From Marinobacter sp. AC-23 (GTDB lineage Bacteria > Pseudomonadota > Gammaproteobacteria > Pseudomonadales > Oleiphilaceae), in assembly GCF_001858325.1 (NCBI RefSeq), contig NZ_MBPP01000013.1, positions 24,362 through 88,361 on the forward strand: a stretch of DNA of 64,000 nucleotides, written 5' to 3'. The notes under the pieces are model-generated. The model saw only the letters and a program-made list of their open reading frames with translations. It did no database searches and was not told where the DNA came from. The position numbers and the translations under genes are program-made. Shown in pieces: positions 1-64,000 of this stretch; the first letter of the stretch is position 1, and every line of letters begins with the position of its first letter.

Positions 1-1130
1 CAGACTTTGGCAAGCTGGATCTGTCTGGCAGCCCTGTCCGCCGAATCCGCAGTGCGCCACGCAACGGCACGGACCTGAGGGTGGTTCTTGATCTTGCTGG
101 CGACATCAAGCCTCGGAGCTTCCAGCTTGAGCCCAACCAGCAGTATGGTCACCGCCTGGTTTTGGATCTTATTGATGAGGGTGGCAGTCGCCTGGAAAAA
201 GCGACAAAGCCAACGGTGACTCACGACTCAGCTGGCAAGCGCGATGTCATTGTGGTTATCGATGCGGGCCACGGTGGCGAAGACCCTGGCGCCATAGGTC
301 CCCGAGGCACCCGCGAAAAAGATGTGGTTCTTAAGATGGCTCACATTCTGGCGGATATGGTTAACAAGCAGCCAGGCTATGTTGCCAAGCTCACCCGTAC
401 CGGAGACTATTACATAGGCTTGCGGAATCGCACCATTCTAGCCCGTAAATACAGCGCCGACTTGTTTGTGTCTGTGCATGCGGACGCGTTCCGTACGCCC
501 CAACCCAAGGGTGCTTCTGTGTTTGCGCTTTCTCAGCGCGGCGCCACCAGTGAAACCGCGCGCTGGTTGGCTCAGAGTGAAAATCGGTCTGACCTCATAG
601 GCGGCACGGGTGGCGTATCGCTGGATGGTCGGGACGACATGTTGGCCGGTGTGTTGCTCGATCTGTCCATGACCGCCAGCATTAACGCCAGCCTGGGCGT
701 GGGTAGTTCCATATTGGGCAAGCTCAACGGCGTGGCACATTTGCACAAGCCGGGTGTGGAGCAGGCTGCCTTTGCGGTTCTTAAATCACCGGATATTCCT
801 TCTATCCTTGTAGAGGCGGGTTTTATATCCAACCCACAGGAAGAGAAAAACCTCTCTACGGACTGGTACCGAAGCAAGCTCGCTGGCGCCATCATGAAGG
901 GCATCGATGAGTACTTCCAAAAGACGCCGCCGCCGGGCACCTTGTTGGCATGGCAGAAAAAGAACCGCCAGGGTGGCGGGCGCGTTGGCAGGTATCAGGT
1001 TCAAAGCGGCGACACCCTCTCTGGGGTGGCACGGGAAAACCAGACAACCGTGAGCGAGCTAATGCAGTTTAACGGCCTGAGGGACGACCGTGTTATGGTA
1101 GGGCAAACCATTCGTATTCCCTCATCCTGA
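1..1130 (+). CDS. amiC: N-acetylmuramoyl-L-alanine amidase (AmiC type), 5' partial
   Basis: Periplasmic zinc amidase that cuts the lactyl-peptide bond of peptidoglycan during daughter-cell separation. The reading frame is open from the left edge, so the start and signal peptide lie outside the window. Visible parts are the end of an AMIN domain (RVVLDLAGD), then an Amidase_3 catalytic domain with the zinc and catalytic motifs IDAGHGGEDPG, SVHADA and LVEAGFISNPQEE, then a C-terminal LysM repeat (YQVQSGDTL to the end). The AMIN-Amidase_3-LysM order is typical of pseudomonad/Marinobacter AmiC/AmiB proteins. mutL follows 20 bp downstream, the usual gammaproteobacterial order. AmiB versus AmiC cannot be settled from this part alone. 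Confidence 0.93.
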   Translation, partial: DFGKLDLSGSPVRRIRSAPRNGTDLRVVLDLAGDIKPRSFQLEPNQQYGHRLVLDLIDEGGSRLEKATKPTVTHDSAGKRDVIVVIDAGHGGEDPGAIGPRGTREKDVVLKMAHILADMVNKQPGYVAKLTRTGDYYIGLRNRTILARKYSADLFVSVHADAFRTPQPKGASVFALSQRGATSETARWLAQSENRSDLIGGTGGVSLDGRDDMLAGVLLDLSMTASINASLGVGSSILGKLNGVAHLHKPGVEQAAFAVLKSPDIPSILVEAGFISNPQEEKNLSTDWYRSKLAGAIMKGIDEYFQKTPPPGTLLAWQKKNRQGGGRVGRYQVQSGDTLSGVARENQTTVSELMQFNGLRDDRVMVGQTIRIPSS

Positions 1131-1150
1131 CCAAGAGGTAGCTCCGAAAC

Positions 1151-3061
1151 ATGCCCTCCATCCGATTGCTCTCGCCGCGGCTGGCAAACCAAATCGCCGC
1201 AGGTGAGGTGGTTGAGCGACCTGCATCTGTTGTTAAAGAACTGGTTGAAAACGCGCTCGATGCGGGCTCTGACCGCGTTGATATTGAAGTGGAACAGGGT
1301 GGCGTAAAGCTTATCCGAGTGCGTGATGACGGCAGCGGCATTGCTGAAAGCGATCTGCCTCTGGCGCTCAGTCGCCACGCCACCAGCAAAATTGTCAGCC
1401 TTGACGACCTTGAGTCGGTCGCGTCCCTGGGTTTCAGGGGTGAGGCCCTTGCCAGTATCAGCTCTGTGTCCCGCCTTACACTGACCTCTCGCACGCAGGA
1501 GCAGGAGGCGGCGTCTCGAGTGGAAGTGGAGGGGCGTGACATGGATGCACGAATCTCACCTGCTGCGCACCCCGTGGGCACCACCGTTGAAGTCCGGGAT
1601 CTGTTTTTTAATACCCCTGCCCGACGCAAATTTCTGCGCGCCGAAAAAACCGAATTCAACCATGTGGAAGAGTGCGTGCGTCGCCAGGCACTCAGTCGGT
1701 TTGATGCAGGCTTTACCTTGCGCCATAACCAGAAGGTTGTTCAAAATCTTCGGCCAGCGGAATCCATGCTCGACAGAGAGCGCCGTATTGGATCTCTTTG
1801 CGGGCAAAAGTTTATCGACAATGCGGTGGTTATTGATGCAGAAGCCACGGGTTTGCGCTTGTGGGGCTGGGTTGCCTTGCCCACTTTCTCTCGCAGCCAA
1901 GCCGATTTGCAGTACTTCTTTGTCAACGGCCGTGTGATTCGCGACCGGTTGGTTGCTCACGCTGTGCGCCAGGCCTACCGCGATGTGCTTTACAACAACC
2001 GCCACCCGGCGTTTGTTCTTTACCTTGAGGTAGACCCGGCCACGGTTGATGTAAACGTGCACCCGACCAAGCACGAAGTGCGCTTCCGCGACGGTCGCCT
2101 GGTGCATGATTTTATCTTTCGCACGCTGCACAAAGCGCTGGCTGACGTGCGCCCGGACGATCATTTTCGCGGCGCAATGGCCCAGTCTTTCGGTCGCGAG
2201 ACTGCGGCTCAGGAAGGCGCGCAGTCCGCCGAAACAGTGCCTACCCAACACCAGCCCTGGAGCGGGCAGCCTGCGGTACCGTCGTACGGAGGCCAAGCTC
2301 CGGCAGCGGGGTTCGGAGGGCAGGCTGCGCCACAGCAGAACTGGCAGGCCAGCGATCAGATGGCTTTTTATCAGTCCCTTGGTGGCGGTGGAGTCAGTAC
2401 CCCGCAAGAGCCTGCCTCATTTGGCGGCACGGCGGCCATGCCTCTGGATCAATCGGCTAGCACAGGCAACAACGAAGAGCCGCCTCTGGGGTATGCCATT
2501 GCCCAGTTGCACGGTATTTACGTGTTGGCCCAGGGCAGCGCAGGGATGATCGTCGTGGATATGCATGCGGCTCACGAGCGCATCACCTATGAGCGAATGA
2601 AGCGTGCGTTGGCGGAACAAGATCTTAAAAGTCAGCCGTTGTTGGTTCCCCTGTCTCTTGCGGTCAGCCAGAAAGAGGCGGCGTTGGCAGAAACCCATGG
2701 AGAAGATCTGCAGCAGCTTGGGCTGCAAATAGAGCGTATAGGGCCCGAAACTCTGGCCATTCGGCAAGTGCCCGCTTTGCTGCGAGGAGCCGATACTGAA
2801 CAGTTGGTGCGGGATGTTCTGTCTGATCTGATTGAGCACGGCCAAAGTGACCGGGTTGAAGCCGTTACTCATGAACTTTTGGGAACCATGGCTTGCCACG
2901 GCTCGGTGCGGGCAAACCGGCAACTGACCATACCGGAAATGAACTCTCTGCTGCGGGATATGGAAGCGACAGAGAGAAGTGGTCAGTGCAACCACGGGCG
3001 CCCAACCTGGACAATTGTCACGCTGGCTGAGCTGGATAAATTGTTTCTGCGAGGGCGCTAG
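1151..3061 (+). CDS. mutL: DNA mismatch repair protein MutL
   Basis: Mismatch-repair mediator linking MutS recognition to strand incision. The 636-residue protein has an N-terminal GHKL ATPase (ENALDAG, DDGSGI, GFRGEAL), the MutL/PMS transducer domain ([11 protein letters not shown]), a linker rich in Q, G, A and P (about residues 350-440), and a C-terminal dimerisation domain. The C-terminal part contains [12 protein letters not shown], which matches the D-x-H-A-x2-E-x4-E endonuclease pattern of MutL proteins from organisms lacking MutH, as in Pseudomonas. The start ATG is preceded by AGGTAGCTCC. The stop is followed immediately by miaA, so the two are probably co-transcribed. Confidence 0.97.
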
Positions 3062-3062
3062 G

Positions 3063-4106
3063 TTGCCATCAAGAGTGTCCCAAGCGCCAAAGCCGCCCGC
3101 CATCTTTTTGATGGGCCCCACGGCCTCTGGCAAGACAGATCTGGCCATGGCGCTTTGCGATCAGCTGCCTTGCGACATTGTCAGCGTTGACTCGGCCATG
3201 ATTTATCGGGGAATGGATATAGGCACAGCCAAGCCTTCAGCTGAGGAGCTGGCTCGGGCTCCTCATCGGCTGATTAACATTTGCGACCCGGCCGAAACCT
3301 ATTCTGCTGCCGATTTTCGCCGGGATGCGCTGGCTGAAATGGGCAGGATTTCCCGTGCCGGGCGCATCCCGTTGCTCGTGGGCGGTACCATGATGTACTT
3401 CAAGGCTCTGCTGCATGGTATGTCTGGGTTGCCCGCAGCCAGTCCGGAACTTCGCAAAACCCTTGAGGCAGAGGCTGATCGGCTTGGGTGGCCTGCGATG
3501 TACGAGGAGTTGCAGGCGAGGGATCCGGTAGCGGCAACGCTTATTCACCCGCATAATCGTCAGCGGCTGCTGAGGGCTCTGGAGGTTATTCGCCTAACCG
3601 GTAGGCCAATTTCCGCTTTTTGGGAGGCGGATGGCAGTCAGCCGCAGCCGCAAGGGGTAGACCGCCACAGTATTGAGGATTACACCTACTATACTCAATG
3701 GCAGGCAGACGAAACTTCATCGCTTCCGTATACTGTAACGCAGCTTGCCATGGTGCCTCCCGAGAGGGTTGTGCTTCACGACAGGATACAGCGGCGCTTT
3801 TTGAGCATGCTGGAAGCCGGGTTTCTGGACGAAGCTCGGGCCCTGATGAGCCGAGGTGACTTGCACCCTGATCTGCCTTCCATGCGCTGTGTTGGTTATC
3901 GTCAGGCTTGGAGTTATCTGGCCGGTGTTGACGATTATGACACATTTGTAAGCAAAGGCGTTGCGGCCACGCGTCAGCTAGCCAAGCGGCAGCTCACATG
4001 GCTTCGGAAGTGGTCTGATTTGAACTGGCTGAATAGCGAAGACGGGTTTATCGTTGAAGCAGCCTTGAAAAAAGTCAGACTTCACACCACATTTAGCACT
4101 GATTAA
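3063..4106 (+). CDS. miaA: tRNA dimethylallyltransferase MiaA
   Basis: Transfers dimethylallyl from DMAPP to N6 of A37 in tRNAs that read UNN codons. The P-loop GPTASGKT lies near residue 18, followed by [17 protein letters not shown] and the [13 protein letters not shown] segment, all MiaA signatures. The frame is open further upstream into mutL (GTG 2979). I prefer the TTG at 3063 because GAGGG (3051-3055) sits about 7 bases before it and because it gives the usual N-terminus a few residues before the P-loop. It starts 1 base after the mutL stop, which suggests translational coupling. Predicted length is 347 residues. Confidence 0.94.
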
Positions 4107-4143
4107 TGACGATCTGCATTTACTAAAAAACAGGAGAATACAC

Positions 4144-4395
4144 ATGTCAAAAGGGCACTCGTTACAAGACCCTTACCTCAATGCCTTACGCAAGGAACGC
4201 ATTCCGGTTTCCATCTTTCTGGTTAACGGCATCAAACTGCAAGGGCAGGTAGAGTCTTTTGACCAATTTGTGATTTTGCTGAAAAATACTGTCAGCCAGA
4301 TGGTCTACAAGCACGCGATCTCCACTGTCGTACCTGCCCGGAATGTGCGCATTCCTCAGCAGAACCCAGCAGGAGAGGATGAGCCTGAAGACTGA
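4144..4395 (+). CDS. hfq: RNA chaperone Hfq
   Basis: Hexameric Sm-like RNA-binding protein that pairs small RNAs with mRNAs. The 83-residue protein contains the Sm1 segment ([15 protein letters not shown]) and the Sm2 motif [10 protein letters not shown], including the KH residues of the proximal RNA-binding face. The N-terminal [18 protein letters not shown] stretch is typical of gammaproteobacterial Hfq. The C-terminal tail is short and acidic. A good AGGAG lies before the ATG (about 4132-4136). It sits between miaA and hflX, its conserved location. Confidence 0.98.
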
Positions 4396-4510
4396 GTTGC
4401 CCGGATTTCCGGTATTGCCACCCGCGTTCCTGACGAGCCTTTGGCTTTTGATGGTCGCGGGTGTTTGTTTTTGTGACGTTAAAAACCGACCGTTTCGGAG
4501 TTGATGCCCA

Positions 4511-5809
4511 TTGTTTGAACGCCCAGATGTAGGTGAGCGAGCGATACTCGTCCACATCGATTTTTCGTCCCATGACGGCTCTGAAGATCCGGATGAGTTC
4601 CGGGAGCTGGTGGCCTCTGCCGGAGTTGAGGCAGTTGGAACTGTAACCGGGTCTCGCAAGCAGCCCAGCCCAAGATTTTTTGTGGGGGAAGGTAAGCTTG
4701 AAGAAATCCGCGATGCTGTCAGCCTGAATGAGGCAGATGTCGTCCTGTTCAATCATGCCCTCAGCCCCAGCCAGGAACGCAACATTGAGCGTGAACTCAA
4801 GTGTCGTGTGCTTGACCGTACGGGTGTCATACTGGATATATTTGCACAGCGGGCCCGGACACATGAGGGTAAGCTGCAGGTAGAGCTGGCTCAGCTTGAC
4901 CACATGTCAACGCGCCTGGTTCGCGGCTGGACTCACCTTGAGCGCCAAAAAGGCGGTATTGGCTTGCGTGGCCCCGGTGAAACCCAGTTGGAAACCGACC
5001 GCAGACTGCTGCGTGAGCGCATCAAGTCGATCCATAAGCGCCTGGGTAAGGTACGTCGACAGCGCGACCAAGGCCGCCGAGCCCGCAAACGTGCTGATAT
5101 TCCGACGGTCTCTCTGGTGGGTTATACTAACGCCGGGAAGTCCACTCTGTTCAATCGGATTACTGCCTCATCCGTTTATGCTGCGGATCAATTGTTTGCA
5201 ACCCTGGATCCAACCCTTCGACGTTTGGAACTTCCAGATATCGGCCCGGTCGTAATGGCGGATACCGTAGGTTTTATCAAGCACTTACCCCATAAGTTGG
5301 TTGAAGCATTTCGTGCTACGCTGCAAGAGACGACCGAAGCATCGCTTTTGCTGCATATTGTCGATAGTTACGACAGCCGGCGTGATGAAAATATTGAACA
5401 GGTTGAAGAAGTTCTGACAGAAATCGGTGCTGATGAGACGCCTGTACTTCAGGTGTTTAATAAAATCGACTTGCTGGACAACTTTATTCCCCGAGTTGAA
5501 CGCAACGAAGATGGCGTTCCGGTGCGTGCCTGGGTGTCGGCCGTGTCCGGTGAGGGCTTGGATGGTCTCTATGATGCGATTGTCGAGCGTTTAGCCGAGG
5601 ATGTTGTACACTATTTCGTTTTGCTCGGGCCTGCAGATGGCAAGCTTCGGGCGCTCCTGCACGAGGCGGGTTCAGTACTCAGCGAAGAACATCGGGAAAC
5701 CGGAGAAACGGTACTCGAAACCCGGCTTCAGCACCGGGACTGGTTGCAGCTGCTGAGCCGTGCTGGCAAGAGTGAAGAAACGGTACGCTTGGACACCGAG
5801 CGCACCTGA
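4511..5809 (+). CDS. hflX: ribosome-associated GTPase HflX
   Basis: GTPase of the Obg-HflX superfamily that binds 50S subunits and splits stalled ribosomes. It has the N-terminal HflX domain (VGEGKLEEI, NHALSPSQERN), a glycine-rich linker motif (GPGETQLETDRR), and the G domain with G1 GYTNAGKS, G3 DTVGF and G4 NKID. The start is TTG at 4511: an in-frame stop (4502-4504) lies just upstream and GGAG (4497-4500) precedes it. Predicted length is 432 residues. It lies downstream of hfq and upstream of hflKC, as in many gammaproteobacteria. Confidence 0.96.
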   Translation: MFERPDVGERAILVHIDFSSHDGSEDPDEFRELVASAGVEAVGTVTGSRKQPSPRFFVGEGKLEEIRDAVSLNEADVVLFNHALSPSQERNIERELKCRVLDRTGVILDIFAQRARTHEGKLQVELAQLDHMSTRLVRGWTHLERQKGGIGLRGPGETQLETDRRLLRERIKSIHKRLGKVRRQRDQGRRARKRADIPTVSLVGYTNAGKSTLFNRITASSVYAADQLFATLDPTLRRLELPDIGPVVMADTVGFIKHLPHKLVEAFRATLQETTEASLLLHIVDSYDSRRDENIEQVEEVLTEIGADETPVLQVFNKIDLLDNFIPRVERNEDGVPVRAWVSAVSGEGLDGLYDAIVERLAEDVVHYFVLLGPADGKLRALLHEAGSVLSEEHRETGETVLETRLQHRDWLQLLSRAGKSEETVRLDTERT

Positions 5810-5888
5810 AACCTAAGCGGCTATTGCCGGGGCGATGATAAATCCCTAGTATCTGCAGCCATTCGACATGTTAGGAACGGAGAGTATT

Positions 5889-7085
5889 ATGGCCTGGAAT
5901 GAACCGGGTGGAAACCGCAACGACAATGACCCCTGGGGAAATGGTGGTGGTCGTCGCGGGAATGATCAGGGACCACCAGACCTTGATGAGGCACTGAAAA
6001 AAGGTCTCGATAAACTTAATAAGATGCTGGGCGGCAAAGGTAAAAAGTCGGGCGGCAGCAATGGTAATGGCAATAGCGGTGGTTCAGGCCTCGCTGGCAG
6101 TTTTGGTGCCATTCTCGCGCTGGCAGCCATTCTCGTCTTGGGTTATGTAATCTTCCAGTCGTTCTACACGGTAAACGAGCAGGAACGAGCGGTGGTGCTG
6201 AGGTTTGGTGAATATTCCAAAACTGAAAGCCCCGGTTTGAGATTTAAAGTGCCACTTATCGACGATGTCACCCAGGTGCGCGTCACCAGTGTAAGAACCG
6301 CTAAATCAAGCGGCCAGATGCTAACTCAGGATGAAAACCTGGTTACGATTGACCTGCAGGTTCAATACCGCGTTGGTGAGGCTCGTGCATACGTGCTGAA
6401 CGTTCGTGATTCGAACCAAGCTTTGGCGTTTGCGACCGACAGTGCATTGCGTCATGAAGTGGGCAGTTCGTCTTTGGACGACGTGCTTACGGAAGGTCGT
6501 GCCGAGTTGGCGGTTCGGGTTGAGCAGCGTCTTCAAGGCTTTTTGAAAGAATACGGAACGGGACTTGAGATTGTTCGCGTTAACGTTGAAAGCACCCAGC
6601 CGCCTGCAGCGGTTCAGGATGCCTTCCGAGAAGTTCAGCGCGCCCGTGAAGACGAGCAGCGTGTTAAGGAAGAAGCGGAAACCTATCGCAACAAAGTTGT
6701 TCCTGAAGCTCGCGGCCAGGCTCAGCGCCTGATTGAAGAAGCTAGCGCGTACAAACAGGAAGTTGTCGAGCGCGCCCGTGGTGAAACGGCTCGTTTCCTC
6801 GAATTACTTGCTGTGTACCAAATGGCACCGACCGTAACCCGGGAGCGTATGTACCTGCAGACTCTGGAAACTGTGTTATCCAACAGCAGCAAGATTCTGG
6901 TGGACACCGAAAGCAGCGGCAATATGATGTATCTGCCTCTGGACCGCCTTACCCAGGGTGGGTCAGCGCGAGGTGGAAGCGGGTCTTCCGACGGTAGCGG
7001 CCAAATGGATGTTCAAGCCTTAACTGACCAGGTTATCCAGGAGCTGCGAACCAGGCAGGACACTAATGTACGAAGGAGTAGATAA
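5889..7085 (+). CDS. hflK: FtsH protease modulator HflK
   Basis: Inner-membrane SPFH/prohibitin-like protein that forms the HflKC complex around FtsH and modulates its proteolysis. It has a glycine/asparagine-rich N-terminus, one transmembrane segment near residue 75-95 (AILALAAILVLGYVIF), then the Band 7/SPFH domain (NEQERAVVLRFGEY) and a long charged coiled-coil. I chose ATG 5889 over ATG 5868 because GGAGAG lies 5-12 bases upstream of it and the resulting N-terminus MAWNEPGG is the family standard. hflC follows after 2 bases, so co-translation is likely. Predicted length is 398 residues. Confidence 0.96.
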   Translation: MAWNEPGGNRNDNDPWGNGGGRRGNDQGPPDLDEALKKGLDKLNKMLGGKGKKSGGSNGNGNSGGSGLAGSFGAILALAAILVLGYVIFQSFYTVNEQERAVVLRFGEYSKTESPGLRFKVPLIDDVTQVRVTSVRTAKSSGQMLTQDENLVTIDLQVQYRVGEARAYVLNVRDSNQALAFATDSALRHEVGSSSLDDVLTEGRAELAVRVEQRLQGFLKEYGTGLEIVRVNVESTQPPAAVQDAFREVQRAREDEQRVKEEAETYRNKVVPEARGQAQRLIEEASAYKQEVVERARGETARFLELLAVYQMAPTVTRERMYLQTLETVLSNSSKILVDTESSGNMMYLPLDRLTQGGSARGGSGSSDGSGQMDVQALTDQVIQELRTRQDTNVRRSR

Positions 7086-7087
7086 TC

Positions 7088-7963
7088 ATGGGACCTAAAG
7101 GTGTAGTGGGCCTTGCAGGCGCCCTGATCGTCGTCCTGCTGGTAATGTCGAGCGTTTTTATCATTCCGGAAACCCATCGTGGGGTTATGCTCAGGTTTGG
7201 TGAGTTGGTTGAAACCGATATCCAGGCAGGCATTCATTTCAAGGTGCCGGTCATTGATCAGGTTCGCGAATTCGACATCCGCATATTAACCATGGACCTG
7301 CCTTCGCGGCAGTATCTGACGGTTGAAAAGAAGCCGCTGGATGTAGATTCTTACATTGTCTGGAAGATTCGTAATGTGGATCAGTTCTACCGCGCCACAG
7401 GCGGGGATGAATTGCGCGCCCAGTCATTGCTGTTATCCCGAGTGGATAACGGCCTGCGGGATGAATTTGGTGTGCGCACCATGCACGAAGTGGTGTCTGG
7501 CCAGCGTGACCAGCTAATGCACACGCTACGTGACCGGGTGAATGAAACGTCTGTGAAAGAGTTTGGTATCGAAGTAAGAGATATCCGGCTCAAGGCCATA
7601 GAGTTTCCCGGACAGGTGAGCGAAAACGTGTATCGCCGTATGGCGGCAGAGCGTGAGAAGCTTGCTCAGGAATTCCGCTCACGCGGCCGGGAGCTGGCGG
7701 AAGGTATTCGCGCCGACGCAGATCGTCAGAAAACCGTGACTTTGGCGGAAGCATTCGCATCCGCAGAAGAAACCCGGGGTGAAGGCGACGGTGAAGCGGC
7801 AAGAATATACGCAGAAGCCTATGGCTCCAACTCGGAGTTCTACAGCTTCTATCGCAGCCTCCAGGCCTATCGGAATACATTTTCTGGCAAAGACGACCTC
7901 ATGGTTATTGACGCCAACAGTGAATTCATGAGATTCCTGAAGGACTCCAAGGGCGGAAGCTAA
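7088..7963 (+). CDS. hflC: FtsH protease modulator HflC
   Basis: Partner of HflK in the membrane complex regulating FtsH. It has an N-terminal signal-anchor (VVGLAGALIVVLLVMSSVFI), the SPFH motif ETHRGVMLRFGE, and an Ala/Glu/Arg-rich helical region with AEREKLAQEFRSRGREL and DADRQKTV characteristic of HflC. The 291-residue length is normal. It is followed within about 20 bp by a strong intrinsic terminator that closes the hflX-hflK-hflC transcription unit. Confidence 0.96.
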   Translation: MGPKGVVGLAGALIVVLLVMSSVFIIPETHRGVMLRFGELVETDIQAGIHFKVPVIDQVREFDIRILTMDLPSRQYLTVEKKPLDVDSYIVWKIRNVDQFYRATGGDELRAQSLLLSRVDNGLRDEFGVRTMHEVVSGQRDQLMHTLRDRVNETSVKEFGIEVRDIRLKAIEFPGQVSENVYRRMAAEREKLAQEFRSRGRELAEGIRADADRQKTVTLAEAFASAEETRGEGDGEAARIYAEAYGSNSEFYSFYRSLQAYRNTFSGKDDLMVIDANSEFMRFLKDSKGGS

Positions 7964-7981
7964 AACTCGCTCTGTATGTCG

Positions 7982-8016
7982 AAAAACCGGAATACCCAGG
8001 TATTCCGGTTTTTTTG
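7982..8016 (+). terminator. Rho-independent terminator after hflC
   Basis: Stem AAAAACCGGAATAC / GTATTCCGGTTTTT around a short CCAG loop, followed by a run of seven T. It begins just downstream of the hflC stop. The stem is flanked by A and T runs, so it could work in both directions, but only hflC converges on it here. Confidence 0.9.
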
Positions 8017-8142
8017 TGCCTGCCAACAGTGTAAAATCCCTCAGGTTTTGGTTCGGGTTTTTCTTCCCCGAATGTCACCCTAAAAACCTACGCGCTTCCA
8101 CTGCAACAAAAGTGGGGTGTGTCGGATGGACAACGGAATCTC

Positions 8143-9324
8143 ATGACAGTATCTGATCGCTGGTTGCTGCCGGACGGGGTGGAAGATATCTTACCGCCAC
8201 TGGCCGGGCAGATAGAGTCCCTGCGCCGGGATGTAATGGATGCCTGCCAGCGCTGGGGTTATCAACTGGTAATCCCACCGCTTATCGAATACCTCGAATC
8301 CCTTTTTACAGGAACCGGGCACGACCTGGAGCTGCAGACCTTTAAGCTGACTGATCAGCTGACAGGACGAATGATGGGTGTTCGTGCTGATATGACTCCT
8401 CAGGCAGCGCGTATCGACGCTCATACTTTGGGGCAAGAAGGGATTACACGCCTGTGCTATGCCGGGCACGTATTGCATACCCGCCCAAAGCATATGCTGA
8501 CAGGGCGCACGCCCATTCAGGCGGGCTGCGAACTGTTTGGTAGCGCGTCGGAAGCTGCAGATCTGGAAATTATCAGCCTGATGCTCGCTTCCTTGCGTGT
8601 TGCCGGGCTGCCAAAAGTTCACTTGGACTTAGCCCATGTGTCTATCTACGAAAGCCTGATTGGCGAGGCCGGCTTTGATCGGGAGACAAACGCTGAAATT
8701 TTTGACGCCATGGCGCGCAAGTCTGTACCTGAGCTGGATCAGCTTCTGGGCGATTGCCAGGCAGGTTCTGCCGGTGCCCGTCTCCGGGAGCTTGCCCGTG
8801 TTAGCGGCGGCCCCGAAGCGCTGGTTGAGGCGCGCAGAATACTGAGCGGTGCCTCCGACAATCTGAATGCAGCCCTCGATCAGTTAGACCAGGTTGCACA
8901 GATGCTGGAGAGAGACTATCCCGAAGTCAGCTTCGGTTTCGATTTCTGCGAGCTGCGCGGTTACAACTATCACACGGGCTTGGTGTTTGCGGCTTATGTG
9001 CCAGGCCACGGCGACTCCGTTGCCAAGGGTGGCCGGTACGATGCAATTGGCAGTGATTTTGGTAGGGCACGCCCTGCCACCGGCTTTAGCATGGATATAC
9101 GGGCTCTGGTTACACTAGGCGAACGTCAGATCAACAATCGCAAGGCGGTGTGGGCGCCCGCTCAGAGTGAAGTAGCGCTAGAGCGGGCCATCGCGGATCT
9201 GAGGCTGACAGACACTGTTGTTCGGGCCTTGCCGGAAGACAGCGGAGTAAATCCCTCTACCCGGGGCTGCGACCGAAAGCTGGTCAAACAGGGTGACCAT
9301 TGGGTTATTCAGAAGCTGGGTTGA
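8143..9324 (+). CDS. hisZ: ATP phosphoribosyltransferase regulatory subunit HisZ
   Basis: Class II aminoacyl-tRNA-synthetase-like paralogue that activates the short HisG at the first step of histidine synthesis. It keeps HisRS-like motifs (RADMTPQAARIDAH, GRYDAIGSDFGRARPATGFS) but lacks the anticodon-binding domain. The 393-residue length is typical. ATG 8143 (MTVSDRWLLPDGVED) is preferred to GTG 8119 because it matches the family N-terminus and is preceded by ACGGAAT. The location between hflC and purA is conserved in pseudomonads and Marinobacter. The presence of hisZ implies a short-form hisG elsewhere. Confidence 0.93.
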   Translation: MTVSDRWLLPDGVEDILPPLAGQIESLRRDVMDACQRWGYQLVIPPLIEYLESLFTGTGHDLELQTFKLTDQLTGRMMGVRADMTPQAARIDAHTLGQEGITRLCYAGHVLHTRPKHMLTGRTPIQAGCELFGSASEAADLEIISLMLASLRVAGLPKVHLDLAHVSIYESLIGEAGFDRETNAEIFDAMARKSVPELDQLLGDCQAGSAGARLRELARVSGGPEALVEARRILSGASDNLNAALDQLDQVAQMLERDYPEVSFGFDFCELRGYNYHTGLVFAAYVPGHGDSVAKGGRYDAIGSDFGRARPATGFSMDIRALVTLGERQINNRKAVWAPAQSEVALERAIADLRLTDTVVRALPEDSGVNPSTRGCDRKLVKQGDHWVIQKLG

Positions 9325-9403
9325 TACTGGATTAACGTCAGTAAACTCATACAGGTACATGTGCCAAATTTGCAAGACGCACGCCTTACCGTGTGCGCAT
9401 TGA

Positions 9404-10707
<1,304 letters not shown>

Positions 10708-10741
10708 GTAACAGTCGGGTTTGGAGTGAAAGTCCCGAAAG

Positions 10742-10782
10742 AAAAAAACCGCTGTGCTGGTATAGCACGGCGGTTTTTTTTT
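10742..10782 (+). terminator. Rho-independent terminator after purA
   Basis: A-rich 5' arm, stem CCGCTGTGCT / AGCACGGCGG (one G-T wobble) with a GGTAT-type loop, then a run of nine T. It lies 35 bp after the purA stop and insulates purA from the convergent dehydrogenase gene. Confidence 0.9.
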
Positions 10783-10842
10783 GGACTTGCCGAAAGAGCA
10801 ATCGAAGGCGACTACTACAGTCGCGTTCGTGCTCTATGCAGG

Positions 10843-12333
10843 TCAGGAAGGGAAGGCAAACTGAGTCCCTTCACGAACCCCTGCAGATGGCCAGCGTTGG
10901 GTAATCGTTTTACGCCGGGTATAGAAGCGAACTGAATCGGGGCCGTATGCGCCAAGATCTCCGAACAATGAACGTTTCCAGCCACCAAAGCTATGGTAAG
11001 ACACCGGAACGGGCAGGGGCACGTTGATGCCAACCATGCCTACCAGTATGTTGTCACTGAAATAGCGGGCAGCCTCGCCATCGCGAGTGAAAATGCAGGT
11101 GCCGTTGCCGTATTCGTGGTCGTTGATCAGCTGCATTGCCTCTTCCATGGTATTAACACGCATGACCAAAAGAACCGGGCCAAAGATTTCTTCAAGGTAG
11201 CAAGTCATGTTCGGGGTTACGCGGTCTATCAATGTGCCCCCAACATAAAATCCATTCTCGTGGCCAGGTACAGCTACACTGCGACCATCAACGACAACAT
11301 CTGCACCTTCTTGTTCCGCACTGCTGATATATCCGCAAACTTTTTCCTGGTGTGCCTTGGTGATCACTGGCCCAAAATCGTTCTTGGCGTCAGAGAAAGG
11401 CCCTACTTTCAGGCTCTCCATCTGCGCTTTCATTTTGTTGATCAGAGCATCTGCCATCTCATCACCAACTGCGACAGCAACCGAAAGCGCCATGCAACGT
11501 TCACCCGAGGAGCCAAACGCAGCACCAGTCAGTGCACTGATCGCATTATCCAGATCTGCATCCGGCATAACGATAGCGTGGTTCTTGGCACCACCCAAGG
11601 CCTGACAGCGTTTGCCGTTTGCACTTGCGCGGGAGTAGATATATTCAGCAATGGGGGTTGAGCCAACAAAGCTGACTGCCTGAACGCGGTCATCATCCAG
11701 CAAGGTGTCTACCGCTTCTTTATCGCCATTAACAACATTCAAAACGCCGGCAGGTAGGCCCGCTTCGTGAAGCAGTTCGGCAATGAACAGCACTGAAGAT
11801 GGGTCACGCTCCGAAGGCTTGAGTACGAATGTATTACCACAGGCGATTGCCATCGGGTACATCCATAGCGGCACCATTATCGGGAAGTTGAAGGGAGTGA
11901 TGCCAGCAACAACTCCCAGTGGCTGGAAATCACTCCAGGAGTCGATATTGGGGCCTGCGTTTTTGCTGTACTCGCCTTTGAGTAACTCTGGGGTGCCGCA
12001 AGCATACTCAACGTTTTCAATGCCTCGCCTAAGCTCGCCCATGGCATCATGAACGATCTTCCCATGTTCCTGACCTACAAGGCGGCAAATTTCGTCGGCA
12101 TTTTGTTCAAGGAGTTCCTTGAATCGAAACATAACCTGAGCGCGCTTGGAGGGAGGCGTGTTTCGCCAGGCCGGGTAAGCCGCATGTGCCGCCGCAACGG
12201 CCTCTTCTACGGTCGCTTTTGGTGCGAGGCTAAGCTTGGCGGCAACTTCGCCGGTCGATGGATTATAAACGTCTTGAGTGTGATCGTCTGTTGTCACGAT
12301 CTTGCTGTTAATCAGGTGTCCAATAGTTTTCAT
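10843..12333 (-). CDS. mmsA: CoA-acylating methylmalonate/malonate-semialdehyde dehydrogenase
   Basis: Oxidises malonate semialdehyde (from beta-alanine) or methylmalonate semialdehyde (from beta-aminoisobutyrate) to acetyl-CoA or propionyl-CoA with NAD and CoA. The 496-residue protein has the ALDH fold, with Rossmann motif FVGSTPIAEYIY, catalytic cysteine in SSGERCMALS, and QALGGAKNH where ordinary ALDHs carry the general-base Glu; loss of that Glu is the hallmark of the CoA-acylating MmsA family. The gene is downstream of the beta-alanine aminotransferase on the same strand with a 32-bp gap, so the pair form an operon. In this setting the role is probably the final step of uracil/thymine breakdown rather than valine breakdown, though both are possible. 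Confidence 0.92.
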   Translation of the reverse strand: MKTIGHLINSKIVTTDDHTQDVYNPSTGEVAAKLSLAPKATVEEAVAAAHAAYPAWRNTPPSKRAQVMFRFKELLEQNADEICRLVGQEHGKIVHDAMGELRRGIENVEYACGTPELLKGEYSKNAGPNIDSWSDFQPLGVVAGITPFNFPIMVPLWMYPMAIACGNTFVLKPSERDPSSVLFIAELLHEAGLPAGVLNVVNGDKEAVDTLLDDDRVQAVSFVGSTPIAEYIYSRASANGKRCQALGGAKNHAIVMPDADLDNAISALTGAAFGSSGERCMALSVAVAVGDEMADALINKMKAQMESLKVGPFSDAKNDFGPVITKAHQEKVCGYISSAEQEGADVVVDGRSVAVPGHENGFYVGGTLIDRVTPNMTCYLEEIFGPVLLVMRVNTMEEAMQLINDHEYGNGTCIFTRDGEAARYFSDNILVGMVGINVPLPVPVSYHSFGGWKRSLFGDLGAYGPDSVRFYTRRKTITQRWPSAGVREGTQFAFPS

Positions 12334-12365
12334 TGTTTGGTCTCGTCAAAAAATTGTGTTGGGTA

Positions 12366-13745
12366 TCAATCGAGTTCGTTGATAGCGTCGCCTATGGTGT
12401 TAATCACTCGGTCAATTTCATGTTCAGTGATGGTGAAGGGCAATCCAAGCTGAATCGAGTCGCCGCCATAGCGCACATAGAACCCTTTCTCCCAGCACTT
12501 CATGGCAATCTCGTATGGGCGGCGTGCCGGCTCGCCAGGGTAGCTCTCTATCTGGAAGGCACCTGCCAAACCATAGTTACGAATGTCAGTGATATAACGT
12601 GTACCTTTCAGGCTGTGCAAGGCGTCCTCGAATTTGGGACTGATTGCGCGTACCTGATCAATCAACTTGTCTTTCTCCAACACATCCAGGGCAGCCATGG
12701 CCGCTGCACAAGCAACAGGGTGACCTGAATAGGTGTACCCATGGGGCAGTTCCATCATGTAGTCGTGCCCACCTTGGTCCATGAAGGTCTGATAAATTTC
12801 GCTCTGTACAATCACTGCCCCCATTGGCACAGCACCGTTGGTCAGCTGTTTGGCAATGTTCATCATGTCTGGAATTACGCCAAACTCTTCTGCGCCTGAC
12901 ATGGAGCCCATTCGCCCGAAGCCCGTGATGACTTCGTCAAAAATCAGCAAAATATCATGTTGGTCGCAGATTTCGCGCAAGCGTTTCAAGTAACCGCGGG
13001 GGGGCGGAATGACTCCGGCGGAGCCTGCTAGTGGCTCTACGATCACAGCGGCGATGTTTGAAGCATCGTGCAGGGCAATAAGTTCCAGGAGATCATCTGC
13101 ACGTTCGGCACCGTGTTCCGGCATGCCCCGGGTGAAGGCGTTCTCTTTCAGAAGAGTGTGAGGTAGATGATCAGCGTCTATGCCTTGGCCAAACATGGTA
13201 CGGTTCGCTCCGATACCGCCCACACTGAAGCCACCAAAGTTAACGCCATGATAGCCCTTTGCACGGCCGATCAATTTGGTCTTGGTCGGCTTGCCATTTT
13301 TCCGCCAGTAGGCCCGGGCAATTTTTAGTGACGTGTCGGCACTTTCTGAACCTGATCCTGTGAAAAACACATTGTTCAGGTTTCCAGGCATGAGCTCACG
13401 CAGACGGTGGGCCAGTTCAAAGGCCTTTGGGTGGCCTAGCTGGAAGGATGGAGCATAGTCCAACTCCTGCAGTTGACGGCTTACAGCTTCTGCAATCTCA
13501 GGTCGACCATGACCAGCGCCGCAGGTCCAAAGCCCCGAGAGGCCATCAAGGATCTGACGACCGTTAGCATCAGTCAGGTAGTGACCTTTGGCAGCGGTGA
13601 TGAGGCGCGGATCACGTTTGAATTGCCGGTTGCTTGTGTAGGGCATCCAGTAAGCATCGAGTTGCTCGGGGCTTAGCCCGGCAAACCGGTTGTCGGCGAG
13701 TTCATTCTCGCTGTCAGCACCAAGTTGAGTCGCTAAATTATTCAT
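12366..13745 (-). CDS. omega-amino acid (beta-alanine):pyruvate aminotransferase
   Basis: Class III PLP transaminase that converts beta-alanine plus pyruvate to malonate semialdehyde plus L-alanine. Motifs include IFDEVITGFGRMG, the PLP lysine in NIAKQLTNGAVPMG, and HGYTYSGHPVACAA. The ATG at 13745 (MNNLATQ) is chosen over 13787 because AGGGGG lies about 5 bases before it; this gives 459 residues, in line with BauA-type enzymes. It is upstream of mmsA in the same operon and divergent from a LysR regulator. With the ureidopropionase and dihydropyrimidinase nearby, it fits pyrimidine breakdown. A polyamine or taurine role cannot be excluded. Confidence 0.9.
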   Translation of the reverse strand: MNNLATQLGADSENELADNRFAGLSPEQLDAYWMPYTSNRQFKRDPRLITAAKGHYLTDANGRQILDGLSGLWTCGAGHGRPEIAEAVSRQLQELDYAPSFQLGHPKAFELAHRLRELMPGNLNNVFFTGSGSESADTSLKIARAYWRKNGKPTKTKLIGRAKGYHGVNFGGFSVGGIGANRTMFGQGIDADHLPHTLLKENAFTRGMPEHGAERADDLLELIALHDASNIAAVIVEPLAGSAGVIPPPRGYLKRLREICDQHDILLIFDEVITGFGRMGSMSGAEEFGVIPDMMNIAKQLTNGAVPMGAVIVQSEIYQTFMDQGGHDYMMELPHGYTYSGHPVACAAAMAALDVLEKDKLIDQVRAISPKFEDALHSLKGTRYITDIRNYGLAGAFQIESYPGEPARRPYEIAMKCWEKGFYVRYGGDSIQLGLPFTITEHEIDRVINTIGDAINELD

Positions 13746-13895
13746 GCTGCCCCCTAGTTTGGGTTGTTGTTCAGTGATTGCTTGCATACACCATGGGATA
13801 GATTTTTGGTAAGTTAAATATAGAAGTATTTATTTTTGTGTAAGTATTTGCTTAACTATGGGATTGCTCCACAACAGGTATTAGGGAGAAGTGGC

Positions 13896-14816
13896 ATGAA
13901 ACGTCGCAGCACTGCGATATCCGGGCAGGTAAGTGATACCGATCTGAGGTTGCTCAGGATCTATCGAACCGTTGTTGAGTGTGGTGGTTTCTCAGCGGCA
14001 GAAGTTCAGGCGAACATCAGCCGCGCAGCAATCAGCATGGCCATGAGTGATCTTGAAACACGACTGTCCCTTCGGCTCTGCCAGCGTGGCCGCAGCGGGT
14101 TCTCGCTGACCGACGAAGGTGCCGAAGTGTATCAGGCAACCCTGCAGCTTCTGGCCTCGGTAGAGGGATTTCGTACCCGAGTGAACGGTTTGCACTCCAG
14201 ATTGAAAGGAGAGCTGAATATTGGCATAACAGATAACCTGGTAACCATACCCGAAATGCATATCACCAGTGCTCTCAGTGGGCTGAAGAAGCGTGGCCCG
14301 GAAGTAAAGATCAATATTCGTATGATTCCACCCAACGATATTGAGCTTGGAGTGCTCGACGGTCGCCTGCACACCGGCGTGGTACCCACCTTGAAAACCC
14401 TGCCAGGGTTGCAGTATCGACCGCTTTACGAAGAAGTTTCTCAACTTTACTGTGGCGTTGATCATCCACTCTTTGAGCATGCCCCGGAGAGTCTTGACGC
14501 GCTATCTGAGCATGATGCTGTCATACCAGCCTATGCTCAGGCACCGGAGATCAAGGCTCAATTGGAACCACTTAATGGATTGGCTTCCTCAACCGATCGC
14601 GAGGGAATAGCATTTCTGATTCTTTCGGGTTGTTACATTGGCTATTTGCCAACCCATTATGCCCATCACTGGGTTCGTGATGGCAAGATGTTTGCGCTGA
14701 TGCCGGATACTTGCCAGTACATAACTCGTTACAGCGCTATTACCCGGAAAGGGGCTCCGCCCAATTTGGTACTGGAAAGTTATCTTGAAGAGCTAGATCG
14801 CTTGAACGGCCAATAG
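13896..14816 (+). CDS. LysR-family transcriptional regulator
   Basis: It has an N-terminal winged helix-turn-helix (LRLLRIYRTVVECGGFSAAE, then RAAISMAMSDLETRLSLRLCQR) and a C-terminal periplasmic-binding-like effector domain, 306 residues in all. The start ATG 13896 is preceded by AGGGAGA, whereas the longer frame from TTG 13836 has no ribosome-binding site. The gene is divergent from the aminotransferase-dehydrogenase operon, with about 150 bp between starts, the classic layout for a LysR activator of its neighbour. The ligand is unknown; beta-alanine or a related amino acid is a reasonable guess. Confidence 0.88.
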   Translation: MKRRSTAISGQVSDTDLRLLRIYRTVVECGGFSAAEVQANISRAAISMAMSDLETRLSLRLCQRGRSGFSLTDEGAEVYQATLQLLASVEGFRTRVNGLHSRLKGELNIGITDNLVTIPEMHITSALSGLKKRGPEVKINIRMIPPNDIELGVLDGRLHTGVVPTLKTLPGLQYRPLYEEVSQLYCGVDHPLFEHAPESLDALSEHDAVIPAYAQAPEIKAQLEPLNGLASSTDREGIAFLILSGCYIGYLPTHYAHHWVRDGKMFALMPDTCQYITRYSAITRKGAPPNLVLESYLEELDRLNGQ

Positions 14817-15131
14817 GTCGCCCTGCGAGGCTTTGGTTACATGGGTTACTTGCAGGCCGTTCCTGATCGAGCGGTCTGTTATTATTGCTCGCAATTTGAC
14901 ATAAATCCTGCCTTATTCTCTTTGCCAATCCTGTTCATAATTTTAATTAATCAAAAACAATGGTTTATTTGTCTTTCTGTATCGCATTTTAGTCGTTGCG
15001 AAAGCAAAAATTTAAAAGCCTCCATATAATCTTTTAACCTATTGATTATTATTGTTTTTTTAGTTTCCGGGTATTGGGGTGTGAGTCCAGGGTGGGCTGC
15101 CCTCTATTTATCTGGTGGTAAAAAACTCTCC

Positions 15132-15160
15132 TTGACTATCCGGAAAACGGCCCCTACCTT
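15132..15160 (+). promoter_or_regulatory. putative sigma-70 promoter upstream of the pyrimidine genes
   Basis: TTGACT at 15132-15137, a 17-base spacer, then TACCTT at 15155-15160. The -35 is good and the -10 weak (4 of 6), which is common for regulated promoters. It is about 280 bp upstream of the ureidopropionase start. Its -10 touches the inverted repeat described in the next entry. No transcription start is known. Confidence 0.4.
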
Positions 15161-15174
15161 TACCAACAGGTAAA
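15159..15174. promoter_or_regulatory. inverted repeat TTTACC-N4-GGTAAA, candidate RutR-like operator
   Basis: Perfect 6-bp arms around AACA. The layout TTnACC-A-nn-n-GGTnAA is close to the known E. coli RutR operator TTGACCA-nn-TGGTCAA, with the outer base pair of each arm changed. It overlaps the putative -10, as expected for a repressor site. The same 16-bp element occurs upstream of cofG (37907-37922), and a RutR-like TetR protein is encoded at 20071. Binding is inferred, not shown. Confidence 0.6.
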
Positions 15175-15243
15175 AAAATACAACACTCTCTTTTCTCTGA
15201 ACTAAGAATATAAGTTCAATATTTTCAGAAGGATATGAGAAAA

Positions 15244-15348
15244 ATGCCTGGTAAAGAGTTACCCATGCAAGAACCTCCACCATTTTTAAAACTTTCTAGC
15301 GCGCGCCGCGAATATTCGAATGAAATCACGTTCGTTTTTTCAGCCTGA
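15244..15348 (+). CDS. possible 34-residue small ORF, unknown
   Basis: ATG at 15244 to TGA at 15346-15348, with AGAAGGA about 12 bases upstream. The product starts MPGKELPMQEPP and has no recognisable domain. It lies between the operator and the ureidopropionase gene, so it might be a leader peptide, or merely a chance frame. No signal peptide or membrane segment is seen. Confidence 0.2.
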   Translation: MPGKELPMQEPPPFLKLSSARREYSNEITFVFSA

Positions 15349-15436
15349 CAGGCATTTCCGGGGTGTTTTTACTCAGAAGTGCTGAAGAAAACCGAAGGCT
15401 GTTGACACCACCCGACAAGAACAAGAGGTGAAAATT

Positions 15437-16318
15437 ATGGCTAAAGTCAAGTGTGGCTTGATTCAGATGGGCCTTAAAGGCAAGACCTCGATGAGTCCCG
15501 GCCAAATCCGTGATGAGATGATTTCTGCTCATCTGCCATTGATCGACGAAGCTGGGAAACAGGGCGTTCAAGTGCTCTGTTTTCAGGAAGTGTTCACCCA
15601 GCCCTACTTCTGTGCCAGCCAGGATACCAAGTGGTACGACGCGGCTGAGCGAATTCCAGACGGGCATACCACCCGATTGATGCAGGAGTATGCAAAGAAG
15701 TATCGAATGGTCATTGTTGTTCCCATATTCGAGGAGGACATTACTGGTGTTTTTTACAACACAGCAGCGGTGATCGACGCGGATGGAAGCTACCTCGGAA
15801 AATACCGTAAGAACCACATCCCTGATACGGCACCAGGATTCTGGGAGAAGCTCTACTTCAAACCAGGCAATAGTGGCTATCCAGTGTTTGATACTGCCTT
15901 TTGCAAGCTCGGTGTATACATCTGCTACGACCGTCATTTCCCCGAGGGTTGGCGTGCTCTGGCGTTAAACGGTGCGGAATATATTGTCAACCCTTCCGCT
16001 ACCGTCAAAGGAAAAAGCCGTTATCTGTGGGAGCTTGAACAGCCAGCCTCGGCAGCAGCCAATGGTGTCTTTATTGGCGCTATAAACCGCGTTGGAAAGG
16101 AAGCCCCATGGGACGATCGAATGGGTGAGTTTTATGGATCGAGCTATATCGTCAATCCACTCGGTCAAATCGAAGCGCAGGCCAGTGAAGATCAAGATGA
16201 ACTGCTGGTTCACGAGATTGATCTGGACATGATACGAGAGGTGCGTAAGGCTGGCAGTTTTTCCGCGACCGCCGCCCGGAATCTTACGAAAAACTGGTTG
16301 CACAATAAGGCGTTATAA
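15437..16318 (+). CDS. beta-ureidopropionase, nitrilase superfamily
   Basis: Hydrolyses N-carbamoyl-beta-alanine (or N-carbamoyl-beta-aminoisobutyrate) to the beta-amino acid, CO2 and ammonia. The nitrilase triad is visible: Glu51 (CFQEVFTQPYF), Lys125 (GKYRKNHIP) and Cys163 (VYICYDRHFPEGWR). The Cys-Tyr-Asp-Arg-His context and FWEKLYFKPGN segment are those of ureidopropionases and N-carbamoyl-D-amino-acid hydrolases. ATG 15437 follows AGAGGTGA; the product has 293 residues. It is the first large gene of a row with the NCS1 permease and dihydropyrimidinase. A related carbamoylase substrate is possible. Confidence 0.9.
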   Translation: MAKVKCGLIQMGLKGKTSMSPGQIRDEMISAHLPLIDEAGKQGVQVLCFQEVFTQPYFCASQDTKWYDAAERIPDGHTTRLMQEYAKKYRMVIVVPIFEEDITGVFYNTAAVIDADGSYLGKYRKNHIPDTAPGFWEKLYFKPGNSGYPVFDTAFCKLGVYICYDRHFPEGWRALALNGAEYIVNPSATVKGKSRYLWELEQPASAAANGVFIGAINRVGKEAPWDDRMGEFYGSSYIVNPLGQIEAQASEDQDELLVHEIDLDMIREVRKAGSFSATAARNLTKNWLHNKAL

Positions 16319-16331
16319 AGCTGAGAAACTC

Positions 16332-16354
16332 CCTGCGACGCTCTGAGTCGCAGG
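16332..16354 (+). repeat. intercistronic hairpin between ureidopropionase and permease genes
   Basis: CCTGCGAC and GTCGCAGG form a perfect 8-bp stem with a 7-base loop, without a T-run. It may tune expression or mRNA stability between the two genes rather than end transcription. Confidence 0.5.
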
Positions 16355-16383
16355 CATCATAATTACAATATACGAGTTGAATC

Positions 16384-17903
16384 ATGAGCCATAAAACAAG
16401 TAATACATCAGCAAACAGTCCGGCGGGCATGCAGCCCGGATATTGCCCGGACCTCTGGAATGAAGATCTTTCGCCGGTCGAGCCCCATGAGCGAACCTGG
16501 AGGTGGCACAATATCGCGGCTTTATGGGTTGCCATGGTGGTCTGTGTTCCTGCCTACATGCTGGCTGCCAGCCTGGTGCCTGAAGGAATGTCCTGGTGGC
16601 AGGCGGTAATGACGGTATTTATTGGCAACCTTATTGTATTGGTCCCCATGTTGCTGTTTGGGCATGCGGGTGCAAAACATGGTATTCCTTTTCCTGTGCT
16701 GCTCAGAGCATCGTTCGGCACCTCAGGGGCAAAAGTTGCGGCTATGCTGCGCGGCATTGTTGGTTGCGGTTGGTTTGGCATACAGACATGGGTGGCGGCT
16801 CCGCCATCTACGTTATTCTCAACATCCTGACGGATCAGGCTCTGGTTGGGGAGGCCATTCCCGGTTTGGGCATCGACCTGGCACAGTTCCTGTCGTTTCT
16901 GGCTTGCTGGGGTTTGCATATTTATTTCATAGCTCGCGGAACCGAATCTATCCGTGTACTGGAGACCTATGCGGCTCCTTTTCTTATTGCGATGTCCGTC
17001 GGCTTGTTGGCCTGGGCAGTCGTTAAGGCAGGTGGTTTTGGCCCGATGTTGTCTACCCCGTCCGAGTTCGTAAAGGGCGGTGCTCGCGAGGGAGAATTCT
17101 GGCAAGCTTTTTGGCCGGGTTTAACCGCCATGGTGGGTTTCTGGGCAACCCTGGCCCTGAATATTCCTGACTTCACCCGATTTGCCAAGAACCAGCGCCA
17201 CCAATTTATCGGCCAGGCAGTGGGTTTGCCGATTCCTATGGCGCTGCTCGCATTCATTGCAGTAGGGGTGGCTTCGGCAACCGTGGTTATCTATGGCGAG
17301 GCACTTTGGGACCCCATTGCTATCACTGAACGCATGGGTGGTTTTGCAGTGGTTATCGCACTGCTGGCGCTGCTTATTGCCACGGTCACCACAAATATAG
17401 CGGCTAACGTGGTGGCTCCAGCCAATGGCTTTTCGAACCTTAGTCCGCGCTTAATTTCATTCCGCATGGGTGGCTACATCACCGCAGGGTTGGGGATCGT
17501 CATTATGCCGTGGAAGCTTCTGGAATCCACGGGTGCCTATATTTTTATTTGGCTGATCGGTTATTCAGCGCTACTTGGGCCCTTGGCCGGCATTATGCTT
17601 ACCGATTACCTGCTGCTCCGCAAAACGGAGCTCTCCCACGCAGATCTTTTCAAAAATGATGGGATATACAGCTACGGCAATGGCTGGAACACGAATGCCT
17701 TTATCGCATTCGCGGTTGCGGTTCTTCCCAACCTGCCCGGTTTCCTGGTGGCTGCAGGAGCCATGGGGAGTGCGCCCGTATTTTTCACTACCATTTATAA
17801 CTATGCCTGGTTTGTTGGCGTTGCTTTGGGCGCTGGCGTGTATTTCATGCTTATGCGCATCAGCCACCCGGCATTAGTGATGGCACAACCTGAAGCCAGC
17901 TAG
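16384..17903 (+). CDS. NCS1-family pyrimidine/hydantoin permease (single-base frameshift near 16794)
   Basis: Cytoplasmic-membrane symporter of the nucleobase:cation symporter-1 family. The N-terminal signature NEDLSPVEPHERTWRWHNIAA and about 12 hydrophobic segments are typical of uracil, allantoin and hydantoin permeases. The frame breaks at GG 16794-16795. Adding one G restores QTWVGGSAIY and a 506-residue protein ending at 17903. It lies between the ureidopropionase and dihydropyrimidinase genes, so uracil, thymine or a dihydropyrimidine is the probable cargo. The break matches the G/C-run losses seen elsewhere in the window, so the gene is probably intact in the cell. Confidence 0.88.
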
Positions 17904-17929
17904 AACTACATAACAAAGATAAATCATGA

Positions 17930-19380
<1,451 letters not shown>

Positions 19381-19387
19381 TAGGCAT

Positions 19388-19413
19388 ACCGGCGGCATAC
19401 GAATGCCGCCGGT
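19388..19413 (+). terminator. hairpin after the dihydropyrimidinase gene
   Basis: ACCGGCGGCAT / ATGCCGCCGGT, an 11-bp perfect stem with an ACGA loop, 8 bp after the stop codon. Only a short CGTTTG follows, so termination may be partial and allow some read-through into the next small gene. Confidence 0.6.
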
Positions 19414-19432
19414 CGTTTGAGGGTAACCATGC

Positions 19433-19870
19433 ATGTGGTTCTATTTCTTTACAGCTCTGGCAGCTGGCGCGATGCTGCCCGTGCAGGCCGGCATAAATGC
19501 CGGCCTGGCTCGTACTTCGCATCCCTTGTGGGCGGCGGCCGCCTCTTTCGGGATTGGTACCCTGGTACTATTAGCTGCAGCATTTTTCATGCGCATTACC
19601 GCGCCCAATTGGCAGCAGATGGCGTCGTTGCCAATCTGGGTCTGGACTGGCGGTTTTTTGGGTGCCTTTTACGTTACCGTAATGGTGGTTTTCGCGCCAA
19701 AATTGGGTGCGGCCACACTATTAGCGTTGGTGGTAGCGGGACAAATGTTTGCCTCTACGTTACTTGACCACTATGGTTTCCTTGGTTTCACTCAGCAATC
19801 AATCACACCACTGAGAGCATTGGGCGTGGCCCTGCTTTTTATAGGCGTCTTGCTCGTCAGAAAATTTTAA
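19433..19870 (+). CDS. small DMT/YdcZ-type (DUF606) membrane protein
   Basis: The 145-residue protein is almost entirely hydrophobic, with about five membrane segments (FFTALAAGAMLPVQAGINAGLA near the start, LLALVVAGQMFASTLLDHYG, and ALGVALLFIGVLLVRKF at the end). These are features of the YdcZ/DUF606 branch of the drug/metabolite transporter superfamily. GAGGG lies upstream of ATG 19433. The transported compound is unknown. Its position directly after the dihydropyrimidinase suggests export or uptake of a related compound, but that is only a guess. Confidence 0.75.
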   Translation: MWFYFFTALAAGAMLPVQAGINAGLARTSHPLWAAAASFGIGTLVLLAAAFFMRITAPNWQQMASLPIWVWTGGFLGAFYVTVMVVFAPKLGAATLLALVVAGQMFASTLLDHYGFLGFTQQSITPLRALGVALLFIGVLLVRKF

Positions 19871-20070
19871 TGTTCACGCAATAGAGGCTGACCCCGGCCT
19901 CAGATTGCACCATCTTATCCCTCTCCCTTGTTCTCTCATTCCGCCTACTGGCTCCAGATCACCTTTGATACTAATTCTTCTGGGCGACGAGCTAGTAAAA
20001 AGGGATCCATGTTTGCGAGAATGCCGTACAGCTTCGTACCCTTCTTTTTTTGCAAATACAGGAAAACTGA

Positions 20071-20721
20071 ATGATCAATCATGACGTTCTGCGCAAGCCA
20101 CGCCGGCGCTCAGCTAGCCGTGAGGCACTGGAGCATAAGATTTTGGTGGCGGCGGAAGAGGTTTTCGCTGAACACGGGTTCAATGGTGCGTCCGTGGACA
20201 CAATCGCAGAGCGTGCCGGGCTATCGAAGCAGAACATGCTTTACTACTTCTCTTCCAAAGAAAGCCTTTATAACCATGTGCTTAAGGATATTCTTGACCT
20301 CTGGATCGAGAAGATGGCGCTGATTGAGCAGGCTGGTGACACGCCAACAGTGATGCTTGAGAACTATATACGAGGAAAGCTTGTACTGTCCTATACGCGC
20401 CCCCTTGGCTCGAAGGTTTTTGCCAGCGAAGTTGTTAGCGGCGCGGCGCATCTTCAGGGCTATATAAAGAATGATTTGCTTCCACAGCTTGAGGCTGATG
20501 TAGCTCTTGTTAATAGCTGGATCGAACAAGGTCTCATGGATAGAATTGAGCCGAAGCATCTTTTCTTCACCATCTGGGCGACCACGCAGACTTATGCAGA
20601 CTTCTCGGCACAGATCAGCCTGGCGCTAGGCAAAGAAAAGCTTGATGAAGATGACTTCATTCAAGCTGGTGATTTCCTCACTCATGTACTACTTAAAGGT
20701 TTGGGGCTTCCTCCTCGGTAG
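20071..20721 (+). CDS. TetR-family regulator, RutR-like
   Basis: It has an N-terminal TetR helix-turn-helix (AAEEVFAEHGFNGASVDTIAERAGLSK split over residues about 27-53, then MLYYFSSKESLYNHVL) and a C-terminal domain resembling E. coli RutR. The shared features include the YIRGKL.LSYTRP region, EVVSGAAHL, LVNSWIEQG and HLFFTIWATTQTYADF. RutR senses uracil and thymine and controls pyrimidine use. It has 216 residues. It lies between the dihydropyrimidinase block and codA. It is the best candidate to bind the TTTACC-N4-GGTAAA repeats at 15159 and 37907. Ligand and site are inferred. Confidence 0.85.
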   Translation: MINHDVLRKPRRRSASREALEHKILVAAEEVFAEHGFNGASVDTIAERAGLSKQNMLYYFSSKESLYNHVLKDILDLWIEKMALIEQAGDTPTVMLENYIRGKLVLSYTRPLGSKVFASEVVSGAAHLQGYIKNDLLPQLEADVALVNSWIEQGLMDRIEPKHLFFTIWATTQTYADFSAQISLALGKEKLDEDDFIQAGDFLTHVLLKGLGLPPR

Positions 20722-21428
20722 TCCTGGAGGTGTATTGAAATGCTGACCTGGATCCGCTGCTGGAAATATCGTCCATAGCGAGATCTTTTAAAATGCCGCG
20801 CCTTATGGGGGGCTTCAAATAGGAATACTGCATCTTTGAGTGGCAAGGTTTTATTAAATATTTATTTTATAAAAATAACCAGAAAAAATGTTGATCATTC
20901 AGTAAAATGGTAGTACTTTAATATCGTAAATAAAAATACAATACCGTCGTAACGGAAGTGATTTATTTATAATGTAAAATTTCTATTAGCAGTTGGATTG
21001 TTGAGGCAATAGATTCAATGAGCAGCCAGCTTATCGATCGAAAATTATTATTTATGTGTTTCGGGTTAGTTATGAATATAACGGCTTTCCCGTCATGTTA
21101 AAATTTATCCAATTGCAGATGTCTTCTGGATTGCCTGCGAAGACATTGGTCAACTATCTGGCCACGTTTTCGTTTTCATCAAACACCCTCCTTTCTTGCC
21201 ATCTATTCATCTCTTTAATGCCTGTAAAATTCAAATATTTTATATCGTTCTATAAACCCTTCTCTTTACATATTAATTAACTACACATCATTGACCATTT
21301 TTTAGTTATGGTAACGGACGGTTTTCTGTGTCTGTTATTTATGACTGAGATTTTGTCGATACTATGATCCTGGTTCTGCGTTGGCCACAGACTATTTATT
21401 GATGGTCTCATCTTATGAGGGTTTAAAT
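20722..21428. other. 707-bp AT-rich intergenic region upstream of codA
   Basis: Markedly richer in A and T than its surroundings, especially 20850-21090 and 21210-21280. No conserved gene is seen; a 74-codon frame at 21056 looks spurious. TTGACCAT (21291-21298) and ATGGTAA (21308-21314) form an imperfect inverted repeat about 115 bp before the codA start and echo a pair upstream of cofG. The composition suggests a transfer junction or a remnant of lost genes. Confidence 0.5.
21291..21314. promoter_or_regulatory. imperfect inverted repeat TTGACCAT-N9-ATGGTAA
   Basis: TTGACCAT and ATGGTAA share five paired positions (ACCAT/ATGGT) across nine bases. The half TTGACCA is identical to half of the E. 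coli RutR consensus. A similar pair with a 10-base spacer lies in the cofG promoter (37932-37953). A regulatory role for codA is plausible but unproven. Confidence 0.3.
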
Positions 21429-22708
21429 ATGCTCGATATGCTTGTGCGTAATGTGAATTTGTCAGATGGCCGTAAGGGTGTCGATATTGCAATTAAAGAA
21501 GGGAAAATTGTCGAGATTTCGACAGGAATAAAGGGGCACGCGATAGAGGAAGTTGATGGGCGTGGATATCTGGCTACACCGCCTTTTGTTGATAGCCATT
21601 TTCATATGGATAGCGCCCTTAGCCTTGGCGAGCCTCGTCTTAACCAGAGCGGCACCCTGCTTGAGGGCATTGAGATCTGGAGTGAGCTAAAGCCCCAGTT
21701 GACAGTAGATGCCATCAAAAAGCGTGCGCTGGAGATGTGCCGCTGGGCGATTGCTCGCGGAACGCTGGCGATCCGCAGTCATGTCGATATTTCTGATGAC
21801 CGGTTATTGGCGGTGGAAGCCTGTTGGAAGTCCGCCGGGAAATGAAGCCCTATATTGATCTGCAATTGGTTGCGTTTCCGCAAGATGGCTACCTGCGTCA
21901 TCCAGGCTCGCTGGATAACATGCAGCGTGCTCTGGCGAAGGGGATTGATGTGATTGGTGGCATTCCTCATTTCGAGCGCACAAAGAGCGAAGGGGCACGG
22001 TCAATCAAGTTGCTTTGCGAGCTTGCTGCAGACAGAGGGCTCCTGGTCGACATGCACTGTGATGAAAGTGATGATCCGATGTCGCGCCACGTGGAAACTC
22101 TTGCCTATGAAACCAACCGGCTTGGGTTGCACGGTCGGGTAACCGGTTCCCACCTAACTTCTATGCATTCGATGGACAATTACTATGTAAGCAATCTGAT
22201 TCCGTTGATGCGCGAGGCCGATCTGAAAGTGGTGGCTAATCCACTGATCAATATCACCCTGCAGGGGCGCCACGATAGCTACCCCGTGCGGAGAGGTATG
22301 ACCCGCGTTAAGGAGCTAATGGAGGCTGGCATGAACGTCGCTTTCGGTCACGATTGTGTGATGGATCCCTGGTACAGCCTTGGCTCACACGACATGCTCG
22401 AAGTGGCACATATGGGGCTTCATGTAGGGCAGATGACGGGTGTCGAGGAGATGAATCAGTGCTTTCAGGCGGTCACCAGCAATGGCGCAAGGTCACTGCA
22501 GTTAGACGGTTATGGGCTTGAACCGGGTTGTAAGGCCGACATTGTTATTCTTCAGGCATCAAGCACCATCGACGCTTTGCGCTTACGGCCTGAACGACTT
22601 TTTGTCATCCGTAGCGGCAAAGTGATTGCCAAAACAGAGCCCGCTACCACTTCGCTGCTCATTGAAGACCATAGTGGCCCCGTCCACTTCAGTCGCAACC
22701 TGTTTTAA
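21429..22708 (+). CDS. codA: cytosine deaminase CodA (single-base frameshift near 21820)
   Basis: Metal-dependent amidohydrolase converting cytosine to uracil and ammonia. The protein closely follows E. coli CodA, with HFHMDSAL metal site, NQSGTLLEGIEIW, SHVDISD, LQLVAFPQDG, DMHCDESDDPMSRHVET, GSHLTSMHS, ANPLINITLQGR and GHDCVMDPWYSLG. The frame breaks at CC 21820-21821; one added C gives AVEALLEVRREM and 426 residues, essentially the E. coli length. GAGGG lies 8 bases before ATG 21429. It is followed by codB and feeds uracil into the breakdown genes. A related aminopyrimidine substrate cannot be excluded. Confidence 0.92.
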
Positions 22709-22786
22709 TCTGAGCTTTTAACACAGATAGCCCAACTTATTATACGAACGATTATCGCATTGCTTAACAACAATAAGGAACTCAAT

Positions 22787-24088
22787 ATGTCACAACGCAA
22801 TGATGACAAAAGTTATGCCGACGCACATGATGATTACGCACTTACCCCTGTGCCTGAAAGCGCAAGGCGCAGTCTGGTCGGTATGTCTGCAGTCATGCTG
22901 GGTTTTACCTTTTTTGCCGCCAGTATGTGGACGGGCGGTACTCTGGGCCAAGGCCTCCAGCTCTGGCCGGACCTGTTTGTGGTAATTCTCGGAGGCAACC
23001 TGATACTTGGAGTCTATGGTTCATTGCTCGGCTATGCTGCAGCAAAAACAAACCTTTCTACCCACATCCTGTCACGCTATGCATTTGGTGTGTTTGGGTC
23101 CAAGTTGCCGTCTTCTATGCTCGCGCTGACTCAGATCGGCTGGTTCGGCGTTGGCGTAGCTATGTTCGCCTATCCAATAAACAAGTTTTTAGGCATCGAC
23201 AACCTGCCATTAATAATCGGTGGAGGTATCGTTATGACCTATACTGTGATGGTCGGATTTAAAGCGATCGAATGGTTGAGTATCGTTGCGGTACCCGCCA
23301 TTATTATTCTGGGCGTTACTTCGGTAACCAAGGCGATCACCGATACTGAGGGTGGCCTGGATACGTTGCTACAGGTGCAGCCGACGGAGACCATAACCTT
23401 TGCTGTGGGCATTTCGCTGGCGGTAGGTTCCTTTATCAGCGGCGCTACCCTGACCCCTGACTTTGTCCGTTTTGCCAAGACCAAGCGGATTGGTATTTGG
23501 GCGACTATTATTGGTTTTACCTTTGGTAACAGCTTGATGTTTATCTTCGGTGCGGTTGGCGCTACGGCTACTGGGTTGTCTGACATCTCGGAGGTGTTGG
23601 CCGCTCAAGGTCTGCTAGGTGCAGGTATTGTGCTGTTGGTGCTGAATATATGGACGACCAACGATAATGCGCTCTATGCGTCAAGCCTTGGTTTGCGCAA
23701 CATCACCGGCTTCAAACGAGTTCATCTGGTGTTAGCAGCGGGTGTCATTGGCACTATCTTATCGGAGTTCCTTTACAATAACTTTGTAGGCTGGCTGGTA
23801 TTCCTGAGTGTGTCTTTGCCGCCGATTGGGGGCGTCATCATTGGTGACTTCTATCTACGCTGTAAAACTGAGTACCCTTCACCGGATACCCATAAATTCA
23901 AAGAGATCAACTGGGCAGCGATGGTTGCTTGGGCCTTGGCTATCGGTGTATCGGTGATATCTCCAAAGGATGGTGTTTTTAGTATCGCGCCGTTGAATGC
24001 GATTATTGTCGCAGCGGTTATTTACGCGCCGATTTATAAAATGATATATGCAAAAGATTATGATAAAACTAATCAGGAACTAACGTAA
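22787..24088 (+). CDS. codB: cytosine permease CodB (NCS1 family)
   Basis: Inner-membrane cytosine:cation symporter. The 433-residue protein has about 12 membrane segments and NCS1 features (YALTPVPESARRSLVGMSAVMLGFTFF split around residues 20-45, FGVFGSKLPS, ISGATLTPDFVRFAKTKR). These match CodB better than the hydantoin permease at 16384. ATG 22787 follows AAGGAA; the longer TTG 22760 frame adds only a short tail. It is 78 bp downstream of codA, as in the E. coli codBA pair but in reverse order. A hairpin terminator follows. Confidence 0.9.
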   Translation: MSQRNDDKSYADAHDDYALTPVPESARRSLVGMSAVMLGFTFFAASMWTGGTLGQGLQLWPDLFVVILGGNLILGVYGSLLGYAAAKTNLSTHILSRYAFGVFGSKLPSSMLALTQIGWFGVGVAMFAYPINKFLGIDNLPLIIGGGIVMTYTVMVGFKAIEWLSIVAVPAIIILGVTSVTKAITDTEGGLDTLLQVQPTETITFAVGISLAVGSFISGATLTPDFVRFAKTKRIGIWATIIGFTFGNSLMFIFGAVGATATGLSDISEVLAAQGLLGAGIVLLVLNIWTTNDNALYASSLGLRNITGFKRVHLVLAAGVIGTILSEFLYNNFVGWLVFLSVSLPPIGGVIIGDFYLRCKTEYPSPDTHKFKEINWAAMVAWALAIGVSVISPKDGVFSIAPLNAIIVAAVIYAPIYKMIYAKDYDKTNQELT

Positions 24089-24111
24089 AAATTGTTTAAT
24101 ATGATCGGAAT

Positions 24112-24151
24112 ATAAAAATCGGTCAATCATTGCGATTGACCCGATTTTTAT
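24112..24151 (+). terminator. terminator-like hairpin after codB
   Basis: ATAAAAATCGG-TCAATC and GATTGA-CCCGATTTTTAT form a long stem with one bulged base and an ATTGC loop, ending in TTTTTAT. It lies just after the codB stop and before the insertion sequence. Confidence 0.7.
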
Positions 24152-24306
24152 ATTGAACGCTACTGCATAACTTATGGAAGCTCTGAATAACCCCGTGATT
24201 TTCGACCTAAATTTAATTTGTCGGCAAAAATCGCGATTCTAAGGCAATTTTATCGTGTTTTTTGGTTATTTCTTCCCTGATTACCGCCATTTCGGGCGCA
24301 CTGGCC

Positions 24307-25293
24307 CTACGCCAGTACGCATTTTTCACCCATTAACAGGTTACTGAACGCAGCCAGCAAGTGAAGCCGCGTATTGTTCTTGGCCAGCCCGCGGTAGCGC
24401 ACCTTGTCGTAACCGAAGACTCGCTTGATGTAGCGGAATGGATGCTCCTCTTTGGCCCGCACGCGGGCTTTAAGCGTCTCTGCTCTGGCCTTATCCGCAT
24501 TGAGCTTTCGACGCTGACCGGGACGTTTGGCAATAAACCAGTCAACGCCTTGTCGGTCTTTGTGTTCATCGCGTTTCTGGATGCCGAGGTAGCCTGCGTC
24601 ACCAAACACGCGCTTCTCGTCGCCATGGAGCAACTTCTCAGCGGCGACGATGTCATGGGTGTTGGCCGCTGTGGTGTCAATGCTATGAACAAGGCCGAAG
24701 ACCGCATCAACACCAATGTGCATCTTCATACCGAAGTGCCATTGATTACCCCTGTGGGTTTGGTGCATTTCCGGATCGCGCTTGCTGGCCTTGTTCTTGG
24801 TGGAGCTGGGCGCTGAAATAATCGTGGCATCGACGATGCTGCCTTCACGCAGCACGAGGCCATGGGATTGCAGGTGCCTGTTCACCTCTTCAAACAGCGC
24901 ACTGCCCAGATCGTGGCGTTCCAGAAAACGCCGGAAGTTGAGGATCGTTGTTTCATCTGGCAAGCGATCCAGGCGCAATCCGGCGAACCGACGCATGGAC
25001 TCAATCTCGTACAGGGCATCCTCCATTGCCGGGTCACTCAGGTTGTAAAAAGCCTGCATGCAGTGCACCCGGAGGATGGCGGATAATGGATACGGTGGGC
25101 GGCCATTTGCGCCTTTGGGATAGTGGCGTGCTATCTTCTTCTCCAGTGCTTTCCAGTGCTTTCCAGTGCTTTCCAGTGCTTTCCAGTGCTTTCCAGTGCT
25201 TTCCAGTGCTTTCCAGTGCTTTCCAGTGCTCTCCAGTGCTCTCCAGTGCTCTCCAGTGCTCTCCAGTGCTCTCCAGGGAATCAGGCGATCCAT
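24307..25293 (-). CDS. IS5-family DDE transposase with an expanded N-terminal repeat
   Basis: The 328-residue protein has an IS5 N-terminal domain (HYPKGANGRPPYPL, FYNLSDPAMEDALYEIES) and DDE catalytic region with VDATII, VFGDAGYLG and KEEHPFRYIKRVFGYDK. Four tandem copies of a 10-residue unit (RALESTGEHW / KALESTGKHW) are inserted between LIPW and KKIARHYP, where relatives have none. They are coded by a 10-bp DNA repeat. The usual upstream N-terminus (DAEYQSKKRKTRREVFLDR) is in frame with this ORF, but the likely native ATG near 25360 is out of frame by one base (extra base or loss of two around 25345). The protein may therefore start internally at 25293 or be inactive. Confidence 0.85.
   Translation of the reverse strand: MDRLIPWRALESTGEHWRALESTGKHWKALESTGKHWKALESTGKHWKALEKKIARHYPKGANGRPPYPLSAILRVHCMQAFYNLSDPAMEDALYEIESMRRFAGLRLDRLPDETTILNFRRFLERHDLGSALFEEVNRHLQSHGLVLREGSIVDATIISAPSSTKNKASKRDPEMHQTHRGNQWHFGMKMHIGVDAVFGLVHSIDTTAANTHDIVAAEKLLHGDEKRVFGDAGYLGIQKRDEHKDRQGVDWFIAKRPGQRRKLNADKARAETLKARVRAKEEHPFRYIKRVFGYDKVRYRGLAKNNTRLHLLAAFSNLLMGEKCVLA
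25141..25275. repeat. 10-bp tandem repeat (YTCCAGTGCT) inside the transposase gene
   Basis: Thirteen consecutive units CTCCAGTGCT or TTCCAGTGCT plus a partial one. The unit is not a multiple of three, so three units make a 30-bp, 10-residue protein repeat. Twelve extra units equal 120 bp or 40 residues, which keeps the frame open. C-type units sit at the two ends, T-type units in the middle. Confidence 0.97.
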
Positions 25294-25458
25294 CCGGTCC
25301 AGAAAGACCTCACGGCGGGTCTTGCGCTTTTTGCTCTGGTACTCGGCATCGGAGGGTAATCTGATCCATAGGAAGGATTCCTGTGCTGTTGGCCAGAACC
25401 GTATTATCGCTTACTTTGGGAAGTTATTCAGAGCTTCCCTAAGCAACAGCTGATCCAT

Positions 25459-26103
25459 TCAGATAGTGGCAGGATCACTTTCCAACATTGGTAGTTTTGG
25501 TGAAATGAAGTCGCTTAGCGTCATCATATGACCGAGTTTGCCAACTTTGGTGGAGAGATATTGTTCATTTTGGCAGGTCAGTCCTATGGTCAGCGGCAGA
25601 CGCTCCACGACGTTAATGCCGGCTTTGTTCAGGGCTGCCACCTTGCGAGGGTTGTTGGTCATTAGTCGCAAGGAATTGATGCCTAAGTGGTTAAGTATGG
25701 GTATGCAAAGATCGTAGTTTCTCAGGTCAGCTGCGAAACCAAGACGCTCGTTGGCCTCTACAGTGTCGGCACCCTCATCTTGCAAGTGATATGCACGGAT
25801 TTTGTTGAGTAAGCCAATACCGCGCCCTTCCTGACGCAGATAAAGCAGGATACCGCGCCCCTCTTCCGCGATTCGCTTGAGCGCCTCCTGCAACTGGTAG
25901 CCGCAGTCACAGCGCGTCGAAAAAAGTGCATCACCGGTTAGGCACTCTGAGTGTACGCGGCACAGAACCGGATCGACACTAGCTATATCACCCAGAGTCA
26001 AAGCGATATGCTCCTTACCGGTAGCCTCGTCTTCGAAACCATGCATGGTGAAGGTGGCCCAAGGTGTGGGTAGCCGGGAGGCGGCGATATAATGAATTGT
26101 CAC
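25459..26103 (-). CDS. ribA: GTP cyclohydrolase II RibA
   Basis: Zinc enzyme that opens GTP to the first riboflavin-pathway pyrimidine. The route also yields 5-amino-6-ribitylaminouracil, which CofG/CofH use to make the F420 deazaflavin. The 214-residue protein shows [23 protein letters not shown] (zinc cysteines), [10 protein letters not shown] and [15 protein letters not shown], with no fused RibB domain. It is the last gene on the minus strand of the cluster, 102 bp from the Tsx-like gene. A stand-alone ribA away from a riboflavin operon and next to F420 genes suggests a dedicated precursor supply; whether the genome has a second copy is not visible here. Confidence 0.93.
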
Positions 26104-26205
26104 AGTGCACCTCGAAATCCATTATATGGAATTTTTATTTACTGACTTAGGAACAGAGAAGGAGGAAGTCGTCTCCCTCCCCCTGCTTTTTGTAGTACCT
26201 ACTCG

Positions 26206-26958
26206 TCAAAAATGGAACTTGACCAAGGCACTCACTGAGCTCTCGGTGGCAATAACTTCATCGGGAAGTCCGAATTTGTTGCTCCAGTAAGCGTATTCGA
26301 TACCTGCGTAAAGTACTCCAGGGTTATTGGTGAAATGACCTATATCGAGTTTCAGCTGTGGTGTGAAATTGAGTTCTGATTTGTGATCTGACTCACCAGT
26401 TGAGTAGTCCAAGAAACCGTCGAAAAGAAAACGAGCAGGGCCCATCTCGAAAGGTGTTCCCCATGTCAACGTCAGCTGAAGATCGTCAGAGATATTGCTA
26501 TTGTTGACGTAGTAAAAAGCTGTGTTGACATATTGAAACCCGGGGACATCCCATGCTAAAGAGAAGCCCGTAAGATAGTTATTGAGGTCAGTTTCACCGC
26601 CAAATTCATAGGTCCCCGTTAGCGACACGTCGCTGATAGGACCTAGTCCTAAGTCGTTTCCAGTCACTCCACCTAAACTAAGTGTGGGTGAAAATTCACC
26701 GTAGACATCATCTAGGTCTTTGGCTCTGCCATGCCCTTGGTTGGAATCGATAAAAAAGAAAGTTCCACCCCAATCATGGGCTGTGACATTTTCAAAGGTG
26801 AAAAACGTGTGTTCCTGCTGTTCCCTTCCGAAGGCCTCGTACTGATCACTGTGCAGTAACGAAATGCTAGAGTCCGAGAAGATCTTTTCCGCTTGCGCCG
26901 TTGAGAGCCCGCCTATCGAAAGGCAGGCGATAGCGATATAGTTATTGAAGTATTTCAT
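26206..26958 (-). CDS. Tsx-like nucleoside-specific channel, outer membrane
   Basis: The 250-residue protein has a signal peptide (MKYFNNYIAIACLSIGGLSTAQA) and aromatic-rich beta-strands. Features resembling the Tsx/OmpK nucleoside channel family include THFTFENVT-like VTAHDWGGTFFFID, the glycine-rich strands SLTGTYEFGG and SLAWDVPGF, and the C-terminal strand ALVKFHF ending in phenylalanine, the outer-membrane insertion signal. It probably admits nucleosides or bases across the outer membrane, fitting the pyrimidine setting. Its base composition looks more AT-rich than pntB upstream. Confidence 0.8.
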   Translation of the reverse strand: MKYFNNYIAIACLSIGGLSTAQAEKIFSDSSISLLHSDQYEAFGREQQEHTFFTFENVTAHDWGGTFFFIDSNQGHGRAKDLDDVYGEFSPTLSLGGVTGNDLGLGPISDVSLTGTYEFGGETDLNNYLTGFSLAWDVPGFQYVNTAFYYVNNSNISDDLQLTLTWGTPFEMGPARFLFDGFLDYSTGESDHKSELNFTPQLKLDIGHFTNNPGVLYAGIEYAYWSNKFGLPDEVIATESSVSALVKFHF

Positions 26959-27015
26959 TATTATTCTCCTATGATTATTTTGTGAGCTTCCTGAATAGGA
27001 ATTCCACTTTTTTAA

Positions 27016-27043
27016 GATGGGATGCCATCACTGGCATCCCATC
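27016..27043 (-). repeat. perfect hairpin downstream of pntB
   Basis: GATGGGATGCCA / TGGCATCCCATC, a 12-bp perfect stem with a 4-base loop, 15 bp after the pntB stop. No T-run follows on the minus strand, so it may protect the mRNA 3' end or act as a weak terminator before the Tsx-like gene. Confidence 0.6.
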
Positions 27044-27058
27044 GGGTGATGATCTGAA

Positions 27059-28468
27059 TTAAGCGGCCTTGCTAGTAGTGACTTCGTTGAGCGCACCCGC
27101 TAGCTCGAGGATCATTTGCTTACCGTCGCCGAATAACATCAGAGTGTTATCGTTGGCGAATAGAGGATTGGGCAACCCAGCGAAACCGGGGCTCAGACTG
27201 CGCTTGACCACTACCACGGTGCGTGCTTGATCAACATCCAGGATCGGCATGCCATAGATAGGACTGCCTTTGTCTTCACGCGCTAGAGGGTTGGTAACGT
27301 CATTGGCACCGATCACAATAACTACGTCGGTCTGCGCAAAGTGCGGATTAATCTGCTCCATTGGCTGCATTTTGTCATAGTCGACTTCCGCTTCAGCAAG
27401 CAGCACATTCATGTGACCCGGCATACGACCGGCGACTGGATGCAGGCCGTAGATTACCTCTGTGCCACGGCGCTCGAGAGTGTCAGCTAGATCGCGAACC
27501 GCATGCTGCGCTTGGGCCATGGCAAGACCAAAACCAGGCACGATCACTACACGTTGAGCAGTCTCAAGCAGCATGCTGATCTCCTCCGGTGAGGAGGACT
27601 TCACTTTACCGGCATATACTTCATCTGCATCCATGCTCTCACCGCCCTCCTCGGATAAAGATCCGAATAGTACCCCTGCCAAGGAGCGGTTCATGGCCAC
27701 GCACATGATGCGGGTCAGGATTATGCCTGAGGCTCCCACAAGAGCTCCAGACACGATCAGCACGGTATTGCCCATGATGAAGCCCGCCGCTGCCGCCGCT
27801 ATACCTGAGTAGGAGTTGAGCAGCGCAATTACCACTGGCATGTCTGCCCCACCGATCGGAGTGACCAGAGTGACACCCAGCACCAAAGCGATGGCGACCA
27901 ATACCAGCAATACGCCAGTGCCGCCATGACCTGCGGCCAGGGTGGCGATGATGGATAAAGCGGCAACCATCATCACGCCATTGAATAGCGTAATGCCTTT
28001 GAAACCGATGGGCCTCCCCGGCAACAATTCCTGGAGCTTACCGAAAGCCACCGCGCTGCCCGTCAGGGTAATAGCCCCGATCAGCACGGTAAGACCAATG
28101 GCAATCATGCCCGTAAGGCCGGATGCAGAAACCGGGCCGGACGTGGCGAGGAAACTGGCAACAGCCACAGCCAAAGAAGCGCCACCACCGAAGCCGTTAA
28201 GCAGAGCGACCATCTGTGGCATGGCAGTCATCTGGATCCGCGTAGCCATCAGCACACCAATTGTTGCTCCGATTAAGGCACCCGTTAGAATCCAGGCGTA
28301 GGAGAGGATGGATTGATCCAGCAGGGTAACCACTACGGCAACCAACATGCCGACAGCCGCCATCAAGTTACCGCGCACAGCGGTGCGGGGGTGTGTCAGG
28401 CCCTTGATGCCACCGATAAATAACACTGCGGAGAGCAGATAGAACAAGTTAACAAAGGAAAGGCTCAT
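27059..28468 (-). CDS. pntB: NAD(P) transhydrogenase beta subunit PntB
   Basis: Membrane plus NADP(H)-binding subunit of the proton-translocating transhydrogenase, which drives NADPH formation from NADH using proton motive force. The 469-residue protein has an N-terminal block of about nine membrane helices (FYLLSAVLFIGGIKGLTHP, ALLNGFGGGASLAVA) and the C-terminal NADP domain (VVIVPGFGLAMAQAQHAV, YGLHPVAGRMPGHMNVLLAEA, GANDVTNPLA). It follows pntAB by 3 bp. Its place downstream of the F420 genes suggests NADPH supply to the F420 reductase. Confidence 0.96.
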   Translation of the reverse strand: MSLSFVNLFYLLSAVLFIGGIKGLTHPRTAVRGNLMAAVGMLVAVVVTLLDQSILSYAWILTGALIGATIGVLMATRIQMTAMPQMVALLNGFGGGASLAVAVASFLATSGPVSASGLTGMIAIGLTVLIGAITLTGSAVAFGKLQELLPGRPIGFKGITLFNGVMMVAALSIIATLAAGHGGTGVLLVLVAIALVLGVTLVTPIGGADMPVVIALLNSYSGIAAAAAGFIMGNTVLIVSGALVGASGIILTRIMCVAMNRSLAGVLFGSLSEEGGESMDADEVYAGKVKSSSPEEISMLLETAQRVVIVPGFGLAMAQAQHAVRDLADTLERRGTEVIYGLHPVAGRMPGHMNVLLAEAEVDYDKMQPMEQINPHFAQTDVVIVIGANDVTNPLAREDKGSPIYGMPILDVDQARTVVVVKRSLSPGFAGLPNPLFANDNTLMLFGDGKQMILELAGALNEVTTSKAA

Positions 28469-28471
28469 TGT

Positions 28472-28759
28472 TTATCTCCTTCTGCTGAACATTTGCAGCA
28501 TACGGTTGGTGACCAGGAAACCGCCCACCACGTTGATGGTGGCCAGTGCTACTGCCACCATGCCGAGTATCGACACCCATAGGCTGTTGATATCACCTGA
28601 GCCAGCCGCTAAAAGAGCGCCTACCAGGCTGATACCGGAAATGGCATTGCTTCCCGACATTAACGGGGTGTGCAGGGTTGCCGGTACTTTAGTGATCAGT
28701 TCGATCCCCAGGATGACCGCCAGCACGAATAGCGATACCTGCATAATCAACATATCCAT
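28472..28759 (-). CDS. pntAB: NAD(P) transhydrogenase membrane subunit PntAB (alpha-2)
   Basis: Small membrane subunit, 95 residues, with about three helices (VSLFVLAVILGIELITKVP, NAISGISLVGALLAAG, MVAVALATINVVGGFLV). The KVPATLHTPLMSGSNAISGI motif is diagnostic of the transhydrogenase alpha-2 segment. Its start overlaps the pntAA stop by one base (TGATG). Splitting of alpha into two polypeptides is usual in alphaproteobacteria, actinobacteria and many marine gammaproteobacteria. Confidence 0.94.
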   Translation of the reverse strand: MDMLIMQVSLFVLAVILGIELITKVPATLHTPLMSGSNAISGISLVGALLAAGSGDINSLWVSILGMVAVALATINVVGGFLVTNRMLQMFSRRR

Positions 28760-29921
28760 CAGGCTGTTGCCTCTTGTGGTTGAATGGAGCAGGACAGGCG
28801 CTCGCGAATGCGAGCAGCACGAACTTCACCCTGGTGTGTAATGACCGCTTGATCCAGAATCTCGTCTTCAAAATCCAGATTCAGGTGTCCTTCTTCATCC
28901 AGCAGGTGTCGCAGCAAGTTCTCAAGATTGCGCCCATACATCTGGCTGGCGTGGTTAGGCAATGTAGCCACTATGTCAACGGGGCCGAGGATAGTAACCC
29001 CGTAGGCGATGACGGTTTCACCAGCTTTGCTCAGCTCACAATTGCCGCCTCGCTCGGCAGCCAGATCGACGATGACCGACCCCAGCTTCATGCCTTTCAC
29101 CATGTCTTCCGTGATCAGTATGGGGCTTTTGCGCCAGGTATTGCTGCCGTGGTGATAACGACATCCTGTTGGGCCAGCACTGCGCTCATTTGCTCACGCT
29201 GACGGCTCAGGAAGTCATCGTCCTGTTTGCTGGCGTAACCTCCTTGTCCCTCTGCAGATGACGTGTCCAGGTCCAGGTCCACCGGTTTTGCGCCTACTGA
29301 CAAGATCTGTTCCCGTGCTGCCGGGCGGATGTCGTAGGCTTCCACGACGGCACCCAGTCGCTTGGCAGTGGCGGCAGCCTGCAAACCAGCTACTCCGGCA
29401 CCCATAATGAATACGCGGGCGGGATTCAGAGTGCCCGCGGCGGTCATCATCATTGGAAAGATACGCGGCGCATGAGCCGCAGCTATCAGAACGGCCTTAT
29501 AGCCCGCGAGGGTTGCGATGGAGGAGAGGGCGTCCATGCTCTGAGCTCGGCTGATACGTGGCACCAATTCAAGTGACAGTGTTGTGATACCGCGTTTTGC
29601 CAGGTCGCTGAAACGATCACAATGGCTCAGTGGGTCCATCAAACCGATACAGATATGGCCGGCACTCAGGTCTGCAAGCGCCTTATCACGGGAGGCGTCT
29701 ACGCACAGAATGATCTCGCCCTTTTCCAGAAGTTGTGCACGGGTATCAAGAATCTCAGCGCCTGCTTCCTGGTAGCTGTCGTTACTGAAACTGGCGGCGT
29801 CGCCGGCGCCAGTTTCAACAAAGACTTGGCAGCCGAGACTTTTTAAAGCTGAGACGTTAGCGGGTGTGAGCGCCACCCTGCCTCCATTAGGGTGGCGCTC
29901 ACGCATGACTGATAGTCGCAT
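28759..29921 (-). CDS. pntAA: NAD(P) transhydrogenase alpha-1 subunit PntAA (single-base frameshift near 29122)
   Basis: Soluble NAD(H)-binding subunit related to alanine dehydrogenase. It shows ERHPNGGRVALTP at the start, the Rossmann motif VFIMGAGVAGLQAAATAKRLGA with the acidic EAYDIRP, and SVIVDLAAERGGNCE. The frame breaks in a G4 run on the plus strand (29122-29125). One added base restores GAKAPILITEDMVKGMK and 387 residues. ATG 29921 is preceded by CCGGAGAA, better than TTG 29957. It starts about 33 bp after the M20 hydrolase stop and forms an operon with pntAB and pntB. Confidence 0.92.
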
Positions 29922-29953
29922 TGTTATTCTCCGGGGTCTGTCAGGACCTGTAA

Positions 29954-31186
29954 TCAATGGTTGGCGTGTTGAACTACAGCCAGGAACAGAACATCACAAC
30001 CAGCGGCCAGGTCGTCAGGACTTGCACGCTCGGCTTCGTTATGGCTGATGCCGTCCTCGCAAGGTACGAAGACCATTGATGTGGGCGCGACTCGGGAGAT
30101 ATAGCAGGCATCATGACCGGCACCGCTAACCATCTCACGATAGCTGAAGCCCAAGGCCTCTGTGGCCTTCCTTACGGAGGCGATACAATCCTTGTCGAAA
30201 GGAACGGGCGGGGAGTGCCAGATCTGTTTGAAGTCCATTTCTAACCGGCCATCTTCGGCAATGCGCTCGGCTCCCTCACGCAAGGCTTGGTCCATTTGTT
30301 CCAGAACCTTGGCATCCGGGTGGCGTATATCCACGGTAAAGAAAACCTGGCCCGGGATAACGTTGCGCGAGTTTGGGAAGACTTGCACAAGCCCTACAGT
30401 GGCGCAGGCGTTAGGCTGGTGATCCATACCAATGCGATTGACCATGTCGATGATGCGTGCGGCGCCTACCAATGCGTCACGACGGATGGGCATAGGTGTG
30501 GGGCCGGCATGGGATTCCTGGCCAGTGAGGGTGAGTTCGTACCAGCGCTGACCTTGGGCATCTGTAACCACGCCGATTTTTTTGCCCTCATCTTCAAGAA
30601 TGGGGCCTTGTTCAATATGGGCTTCAAAGAAGGCCTTGAATGGCCGTCCGCCAACGTCGAGGTCTCCGGCATAGCCAATGCGCTCTAGTTCTTCACCCAT
30701 GGTTTTGCCGTCAAGATCAGCTCGGCTAAGGCCGTACTCAAGGTCAAACTCGCCTGCAAAAACGCCGGAGGACACCATCGCCGGTGGGAAGCGCGAACCT
30801 TCCTCATTTGTCCAGACAGAAGCCTCGATTGGCGCGCGAGTTTTGATATTGTTATCGTTAAGGGTGCGGATGACCTCAAGGCCCGCCAGTACACCGTAAA
30901 CTCCATCGAATTTGCCACCTGTAGGTTGGGTATCCAGGTGGCTGCCCATAACAACGGGAGGCAAAGAGTCATCTTCACCGGCTCTGCGGGCAAAAATGTT
31001 GCCCATTTTATCGATCGTTATGGTGCAACCCGCTTCTTCACACCAGCGAACGAAGAGATCACGGCCCTGCCTATCCAGATCGGTGAGTGCTAACCGACAG
31101 CAGCCACCCTTTTCGGTGCCACCAATCTCGCCCATCTCCATCAAAGTGTCCCACAGGCGCTGTTTGTTGATACGAATGTCTTTCAT
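29954..31186 (-). CDS. M20-type N-carbamoyl-amino-acid hydrolase / beta-ureidopropionase
   Basis: Binuclear zinc amidase of the AtzE-unrelated hydantoinase/carbamoylase (HyuC, PydC) family. Metal ligands appear as H and D of MGSHLDTQPTGGKFDG, E of WTNEEGSRF, H of FEAHIEQGP and H of GISHNEAE. The dimerisation lid (SHAGPTPMPIRRDAL) is also present. The 410-residue length is standard, and GCGAGGC precedes the ATG. It sits between the F420-type LLM gene and pntAA. It is unrelated in fold to the nitrilase-type ureidopropionase at 15437, so it may act on a second carbamoyl compound, such as N-carbamoyl-beta-aminoisobutyrate or a hydantoic acid. Confidence 0.9.
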   Translation of the reverse strand: MKDIRINKQRLWDTLMEMGEIGGTEKGGCCRLALTDLDRQGRDLFVRWCEEAGCTITIDKMGNIFARRAGEDDSLPPVVMGSHLDTQPTGGKFDGVYGVLAGLEVIRTLNDNNIKTRAPIEASVWTNEEGSRFPPAMVSSGVFAGEFDLEYGLSRADLDGKTMGEELERIGYAGDLDVGGRPFKAFFEAHIEQGPILEDEGKKIGVVTDAQGQRWYELTLTGQESHAGPTPMPIRRDALVGAARIIDMVNRIGMDHQPNACATVGLVQVFPNSRNVIPGQVFFTVDIRHPDAKVLEQMDQALREGAERIAEDGRLEMDFKQIWHSPPVPFDKDCIASVRKATEALGFSYREMVSGAGHDACYISRVAPTSMVFVPCEDGISHNEAERASPDDLAAGCDVLFLAVVQHANH

Positions 31187-31249
31187 GTTAAGCCTCGCAA
31201 TACGTTGTTTGACGACAGTGTGCTTATAAAAAAGTCGTAAGAATCCCTT

Positions 31250-31272
31250 GCCAAGCCTTAATGGGGCTTGGC
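31250..31272 (-). repeat. hairpin upstream of the M20 hydrolase
   Basis: GCCAAGCC / GGCTTGGC, 8-bp perfect stem with a 7-base loop, in the 140-bp gap between the LLM and hydrolase genes. A second hairpin lies at 31298-31318. Confidence 0.45.
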
Positions 31273-31297
31273 CTTGTTACATATCGGGAAAGAGAGG

Positions 31298-31318
31298 GCC
31301 GGTGGCGTAGCCACCGGC
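31298..31318 (-). terminator. GC-rich hairpin directly after the LLM gene
   Basis: GCCGGTGGC / GCCACCGGC with a 3-base loop, 8 bp from the LLM stop. On the minus strand it is followed by CCTCTCTTTCCC, pyrimidine-rich but not a T-run. It could partly end transcription, so the genes before it (cof, fno, LLM) may be expressed more than those after it. Confidence 0.5.
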
Positions 31319-31326
31319 TGCCTGGG

Positions 31327-32331
31327 TTAACTCTGGAAATGCGGAATTATATGTTCGCCATATTGCGCGATTATGTTTTCCTCATCACCGTTATCCAGAT
31401 AGATATTGAAGTGGGTCATACCGGCCTCCTTGAGATGCTGAAGCTTTTTGATATGGTCCTTAGGCTGGCCCAGTACGCAAAAACTCTCAACAATCTCTGG
31501 CGTTATGAAATCCAGATAAGGGTTGTCACTTTGGCCATGCTTGGAGTAGTCATAGCCCTTACGCTTCTCGATATAGTCGGTAAGGCTTTTGGGAACCATG
31601 CCGCTGTCGGTACCATACTTTTCAACGATATCTGCCACATGGTTACCAACCATGGCGGGAAACCACTTGGTCGCTTCGATGCAGCTTTCTTTGTCACCGA
31701 AGTAGGCCGGTGCGGCAACGATTACCTTGTAATCGTCCATCTTGCGTCCAGCTTCCTCGCCAGCCGTGCGAGCCTGGCTGCCAAGCCACTCCACAATGTA
31801 AGGGTCGCCAATCTGCAGGATAACGCCATCCCCAACTTCGCCTGCAGTCTTCAGGGCCTTGGGGCCATAAGCGCCTATATGCACGGGCAGCTCGTAGCCG
31901 TCGGACCAGGGGAATTTCACCGGTTCCGGGCAGTCGCCATAGATCACTTCTTCGCCGCGCACCATCGCTTTGACCTTCTGAGTGAACTCTGTCAATCGGG
32001 CCAATGTTGCCGGTTTTTTACCCATAACCCTGACTGAGCTATCGCCGCGGCCAAGCCCTATGTCGAAGCGACCCCCACTCTGCTTGGCGAGGCTGGCAAA
32101 CAGGCTGGCGGCCAGAGACCAGTCACGAGCATTGGGGTTAGTTACGCAGGGAGCGAAACGCATTTTCGTTGTATGCTCCATGCACATGGCAATGGCCGGA
32201 TAGCACTCGCGCCACAAAATGTGTGAGTCGTAGAACCAGCAGTAGTCGAAGCCGGCGTCTTCTGCCTGCTTGACCAAGCTGCGCGCGCGCTCGGGGCTAA
32301 CGAAACCTTTAAAACAGATACCGAATTCCAT
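31327..32331 (-). CDS. luciferase-like (LLM) F420-dependent oxidoreductase, candidate pyrimidine reductase
   Basis: The 334-residue protein has the TIM-barrel fold of the LLM superfamily, close to methylene-tetrahydromethanopterin reductase and F420-dependent glucose-6-phosphate dehydrogenase. Evidence is AEDAGFDYCWFYDSH, FAPCVTNPNARDWSLAAS, GGRFDIGLGRGDSSVRVMG and PVHIGAYGPKALK. It does not follow the RutA pyrimidine monooxygenase pattern (no ATAATLTLPPA or NLVTGW segments). It is the only LLM protein in the window and is next to the F420:NADPH reductase, whose product F420H2 it would use. AGAAGGAAT precedes the ATG. The substrate is unknown. The missing dihydropyrimidine dehydrogenase makes reduction of uracil/thymine, or a similar ring, the leading guess. 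Confidence 0.88.
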   Translation of the reverse strand: MEFGICFKGFVSPERARSLVKQAEDAGFDYCWFYDSHILWRECYPAIAMCMEHTTKMRFAPCVTNPNARDWSLAASLFASLAKQSGGRFDIGLGRGDSSVRVMGKKPATLARLTEFTQKVKAMVRGEEVIYGDCPEPVKFPWSDGYELPVHIGAYGPKALKTAGEVGDGVILQIGDPYIVEWLGSQARTAGEEAGRKMDDYKVIVAAPAYFGDKESCIEATKWFPAMVGNHVADIVEKYGTDSGMVPKSLTDYIEKRKGYDYSKHGQSDNPYLDFITPEIVESFCVLGQPKDHIKKLQHLKEAGMTHFNIYLDNGDEENIIAQYGEHIIPHFQS

Positions 32332-32388
32332 CGTTCTATTCCTTCTCTTGTAATTATTGGTGATGTTGTTGGGTTGAGTTTTCTTGTG

Positions 32389-33054
32389 TCAGGCGTCGGG
32401 CGCCCAGATGCGCATACCTGCATGGGTAAATGGAACTTTCTTGGAGATGTTGAGGCGAATCAGGATTGGCGTAATGGCCTCGATACAACGTGCACTAAAA
32501 GCAGGGCCAGCGTTGTAGGCCTCCACTTCCAGCAGCCGGATCAAGTCCATCACTTTCTCCTTGGCTGCCAAATCGTTGCCGCACACAAGCACATCACAGT
32601 TAATGCGATGATCCAGCTGGTTGAGAGTGACTGCCGAGACATTGTGCAGGGCACCCACGACAGGAATACCATCGCCAAGCAGCTCTTGGGCTGCCTCTGT
32701 TGCAGAGCCTGCGGCGGGCATATCTACTTTTTTGGGATCGCCATCGGCCAAAGGAACCACTATATCAACCAGGATCTTGCCTTCGAGCAGATCGCGGATT
32801 GAATCCAGTGTGGCGTCATGGGCCGCGTAGGGCACGGCAAGGATTACCATTTCACCGGCCGCCGCAACAGCACCACGGATATCATCACCGCTGATCTGCG
32901 CAGCGCCAGTCAACATGCCATTGAGTTCGTCAGCAGTTGTTTGAGCGCGCTCAGAGTCGCGGGATCCAATTACGACAGGGCGTCCGGCACGGGCGAACCT
33001 AAGTGCCAGACCGCGGCCCTGGGGGCCGGTACCGCCAAGAATAGCAATACTCAT
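32389..33054 (-). CDS. npdG: NADPH:F420 oxidoreductase
   Basis: Transfers hydride between NADPH and coenzyme F420. The N-terminus [20 protein letters not shown] is the NADP-binding GGTGxxG loop, followed by [12 protein letters not shown] with the phosphate-binding Ser-Arg. Later motifs are [27 protein letters not shown] and [15 protein letters not shown]. It has 221 residues. I use ATG 33054 rather than the longer frame because it overlaps the cofE stop as ATGA, with AGAGGA upstream. It is the direct link between cellular NADPH and F420H2, so the host should use reduced F420 in catabolism. Confidence 0.93.
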
Positions 33055-33830
33055 CGGAACATATCCTCTTGTTGGGGTCTTATCAGTTGTCCTGCTGAGC
33101 TGTCGCAGGATTGCCATTCAACGCCGCTGAATAGTATTGCCGGCGTTTTGTCACTTTTTCCCATCACCAAACCCGATGCGGCCGCTAATTCGTCGGCCAG
33201 GGCGGGCATGGTTACAGAAAGTTCTCGACCGAAAGCATCTCGTTCGCCAACCATGTCGATGCGTGCTGGCACTTTTGCCAAGCCGATCGCCACGTTGACG
33301 AGACCAAGTCGCCAGGGTCTGCCAAAGGTGTCGGTGATCACCACGCCCACGCGCACTCCGAATGCATCCTCTAAGCGCGAACAAAGCCGTTTGGCGCTTG
33401 CGTCCGGATCTTTGGGCAGAAGGATGACGGTATCCTCACGGCCCACGTTGGATTCATCCACGGCGGCGTTTGCACAGATGAAGCCCAGACGGTGCTCCGC
33501 AATCAACGTGCCTTCCTGTTGATCGGGGCGTTTCATTGCACGCACTATGCGGGTGGATTCGCGAAGGATGACTTCTACTTTTCGAGGGTCTTTGTGGATT
33601 TTTTCGGCCAGCTCCAATGCTTCAGCACTGGGGGTAACATCTGCCAGAGCAACAATCTGCCCCTCGGCTTTGGAGACCACTTTGTGAGCGATCACTAAAA
33701 TATCGCCATCCTGCAGATGCGTACCATGGCTCTTCAGGTTGTCGATCAATATGCCCGCCAAATCATCATCAGGATGAATGTCAGGAATGCCTTCGAGTGC
33801 GTGGAGGCTCACTTTGCCCTGAGGTGTCAT
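33051..33830 (-). CDS. cofE: F420-0:gamma-glutamyl ligase CofE
   Basis: Adds gamma-linked glutamates to F420-0 using GTP. Motifs include [37 protein letters not shown]-like [18 protein letters not shown] and [10 protein letters not shown]. The 259-residue protein is a single CofE domain without the nitroreductase-like extension of actinobacterial FbiB. Start choice is ATG 33830, which overlaps the cofC stop (ATGA); ATG 33845 or 33890 would only add an unconserved tail. It is translationally coupled to cofC before it and npdG after it. Confidence 0.93.
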
Positions 33831-34528
33831 TGTGTTGCCATCCATGTTGAACGCGCTTTCGTGGCGTGTAGGGTTGAGCACAATTTCCACAGTCTCTTCA
33901 GCTCCTGAGGCGTATTGCTGCCTTGCTGTTGGACGATGGAATCGAGCGTGTTCAGGTCTTCAGGGGTATCCAGGTCAAAGCGCAAGTGAGTCAACTCAAT
34001 AATCTGACAAGGTAAACCCAGTCGCGCAGCGGCCTCTTTGTGGGCAACGCTGGAGCGCTCGCCAAAACGAAACGGGATAGCATCAGGAGGTGAGGTCAGC
34101 AGGGCATTGGTGCCCGCATCGTTGGCCGGGCAAAGCGCTACACCGGGAGAACCGTTGTAGGTTGCCAGCAACGTGCGAATCTCTGCCTCATCAAGATGTG
34201 CAATATCTGTCGGTATTAGCAGCTGAGCGCTGTAGCCATGCGAGTGGCTCCATGCAGCGGCACGTTCCGCCGCCCTGGACAGACCTTCGGCGACAGGTTC
34301 CTTCAACACCTGTGCGCCGTGACGGTGAGCCAGCTCGGCAATAAACGAGGATGAGGTGACAACCAGCAGGTCGTACTCCGGCAGGCGTCGGTCAAAAAAA
34401 CGAAGTGTGCGCTCACAAAGACGCCGGGCCAGAGTGGCGCGACGATGGGGCAGAAAAATGCCACCAAGGCGGCTTTTCGCCTCATCAAAGCCTTTTACAG
34501 GGATAACGATCAGAGGCTTTTTTAACAT
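33827..34528 (-). CDS. cofC: CofC guanylyltransferase for F420 side chain
   Basis: Activates the three-carbon acid (2-phospholactate, phosphoenolpyruvate or 3-phosphoglycerate, depending on species) with GTP for transfer by CofD. The nucleotidyltransferase fold shows IPVKGFDEAKSRLGG at the start, LLIPTDIAHL, CPANDAGTNALL and RFDLDTPEDLNTLD. It has 233 residues. The start overlaps the cofD stop. Which acid is used cannot be decided from sequence by eye. Confidence 0.92.
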   Translation of the reverse strand: MLKKPLIVIPVKGFDEAKSRLGGIFLPHRRATLARRLCERTLRFFDRRLPEYDLLVVTSSSFIAELAHRHGAQVLKEPVAEGLSRAAERAAAWSHSHGYSAQLLIPTDIAHLDEAEIRTLLATYNGSPGVALCPANDAGTNALLTSPPDAIPFRFGERSSVAHKEAAARLGLPCQIIELTHLRFDLDTPEDLNTLDSIVQQQGSNTPQELKRLWKLCSTLHATKARSTWMATQ

Positions 34529-35484
34529 GTGGCAGCCTCCTTCATCCCGACTTTGCTGGCAAAGGCCAGCACCGCTTTGGCAAGCTCCTTTTTGTCATCG
34601 GCGCAGGCCATCAATGTGGAGGTGGTTAATACCTCCAGGCCTCGGGCTTCCAGTTCGTTGCGTTCGGCCTGATCCTCATGGTCAATCACCAGGCCATCTA
34701 TAAGGCCGGCGTAGCTATCAGCCACGCCCAGGCTGTTGCACGCAAACCCTGATGCTTTCAGCATCCGGTCAGCGGGTCCTTTAATGGTGCGACCGCCGAT
34801 CAGCGGTGACACGGCCACTCTGGCGGCACGGGTTTCGGCCACAGCCTGACGGATGCCCGGTATTGCCAATATGGGTGCAATGCTGACGATCGGATTGCTT
34901 GGGGCGATCAATAGCAGATCGGCGTCTTCAATGGCCTTTATTGCTTCCGGGGTTGGCCAGGATTCCTCTGCCCCCTCGTAACGAATCTCGAGCACGTCCG
35001 GTTGGCAGCGTTCGCGAACAAAGTACTCCTGAAAGCTCAACCAGCCTTCGGCCGTTCTGATGCGCGTTTGCAGCGGGTCATCCGTGGGCAGGAGTATATG
35101 AGCCTGAACGCCCAGGGCTTCGGCAATTGTTTGAGCGATGGCGCTCGGGCGGATCCCCTGATTGCGCAGATGAGTGCGAAATATATGAGTGGCCATGTCT
35201 TGATCGCCCAGCGACATCCAGGTGTCACAGCCAAGGCGTTCTAGGCCAGCCAGTACACGATGTCGCTCATCGGCAAGGCCCCAGCCCTGCTTCCGGTCAA
35301 TCATATCTGCCAGGCTGTAGGTCAGGGTGTCGATATCCGGTGAGACCCAAAGGCCATGGAACTCTTCGTCATCGGCAATGTTTCCAATGATCGAGAGGTT
35401 TTCCGGTGAGCAGATCGCAGCCAATCCCTCGGCCAGTTTCGCGCCGCCCACACCGCCAGCCAGCAAGGTGATTCGCATAGTCAT
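34522..35484 (-). CDS. cofD: CofD 2-phospholactate (or analogue) transferase
   Basis: Joins the activated three-carbon unit to the deazaflavin FO (or 7,8-didemethyl-8-hydroxy-5-deazariboflavin) to give F420-0 or its dehydro form. The start MRITLLAGGVGGAKLAEGL is the family signature, followed by NIADDEEFHGLWVSPDIDTLTY, LLIAPSNPIVSIAPILAIPG and VAVSPLIGGRTIKGPADRML. It has 320 residues. It overlaps cofH upstream by 4 bases and cofC downstream by 7, indicating tight coupling. Confidence 0.95.
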   Translation of the reverse strand: MTMRITLLAGGVGGAKLAEGLAAICSPENLSIIGNIADDEEFHGLWVSPDIDTLTYSLADMIDRKQGWGLADERHRVLAGLERLGCDTWMSLGDQDMATHIFRTHLRNQGIRPSAIAQTIAEALGVQAHILLPTDDPLQTRIRTAEGWLSFQEYFVRERCQPDVLEIRYEGAEESWPTPEAIKAIEDADLLLIAPSNPIVSIAPILAIPGIRQAVAETRAARVAVSPLIGGRTIKGPADRMLKASGFACNSLGVADSYAGLIDGLVIDHEDQAERNELEARGLEVLTTSTLMACADDKKELAKAVLAFASKVGMKEAATC

Positions 35485-36692
35485 ACCTGAATTCCTGCAA
35501 TACGTGGGAAGTAACGCATTTCATCGAAGGTTTCGACGTGCTCATAAAGGGTGTTGCGACGAACAGGGCGCCGGCCCATGTCGCGAATGATTCGCGCCAT
35601 GTCTTCAGGCTTCATCTCCTGGCCATGCATGGCGCCGGCCGCTCGGGAGATACTTTCATTCATCAAGGTGCCGCCCAGGTCATTAACGCCAGCAGCAAGC
35701 AATTCCCCGGCAAGATCAGGCCCCATCTTCACCCAGGAAGCTTGAATGTTGTCTATCCAGCCATGGAGCATCAGCCTTGCCACGGCGTGCATACGAATAT
35801 GCTCAAGCCGTGTTGGGCCTGGGCGAACGCCTTTGTCCTCAAGAAAGAGTGGGGTTTTGTAATGGATGAACCCCAGAGGTACGAACTCGGTGAAGCCACC
35901 GGTTTGTTTCTGAATCTTGCGTAGCAAGCCTAAGTGCGTAGCCCAATGTTCGGGGCCGTCGATATGGCCGTACATGATGGTAGATGTGGTGGGCAAGCCT
36001 TCTTCGTGAGCCGCCGTAATGATTTCGACCCACTGCTCGGTGGTGAGCTTGTCCCGGGTCAACTGCTTCCGAACTTCAGTATCGAGTATCTCTGCTGCGG
36101 TGCCCGGCATTGAGCCCAAGCCATGGTCCATCAAATCACGAATAAAATCGCGATAGGACATGCGGCTCTTTTGCGCACCAAACCAGATCTCGAAGGGAGA
36201 GAATGCGTGGATGTGCATGTCTGGCAGCACACGTTTGATCGCCTTCACCATATCCCGATAAAAATGTCCGGAAATGTTCGGGTGCAATCCACCCTGAATG
36301 CAGACCTCTGTGGCGCCTCTATCCCAAGCTTCCTGGGCGCGACGAGTGATTTCATCAAGGTCGAAAAATTCTGCGTCTGGGTCACTCTTGCGCTTGGCAA
36401 AATTGCAGAAGCGGCAACCCATGTAGCACACATTGGTGTAGTTGATGTTTCTGGTAATCACGAAGGTCGCATCATCGCCTACGGCGCGGCGACGGAGTAC
36501 ATCTGCGGTTGCTGTCAGGGCGTTTAGTTCAGCGCCTTCAACCTGGAATAGCTCAATAGCATCCGGTTCGCTCAGCTCCTTGCCGTTCAGGACTTCCTGC
36601 AGCACTTGTCGGATGGCATCGCTCACCTCAGGGTGGGAGACTTCCTCGGGTATGCCGAAGCCGGAATAGTGCACTGTTTTTGTAATATTCAT
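35481..36692 (-). CDS. cofH: FO synthase subunit CofH (radical SAM)
   Basis: Radical SAM enzyme that couples tyrosine-derived fragment to 5-amino-6-ribitylaminouracil, the first dedicated F420 step. The [4Fe-4S] cysteines are C89, C93 and C96 (VCYMGCRFCNFAK), with GATEVCIQGGLHPNISG and ISRAAGAMHGQEM further on. ATG 36692 follows AAGGAGA and is preferred over 36722. It has 403 residues and follows cofG by 20 bp. CofG and CofH are separate here, as in archaea and many proteobacteria, rather than fused as in actinobacterial FbiC. Confidence 0.95.
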   Translation of the reverse strand: MNITKTVHYSGFGIPEEVSHPEVSDAIRQVLQEVLNGKELSEPDAIELFQVEGAELNALTATADVLRRRAVGDDATFVITRNINYTNVCYMGCRFCNFAKRKSDPDAEFFDLDEITRRAQEAWDRGATEVCIQGGLHPNISGHFYRDMVKAIKRVLPDMHIHAFSPFEIWFGAQKSRMSYRDFIRDLMDHGLGSMPGTAAEILDTEVRKQLTRDKLTTEQWVEIITAAHEEGLPTTSTIMYGHIDGPEHWATHLGLLRKIQKQTGGFTEFVPLGFIHYKTPLFLEDKGVRPGPTRLEHIRMHAVARLMLHGWIDNIQASWVKMGPDLAGELLAAGVNDLGGTLMNESISRAAGAMHGQEMKPEDMARIIRDMGRRPVRRNTLYEHVETFDEMRYFPRIAGIQV

Positions 36693-36712
36693 GTGACGTC
36701 TCCTTTTCGGGG

Positions 36713-37840
36713 CTAGATACACTGCTGCAGTGCTAGCCCGTCTGCCCGCGCTATGCCGGTCAGTCGGGAAGCAATGTTGTCGGTAAGAAACTGCTTGGGT
36801 TCCCGCAGGTATCGGGGATAAATCGCCAAGCGTTCTTCCAGGCCGTAACCGCAGCGCGCAGTCGCTTGCTTTAGAGCCTCGATTTGGGGCCAGGCGCGTT
36901 CCGGGTTGATGTGATCGATGGTGAGTGGTGAGATCCCGCCCCAGTCGTTGATGCCAGCGGCTGTATAAGCAGCGAAGCGTTCTTCCAGGTTAGGGGGGGC
37001 TTGTAAACTAATGGAGGGGTCGAGTATCAAACGGGCTAACACCAGTGTTCGAACCATGTCACCCAGGCTCGGCTCCGGGTGATTGGCCATCGCTGTTCCG
37101 GATTTGGCTCGGAAGTTTTGAACGATGACTTCTTGTATATGGCCGTGGCGAAGGTGTGCGTCATTGATTGCGGTGAGGCTGTCGACGCGCTCCTCCCAAG
37201 TCTCTCCAATGCCAATCAGAATGCCGGTGGTGAAAGGTACGCCATGAACTCCTGCCCGCTCCAGAGTGCGCAGGCGCTGCACCGGCACCTTGTCGGGGCA
37301 AGCGAAGTGAGCCTCGCCGCGCTGCAAAAGGCGACGGCTTACGTTCTCGAGCATCATCCCCATGCTTACGCTCACTTCTTTTAGCTGGAGGAGCTCGTTT
37401 TCGGATAGGGTGCCGGCGTTAACGTGGGGCAACAGCGAACTTTCCTTTAGCACGAGATCACACATCTCGGCCAGGTAGTCGATCATGCTGGTATGGCCGA
37501 GTCTGGCCAGTGCGTCACGTGCCTCTTGGTAGCGCAGTTCGGGCTTTTCACCCAGGCTGAACAGTACTTCCTTGCACCCCAGCTTCTCGCCTTCACGCAC
37601 GACTTTCATGACTTCATCCGGAGTCATCACGTAGGCGCCTGATGTTCCCGGCTTTTGCACAAATGTGCAGTAGCCGCACTCATCACGACACATGGTGGTC
37701 AGAGGAATGAAGACTTTGCGGGAGTAGGTAAGGGTTTTACCCCAGTGCTCATCACGCAGACTGGCAGCGCGGTGAGTAAAGGTCTCAAATTCTGAAGGTG
37801 ACGCATTTTTCAGCGCCAAGGCTTCCCTATGGCTGAGCAT
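36713..37840 (-). CDS. cofG: FO synthase subunit CofG (radical SAM)
   Basis: Second radical SAM half of FO synthase, closing the deazaflavin ring. The cluster cysteines are C51, C55 and C58 (MCRDECGYCTF), with KVFIPLTTMC before them and HINPERAWP near the end. The 375-residue length is normal. It is the first gene of the leftward F420 operon. Upstream is a candidate promoter with two inverted repeats. The start ATG has AGGAGGCGCC just before it. Confidence 0.95.
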   Translation of the reverse strand: MLSHREALALKNASPSEFETFTHRAASLRDEHWGKTLTYSRKVFIPLTTMCRDECGYCTFVQKPGTSGAYVMTPDEVMKVVREGEKLGCKEVLFSLGEKPELRYQEARDALARLGHTSMIDYLAEMCDLVLKESSLLPHVNAGTLSENELLQLKEVSVSMGMMLENVSRRLLQRGEAHFACPDKVPVQRLRTLERAGVHGVPFTTGILIGIGETWEERVDSLTAINDAHLRHGHIQEVIVQNFRAKSGTAMANHPEPSLGDMVRTLVLARLILDPSISLQAPPNLEERFAAYTAAGINDWGGISPLTIDHINPERAWPQIEALKQATARCGYGLEERLAIYPRYLREPKQFLTDNIASRLTGIARADGLALQQCI

Positions 37841-37906
37841 AATAACGGCGCCTCCTATTATTGTTGTGCGCTCGCTTACTAGATTTTGGTTTCGCGACGA
37901 GGTCGT

Positions 37907-37922
37907 TTTACCAAACGGTAAA
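37907..37922. promoter_or_regulatory. inverted repeat TTTACC-N4-GGTAAA upstream of cofG
   Basis: Same 16-bp element as at 15159-15174, here with AAAC in the centre. It lies 3 bases beyond the putative -10 on the transcribed side, about 70 bp before cofG, so a bound repressor would block initiation. It matches the layout of the RutR operator. The shared site links the F420 operon to the pyrimidine genes. Confidence 0.6.
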
Positions 37923-37925
37923 TTG

Positions 37926-37955
37926 ATCCTAGACCATATTTTCCCAAATGGTCAA
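37926..37955 (-). promoter_or_regulatory. putative cofG promoter
   Basis: On the minus strand: TTGACC (37955-37950), an 18-base spacer, then TAGGAT (37931-37926). The spacer contains a second inverted repeat, GACCAT-N10-ATGGTC (37932-37953), that overlaps the -35. Both signals are inferred from pattern only. Confidence 0.4.
37932..37953. promoter_or_regulatory. inverted repeat GACCAT-N10-ATGGTC in the cofG promoter
   Basis: Perfect 6-bp arms with a 10-base spacer, filling the gap between the candidate -35 and -10. The arm with its flank reads TTGACCAT, as upstream of codA (21291). It may be a second regulator site or an alternate RutR-like half-site pair. Confidence 0.35.
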
Positions 37956-38112
37956 ACTTTTTAAAAAATAAGATCAATACCACCTCTCGTGCTATGCGCG
38001 CTTGGCGATTGTTCATGTTTTACTGAACTGATCGTTAGTAATTTGCTATTTAACCTAAGGTTTGGGCTGGGCAACCTGACTGCCAGATATCTCTATCCGG
38101 AGTTGAAAGGCT

Positions 38113-39372
38113 ATGAAAATTCTTGTTTTGGGAGGGGGCGTTACAGGCGTTTCTACCGCGTGGCATCTGGCCAATTCCGGACACGAGGTGACCGTGGTTG
38201 AGCGCTGTGCCACGGTGTCAGAGGAAACCAGTTTTGCAAACGCAGGCATGCTCTCGTACGGCTACACCAATCCGTGGGCAGCGCCTGGTATTCCGTTTAA
38301 AGCGTTGAAGTGGATGATGCAGGACATGGCCCCCATTCTGGTCAGTCCAAGCTCTTTTAACGTGAAAACAGCGAGCTGGATGCTCCGTATGTTGGGGCAA
38401 TGCGGCGAAGAGGCGTATCGCATCAACAAGCGCAGAATGTTGAGGATCTCGGAATACAGCCGAACCTGTTTTGACGAATTAACACAGCAATTGCCGTTGG
38501 ATTTCGATCATCGGCGCAAAGGCACTATCGAGCTTTTCCGGGATCAGGAAAAGATGGATTCCATTGGTGCAGACCTTGCATCCCTTCAGGAGTGTGGTGT
38601 GCCCCATGAGGTTATTAACCATGCGGACTGCATCCGCCACGAACCGGCGCTTGCCAATGTTCCGGAAAAGTTTGTTGGTGGCTTACGTTTTGCACAGGAT
38701 GGCACCGGCGATTGTCAAAAGTTCACCACGGATCTGGCAACGCATTGTCGCGAAGCCGGGGTGCAATTCAAGCTTAATACGGATGTGAAATCGCTTGCAG
38801 TTTCCTCTGGCAAGATCATGTCGGTTCACACTTCCGAGGGTGAGCTTACCGCCGATGCCTATGTGGTTTGCTTGGGCAGCTATTCACCCATGCTGCTGAA
38901 CCCTATCGGCTTCAAACTGCCAATTTATCCCATCAAAGGTTACTCGTTGACCTTGCCCCTGCTGGATGATGCCAAAGCGCCTCAGTCCACCGTTATGGAT
39001 GAGGCCTTCAAAGTGGCGGTTACCCGTTTCGAAGATCGTATCCGGGTAGGGGGCACAGCCGAGATTGCCGACTTTGATCTGAGCCTTAAGGACAAGCGGC
39101 GCAAGCCCGCAGAGTTTGTGGTGGGTGACCTCTTTCCGGGTGCCGGTGACGTCAGCAAAGCCACATTCTGGTGCGGTCTTAGGCCCATGACGCCCGACAG
39201 TGTCCCGGTTATTGGTGCCACGCCGATCACGAATCTCTATACAAACACCGGGCACGGAACACTCGGGTGGACAATGTCTCTGGGGTCTGCCCGGCTGATC
39301 TCAGACATTATCAACAACAAGGCGCCAGAGATCGATAATGAAGGTTTATCAATTGACCGCTACATGAAATAA
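38113..39372 (+). CDS. dadA: D-amino acid dehydrogenase DadA
   Basis: Membrane-associated FAD enzyme oxidising D-alanine (and other D-amino acids) to the keto acid and ammonia, feeding electrons to the quinone pool. The start KILVLGGGVTGVSTAWHLA is the FAD-binding loop; ANAGMLSYGYTNPWAAPG and YTNTGHGTLGWTMSLGSARL are DadA features. It has 419 residues. GGAGTTGAAAGG precedes the ATG. alr follows after 36 bp, the classic dadAX pair. It is divergent from cofG across a 272-bp region. It may recycle alanine formed by the beta-alanine transaminase. Confidence 0.93.
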   Translation: MKILVLGGGVTGVSTAWHLANSGHEVTVVERCATVSEETSFANAGMLSYGYTNPWAAPGIPFKALKWMMQDMAPILVSPSSFNVKTASWMLRMLGQCGEEAYRINKRRMLRISEYSRTCFDELTQQLPLDFDHRRKGTIELFRDQEKMDSIGADLASLQECGVPHEVINHADCIRHEPALANVPEKFVGGLRFAQDGTGDCQKFTTDLATHCREAGVQFKLNTDVKSLAVSSGKIMSVHTSEGELTADAYVVCLGSYSPMLLNPIGFKLPIYPIKGYSLTLPLLDDAKAPQSTVMDEAFKVAVTRFEDRIRVGGTAEIADFDLSLKDKRRKPAEFVVGDLFPGAGDVSKATFWCGLRPMTPDSVPVIGATPITNLYTNTGHGTLGWTMSLGSARLISDIINNKAPEIDNEGLSIDRYMK

Positions 39373-39408
39373 GCCGTTGATCTGGCACCCATGACGTGAG
39401 TAAACATT

Positions 39409-40494
39409 ATGTCCAGACCTGCTGTTGCTGAAATAAAACTGGATAACATCCGTGCCAACTTTCAGTTGGCCGGCTCCTTGGCACCAAATGGCAAGACCAT
39501 TGCCGTGGTGAAGGCCAACGCATACGGCCATGGCGCTGCAGAAGTTGCTGAATACCTCTCTGGCGATGTCGAGGTTTTCGCTGTGGCCTGCATTGAAGAA
39601 GCGTTAGCGCTGCGGGCGTCCGGGCTGCGACATCCTATTCTGCTTTTGGAAGGGTTTTTTGAGGCGGCCGAGCTCGACGTTATATCCCGTGAAGGGTTCT
39701 GGACGGCCATACACTCGCAGGAGCAGATAGATGCTCTGGCGCGGAGTTCCATCCCCAATCCATTGCCTGCTTGGTTGAAAGTTGATACGGGCATGCACCG
39801 ACTTGGTTTCAGCCCCGAGCAAGCGGCCAAGGCCTATGGCGAGTTGAGCCGCATGCGTCAGGTAAAGGCTGTAACCGTTATGACCCACCTGGCGAATGCT
39901 GACAACTGCGAAACACAAGGCGTGACAGTTGCTCACCAGGTCGCCCGGTTACCGTCAGATCTTTTGAAGCCAGAAATTGAGTTGAGCCTGGCAAACTCGG
40001 CGGGAATTTTGGCCCACAAGGTGGCTAGAAAACACTGGCAGCGGCCGGGCATTATGCTCTATGGAGCGTCGCCGCTGGCGAGAGAAAATCAGTTCAGCGA
40101 GGCATTGCTCCCGGTCATGACACTCAAAAGTAGCGTTATTGCCACCAGGTGGGTGGCTCCGGGCGAAGGCGTGGGTTACGGGGGGAGGTTCGTCGCAGAG
40201 CGCCCAACCAAGGTAGGAACTGTCGCAATGGGCTACGCCGACGGTTACCCTCGGCAGGCAGTGGAAGGCACCCCGATACTCGTAAATGGTAAGCGAACCC
40301 GACTGATTGGGCGAGTCTCGATGGATATGCTGACGGTTGATTTGACTGACATTCCGGAGGCAGGATCAGGCAGTGGCGTAGAGTTGTGGGGTGAAAACCT
40401 ACTGGCAAATGAAGTGGCGTCTCATTGTGACACGATCGCCTACCATTTATTTACCGGGGTTACCCAGAGAGTGCCGAGAAAATACGTAGGGTGA
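39409..40494 (+). CDS. alr: alanine racemase (catabolic, DadX type)
   Basis: PLP enzyme interconverting L- and D-alanine. The PLP lysine is in AVVKANAYGHGA near residue 34; the second catalytic tyrosine is in GYADGYPR, and VSMDMLTVDLT is the conserved C-terminal segment. It has 361 residues. It lies downstream of dadA, so the catabolic role (supplying D-alanine to DadA) is more likely than cell-wall supply, although a single alr could do both. Confidence 0.94.
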   Translation: MSRPAVAEIKLDNIRANFQLAGSLAPNGKTIAVVKANAYGHGAAEVAEYLSGDVEVFAVACIEEALALRASGLRHPILLLEGFFEAAELDVISREGFWTAIHSQEQIDALARSSIPNPLPAWLKVDTGMHRLGFSPEQAAKAYGELSRMRQVKAVTVMTHLANADNCETQGVTVAHQVARLPSDLLKPEIELSLANSAGILAHKVARKHWQRPGIMLYGASPLARENQFSEALLPVMTLKSSVIATRWVAPGEGVGYGGRFVAERPTKVGTVAMGYADGYPRQAVEGTPILVNGKRTRLIGRVSMDMLTVDLTDIPEAGSGSGVELWGENLLANEVASHCDTIAYHLFTGVTQRVPRKYVG

Positions 40495-40509
40495 TTGTGC
40501 ATATCGCGC

Positions 40510-41502
40510 TCAGGGTTTCTCGGCAACGATCGTTGCCCGTAGTGGGCCAGGGTAGCCTTCGATGGTTTTTGTGGGGTCTTCAGGGTCCAGAAAATCCTGG
40601 AGGGAGTTGAATCGCATCCAGTCTGTGCTGCGCTGTTCATCAATGGTGGTCTCAGACACATCCACAACCCTGGCATTGCGAAAGCCGGTGCGGTCTAGCC
40701 AGCGCAGAAGCGTGTCGCAACTTGGCAGAAACCAAACATTGCGCATCTGCCCGTAGCGGTCTTCTGGCATCAGGCTGTGGCCTTCAGGGCCGTCTACAAC
40801 CAGCGTTTCCAGTACCAGCTCGCCACCACGGCGCAGCGTGCCTTTTAATTCCAGCAGGTGATCGAGGGGCGATCGCCGGTGGTATAAAACACCCATGGAA
40901 AAGGTTGTATCGAAGGCTTCAAGCCCTTCCGGCAAGTCCTCCATGCGTATCGGTAACAAGTCCACCGGCACGTTGCCCAAGTAACGCTTTACACTGAGAA
41001 ACTGGAACATGAACAACAGCCCGGGATCAATGCCAATGACCCTTGCCGCGCCTTCACCCAGCATGCGCCAGCAGTGGTAGCCAGAGCCACAGCCTACGTC
41101 CAGAATGCGCCTGCCGGAAAGGTCGGCAAGGTAGGGCGACACCCGATCCCACTTCCAGTCGGAACGCCATTCAGTATCAATGTGGGTGCCGAAAAAGTTG
41201 AAAGGCCCTTTGCGCCAAGGCATAAGCCCACGAAGCCCTACCTCAAGTTCCTGCTGCTGGCCGGCATTCAGAGGGTGTGGTGAGCTCAGAGTGATAGCCG
41301 ACGTGTTAAGCTCTGGGGTTGTTTGGGAAATAATCGGGAGGCTGTCCAGTGCAGACTGCCAGCGCCCCAAATCGCCATGAGGGTTGTCGTCAAAACGATG
41401 AGTCAGTTGGCTCTTGATTCGTTCTGCCCAGTGGTTCTGGCCAGTATCATCCAGCTCAGTCAGCAGTGTTCCAAAACAAGTTCGCCAGTCAAAATGCACC
41501 AT
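40510..41502 (-). CDS. cmoB: tRNA U34 carboxymethyltransferase CmoB
   Basis: Uses carboxy-S-adenosylmethionine from CmoA to carboxymethylate 5-hydroxyuridine at tRNA position 34. The methyltransferase fold shows ILDVGCGSGYHCWRMLGEGA, MGVLYHRRSPLDHL and LVVDGPEGHSLMPEDRYGQMRN, all typical. It has 330 residues. It lies downstream of cmoA on the same strand with a 25-bp gap, and its stop faces that of alr. Confidence 0.95.
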   Translation of the reverse strand: MVHFDWRTCFGTLLTELDDTGQNHWAERIKSQLTHRFDDNPHGDLGRWQSALDSLPIISQTTPELNTSAITLSSPHPLNAGQQQELEVGLRGLMPWRKGPFNFFGTHIDTEWRSDWKWDRVSPYLADLSGRRILDVGCGSGYHCWRMLGEGAARVIGIDPGLLFMFQFLSVKRYLGNVPVDLLPIRMEDLPEGLEAFDTTFSMGVLYHRRSPLDHLLELKGTLRRGGELVLETLVVDGPEGHSLMPEDRYGQMRNVWFLPSCDTLLRWLDRTGFRNARVVDVSETTIDEQRSTDWMRFNSLQDFLDPEDPTKTIEGYPGPLRATIVAEKP

Positions 41503-41527
41503 GGTTTGCTCGCTCTCCGTCTAAGGG

Positions 41528-42282
41528 TCAGTCGGCTTTGATAGCCAGCATGGATACGAAGTTGAAGCACTGATACCACACTAGTACCCGATCAAAGCCT
41601 GCGTCTTTCAAACGTTGTTTGTGAGCGTCCAGTGTTTCCGGAATCAATACCTGTTCGATGGCGCTGCGCTTTTGGCTGATCTCCAGGTCGGAGTAGCCGT
41701 TGGCACGCTTGAATTCGTGGTGCAAGCGGGTCTGAACAGACTGTTCGCTTTCGGAGTCGAAGCGGATTTTCTCCGAAAGGATCAACACGCCACCGGGCAG
41801 CGTCGCGTTGGCAATTTTGCGCAACAGGCTGTTTCGTTGCTCCGGAGGGACAAATTGCAATGTGAAGTTCAGCGTGGTGACAGACGCATTCGCAAGCTCT
41901 GTCTCTTGTATGTCCTCACAGCGCAGGTTTACCGGCAGCGAGTGGTCGTCCAGGGCGATATGATGCCCGCAGCGTTCTAGCATCGCTGCGGAGTTATCCA
42001 CGCCCACCAGAGAGCAGTTGTCGAACGCAATGCCATGACGCATGGCCAGGTAGAGGCACCTAAAGAGCAACCCAGGTCATAACAGTTCGAGCCCGCCTGA
42101 GCGTACTGTTCGGTAATCACCTCAATCATCGGAATGATCGTGGTGTAGCCGGGTACTGAGCGACGAATCATGTCTGGGAATACCCGGGCCACGGCCGCAT
42201 CAAAGCGAAAATCATCGGGCTGTCGTTCTGTGGCAAAAAGCCGGTCTGTTTGTTGCTCCGGTGAGCGATTCGCCTTACTCAT
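41528..42282 (-). CDS. cmoA: carboxy-SAM synthase CmoA (single-base frameshift near 42059)
   Basis: Makes carboxy-S-adenosylmethionine from SAM and prephenate for CmoB. Features are [26 protein letters not shown] split over residues 13-38, [26 protein letters not shown] and LILSEKIRF. The frame breaks at GG 42059-42060 (plus strand); one added base restores GASTLAMRHGI and 251 residues. The start ATG 42282 overlaps the end of the upstream small gene by 8 bases. The longer frame to 42372 lacks family support. Confidence 0.92.
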
Positions 42283-42661
42283 CGCTAGCGGACTCTTTTG
42301 GCTGTGCGGGCCCGTCAGGTTCTGGTATTGCCGCCGGGCCGGTGGGAGAAGGTCGGTAGCAGCGTACACCACGGTTCTTGTAATCCACCAGAATGCCCCG
42401 AAACGATGGGTCTACATCCGCCGCGATGGCCATGTATCCGTTTTCACAAACTGCGTGGAGCTCGGAAGCTTTTGGCGACATGCGAAAGGTCTCACCCTCG
42501 GTGATGTGGATGGCCTGGAAGTCGCCAACCGGTACATGATCCTTGTTGTCTGAGTGCTTGATGCTTCCGCTTAGTTCTAGCACAACGACCGTGCCTACGA
42601 TGGCGACCAGGGCGGTCACAAACAGACTGCGGATGGAGTAACGGGCCTCGTTCTGGCTCAT
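42275..42661 (-). CDS. hypothetical single-pass membrane protein
   Basis: The 128-residue protein has one N-terminal membrane segment ([19 protein letters not shown], about residues 13-31), a soluble part of about 70 residues with two cysteines, and a proline/acid-rich tail ([21 protein letters not shown]). I do not recognise the family. It is upstream of and overlaps cmoA, so it is co-transcribed. No function is proposed. Confidence 0.7.
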
Positions 42662-42691
42662 GCTTACCTCATTTTGAGCGTGAATGAATAA

Positions 42692-43690
42692 TTAATATTG
42701 ACCGGGCAGTGTGATAGAGGGCGCTTGCAAAGCCCCCAGTTGTTCTCTTAGCGATAACACCTGATCCGACCAAAATCTGGGTTGCGCAAACCAGGGGAAA
42801 AAGCGCGGAAACGCCGGGTCATCCCAGCGCTTCGCGAGCCAGGCGCAGTGGCTGATCTGCCGGTAACAACGCAATGGCTCAATTAAGTGTCTTTCCCGGC
42901 GATTAAAATCCCGGAAGGTTTCGTAGCCTTCCAGCAGCTCGCCTAGCTGCGCGCCGCGCTCGTGATCGTCACCGTTAAGCAATAGCCACATATCTTGAAT
43001 GGCAGGGCCGGAGCGGCAGTCGTCCAAGTCTACAAACAGCATCTGCTCGTCCCGACACAGTATGTTCCCGGCGTGGCAGTCCCCGTGCAGTCGCAGTGTT
43101 TCAACCTCACCGGCGTCTTTGATTCGGGCGCTGCAGTGAGTTAGCAAATCGGGTATCAGGCTGTCCCAGGCTGGCCGAAGATCCTTTGGGATCCAGTCAC
43201 CCTCCAATAACAGGGCGTTGCTGGCTTCAATGCCATCCATAAGCGATAGGGTTGAGCGGTGCTGGAATGGTTTCAGGGCGCCAGTGTTGTGAATCTGGCC
43301 TAACCATTGCCCGAGCCTGTATAGCGTATCGTTCACGCTTGTGTCTGGTGCCTGGCCTCCGCGCTGGTTGAATGCCGCGAACAGGAAATCACCGTGTTTT
43401 CCCAGCGTGTCGCCGGATGGCATAACCAGAGGCGCTACCACGGGCATACCTGCCTCTAGCAGCTCCAGGGTAAATTCATGCTCCTCGCGTACCTGCTCGT
43501 CGGTCCAGCGCCCGGGGCGGTAGAACTTGGCAATGACAGGAGGGCCTTCGTCTAGCCCAATCTGATACACGCGGTTTTCATAGCTGTTCAGTGCAAACAA
43601 ACGACCACTGACTGCAAAACCGGCGTCTTCCATAGCATCCAGAATCGCATCAGGCGTCAGGGCATCGTATGGATGGGGTGATACGTTCAT
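42692..43690 (-). CDS. srkA: stress-response kinase SrkA (YihE/RdoA)
   Basis: Serine/threonine protein kinase of the APH/choline-kinase fold that protects cells from envelope and oxidative stress. It shows YQIGLDEGPPVIAKFYRPGRW (ATP lysine), EEHEFTLELLEAGMPVV, the Brenner motif LHGDCHAGNILCRD, and VDLDDCRSGPAIQDMW. It has 332 residues, the family length. A separate transcription unit upstream of the small membrane protein gene by 30 bp is possible. Confidence 0.92.
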   Translation of the reverse strand: MNVSPHPYDALTPDAILDAMEDAGFAVSGRLFALNSYENRVYQIGLDEGPPVIAKFYRPGRWTDEQVREEHEFTLELLEAGMPVVAPLVMPSGDTLGKHGDFLFAAFNQRGGQAPDTSVNDTLYRLGQWLGQIHNTGALKPFQHRSTLSLMDGIEASNALLLEGDWIPKDLRPAWDSLIPDLLTHCSARIKDAGEVETLRLHGDCHAGNILCRDEQMLFVDLDDCRSGPAIQDMWLLLNGDDHERGAQLGELLEGYETFRDFNRRERHLIEPLRCYRQISHCAWLAKRWDDPAFPRFFPWFAQPRFWSDQVLSLREQLGALQAPSITLPGQY

Positions 43691-43856
43691 GATAAAGCTA
43701 AGCCGGTTGATAAATGTGGGCCCAAGTATACCTGTTTGGCTGCGCTCTCGTAATGTGGAGCAGGGATGTTTCCATGGGTTCCTGCAAGGACACTATTGGG
43801 TTACGGTTATTTTCACGGGTTGTGGTTATCAAGAACTGCCGGCAGGCAGATAACAG

Positions 43857-44981
43857 GTGCAGGTTTATAAAGTGACAAGCGAAATTCTGGAAGTGGATAC
43901 TGCGGTGATCGGCGCTGGCGTTGTTGGGCTCGCTGTGGCTCGAAGGCTCGCTAAAGCGGGTCGGGAGGTGGTTGTTCTGGAAGCGGGCGATCGCTTTGGT
44001 GAAGGCATCTCGTCACGTAGCAGTGAGGTTATCCATGCCGGGATCTACTACCCGAAGAACTCCCTGAAAGCCCGCCTTTGTGTGGAGGGCCGCAGGCAAT
44101 TGTACGACTACTGCGAAAGCCGAAAAGTAGGGCATCGTAAATGTGGCAAGTGGGTTATTGCCACCCATGACGCACAAAACTCAACGCTTGAGGGTATTCA
44201 GCAGCACGCTGCAAGCAACGGTGTGCCTCTGGATTTGAAGGATGGTGCCGCCATCGCCCGTCGGCTACCAGGGGTGAGTGTAAGCGCAGGACTCTGGTCG
44301 CCGGAAACCGGCATTCTGGATACCCATGGCCTTATGCTCGCACTACTCGGTGAGATGGAAGATGCGGGCGGCTCGCTTGCACTGCGTTCCCCAGTAGAGC
44401 GCGTCGAATCAGCCGCAGGCGCCCACACATTGCATGTTGCTGGCCCTTCTCCGTGCCGGCTCAAGGTGCGGAATCTGGTTAATTCGGCTGGGTTGGGTGC
44501 CGTTCCACTGACAAAAAGTTGGGCGGGGCTACCCGATGCACATAAACCGACGCAGTGTTTTGCTCGGGGTGTCTATTTTAGCTATAGCGGTCGTCACCCC
44601 TTTCGCAACCTTATCTACCCAGTGCCCGAGCCGGGTGGTCTGGGTGTTCACCTTACTCTTGATCTGGCCGGCCAGGCGCGCTTTGGGCCAGATGTAGTGT
44701 GGATTGAACAGGAGGACTACCGGGTTGACCCCGAGCGGGTGTGCACGTTTGCCGCAGGTATCCGGCGATGGTGGCCTGCCCTTGAAGTTGAGCGCCTTCA
44801 GCCAGCTTATGCGGGTATCCGGCCGAAGCTGAAAGATGCAACTGGCGGTTTTTTTGATTTCAGGGTAGATGGCCCTGAGGAGCACGGTATTCCGGGGTTG
44901 GTAAACCTTTTTGGTATTGAGTCACCGGGACTGACATCTTGCTTGGCGATTGCCGAGATGGTCAGGGATAAGCTGGCTTAA
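43857..44981 (+). CDS. FAD-dependent oxidoreductase, L-2-hydroxyglutarate dehydrogenase-like
   Basis: DAO-family flavoprotein of 374 residues. The FAD loop VIGAGVVGLAVARRLAKAGREVVVLE lies at about residues 17-42. SSRSSEVIHAGIYYP and CVEGRRQLYDYC are shared with LhgO and its paralogues, and YAGIRPKLKD and GIESPGLTSCLAIAEMV close the protein. The substrate is not certain; members act on L-2-hydroxyglutarate or other 2-hydroxy acids. The start is taken as GTG 43857, with AACAGGT upstream; GTG 43872 is an alternative. It stands alone, convergent with comF. Confidence 0.85.
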   Translation: MQVYKVTSEILEVDTAVIGAGVVGLAVARRLAKAGREVVVLEAGDRFGEGISSRSSEVIHAGIYYPKNSLKARLCVEGRRQLYDYCESRKVGHRKCGKWVIATHDAQNSTLEGIQQHAASNGVPLDLKDGAAIARRLPGVSVSAGLWSPETGILDTHGLMLALLGEMEDAGGSLALRSPVERVESAAGAHTLHVAGPSPCRLKVRNLVNSAGLGAVPLTKSWAGLPDAHKPTQCFARGVYFSYSGRHPFRNLIYPVPEPGGLGVHLTLDLAGQARFGPDVVWIEQEDYRVDPERVCTFAAGIRRWWPALEVERLQPAYAGIRPKLKDATGGFFDFRVDGPEEHGIPGLVNLFGIESPGLTSCLAIAEMVRDKLA

Positions 44982-44992
44982 ACCGTGGGGTT

Positions 44993-45736
44993 TTACCCCG
45001 GAGTGCGGGCCAGCGCCCAGATCTGAATATCTTGCGCCCCGGCATCCCGCAAGGCCCGCGCAAGTACCCGCATGGTTGCGCCAGTCGTGACAACATCATC
45101 TACAATGGCGACCCGTTCTGGCACCTCGGCACACACTTCAAACACAGCTTCCAGATTGGCAAGCCTGGCCTCTCTGCCTAGCCCTCTCTGGGCCTGAACC
45201 CTCCGAACCCGACGAACGACGCCAGCACCAACGGGAATGTTTAGCGCCTTACTAACCTGTTCAGCAATGTCCCTGGCTTGATTGAAGCCGCGCGTGCGCC
45301 GGCGTGCAGGATGCATGGGCGAGGGGATGAGTAGGTGTGGTTTCGCATAATCATCATTCTGAAGGGCATGCCCAAGGTGGTCTGAAAGGCCCGCAATCAG
45401 TGGTCGGGCAAATTTATGCTGCCTGCTGTATTTGTATCGGCTAATCATATTGTCGATCGGATACTGATACCGCCAGGGTATAAGGGAGTGATCAAATGGA
45501 GGTGGCGATTTCAGGCAGTCACCGCAAAGGTGGCCGTCACCGGAGTGGGCTAGAGGCAGGGCGCAGCAACGGCAGTGCCACCGGTTAACCGGGAGATCGG
45601 CATGGCAAGGCCCGCATAAGCCATTGATAGCATTAGGCGAAAGACAGCCGACGCACAGGCCCGTGGCGTTTTCTCTGTTAACCTTGACCGACTTTAAGGT
45701 TGACAGCCAGCTCAGTCTCTTTATCATTTGGTTCAT
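44993..45736 (-). CDS. ComF-family phosphoribosyltransferase-like protein
   Basis: Protein with an N-terminal double zinc finger (CVGCLSPNAINGLCGPC, then CRCCALPL and CGDCL) and a C-terminal type I phosphoribosyltransferase domain with the PRPP loop VAIVDDVVTTGATM and HPARRRTRGFNQA. Related proteins (ComF, GntX/YhgH) take part in DNA uptake or use of external DNA. The start is uncertain: ATG 45736 and 45727 both fit. The longer frame to 45838 would cover the bioB start. It is divergent from bioB, a common arrangement in gammaproteobacteria. Confidence 0.88.
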   Translation of the reverse strand: MNQMIKRLSWLSTLKSVKVNRENATGLCVGCLSPNAINGLCGPCHADLPVNRWHCRCCALPLAHSGDGHLCGDCLKSPPPFDHSLIPWRYQYPIDNMISRYKYSRQHKFARPLIAGLSDHLGHALQNDDYAKPHLLIPSPMHPARRRTRGFNQARDIAEQVSKALNIPVGAGVVRRVRRVQAQRGLGREARLANLEAVFEVCAEVPERVAIVDDVVTTGATMRVLARALRDAGAQDIQIWALARTPG

Positions 45737-45777
45737 CCGTAAACCCAGCGACCGAAAAAGGTTAACAGGACTTCTAA

Positions 45778-46836
45778 ATGACTGCCACAGCATTACGCCA
45801 CGACTGGACACTTCCGGAAGCCAGGTCACTATTCGCACTTCCTTTCAATGATTTGATGTTCCGGGCTCAATCGGTGCATCGAGAGCATTTTGACCCCAAT
45901 GAAGTGCAAGTAAGCACGTTGTTGTCGATTAAAACCGGCGCCTGTCCGGAAGACTGCAAGTATTGCCCACAGAGCGGGCATTACAACACGGGTCTGGAAA
46001 AGGAAAAGCTGCTGGAAATTGAAAAGGTGGTTGCGGAGGCCCGCGCTGCCCGGGAAAAAGGCGCTTCGCGCTTCTGTATGGGTGCAGCGTGGCGCAGCCC
46101 GGCCGCGAAGGATATGCCTTATGTGCTGGATATGGTTCAGCAGGTTAAGTCCTTGGGCCTGGAGACCTGCATGACTCTGGGCATGCTGAAGCCGGAGCAA
46201 GCAGCGGAGCTGGCAGATGCAGGGCTTGATTACTACAACCATAATCTGGATACCTCTGAGAAGTATTACAGCCACATCATCACTACACGCACCTATCAGG
46301 ATCGGCTGAATACGCTGGAAAACGTGCGCAATGCCGGCATGAAGGTTTGCTGCGGTGGCATTATGGGGATGGGTGAGGATGAAGATGATCGGGTTGGCTT
46401 GCTGGTTCAATTGGCAAACTTGCCACACCATCCTGAGAGTGTGCCGGTGAATATGCTGGTGAAGGTGAAGGGGACGCCCATGGAAAATGTGGAAGATCTG
46501 GATCCATTTGAGTTTATCCGTGTGCTTGCGGTTGCCCGGATTATGATGCCAGCTTCTCATGTGCGGCTTTCTGCAGGTCGGGAGAATATGAACGAGCAGA
46601 TGCAGGCGTTGTGTTTCCTGGCGGGTGCGAACTCTATTTTCTACGGCGAGAAGCTGCTGACGACATCGAATCCGGAGGCGGATGCGGATATGGAGTTGTT
46701 CCGTCGTTTGGGTATTCGGCCGGAGCAGCGGCAGCAGTGTGCAACTGAGGCGCAAGAGGAAGAGGTGATTGCCGGCGATTTGGAGCATGAGGCGAGTCGC
46801 CACATGTTTTATGACGCTACTCGGGAATCTGCCTGA
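45778..46836 (+). CDS. bioB: biotin synthase BioB
   Basis: Radical SAM enzyme that inserts sulfur into dethiobiotin. The [4Fe-4S] cysteines are C56, C60 and C63 ([13 protein letters not shown]). [23 protein letters not shown] and LSAGRENM are family motifs. It has 352 residues. AACAGGA precedes the ATG. It opens the bioB-bioF-bioH-like-bioC-bioD operon. Confidence 0.97.
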
Positions 46837-46856
46837 CCTGCATTGGAGCGAGCAAC

Positions 46857-48032
46857 ATGCGGGATTTCGCGTCCGAACTAGAACAGCGAAAACAGGCTGG
46901 GCTCTACCGGACACGCCGGCAAATTTCCGGGCCTCAACAGTCGGTTTTAACATCCGATGGCAACCGGTTGTTGTCGTTTTGTAGCAATGATTATCTTGGT
47001 CTGGCCAGCCACCCTGCGAATATTGACGCCCTCCGATGTGCCTTGTCTGAAACCGGCCTTGGGGGGGCATCATCCCATCTAATCTGTGGACACCATGAAG
47101 CACATCATCGCTTGGAAGAGCGTCTTGCGGCGTTCACCAAGCGCAGTTCGGCGCTGTTTTTCTCTACTGGTTATATGGCCAACCTGGGTGTGATTTCTGC
47201 GTTGGCGGGGCGTGGAGATACGGTGTTTTCGGATCGGCTAAACCATGCTTCCATTATCGATGGCTGTATTCTGAGCCGGGCGAAGGTGCGAAGGTATGCC
47301 CATGGGGATGTGGCGCAACTTGCGGCCATGCTTTCTGAAACCTCGGGCCACAAACTGGTGGTGACCGACGGTGTGTTCAGCATGGATGGCGATGTGGCGC
47401 CGTTACGGGCGTTGGCTCAGGTTTGCAAGGATCACAATGCGTTACTTGTGGTTGATGATGCCCATGGTTTTGGTGTTCTTGGCCCGCAAGGGCGGGGGAG
47501 TGTAGCGGAGCTTGGGTTGTCGGAAGAGGATGTGCCGGTTTTGGTGGGAACGCTGGGTAAGGCTGCAGGCACCAGTGGTGCGTTTGTGGCTGGGCCGGCG
47601 GTTCTGATGGATTATTTGGTGCAAAAAGCCCGAACCTATATTTACACCACGGCAATGCCGCCAGCGCTGGCGCTGGCATCTTGTGCCAGCCTTGATTTAA
47701 TTGAGCAGGACGATGAACGGCGCACACACTTGCAGGCGTTAATTGAGAGGTTTCGGCGAGAGGCCACCGCGCTGGGTTACCAACTTATGCCATCGCACAC
47801 ACCTATTCAGCCCATCATGATCGGCGATAATTGGGCAGCTTTGGCGCTAAGCCAGGCCCTCGAGGAGCGTGGTTTGTTGGTTACCGCAATACGGCCGCCC
47901 ACAGTGCCCGCGGGTGAGGCGCGTTTGCGAGTTACGTTTAGTGCAGCTCATTCCCATGAGGATCTAAGTTGTCTTGTTCAGGCTTTGTCAGACTGCCGGC
48001 ATTTACTGGATACAGTGGGTGTTGCTTCATGA
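46857..48032 (+). CDS. bioF: 8-amino-7-oxononanoate synthase BioF
   Basis: PLP enzyme condensing pimeloyl-ACP (or -CoA) with alanine. It shows FCSNDYLGLASHP, FFSTGYMANLGV, VDDAHGFGVLGPQGRG and the PLP lysine in LVGTLGKAAGTSGAFV. It has 391 residues. The next gene starts at the ATGA that includes the bioF stop. Confidence 0.97.
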   Translation: MRDFASELEQRKQAGLYRTRRQISGPQQSVLTSDGNRLLSFCSNDYLGLASHPANIDALRCALSETGLGGASSHLICGHHEAHHRLEERLAAFTKRSSALFFSTGYMANLGVISALAGRGDTVFSDRLNHASIIDGCILSRAKVRRYAHGDVAQLAAMLSETSGHKLVVTDGVFSMDGDVAPLRALAQVCKDHNALLVVDDAHGFGVLGPQGRGSVAELGLSEEDVPVLVGTLGKAAGTSGAFVAGPAVLMDYLVQKARTYIYTTAMPPALALASCASLDLIEQDDERRTHLQALIERFRREATALGYQLMPSHTPIQPIMIGDNWAALALSQALEERGLLVTAIRPPTVPAGEARLRVTFSAAHSHEDLSCLVQALSDCRHLLDTVGVAS

Positions 48033-48778
48033 GCTTTTCGCCAAGGGCAGGGCGCCTTGTTGTAGTGGGTGGCTGGGGTGTACCGGTAGAAATGTTGGCA
48101 GAGCTGTATGAGTTCTGGCCTGGCCCTGTTGAACTGGTCTCTTTGGACGATGGCCTTCTAGCGCGATGCGATTCGGTATCTGAGGTGGCAGATGCGCTGC
48201 TATCAAGGTACCCCGAACCGTCGGTCTGGATGGGGTGGTCGTTGGGGGCGCAGGTTGTTATGGCGGCGGCTTGCAGGAATGCAGGAGCTGTTTCTGCAGT
48301 GATTACCCTCGCCGGTTTCCCCAGGTTTCTTGCCGGCGAGCATTGGCCCCATGGCATGTCGGTTGATCAGTTTGAGGCGTTCAGTCGCGGTGTTGATAGG
48401 CAACGTGAAGGTTATTGGCAACGTTTTCTGCTTCTAATGATCAAGGGTTCTGCTGGCGCGCGCGCAGACCGCCGTTGGCTGAAAGGTTGGCTCAGTAAAG
48501 GGTCCCAGGTATCGCAGGAAAACCTGGTTAAAAGCTTGAAGTGGCTCCGGTATACGGACCAACGTGCGCTGTGGGCTCGCGTTAGCCGGCCAGTGCTGCA
48601 TATTACCGGCGGGTGTGATCAGGTTACGCCTGGCTGGAGTGATGGTATTGAAGCAACGCCCAAAACCCGTGAAGTCGTTGTGCCAGGAATGGCCCATTAT
48701 CCTGGCGGCGCATTTGCAGCAGATTGTCGTAAAGCTATCGAAACATTCCTGCAGCCTTTGGCTAAGGGGGCATGGTGA
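48029..48778 (+). CDS. bioH: BioH-like pimeloyl-ACP methyl ester esterase
   Basis: Alpha/beta hydrolase that frees pimeloyl-ACP from its methyl ester after chain elongation. The nucleophile is S71 in the GWSLGA elbow; D in TGGCDQVTP and H in PGMAHYPGG complete the triad. It has 249 residues. The sequence is divergent from E. coli BioH, and BioG/BioV-type esterases are related, so the exact subtype is open. The role follows from position between bioF and bioC with ATGA overlap at both sides. Confidence 0.85.
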   Translation: MSFSPRAGRLVVVGGWGVPVEMLAELYEFWPGPVELVSLDDGLLARCDSVSEVADALLSRYPEPSVWMGWSLGAQVVMAAACRNAGAVSAVITLAGFPRFLAGEHWPHGMSVDQFEAFSRGVDRQREGYWQRFLLLMIKGSAGARADRRWLKGWLSKGSQVSQENLVKSLKWLRYTDQRALWARVSRPVLHITGGCDQVTPGWSDGIEATPKTREVVVPGMAHYPGGAFAADCRKAIETFLQPLAKGAW

Positions 48779-49638
48779 CTGGCCTGCCTGTTAGGTCAGC
48801 GTGCCTGGCTAGTAAAAAGGATATCGCTCGTGGTTTTGGCAAGGCACGGGCCACCTATGAAGGTGCGTCCCGGTTGCAGCGTTTGATGGGCAACACCATG
48901 CTTGAGGTGCTTCAAAGTCAGGTTGATTTAAACCGCGTACCGATTCGTGCTTTGGACCTTGGCTGCGGAACGGGGTGGTTTACCCGCAGGGTGGCGGGCC
49001 TTGGTGGTGTTGGTTCCGTTGTGGGTATGGACCTTTCCCCCGGTATGGTTGAGCAGGCAGGCGCAAGTGAATTTCCAGACGTGGCCTGGGTTGTTGCCGA
49101 TGCGGAAGCGATCCCCCTGCCGAACGAGAGTTGTGACCTGATATTCAGTAACCTCATGATTCAATGGTGTGCGGACCCCTCCTTGGTTCTGCGCGAGTGC
49201 CGGCGAGTGCTCAGACCAGGGGGGAGATTAATGGTGTCGACGCTTCTCGATGGCACCTTGAAGGAATTGGATCACGCTTGGCAGCGAGCAGACCCGGGAC
49301 AGAGCCATATCAACCGATTTGAGCAAGAAATCGCGTTTCGAGAGGCCGTATCCCGGGAGCTGCCGGGCGCCGATATAGTAGCCAAAAACCTTCGGCTGCC
49401 CTGCGAGTCGCCACTGGCTTTGGCGGCAGAGCTTAAACAGTTGGGCGCAGGCTATAAGGATGCGGGTCGGCGCCTCACAGTGACAGCGCCAAACCGCTTG
49501 CGTGCCATGTGCCGACACTACCCCACAGAGCCTGAAGGTGGCGTGGTGGCAAGCTATGAGGCCGCTTGGGTTTATTGGACATGTCGTGAAGTCAGCGGCA
49601 ACACAAACACGAGTAAAAGCGCGGGGCACAGCTACTAA
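48772..49638 (+). CDS. bioC: malonyl-ACP O-methyltransferase BioC
   Basis: SAM-dependent methyltransferase that caps malonyl-ACP so the fatty acid pathway can build pimelate. It shows KKDIARGFGKARATYEGASRLQ near the start (split over residues 15-37), the SAM motif ALDLGCGTGWFTR, VGMDLSPGMVEQA and FSNLMIQWCADP. It has 288 residues. Its start overlaps the bioH-like stop by 7 bases. Confidence 0.94.
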   Translation: MVTGLPVRSACLASKKDIARGFGKARATYEGASRLQRLMGNTMLEVLQSQVDLNRVPIRALDLGCGTGWFTRRVAGLGGVGSVVGMDLSPGMVEQAGASEFPDVAWVVADAEAIPLPNESCDLIFSNLMIQWCADPSLVLRECRRVLRPGGRLMVSTLLDGTLKELDHAWQRADPGQSHINRFEQEIAFREAVSRELPGADIVAKNLRLPCESPLALAAELKQLGAGYKDAGRRLTVTAPNRLRAMCRHYPTEPEGGVVASYEAAWVYWTCREVSGNTNTSKSAGHSY

Positions 49639-49639
49639 A

Positions 49640-50332
49640 ATGGCAAAAAAGACGTTTTTTGTGACAGGTACAGATACCGGAGTGGGTAAAACCATGGTGT
49701 CTGCAGCAATTTTGGAAGCCGCTAATCTCGCCGGCAAGCGCACTTTGGGTATGAAACCTATTGCCTCTGGCTGCGAAAGTACGCCGGAGGGACTGCGCAA
49801 TGAAGATGCACTTATACTTCAGCAGGCGGCCAGCGAAACGCTTGCGTACGAACTGGTTAACCCTGTCGCACTGGCGCCCGCCATTGCTCCTCACGTTGCA
49901 GCGGCGCAAGCTGGGCGCGTCATGTCTGCTGACCGGCTGGTGGGATTTTGCCGTGGAATGCAAATGCGCCCGGCAGATCTACTGCTGATCGAAGGTGCAG
50001 GTGGCTGGCGGGTTCCGTTAAATGACCGTGAAACATACTCGGCCGTACCCCGGAAGCTCGGTGTGCCAGTGATTCTTGTGGTTGCGCTGAGGCTCGGCTG
50101 CATTAACCAGGCACTGCTAACAGCAGAGGCCATCCGTAACGATGGGTTGATTCTGGCAGGTTGGGTAGCTAATCGCGCTGAGCCAGAGACAATGAGCTGT
50201 GAACAAGAATCCCTGGACTACCTTAGGGCGCACATTCCCGCCCCCTGTCTCGGCGTGTTGCCCTGGATTACGGGTGTGGAACCGGAGGCCTTGGCGGGCC
50301 ATCTATCTGTTGATGTATTGTTTGAAAATTGA
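49640..50332 (+). CDS. bioD: dethiobiotin synthetase BioD
   Basis: ATP-dependent carboxylase closing the ureido ring of dethiobiotin. The P-loop FFVTGTDTGVGKT is at residues 5-17; MKPIASGCE and EGAGGWRVPL are family motifs. ATG 49640 begins 1 base after the bioC stop and is preferred over the frame extending inside bioC. It has 230 residues and ends the biotin operon. Confidence 0.95.
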   Translation: MAKKTFFVTGTDTGVGKTMVSAAILEAANLAGKRTLGMKPIASGCESTPEGLRNEDALILQQAASETLAYELVNPVALAPAIAPHVAAAQAGRVMSADRLVGFCRGMQMRPADLLLIEGAGGWRVPLNDRETYSAVPRKLGVPVILVVALRLGCINQALLTAEAIRNDGLILAGWVANRAEPETMSCEQESLDYLRAHIPAPCLGVLPWITGVEPEALAGHLSVDVLFEN

Positions 50333-50383
50333 ACAGCAATATGGCCTAATAGTGTTAATTAGCGGTCACCGGAAGCGGCAGTT

Positions 50384-50629
50384 ATGATCAATAATACGCT
50401 CGCAATTGGCATTCAAGGTATTCAGGACGGCATGTACGGCATGGAAAATGCCGCCCGTAAAATAGCTCGTGGCGGCGCTGATGGCCCGCAGGGCAGCGCG
50501 GAAGGTGCAAATAGCCTTGTTGAGCCAATTGTTGATCTCAAGCTTTATGAGCGTAGCGTACAGGCGTCCGCACAGGTGGTGAAAGCGGCGGATGAAACCC
50601 TCGGAACGCTTCTGGATATTATGGTCTGA
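50384..50629 (+). CDS. small flagellar rod/hook C-terminus-like protein
   Basis: The 81-residue protein has a C-terminal half, LVEPIVDLKLYERSVQASAQVVK then ADETLGTLLDIMV (residues about 45-81), that resembles the conserved C-terminal coiled segment of flagellar rod and hook proteins (FlgG, FlgE, FlgF). The N-terminal half starts NNTLAIGIQGIQDGM, again like the start of such proteins. The usual central domain is missing. No other flagellar gene is near. It is probably a small paralogue of unknown role. Confidence 0.7.
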   Translation: MINNTLAIGIQGIQDGMYGMENAARKIARGGADGPQGSAEGANSLVEPIVDLKLYERSVQASAQVVKAADETLGTLLDIMV

Positions 50630-50640
50630 GTGGTGATCTT

Positions 50641-51317
50641 GTGAACTCACTTTCGTCGCCTTCGCTCATACCTCTCTCGCCCTTTTCGCAAGCCGGTTCT
50701 CGATCTAATCCTCAATCCAACCCTCAGTCCAGTGCACAAACACCTGCTGCGGATGCTTCGAGCAATACTCGCCAGGAAGTGGGTGGGCTCGATGAAGTAG
50801 AGCTGAGGGAGCTCACTGAACTTAAAGCTCGTGACCGTGAAGTGCGGGCCCATGAGGCAGCGCATCAGGCAACCGGTGGCCAACACGCTGGCGCCATGTC
50901 GCTCACCTATCAGCGGGGCCCGGATGGAGCCCAGTATGCGGTGGGTGGCGAGGTGTCCATTAGCATGTCTTCGGTTGATGGTAATCCCCAGGCCACCATT
51001 GAAAAAATGCGGATGATTCGCGCAGCCGCGATGGCGCCTGCAGAGCCTCTGGTCAGGATCGTGCTGTAGCTGCGCAGGCGATGCAGATTATGTTGCAAGC
51101 TCAGTCTGAGCTTGCCATGGAGCAGAACGCTGCCAATCCACAGGCAAACGTTTCGGTGCGCGACAGTGAAGACACCTCTTTTTTCATATCGAAAGAAAAT
51201 GCCTCTGAGCAACCCTCCAGGGTGGGCCAGCAAGCCCGCAATACCTATCAAGGCATTGCTGGTTTCGGGCCAGAATCAGCCTCCGGGGTGAATGGACTTC
51301 TGTCCATTTCAGTCTGA
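50641..51317 (+). CDS. SprA-related putative metalloprotease (single-base frameshift near 51046)
   Basis: The protein has a Ser/Pro/Gln-rich N-terminus and a conserved core around REVRAHEAAHQATGGQHAGA, which includes the HEAAH zinc-protease-type motif, then YQRGPDGAQYAVGGEVSIS. The frame breaks at CC 51046-51047; one added base restores PAEPSGQDRAVAAQAMQIM and 225 residues ending at 51317. GTG 50641 is the only good start. The family is widespread in proteobacteria; its function is not established. Proteolysis is inferred from HExxH alone. Confidence 0.78.
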
Positions 51318-51493
51318 TCCAGCTACCTGTTGGTATCCAGGCCATCAAACCGGTCATCTATAACACCTATATATAGCCTGAAGTGGCTCGGAGCCCCTGA
51401 GAAATGGGGTCTTTACGCCTTTTTTATGGGGCTTGGTGTTCGTCTAAAGCATACGCCAGTGACCAAATTCTACACAAAATGTGTGCTCAGCTA

Positions 51494-51523
51494 TTGACAG
51501 ATCCGTGCTTCTAAACGTATGTT
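51494..51523 (+). promoter_or_regulatory. putative promoter for the acyl-CoA dehydrogenase genes
   Basis: TTGACA (51494-51499, perfect -35), an 18-base spacer, and TATGTT (51518-51523). The -10 is embedded in the first AAAC-N4-GTTT repeat, so a repressor at that site would block it. It is about 115 bp before the start codon. Confidence 0.5.
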
Positions 51524-51537
51524 TCAAACAAGTGTTT
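51513..51537. promoter_or_regulatory. two tandem AAAC-N4-GTTT palindromes, PsrA-like operators
   Basis: AAAC-GTAT-GTTT (51513-51524) and AAAC-AAGT-GTTT (51526-51537), 13 bp apart. They fit the motif bound by Pseudomonas PsrA, a TetR repressor of fatty-acid oxidation released by long-chain acyl compounds (G/C-AAAC-N2-4-GTTT-G/C). Position over the -10 and upstream of an acyl-CoA dehydrogenase supports the reading. PsrA itself is not in the window. Confidence 0.5.
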
Positions 51538-51636
51538 AATTAATGCTGCAGCTTATAATGTTGCAGTGTCTGAACAACCCCAAGGCCACAAGCTGTTATA
51601 TCTTTTCAGCCAAGACCGAAAACCGAGGTGGTTTAC

Positions 51637-53434
51637 ATGCCTGAGTACAAAGCGCCCCTACGTGATATCAAATTCGTAATGAACGAGCTGCTCGACAGCG
51701 AGGCCCACTACGCCAATCTGGAAGGCGCTGAAGACGCAACTCCGGATATGGTTGATGCCATCATCCAGGAAGGTGCGAAATTTGCTGAGCAGGTACTGTC
51801 CCCGCTTAACGCGGTTGGCGATAAGGAAGGCTGCACCTGGAGCGAAGACGGTGTTAAAACACCGACTGGCTTCAAGGAAGCCTACAACCAGTATGTAGAA
51901 GGCGGTTGGCCAGCACTGTCAGCAGATCTCAACTATGGTGGTCAGGGCTTGCCAGACTCGCTTGGCATTGTGATGAGCGAATTGAACGGTACGGCTAACT
52001 GGTCTTGGGGCATGTACCCAGGCTTGAGCATGGCGCGATCAACACTGTGGAAGCACACGGTACCGAAGAGCAGAAGCAGACCTACCTCACTAAGATGATT
52101 AGTGGTGAATGGACCGGCACTATGTGCCTGACCGAAGCCCACTGTGGTTCGGATCTGGGCACTCTGCGCTCCAAGGCAGAGCCCAGTTCAGACGGCTCCT
52201 ACAGCATTACCGGCACCAAGATTTTTATCTCTGCCGGTGACCACGACATGACCGATAACATCGTGCACATTGTACTGGCACGTCTGCCGGGCGCACCGGA
52301 AGGTACCAAAGGGATTTCCCTGTTTATCGTACCCAAGTGCCTGCCTGCCAGCGACGGCTCTGCCGGTGAGCGCAACGCGGTATCCTGTGGCTCTATCGAG
52401 CATAAAATGGGCATCCACGGCAACGCCACCTGTGTGATCAACTTTGACGGAGCCAAAGGCTGGCTGATTGGTCCAGAGAATCGTGGCTTGAATTGCATGT
52501 TCACCTTTATGAACGTGGCTCGCATCGGCACCGCCATTCAAGGCCTGGGTGCAGCTGAGCTAGGCTTTCAGGGATCACTGGCCTATGCCAAGGATCGTTT
52601 GGCGATGCGCTCACTGAGTGGCGCCAAGAATCCGGAAGCTACGCCGATCCAATCATTGTGCACCCAGATGTTCGCCGTATGCTGCTTACTCAGAAGGCCG
52701 TAGCCGAAGGTGCGCGCGCTCTGATTTACCTGACTGCCCAGAAGGCTGACCTTCTTCAGCGCGGCAAAACAGAAGAAGAGCGTAAAGAAGCCGATGAGCT
52801 ACTGGGCTTCCTGACTCCAATTGCCAAGGCATTCCTGACCGAGATCGGTTACGAAGCAGCTAACCTCGGCATGCAGGTATTTGGTGGTCACGGTTACATC
52901 TCTGAATGGGGTATGGAGCAGAACGTACGTGATGCCCGCATTGGCATGATCTACGAGGGTACGACAGGTATTCAGGCGCTGGATCTTCTGGGCCGCAAGG
53001 TGCTGATGACCCAGGGTGAGTCCCTCAAAGGTTTTACCAAGCAGGTGCACACTTTCTGCAAAGAGAACGCCGATAACGAGCAGATGAAGCCGTTTATCGA
53101 GCCGTTGGCTGAGCTCAACAAGGAGTGGGGCGACCTGACCATGAAAGTGGGCATGACCGCCATGAAGAATCGCGAGGAAGTCGGTGCCGCGTCTGTAGAC
53201 TACCTGATGTATTCGGGTTATGCGGTGTTTGCCTATCTTTGGGCCCGTATGGCCAAAGTCGCTCAGGACAAGTTGGCAGAAGGCACGAGTGAAGAGCTGT
53301 TCTATACCGCCAAGGTACAGACTGCACGTTTCTACTTTACCCGGATGCTGCCACGTACCAAGGCGCACGCAGTAAGCATGATGGCAGGTGCCGACACCCT
53401 GCTGGATATGCCGGAAGAAGCTTTCGCACTTTAA
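51637..53434 (+). CDS. acyl-CoA dehydrogenase (two single-base frameshifts, 52029 and 52640)
   Basis: FAD enzyme oxidising acyl-CoA to enoyl-CoA in beta-oxidation. It is the large, about 600-residue type with an additional C-terminal domain. Motifs are [41 protein letters not shown] segments and [16 protein letters not shown] with [12 protein letters not shown]. Frame breaks are at C 52029 ([14 protein letters not shown] after adding C) and T 52640 ([19 protein letters not shown] after adding T). With both mended the product is 599 residues, matching the intact neighbour at 53640. ATG 51637 is preceded by GAGGTGG. A terminator follows. Confidence 0.9.
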
Positions 53435-53469
53435 ATTGTCAAAAGTGTTGAAAGTTAACTGGTAGAAGA

Positions 53470-53501
53470 AAGCCCGTTCTCTTAGGAGTCGGGCTTTTTT
53501 C
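53470..53501 (+). terminator. Rho-independent terminator between the two acyl-CoA dehydrogenases
   Basis: Stem AAGCCCG / CGGGCTT with a 13-base loop, then a T-run (TTTTTT). It lies about 40 bp after the first dehydrogenase, so the second probably has its own promoter. Confidence 0.8.
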
Positions 53502-53639
53502 ATGAGTTACAGGAGGTTTTGGGTTAGAATATTTGCCTCTAAAAGATAACAAAGCCGGGCCCCGTCCCGGGCAGACGAGTTGGTTTTCATTTTTTTGCCG
53601 TCTGCACAAACAGTTTGATTTGGAACCTGGAGAGTTTAA

Positions 53640-55436
53640 ATGGCCGATTATCAGGCACCTTTGCGTGACATGCGTTTTGTACTGAACGAAGTTTTTGATG
53701 CGCCTGCGCTTTGGGCATCCTTGCCCAAAGTTGCGGAGAGCGTAGACCCGGAAACTGCCGACGCGATACTTGAAGAAGCTGGGAAAATCACCAGCGGCGT
53801 ACTGGCACCTCTGAGCCGCGAGGCAGATGAGCAGGGATGTAAGTGGAGCGACGGCGAAGTCACCTCGCCAGATGGTTTTAAAGAAGCCTATCAAACGATT
53901 GTGGAAGGCGGCTGGAACGGTTTGGGTGGCAATACCGAGTTTGGCGGTATGGGTATGCCTAAAACGCTTGTAGCTCAGTTTGAGGAAATGATGCAGGGTG
54001 CCAACATGGCATTTGGCCTTGCACCGATGCTGACTGCCGGCGCTTGCCTCGCGGTAGACGCCCACGGTAGTCAGGAGTTGAAAGAAAAGTATCTTCCTAA
54101 CATGTATTCGGGTGTTTGGTCCGGAGCCATGGATCTGACTGAGCCCCATGCGGGAACCGACCTGGGTATTATTCGTACCAAAGCCGAGCCCAATGACGAT
54201 GGCTCGTTTAACGTGACTGGCACCAAGATTTTTATCACTTGGGGCGAGCACGACATGGCGGAAAATATTATTCATTTGGTGCTGGCTAAATTGCCGGGCG
54301 CGCCGAAAGGCCCCAAAGGTATTTCCTTGTTGTTGGTTCCCAAGTTCATGGTGAACGACGATGGCTCACTCGGTGAACGCAACAGCTTAAGCTGTGGCTC
54401 CATCGAGAAAAAAATGGGCATCAAAGGTTCTGCAACTTGTGTTATGAACTTTGATGGCGCTAAGGGCTGGCTGGTTGGCGAAGAGAACAAAGGCCTGAAT
54501 GCCATGTTCACCATGATGAACTATGAGCGCTTGGGCGTGGGTATCCAGGGCATAGGTGCCGCGGAAGCTTCCCTGCAAAACGCACGGGAATACGCCATGG
54601 AGCGCATCCAGAGCCGTGCCCCCACTGGTGCACAACAGCCGGAAAAAGCTGCAGATCCAATTCTGGTGCACCCGGACGTGCGGCGCATGCTGTTGACCAT
54701 GAAAGGTTATGTTGAAGGCGGACGCGCTTTCTCAACCTACGTGGCGCAGTGGCTGGACATCTCCAAGTATGCAGATGCTGCGGAAGAAGATCGCCGCAAG
54801 CGTGCTGAAGGCATGGTGGCGTTGCTGACTCCGGTTGCAAAAGCGTTTTTGACCGACCGTGGTCTGGATGCCTGCATCATGGGGCAGCAAGTGCTTGGCG
54901 GCCACGGATTTATCCGTGAGTGGGGTCAAGAGCAGTTGGTTCGAGATTGTCGTATTACGCAAATCTACGAAGGCACCAACGGCATCCAGGCGCTGGATCT
55001 GATGGGCCGTAAGGTAGTGGGTAGTCAAGGGAAATTGTTTGAACTGTTCGCCGAAGATGTGGCGACCTTCATTGAGGAAAACAGCAGCGAGGAAAGCCTG
55101 CGCCCGTACCTGGAACCACTTGCAGCAGCATTTGAGCGTTTGTCCGACGTTACCGAGCACGTTATCAAACAGGCGTCGGACAACCCCAATGCCATTGGTG
55201 CTGCCTCAGTAGACTATCTGGACCTGTTTGGGCTGACTGCTCTGGGCTACATGTGGGCACGTATTGTGAAGGCTGCTGCACCTAAGGCCGGCGATGACAC
55301 GTCGGGTTTTTACAGCGGCAAGCTGAAGACTGCACGCTTTTACTATGATCGTGTGTTACCGAAAACAGTGTCTCTGGCAGAAGGTATTCGCAGCGGAAGT
55401 GAATCCATGATGGCACATACTGCCGAGGAGTTCTGA
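53640..55436 (+). CDS. acyl-CoA dehydrogenase, paralogue of the preceding gene
   Basis: Same family as the gene at 51637, intact at 598 residues: MDLTEPHAGTDLGIIRTKAEP, GTKIFITWGEHDMAENI, SCGSIEKKMGIKGSATC, QQVLGGHGFIREWGQEQ and YEGTNGIQALDLMGRK. The two share motifs throughout and are a tandem duplication. Differences may reflect chain-length preference. A perfect palindrome CAAAC-A-GTTTG lies at 53607-53617 just before the start, but its one-base centre does not fit the PsrA motif. A strong terminator follows the gene. Confidence 0.95.
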   Translation: MADYQAPLRDMRFVLNEVFDAPALWASLPKVAESVDPETADAILEEAGKITSGVLAPLSREADEQGCKWSDGEVTSPDGFKEAYQTIVEGGWNGLGGNTEFGGMGMPKTLVAQFEEMMQGANMAFGLAPMLTAGACLAVDAHGSQELKEKYLPNMYSGVWSGAMDLTEPHAGTDLGIIRTKAEPNDDGSFNVTGTKIFITWGEHDMAENIIHLVLAKLPGAPKGPKGISLLLVPKFMVNDDGSLGERNSLSCGSIEKKMGIKGSATCVMNFDGAKGWLVGEENKGLNAMFTMMNYERLGVGIQGIGAAEASLQNAREYAMERIQSRAPTGAQQPEKAADPILVHPDVRRMLLTMKGYVEGGRAFSTYVAQWLDISKYADAAEEDRRKRAEGMVALLTPVAKAFLTDRGLDACIMGQQVLGGHGFIREWGQEQLVRDCRITQIYEGTNGIQALDLMGRKVVGSQGKLFELFAEDVATFIEENSSEESLRPYLEPLAAAFERLSDVTEHVIKQASDNPNAIGAASVDYLDLFGLTALGYMWARIVKAAAPKAGDDTSGFYSGKLKTARFYYDRVLPKTVSLAEGIRSGSESMMAHTAEEF

Positions 55437-55449
55437 GCTCTCGGGGAAT

Positions 55450-55481
55450 AAAAAAGGCAGGCCTTTTGGCCTGCCTTTTTT
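55450..55481 (+). terminator. Rho-independent terminator after the second acyl-CoA dehydrogenase
   Basis: AAAAAAGGCAGGCC / GGCCTGCCTTTTTT around a TTTT loop. It is symmetrical in A and T runs and could also end the convergent endonuclease gene. Confidence 0.92.
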
Positions 55482-55537
55482 ATGTCACTTTAGTCAGTGC
55501 AACAGCGGATTGCGTAAGGTTTGGCATTGGCGTCGCA

Positions 55538-56173
55538 TTAAAGCTGTTCCACCCGGGTTGGGTCTGCGATAAAAGAGTTCTCGTTACCCTGAATTTCCGC
55601 AACTCTTTTGTGGCGAGAGAGCTCTCTGTCGTCAGGCGGGTCTATACGGTTCCAGCTCTGGAAGACCCGGGATGATCCAAGCCAGGGGAGGTCATAGGTG
55701 TTGACCATATAGCTCATGGTACGAGCGACATCACCTTTTACTCTAATTGGAGGCTCAAAAAAGTGGCCGCTTTCCCGGATTCCGCAGTCATCTTCTTTAA
55801 CCGTTGTTCCAAGATCTTCGTAGCGAGCGTTGCGGCGCCGAAGTTCGGTGCGATTTCGCACGGGAACCATGTTGTGGAGGTCAGAAGCTATCTGGCGGTA
55901 GCGGTTGTCCTGCTCGCACTCACGTGAGGTGCCGCATGAGAGGGCGTTGCGTACATCTGCGAGTGGGTAGATATAACCCTCGGTCAGCATGAAACCTTTT
56001 TTGGAAAATTGCTCGTCGCAAAAAAATGACTGGCCGCCATCCATATACAGGTTGCCCCAGAACTGTTCCTTGATGACGGTTTTTGGGTCACTGAAACGAG
56101 TATTTTGGCCAATAACAAATGTTGTGCTCAAAAGTAAGGCAAGAGTGGTCGTGATGATCAGCAGGTTTTTCAT
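55538..56173 (-). CDS. endonuclease I family secreted DNase
   Basis: Periplasmic or secreted non-specific nuclease related to E. coli EndA and NucM. It starts with a signal peptide (MKNLLIITTTLALLLSTTFVIGQ is split over residues 1-23), then shows LHNMVPVRNRTELRRRNARY, a DCGIRESGHFFEPP segment, VKGDVARTMSYMVNTYDLP and IQGNENSFIADP, the characteristic endonuclease I core ending. ATG 56173 gives 211 residues; the longer frame only adds an unconserved tail. It may serve in scavenging extracellular DNA. Confidence 0.88.
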   Translation of the reverse strand: MKNLLIITTTLALLLSTTFVIGQNTRFSDPKTVIKEQFWGNLYMDGGQSFFCDEQFSKKGFMLTEGYIYPLADVRNALSCGTSRECEQDNRYRQIASDLHNMVPVRNRTELRRRNARYEDLGTTVKEDDCGIRESGHFFEPPIRVKGDVARTMSYMVNTYDLPWLGSSRVFQSWNRIDPPDDRELSRHKRVAEIQGNENSFIADPTRVEQL

Positions 56174-56375
56174 ATGCCATTTATACCTCTCAGTGTCTGG
56201 ATGCGCCTTGGCGAAACAGGCCTCATTCATCGCGATACTTCGCGACGCGGGGCAGGTTAGCCGAGCAAAACAATGACGCCCAGTTCACTTATTGAGAGGA
56301 TTATGACATAGGGGCTTCTGATACAAGAGCCCTTATGGTGTTAATTTGTTGCATTTTGTTAACGGTTTGGCATTT

Positions 56376-56639
56376 TCACTTCATTTTATCGCGAATTTTC
56401 TTGTAGCCGGACTTCAGATCTTCGCCCAGTTTTTTTGCTGTCTGGCGCGCCTCTTGAGATGCTTCGCTGGCATCATTCATTACCTCATCAAACCGGGTTC
56501 TGAATTTGTCCCATTCCTGCTCCAAGTCATTGAACTCGTCTTTTACGTCTTGGCGAGCAAGGTGAAGCTGCACGCGGGCTTCATCGCGATACTGTTTGAT
56601 TTTATCCGAGAGAGTCTTGAATTCGTCCTGAACACTCAT
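56376..56639 (-). CDS. small coiled-coil hypothetical protein
   Basis: The 87-residue protein is highly charged and helical throughout (VQDEFKTLSDKIKQYRDEARV, then EFNDLEQEWDKFRTRFDEVM, then KLGEDLKSGYKKIRDKMK). It has no membrane segment or known domain. ATG 56639 is preceded by AAGGAGCC-type sequence. It resembles small proteins found in Marinobacter and relatives, role unknown. Confidence 0.7.
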   Translation of the reverse strand: MSVQDEFKTLSDKIKQYRDEARVQLHLARQDVKDEFNDLEQEWDKFRTRFDEVMNDASEASQEARQTAKKLGEDLKSGYKKIRDKMK

Positions 56640-56749
56640 GTAAGGAGCCTTCTTGGGTTGATGGTGCATTCACCATGCAACCAATTGTAAAAAACAGTCA
56701 AGTGACAGGAGGGAAAGAAAGTGTCTATATGCGGGGAGCTTGACCCAAG

Positions 56750-57757
56750 TCAGGATCTGGCTGCCAGAAGCGCCGACATATCTCTCAGGTAGTGCCAGGG
56801 GGAGAGCTCGTCATAGCCTTTTGCTGCGCGGTCAATCTGGCTGCAGAGTTTGATGGCTTCGTGCAGTTGCATTGGGTTCAGTCGTCGGGCGGCCTGCTCT
56901 AGAGCTCGCGCGCGCTGTGGTTGGAAAACGCCCCGTTTTTTAAAGAATGCAGATGGGCTCTCGGCTTTGTTCTCGCCTGTTTTTAGTTCAAGCAGCAGGT
57001 TGAGGTCTCGATTTAATACCGCCAGAAGGCCGAGGGGGTTTTCACCTTCTTGCTGCAGCACGCCAATGATTTTACCGGCGTGGGGCGCGCGGCCACTGAG
57101 CATTTCGGTGACTAGCTCAAAACCGTTAAAGCGAGAGCTGTCTTGAACGGCCTGTTCAATCGTTTCTTCATCAATGGTGGTACCGTTGGTAAACAAGGAT
57201 AAGCGATCCAGTTCTTGGCTGGCGGCCAGAAGGTTACCCTCAAGTCTTTCTGCCAGCATTGCCAGAGCTCCGCGGGTCAGGCTTAGGCCCTGATTACTGG
57301 CGCGCTGCTGAAGCCAGCCCTGGAACTTGTCTGCATCCACCGGCCACACCGGCACATGCACACCTTTGGATTGCAGTTCTTTGTACCACTTACGCCGGGT
57401 TTCGGCGGCATCCAGGCGTGCGCTGATGAGCAGTACAATGATGTCTTCGGGAGGCTGCTGAAGAACCCTTTCCAGAACGGCCCGGCCATCGCCCAGTTTG
57501 CCTGTGGGCAGGCGGATTTCAATCCGGCGTTGATCAGAAAACAGCGACATGGCACTGAATTCGTCCGCAACTGAATTCCAATCCAACTGCTGATCTGCAT
57601 GGAAGGTGAGGCGGTCGTGAAAGCCCGCTTCTTTGGCAGCAGCCCGGATTTGATCGCAGCATTCCTGTACCAGTAGAGGCTCATCTCCAGATACCAGATA
57701 CACTGGAGCTAGGCCTTTGCGGAGAAGCTGCGGAAGTTGGCCTGGATTCGTTTTCAT
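56750..57757 (-). CDS. holA: DNA polymerase III delta subunit HolA
   Basis: Clamp-loader subunit that opens the beta clamp. It shows YLVSGDEPLLVQECCDQIR at residues 19-37, the DQLDWNSVADEFSAMSLFSDQR region, and ARALEQAARRLNP in the C-terminal collar domain. It has 335 residues. It overlaps lptE by 4 bases (ATGA), as expected for the leuS-lptE-holA operon. Confidence 0.94.
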   Translation of the reverse strand: MKTNPGQLPQLLRKGLAPVYLVSGDEPLLVQECCDQIRAAAKEAGFHDRLTFHADQQLDWNSVADEFSAMSLFSDQRRIEIRLPTGKLGDGRAVLERVLQQPPEDIIVLLISARLDAAETRRKWYKELQSKGVHVPVWPVDADKFQGWLQQRASNQGLSLTRGALAMLAERLEGNLLAASQELDRLSLFTNGTTIDEETIEQAVQDSSRFNGFELVTEMLSGRAPHAGKIIGVLQQEGENPLGLLAVLNRDLNLLLELKTGENKAESPSAFFKKRGVFQPQRARALEQAARRLNPMQLHEAIKLCSQIDRAAKGYDELSPWHYLRDMSALLAARS

Positions 57758-58338
57758 GGCGTGGTGGTTTGCGTGTCGCCCGGTGTACTGGCCTTCTGGT
57801 GATTGGCCCGGATGTCTTGCAGCCGCGCTTCCGTAATAGGGGCCAGACGGAAGATGATCTGCTGCGCCAGGCGATCGCTTAGTTGCTGTTGAAGGTTTTC
57901 CTCTTCTCGCTGTTTGGCGAGCACGTTGGTCTCGTCGTAACGGTAGCTTTCTGAGGTTTTGAGGTGTGTGCTGGCGATAATAGGAATATTATCGGCACTG
58001 ACCAGCTCAAGATCCACTGAGTGCCTAAGGGTATATTCGGCAGCTGCCGCCTGAACAGTAATGGCTGAGGCCCGGCGGTCTCGCTCAAAGTTTCGGATTT
58101 TCAGGTGATAGTTTGCGTCTTCTGCAGATGCCAACTCCACGCCGCCCAGCTCAAGCTGTTCACGAACGGAATAGCATAGGGACGCAGGCACCGGGGCTTG
58201 GCAATCAAGATTCAGAGGCTCCAAAGCCGAGGATACCGGTGGTGCACCCCTTAACTGAAAGCCACAGGCCGCCAGGCTGATCGCCATAGCGCTGACAGCC
58301 ATCAGGCGAGCTGCGTTTTCGTACAGAGTGCGAGGATG
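57754..58338 (-). CDS. lptE: LPS-assembly lipoprotein LptE
   Basis: Outer-membrane lipoprotein that plugs LptD during lipopolysaccharide insertion. The lipobox LAAC puts the lipidated cysteine at residue 26, followed by GFQLRGAPPVSSALEPL and AAAEYTLRHSVDLEL, both typical. ATG 58338 is chosen because the longer frame to 58380 runs into leuS and lacks a signal peptide at its start. It has 194 residues. Confidence 0.92.
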   Translation of the reverse strand, partial: HPRTLYENAARLMAVSAMAISLAACGFQLRGAPPVSSALEPLNLDCQAPVPASLCYSVREQLELGGVELASAEDANYHLKIRNFERDRRASAITVQAAAAEYTLRHSVDLELVSADNIPIIASTHLKTSESYRYDETNVLAKQREEENLQQQLSDRLAQQIIFRLAPITEARLQDIRANHQKASTPGDTQTTTP

Positions 58339-58342
58339 CATA

Positions 58343-60984
<2,642 letters not shown>

Positions 60985-61084
60985 CTAACGCACACAAGGC
61001 GTAACAGGTAGTCCGGCCACATGCTTGTCGGGTTGCAGGTGATAGCCCACAATGGAGTTACGGAATTCATAAAAGGAACATGCG

Positions 61085-61633
61085 ATGACAGACACAGAGC
61101 GAAACCAACTCTCAGGCAAAGCCCTCGAAGCCTACGATCGCATGCTGGAGCAGGTTCAGGGCCGGCTGCGCACAATGCAAGACACCACCCTGGAAACCCT
61201 GGAAGGGGAGATCGACAACGCCATAGAGGCAGAGCAAGAGCTGAGGGAGATGACCAAGGATGAGATCAGCCTCCTTGGCACGTACCTGCAAAGGGACCTG
61301 GAACACCTCATGCACTTTGTGGATGAAACCGGGGAAGGTTTGGCAGAGTGGTTGCAACTCGATATGTCGCTACTCGAACAGCGGTTGACCGAACGCTTGC
61401 TGTCAGTCGCGGACCAGACTCTGGTAGACACCTTGTCGCTGCGGCAAAAACTCGAAAGCCACGAAGCCGGACAGTACATCGCCGGTGAAGTAGCGACAGC
61501 CGGTATGTTCCAGTGTCTGAACTGCGAACATATGCTGTGCCTCACCTCTACCAGTCATTTGGAGCCTTGCGAGGCTTGTGGTTCGCAATACTACAAACGC
61601 GTGACCAGCCGCTGGCCACGAAAAGAAAGCTGA
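61085..61633 (+). CDS. zinc-ribbon protein YbeL (DUF1451)
   Basis: The 182-residue protein has a long N-terminal helical region (YDRMLEQVQGRLRTMQDTTLE and onward) and a C-terminal zinc ribbon (CLNC and CEAC with YYKRV after it). The family is found near leuS and lnt in gammaproteobacteria. Function is unknown. AAAGGAAC precedes the ATG. It is divergent from leuS. Confidence 0.88.
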   Translation: MTDTERNQLSGKALEAYDRMLEQVQGRLRTMQDTTLETLEGEIDNAIEAEQELREMTKDEISLLGTYLQRDLEHLMHFVDETGEGLAEWLQLDMSLLEQRLTERLLSVADQTLVDTLSLRQKLESHEAGQYIAGEVATAGMFQCLNCEHMLCLTSTSHLEPCEACGSQYYKRVTSRWPRKES

Positions 61634-61639
61634 GTAAGT

Positions 61640-61667
61640 AGCTGCGAGTAGCTATTTTCTCGCAGCT
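61640..61667. terminator. hairpin between convergent ybeL and lnt
   Basis: AGCTGCGAG / CTCGCAGCT, a 9-bp perfect stem with a 10-base loop, in the 37-bp gap between the two convergent stops. There is no long T-run on either side; it may serve both genes as a weak terminator. Confidence 0.55.
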
Positions 61668-61670
61668 GAT

Positions 61671-63220
61671 TCAGCTCTTAGGAATAACCCGCTCGCGAAC
61701 AAACACAATCAGAATCAGCGCCAACGTCAGAACCGGCCAAGAAGCTGTCATCATATAAGGCGTGCTGCCACTGGCCTTAAACACCTCGCCAGTCAGCACC
61801 GCCCGTTCAAACTGCGGGATACGGGCTGTAATCTGCCCCTTGTTATCAATGATCGCCGTCACGCCATTGTTGGTGCCGCGAATCATATAACGCCCGGTTT
61901 CCAGTGCACGCATACGGGCAATCTGCAAGTGCTGCAACGGCCCCACAGAATCCCCAAACCAGCCATCGTTACTGATCGTTAGCAGCAAATCCGAATTCAC
62001 CGCATTGCGGGCGAGAAAGTCCGGGTAAGCCACTTCGTAACAGATGAATGGCATCACCTTTGTGCCATTTGCCGTTAAAGGTGACTGATTTTCCGGCCCC
62101 CGGGTAAAGCTCGACATGGGCAAGTCAAAAAACCCGATCAGCCCCGCAGAACACCCTCAAGAGGCACATACTCCCCAAAAGGCACCAGCTTCTGCTTGTG
62201 ATACATTCCTTCGCCGTTGCCTATGGCCATAATGCTGTTGTGATACGTAAAGCCACCGGCCCGCTCGCTGAATCCGTACCAGGGAATACCCGTAATCAGC
62301 GTGCTATCTTCCCCCAGATTTTCCTCAATGTGATCAATGATCTTCCCCGCCTGATCCTGAGGAATGGGGATAGCCGTCTCGGGCCAGAGAATTAGATCGG
62401 TATCCCAGTAGGGTTCGGTCATACCCAGGTAGGCCACAATCTGATCCTTCAGAAATTCCGGATCCCACTTGATCTGTTGTGGGATATTACCCTGCATAGC
62501 AGCTACCGAAGTAGGCTCCGTGCTGATGTCTGTCCAATCAACGCGGTTTAGTGCCGGGGCGGCAAGCCACGGGATCAGCACCGCAACGGCCACTATGCCA
62601 GCGCTGGCATGGCGCTGCCTGGTGATAAGCCAGCCGGCTGCAAACATGGCAGCACCGCTCGCAGCGATCAAGAAGGTAAGGCCGTGAACACCGACCACGG
62701 GCGCCAGCCCCGCCAAAGGTCCGTTGGTATGGGCGGTGCCAAGATAGAGCCATGGGAAACCAGTTAGCAGCCAGCCACGAAGCCAGTCCCCGAGAATCCA
62801 AATAGCGGGAAAGAGGATGAGCCTTCGCACCGCACTGCCTTTGGCCAGCTTACCCCAGAACCAAAAAGCGAGAGCCGGAAACAGGGCCAACACAGCCACA
62901 AAAGCGGCAGTCAGCAATACGGCAACGGGGATGGGCGTATTTCCGAATTCGCTAATGCTGATGTAAACCCAACTTGCCCCAGAGCCAAATAGGCCCAAGC
63001 CGGTCAGCAATCCGGCCAAGAAGAGCCTGTTTGCTGGCAGAGGGATGGTGACCAGCAGAATGAGCAGCATGGAAACCGGCCCAAGCCACCAAAAGTGGAA
63101 GGGCGAGAAGGTCAGTGTTTGCAAAGCGCCGGCAACCGCAAGGGTTGCTGCACTTAACCAGCGATGGGAGAAAAACGAATGGGCTGGGGCGATAGGGGAT
63201 GTTAAATGGTCACGGCTCAC
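61671..63220 (-). CDS. lnt: apolipoprotein N-acyltransferase Lnt (single-base frameshift near 62142)
   Basis: Integral membrane enzyme adding the third acyl chain to lipoproteins. It has about six N-terminal membrane helices (LAVAGALQTLTFSPFHFWWLGP and onward) and a nitrilase-type periplasmic domain with the catalytic residues in LWPETAIP (Glu), KLVPFGEYVP (Lys) and MPFICYEVAYPD (Cys). The frame breaks in C4 62142-62145 (plus strand); one added base restores LEGVLRGLIGFFDLPMSS and 516 residues. It overlaps corC upstream by 11 bases, the usual pairing. Confidence 0.93.
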
Positions 63221-64000
63221 TACGGGTTACCTGTAACAGACGGATGACACGATTGTCGGCGTTGGCAATGGTAAAGCGTAGGCCGCCGAACTCAACCGTT
63301 TCTCCCCGTCTGGGTAGGTGTCCGAATTCCTTGAGTACCACACCGCCAACGGTATCGAACTCTTCTTCATCCAGCCCCGTATTGAAAAACTCGTTGAAGT
63401 CGTCAACTGAAGTGACCGCTTTCACGGCGTAAGAGCCATCGCCCCGAGTCTTGATGTGGGTTTCCTCGTCGAAATCGTGTTCATCCTCGATTTCACCAAC
63501 GATCTGTTCCAGCACATCTTCAATGGTAACCAAACCAGCCGTTCCGCCGTATTCATCCACGACGATTGCCATGTGATTGCGGTTTTCTTTGAATTGCTTA
63601 AGAAGCTGGTTTAAACGCTTGCTCTCTGGAACAAACGTGGGTGGGCGCAAAAGCTCGCGGACATGAGACCAGTCCATATCGTCATCAAGCGCCAGCGGCA
63701 GAAGGTCTTTGGCGAGAAGAACACCGACGACATCATCCTGGCTGTCGCCGATAACCGGAAACCGGCTGTGGCAGATGCGATGATTTCATCCAGATACTCT
63801 TTCGGGTCCTGGGAGGCCCGAACGGTGACCATCTGGGAGCGTGGGATCATGATTTCATCCACACGCATATCCACCACCTGCATGGCACCTTCGATGATGC
63901 TCATGGCATCTACATCGATAATGCCTTGTGGACAGGCGCAGCTCGCGTTGAAGAGCGGTTTTGGTCCGGCATGGATCTGGGTCAGCTCTATCGTGAGTGA
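63210..64000 (-). CDS. corC: CorC/HlyC-family CBS-domain protein, 5' partial, frameshifted
   Basis: Cytoplasmic protein with paired CBS domains and a C-terminal CorC_HlyC domain, linked to magnesium/cobalt efflux. It shows [21 protein letters not shown], then [25 protein letters not shown], and [21 protein letters not shown] at the C-terminus (all longer runs are split in domains of 40-60 residues). The frame breaks at GG 63770-63771; one added base restores [20 protein letters not shown] further break is likely near 63924 (CC), because the natural GIIDVDAM lead-in continues in a different frame. The start lies at or beyond the window edge. Confidence 0.88.

Follow-up and report, generated by a model that had tools for sequence, protein, structure and literature searches.

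The 64,000-nt window of Marinobacter sp. AC-23 DNA analysed here contains, at 10843..37840, a locus in which genes for coenzyme F420 stand among those of reductive pyrimidine degradation. Judged by its sequence, the locus combines cofGHDCE and npdG with the predicted later reductive steps, and a luciferase-like oxidoreductase encoded within it (family TIGR03842; hereafter LLM) likely reduces uracil and thymine with F420H2, replacing the absent dihydropyrimidine dehydrogenase. Genes were called mainly by comparing NCBIfam profile scores with the family cut-offs.

10843..12333 (-), CoA-acylating (methyl)malonate-semialdehyde dehydrogenase (TIGR01722, 676.7 bits, cut-off 448.5)
12366..13787 (-), omega-aminotransferase, predicted beta-alanine / 3-aminoisobutyrate aminotransferase (NF052567 AptA, 723.8 bits, cut-off 500)
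13836..14816 (+), LysR-type regulator (NCBIfam LysR matches weak, all below cut-off)
15428..16318 (+), nitrilase-type beta-ureidopropionase-like amidase (CN_hydrolase)
16384..17903 (+), NCS1 nucleobase permease (TIGR00800, 216.7 bits on one half, cut-off of 353.1 not reached)
17942..19380 (+), dihydropyrimidinase (TIGR02033, 461.8 bits, second half only, cut-off 393.25)
19430..19867 (+), YdcZ family membrane protein (PF04657, 144.6 bits)
20071..20721 (+), RutR-like TetR regulator (best solved match E. coli RutR, 3loc)
21429..22708 (+), cytosine deaminase codA (NF005748, second half, 535.9 bits)
22760..24088 (+), cytosine permease codB (NF008241, 503.4 bits, cut-off 326)
25459..26103 (-), GTP cyclohydrolase II RibA (TIGR00505, 264.4 bits, cut-off 205.85)
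26206..26958 (-), Tsx-like nucleoside channel (PF03502, 38.7 bits)
27059..28468 (-), transhydrogenase PntB (PF02233, 589.2 bits)
28472..28759 (-), transhydrogenase PntAB, small subunit (sequence read by eye)
29115..29957 (-), transhydrogenase PntAA (NF006942, 270.4 bits, profile 1-264 of 510)
29954..31186 (-), M20 hydrolase (carbamoylase), predicted beta-ureidopropionase of the PydC type (NF006769, 685.9 bits)
31327..32331 (-), LLM, predicted F420H2-dependent uracil/thymine reductase (TIGR03842, 502.8 bits, cut-off 295.45)
32389..33117 (-), npdG, NADPH:F420 oxidoreductase (TIGR01915, 195.9 bits, cut-off 149.8)
33051..33890 (-), cofE (TIGR01916, 271.6 bits, cut-off 180.65)
33827..34528 (-), cofC (TIGR03552, 140.9 bits, cut-off 105)
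34522..35484 (-), cofD (TIGR01819, 291.6 bits, cut-off 257.45)
35481..36722 (-), cofH (TIGR03551, 511.2 bits, cut-off 374.1)
36713..37840 (-), cofG (TIGR03550, 467.2 bits, cut-off 213.35)

All five F420 biosynthesis genes (cofG, cofH, cofD, cofC and cofE) score above their own family cut-offs and lie, together with npdG and the LLM gene, on the minus strand. This F420 row, the catabolic genes, codA and codB, the NCS1 permease and the RutR-like regulator lie where the initial annotation had put them; the transhydrogenase genes for PntAA, PntAB and PntB, ribA, the Tsx-like channel, an IS5 transposase also located inside the interval and several frame breaks had escaped it. By homology, the beta-ureidopropionase step is predicted to be covered twice, by an M20-type enzyme (494.3 bits to the solved N-carbamoyl-beta-alanine amidohydrolase 8c46) and by a nitrilase-type enzyme, the amidase at 15428..16318, whose best solved matches include the animal beta-ureidopropionases 8pt4 and 6ftq (188 bits). 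RibA, which could supply the FO precursor, is present in 5 of 80 related loci, and a LysR-type regulator is found near the LLM gene in 16 of the 80.

The nearest solved relatives of the LLM, by sequence as well as by fold, are F420-dependent luciferase-like hydride transferases, namely Mer, F420-dependent alcohol dehydrogenase and FGD. In contrast to Mer-type enzymes, its predicted substrate is a pyrimidine, and it scores well under the Mer cut-off (TIGR03555, 129.8 bits versus 348.7). Neither fold nor family name fixes the substrate, which stays a prediction. A further likeness comes from the uridyl-peptide antibiotics of Streptomyces, for which PMC10714638 describes NpsU / SSGG-03002 as uracil C5-C6 reductases, putatively F420/FMN-dependent oxidoreductases. 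The same bond is predicted to be reduced by the LLM, whereas the role of NpsU is biosynthetic and its activity putative, and the two were compared by description only.

The enzymes that usually take the first step were searched for genome-wide, and neither a dihydropyrimidine dehydrogenase nor RutA was found elsewhere in the AC-23 genome at the thresholds used, in line with their absence from the window in the initial annotation. PreA/PydA gave no NF006183 match at E 1e-90, the only protein with a DHO_dh domain is a class-2 PyrD, and RutA (TIGR03612) had no match at E 1e-60. RutA also exceeded the TIGR03612 cut-off in none of 42 genomes, with E. coli and Caulobacter as positive controls. URC1 of the URC uracil pathway is GTP cyclohydrolase II-like; the GTP cyclohydrolase II gene of the window is an ordinary RibA. 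The family NF005536, which we take to be URC1-like, matched 0 of 57 LLM genome entries, but the control genomes gave no match either. The locus shares dihydropyrimidinase, an M20 hydrolase and a RutR-like regulator with the reductive PreT/PreA (or PydA) pathway, but instead of PreA it has cofGHDCE, npdG and the luciferase-like oxidoreductase.

We surveyed 390 genomes of the host's order for LLM, cofD, dihydropyrimidinase and PreA. F420 genes, which the initial annotation had called rare, are not rare here, with cofD matched in 102 of the 390 genomes; the special feature is their link to the TIGR03842 LLM and not their presence in the order. The LLM occurs in 17 genomes, of which all have cofD, 16 have dihydropyrimidinase and none has PreA. 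The counts are not independent, since a single genus accounts for nine of these 17 genomes and Marinomonas for roughly a quarter of the 80 loci of a second sample. The single genome without dihydropyrimidinase (G145) encodes an LLM that is just 43-44% identical. Among the 41 order genomes with dihydropyrimidinase, 16 have the LLM, 19 have PreA, none has both and six have neither. In the second sample, the 40 named LLM genomes all have cofD (38 above the cut-off) and dihydropyrimidinase, and the flanks of the 80 LLM loci contain cofD (73), npdG (74), a RutR-like gene (72) and an M20 hydrolase (63). A PreA-sized DHO_dh protein was also present in 5 of the 40 named genomes, so the LLM is not always alone; for four of these five proteins a separate second dihydropyrimidinase lies at most 4 kb away.

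A single genus contains both an LLM version and a PreA version on the same downstream genes. With loci of both types in one genus other than its own, the AC-23 locus shares dihydropyrimidinase at 68-73% identity, the M20 hydrolase at 55-57% and the RutR-like regulator at 38-48%. Distances between the cluster proteins correlate moderately only (Spearman 0.22-0.60). The F420H2-quinone reductase family is missing in 48 of the 57 LLM genome entries, AC-23 itself among them. The linkage of LLM, cof and dihydropyrimidinase genes, whose lack in related genomes the initial annotation would have counted against its proposal, is conserved in many genera. Since the relatives that keep the F420 and pyrimidine genes together mostly lack the usual first enzyme, F420 likely drives the first step.

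The regulator points in the same direction. It matches E. coli RutR (3loc) with 140.7 bits and 37% identity and is named RutR-like because it stays below the TIGR03613 equivalog cut-off (171.7 versus 368 bits). The uracil-contact residues of RutR, W77, Y97, W167, Q171 and Q179 (PMC10891134), are all kept in the window's regulator as W78, Y99, W169, Q173 and Q181, and all five are kept in 70 of 72 related regulators. Only two exact TTACCANNNGGTAA sites exist in the 64 kb, one ahead of the catabolic genes and one ahead of cofG.

15160..15173, predicted operator of RutR type in front of the amidase, permease and dihydropyrimidinase genes, exact TTACCANNNGGTAA
37908..37921, predicted RutR-type operator 67 bases upstream of cofG, exact TTACCANNNGGTAA
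37941..37954, weaker operator-like site ahead of cofG, two mismatches

Upstream of the RutR-like gene and of codA in the window, no site was found at up to two mismatches. In 55 of 65 relatives the RutR-type palindrome lies ahead of cofG, compared with 2 of 1300 shuffles and with 0 of 14 cof loci unlinked to the LLM; at one mismatch it is missing in 10 of the 65 cofG upstream regions, including all six from Limimaricola. Its position ahead of cofG means that pyrimidines probably induce F420 synthesis. Two tests beyond those suggested in the initial annotation, on the mutual exclusion of LLM and PreA among dihydropyrimidinase genomes in the order survey and on the shared operator, support, at the level of comparative genomics, the earlier proposal that F420H2 and the LLM carry out the first reduction.

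The route that we infer, including cofactor, substrate, reaction direction and regulation, would start with NADPH from the Pnt transhydrogenase. NpdG would pass a hydride from NADPH to F420, and the LLM would transfer it from F420H2 to uracil or thymine at the C5-C6 double bond. After ring opening by dihydropyrimidinase, one of the two hydrolases, of M20 or nitrilase type, would yield beta-alanine or 3-aminoisobutyrate with CO2 and ammonia, and the aminotransferase followed by the (methyl)malonate-semialdehyde dehydrogenase would complete the pathway. Cytosine may enter via CodB and be converted to uracil by CodA. In the presence of uracil, the RutR-like repressor would leave the operators of the catabolic genes and cofG, and F420 is therefore predicted to be made on demand. 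We consider it probable that F420 is here an inducible, largely pyrimidine-dedicated cofactor, that uracil derepresses catabolic and cof genes alike, and that the LLM serves as an evolutionarily unrelated dihydropyrimidine dehydrogenase. If true, F420 would for the first time have a physiological role assigned to it in Gammaproteobacteria, and this rare cofactor a clear job in this bacterial branch, with a specific, testable part in how Halomonas, Marinomonas, Alteromonas, Halopseudomonas and their relatives use pyrimidines. It suggests that an entire cofactor pathway can come under a catabolic repressor. As a candidate uracil reductase of a new type, the LLM could serve as a biocatalyst and would explain genomes that have dihydropyrimidinase but lack dihydropyrimidine dehydrogenase.

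The LLM might also be an F420H2-dependent reductase of the pathway that acts mainly on a different ring, for example that of a hydantoin, a modified pyrimidine or a purine derivative, considering that dihydropyrimidinases and M20 hydrolases also take hydantoin-type compounds. We regard this as quite unlikely: the LLM stands in for PreA among dihydropyrimidinase genomes, the regulator retains the RutR uracil contacts, and the window has codA, codB and two beta-ureidopropionase-like hydrolases. Such a reading could draw on Chloroflexota, where PMC12507026 proposes that a putative F420-dependent yanthine reductase of the luciferase family replaces a PydA-like reductase; that case concerns a purine pathway in another phylum and is likened to ours by description only. 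RutA and the LLM have the same broad fold, and the Rut pathway (RutA-G, RutR) shares with this locus the RutR-like regulator and the operator type; the locus differs in that AC-23 lacks RutA at the family cut-off and ring opening is assigned to dihydropyrimidinase. It is highly improbable that the LLM is an oxygenase using FMNH2 to open the uracil ring in the manner of RutA, with F420 genes serving another purpose.

F420 and pyrimidine genes could travel together by chance or as a mobile block with no common function: the block is patchy (an LLM over the cut-off, cofD and dihydropyrimidinase occur in 0 of 15 other genomes of the genus) and the LLM shares 92% identity with its Halomonas counterpart, which suggests transfer. 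Yet the association spans many genera despite changing gene order, G280 keeps its LLM 7.7 kb from dihydropyrimidinase with the cof genes on a different contig, none of the 85 order genomes with cofD but without LLM has dihydropyrimidinase, and an operator lies upstream of cofG, so that mere co-travel has very little probability. Decay of the cluster to a nonfunctional state in AC-23, whatever its relatives do, is unlikely, albeit less so. The frame is broken in the NCS1 permease (near 16690-16860, leaving two halves collinear with intact Halomonas proteins), dihydropyrimidinase (near 18277-18286), codA (near 21818) and apparently pntAA (at the 3' end, with coding resuming in another frame, by eye), and the IS5 transposase lies within the interval. 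However, housekeeping purA looks frame-broken too and this assembly also splits an unrelated gene of the MsnO8 type, and therefore the breaks in dihydropyrimidinase, codA, the permease, pntAA and purA are probably sequencing errors. The halves of the broken genes are 84-92% identical to intact relatives; dihydropyrimidinase is intact in relatives, and the frames for it and for codA are full-length in M. salexigens.

We analyzed the organization of the locus on contig C13 of the Marinobacter sp. AC-23 genome (4.15 Mb, 105 contigs, 99% completeness). The initial annotation had described the F420 biosynthesis (cof) genes, the NADPH:F420 oxidoreductase gene npdG and the gene of the luciferase-like oxidoreductase (LLM, TIGR03842) as one leftward row. 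This is borne out, as all of them lie on the minus strand between 37840 and 31327, and all exceed the curated NCBIfam cut-off. The features, including the two predicted operators discussed below, are:

37908: predicted operator TTACCANNNGGTAA, 67 bases ahead of cofG
37840 down to 27059, minus strand: cofG-cofH-cofD-cofC-cofE-npdG-LLM-M20 hydrolase-pntAA-pntAB-pntB
After pntB in the leftward direction: Tsx-like channel, ribA, IS5 transposase
Further left, plus strand: nitrilase-type amidase, NCS1 permease, dihydropyrimidinase, YdcZ protein, RutR-like regulator, codA, codB
15160: predicted operator TTACCANNNGGTAA, in the gap preceding amidase, permease and dihydropyrimidinase
End of the interval, minus strand: omega-aminotransferase, methylmalonate-semialdehyde dehydrogenase
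End of the interval, with these two genes: LysR gene

Among the best 80 of 265 relatives, the closest named locus is that of Marinobacter salexigens (L114; LLM 95%), whose gene set is collinear with the window save the transposase/ribA/Tsx stretch, with 111 bases between PntB and CodB. The IS5-family transposase (24307–25293), located between ribA and codB in this stretch absent from M. salexigens, contains within its coding stretch 13.5 copies of the 10-base unit TCCAGTGCTT (25142–25276). CofG and CofH are encoded by two separate genes (35481–37840), in contrast to the fused FbiC that a review ascribes to Proteobacteria (PMC8498797). Immediately past cofG, and divergent from it, lie genes for a D-amino-acid dehydrogenase and an alanine racemase (38113–40494). 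An Rfam search of the window gave no match.

Next, we considered which enzyme could perform the first step of pyrimidine breakdown. The absence of PreA/PydA and RutA, previously noted for the window, extends to the whole genome at the thresholds used. A known dihydropyrimidine dehydrogenase encoded elsewhere is unlikely: PreA had no match at E 1e-90, and the only DHO_dh-domain protein is a class-2 quinone-dependent PyrD. A RutA-like oxygenase is likewise unlikely, as no RutA was found in this genome with a search that matched both controls (E. coli and Caulobacter). The remaining luciferase-family genes are of the NtaA/DmoA and MsnO8 types. The presence of ribA in the window raised the URC route, but this gene is an ordinary RibA; a genome search for the other URC-route family gave no match in 57 genome handles, with the controls also without match. 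Since three pairs of these handles (G015/G293, G020/G143 and G024/G319) have identical coordinates and are the same genomes, they represent 54 distinct genomes, 46 of which lack the F420H2-quinone reductase family searched in the same set. Outside the window, the AC-23 genome carries a second, intact hydantoinase/dihydropyrimidinase-family gene (G000:C47:16086-17450; 548.5 bits).

To place the locus in its order, we surveyed 390 evenly drawn genomes of the Pseudomonadales, counting LLM only above the cut-off and dihydropyrimidinase at E 1e-100. LLM was present in 17 genomes, cofD in 102 (99 above cut-off), PreA in 27 and dihydropyrimidinase in 41. The LLM genomes have cofD in 17/17 and dihydropyrimidinase in 16/17 cases, the latter on one contig and within 15 kb of LLM in 13/17, and PreA in none (0/17). 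Conversely, none of the 27 PreA genomes has cofD, and the 41 dihydropyrimidinase genomes divide into 16 with LLM, 19 with PreA, none with both and six with neither. Chance linkage of F420 and pyrimidine genes was also tested and is unlikely, as dihydropyrimidinase was found in 0/85 order genomes having cofD without LLM. Therefore, F420 accompanies pyrimidine breakdown in this order only through LLM and not by itself. The 17 LLM genomes span six families, but nine belong to a single genus, so that the Fisher values, computed without regard to the relatedness of genomes, overstate the evidence. Mirror-tree correlations among the cluster proteins were only moderate and were left out of the support. 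An exchange is visible within one genus (g93), where two genomes (G343, G395) have PreA and a third (G178) has cof genes and LLM. All three share dihydropyrimidinase (68–73% to the window), M20 hydrolase (55–57%) and RutR-like regulator (38–48%); the difference is PreA versus cofGHDCE-npdG-LLM.

Linkage is conserved in many genera. Searching named genomes with a 17-LLM alignment gave 265 relatives, and we kept the 80 best; these belong mainly to Gammaproteobacteria (Halomonas, Marinomonas, Alteromonas, Vibrio, Halopseudomonas, Oceanospirillum, Amphritea, Colwellia etc.) and to a few Alphaproteobacteria (Limimaricola, Ruegeria). Within 10 kb of LLM, these 80 loci contain npdG, cofE and cofC (74 each), cofD and cofH (73 each), cofG (66), the RutR-like regulator (72), M20 hydrolase (63), the first part of dihydropyrimidinase (34), PntAA (19) and PntB (18). 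Matches to NCS1_C and CodA_N, whose queries were in the wrong frame, were disregarded throughout. At six loci (L020, L021, L022, L054, L063, L077) the flank contains none of the cof genes; in each of these genomes, cofD lies elsewhere or on a different contig. Whole-genome searches for 40 of the 80 loci found cofD (38 above cut-off) and dihydropyrimidinase in 40/40, the two on the same contig in 29 and at most 30 kb apart in 27. In three records titled Osedax symbiont (L059, L063, L071), LLM occurs with M20 hydrolase in 3/3 and F420 genes lie in the flank in 2/3.

Against a simple replacement of PreA by LLM speak five of these 40 genomes (G021, G030, G031, G032, G039), which have a PreA-sized DHO_dh protein alongside LLM, as called by length and score only (open frames of 429–450 aa, E ~1e-28 to 1e-31). 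At most 4 kb from the PreA-sized protein of G030, G031, G032 and G039 there is a dihydropyrimidinase, and these genomes have at least one further dihydropyrimidinase, which in the first three is within 7 kb of cofD. Thus, when PreA-sized protein and LLM occur together, each usually has its own dihydropyrimidinase.

As a next step, we investigated the regulation of the locus. The RutR consensus TGACCANNTGGTCA matches the window 35 times with up to three mismatches versus 26 expected, an excess not significant alone because 7/100 shuffles reach as many. From the window and this consensus we derived the sharper pattern TTACCANNNGGTAA, with the relatives as test set. In the 64-kb window it occurs exactly at two sites only, 15160 and 37908; a third site with up to one mismatch (8259) lies within a histidyl-tRNA-synthetase-like gene and was taken as chance. 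With up to one mismatch, it is found ahead of cofG in 55/65 relatives versus 2/1300 dinucleotide shuffles (a looser earlier count gave 56/67 versus 9/335 random stretches); the ten relatives without it are all six Limimaricola and L013, L026, L062 and L076. At least one such site is present in 65/80 LLM loci, in many relatives also ahead of the RutR-like gene and M20 hydrolase. None occurs in 220 kb covering 14 cof loci not linked to LLM (11 order genomes without LLM and three genomes with cof genes apart from LLM), and at a fifteenth (G145, L113), TTACCA-type sites are lacking and one TGACCA-type site with one mismatch is present. Among PreA-type loci, L086, L087 and L095 have TGACCANNTGGTCA-form sites (up to one mismatch) near regulator, hydrolase and dihydropyrimidinase, and no operator-type site was found at L092 and L093. 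E. coli RutR recognizes a palindrome of ~16 bp; uracil, which it contacts through W77, Y97, W167, Q171 and Q179, causes its release (PMC10891134). The RutR-like protein of the window keeps all five contacts, as do those of 70/72 relatives and all five regulators compared from PreA loci. From the operator ahead of cofG and these kept contacts, we infer that uracil would induce F420 synthesis.

Altogether, the best-supported reading is that of the initial annotation, namely that F420H2 and LLM carry out the first reduction of pyrimidine catabolism, and we consider the finding real. Three points are new beyond it: LLM and PreA exclude each other in the order survey, one genus shows the swap between them, and the F420 genes carry a predicted RutR-type operator. 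Compared with the known reductive pathway, the locus represents a new variant with a putative new kind of first enzyme; if confirmed, this would also give F420 its first clear role in Gammaproteobacteria. No report of F420-dependent uracil/thymine catabolism was found in the open-access literature searched.

Several genes of this copy appear interrupted. Compared with intact relatives, NCS1 permease, dihydropyrimidinase and codA appear as collinear halves in different frames, and pntAA also looks frame-broken; in M. salexigens, dihydropyrimidinase (483 aa) and codA (427 aa) have full-length frames. Elsewhere in the AC-23 genome, an MsnO8-type gene is split. The housekeeping gene purA (adenylosuccinate synthase, 9413–10531) looks broken as well, its open frame covering profile positions 2–349 of 430 and the remainder continuing in another frame. 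A break in such a gene suggests that sequencing error, more probably than decay, lies behind the interruptions. The locus was likely acquired by horizontal transfer: 15 other genomes of the genus lacked LLM (above cut-off), cofD and dihydropyrimidinase alike, yet the LLM shares 92% identity with its Halomonas counterpart.

At eleven cof loci from order genomes without LLM (L099-L109), npdG, cofE and cofD are adjacent, followed by cofG-cofH in ten, and no RutR-type site is present. Lacking both LLM and this site, their F420 must serve something else than pyrimidine breakdown; 85/390 order genomes are of this kind (cofD, no LLM). The sole order LLM genome without a detected dihydropyrimidinase, G145, has cofD, and its TIGR03842 protein (in locus L098, G145:C47:76500-96499), 43–44% identical to that of the window, adjoins a semialdehyde-dehydrogenase gene. 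This protein would represent a second TIGR03842 clade, with a predicted role other than that of the window's LLM.
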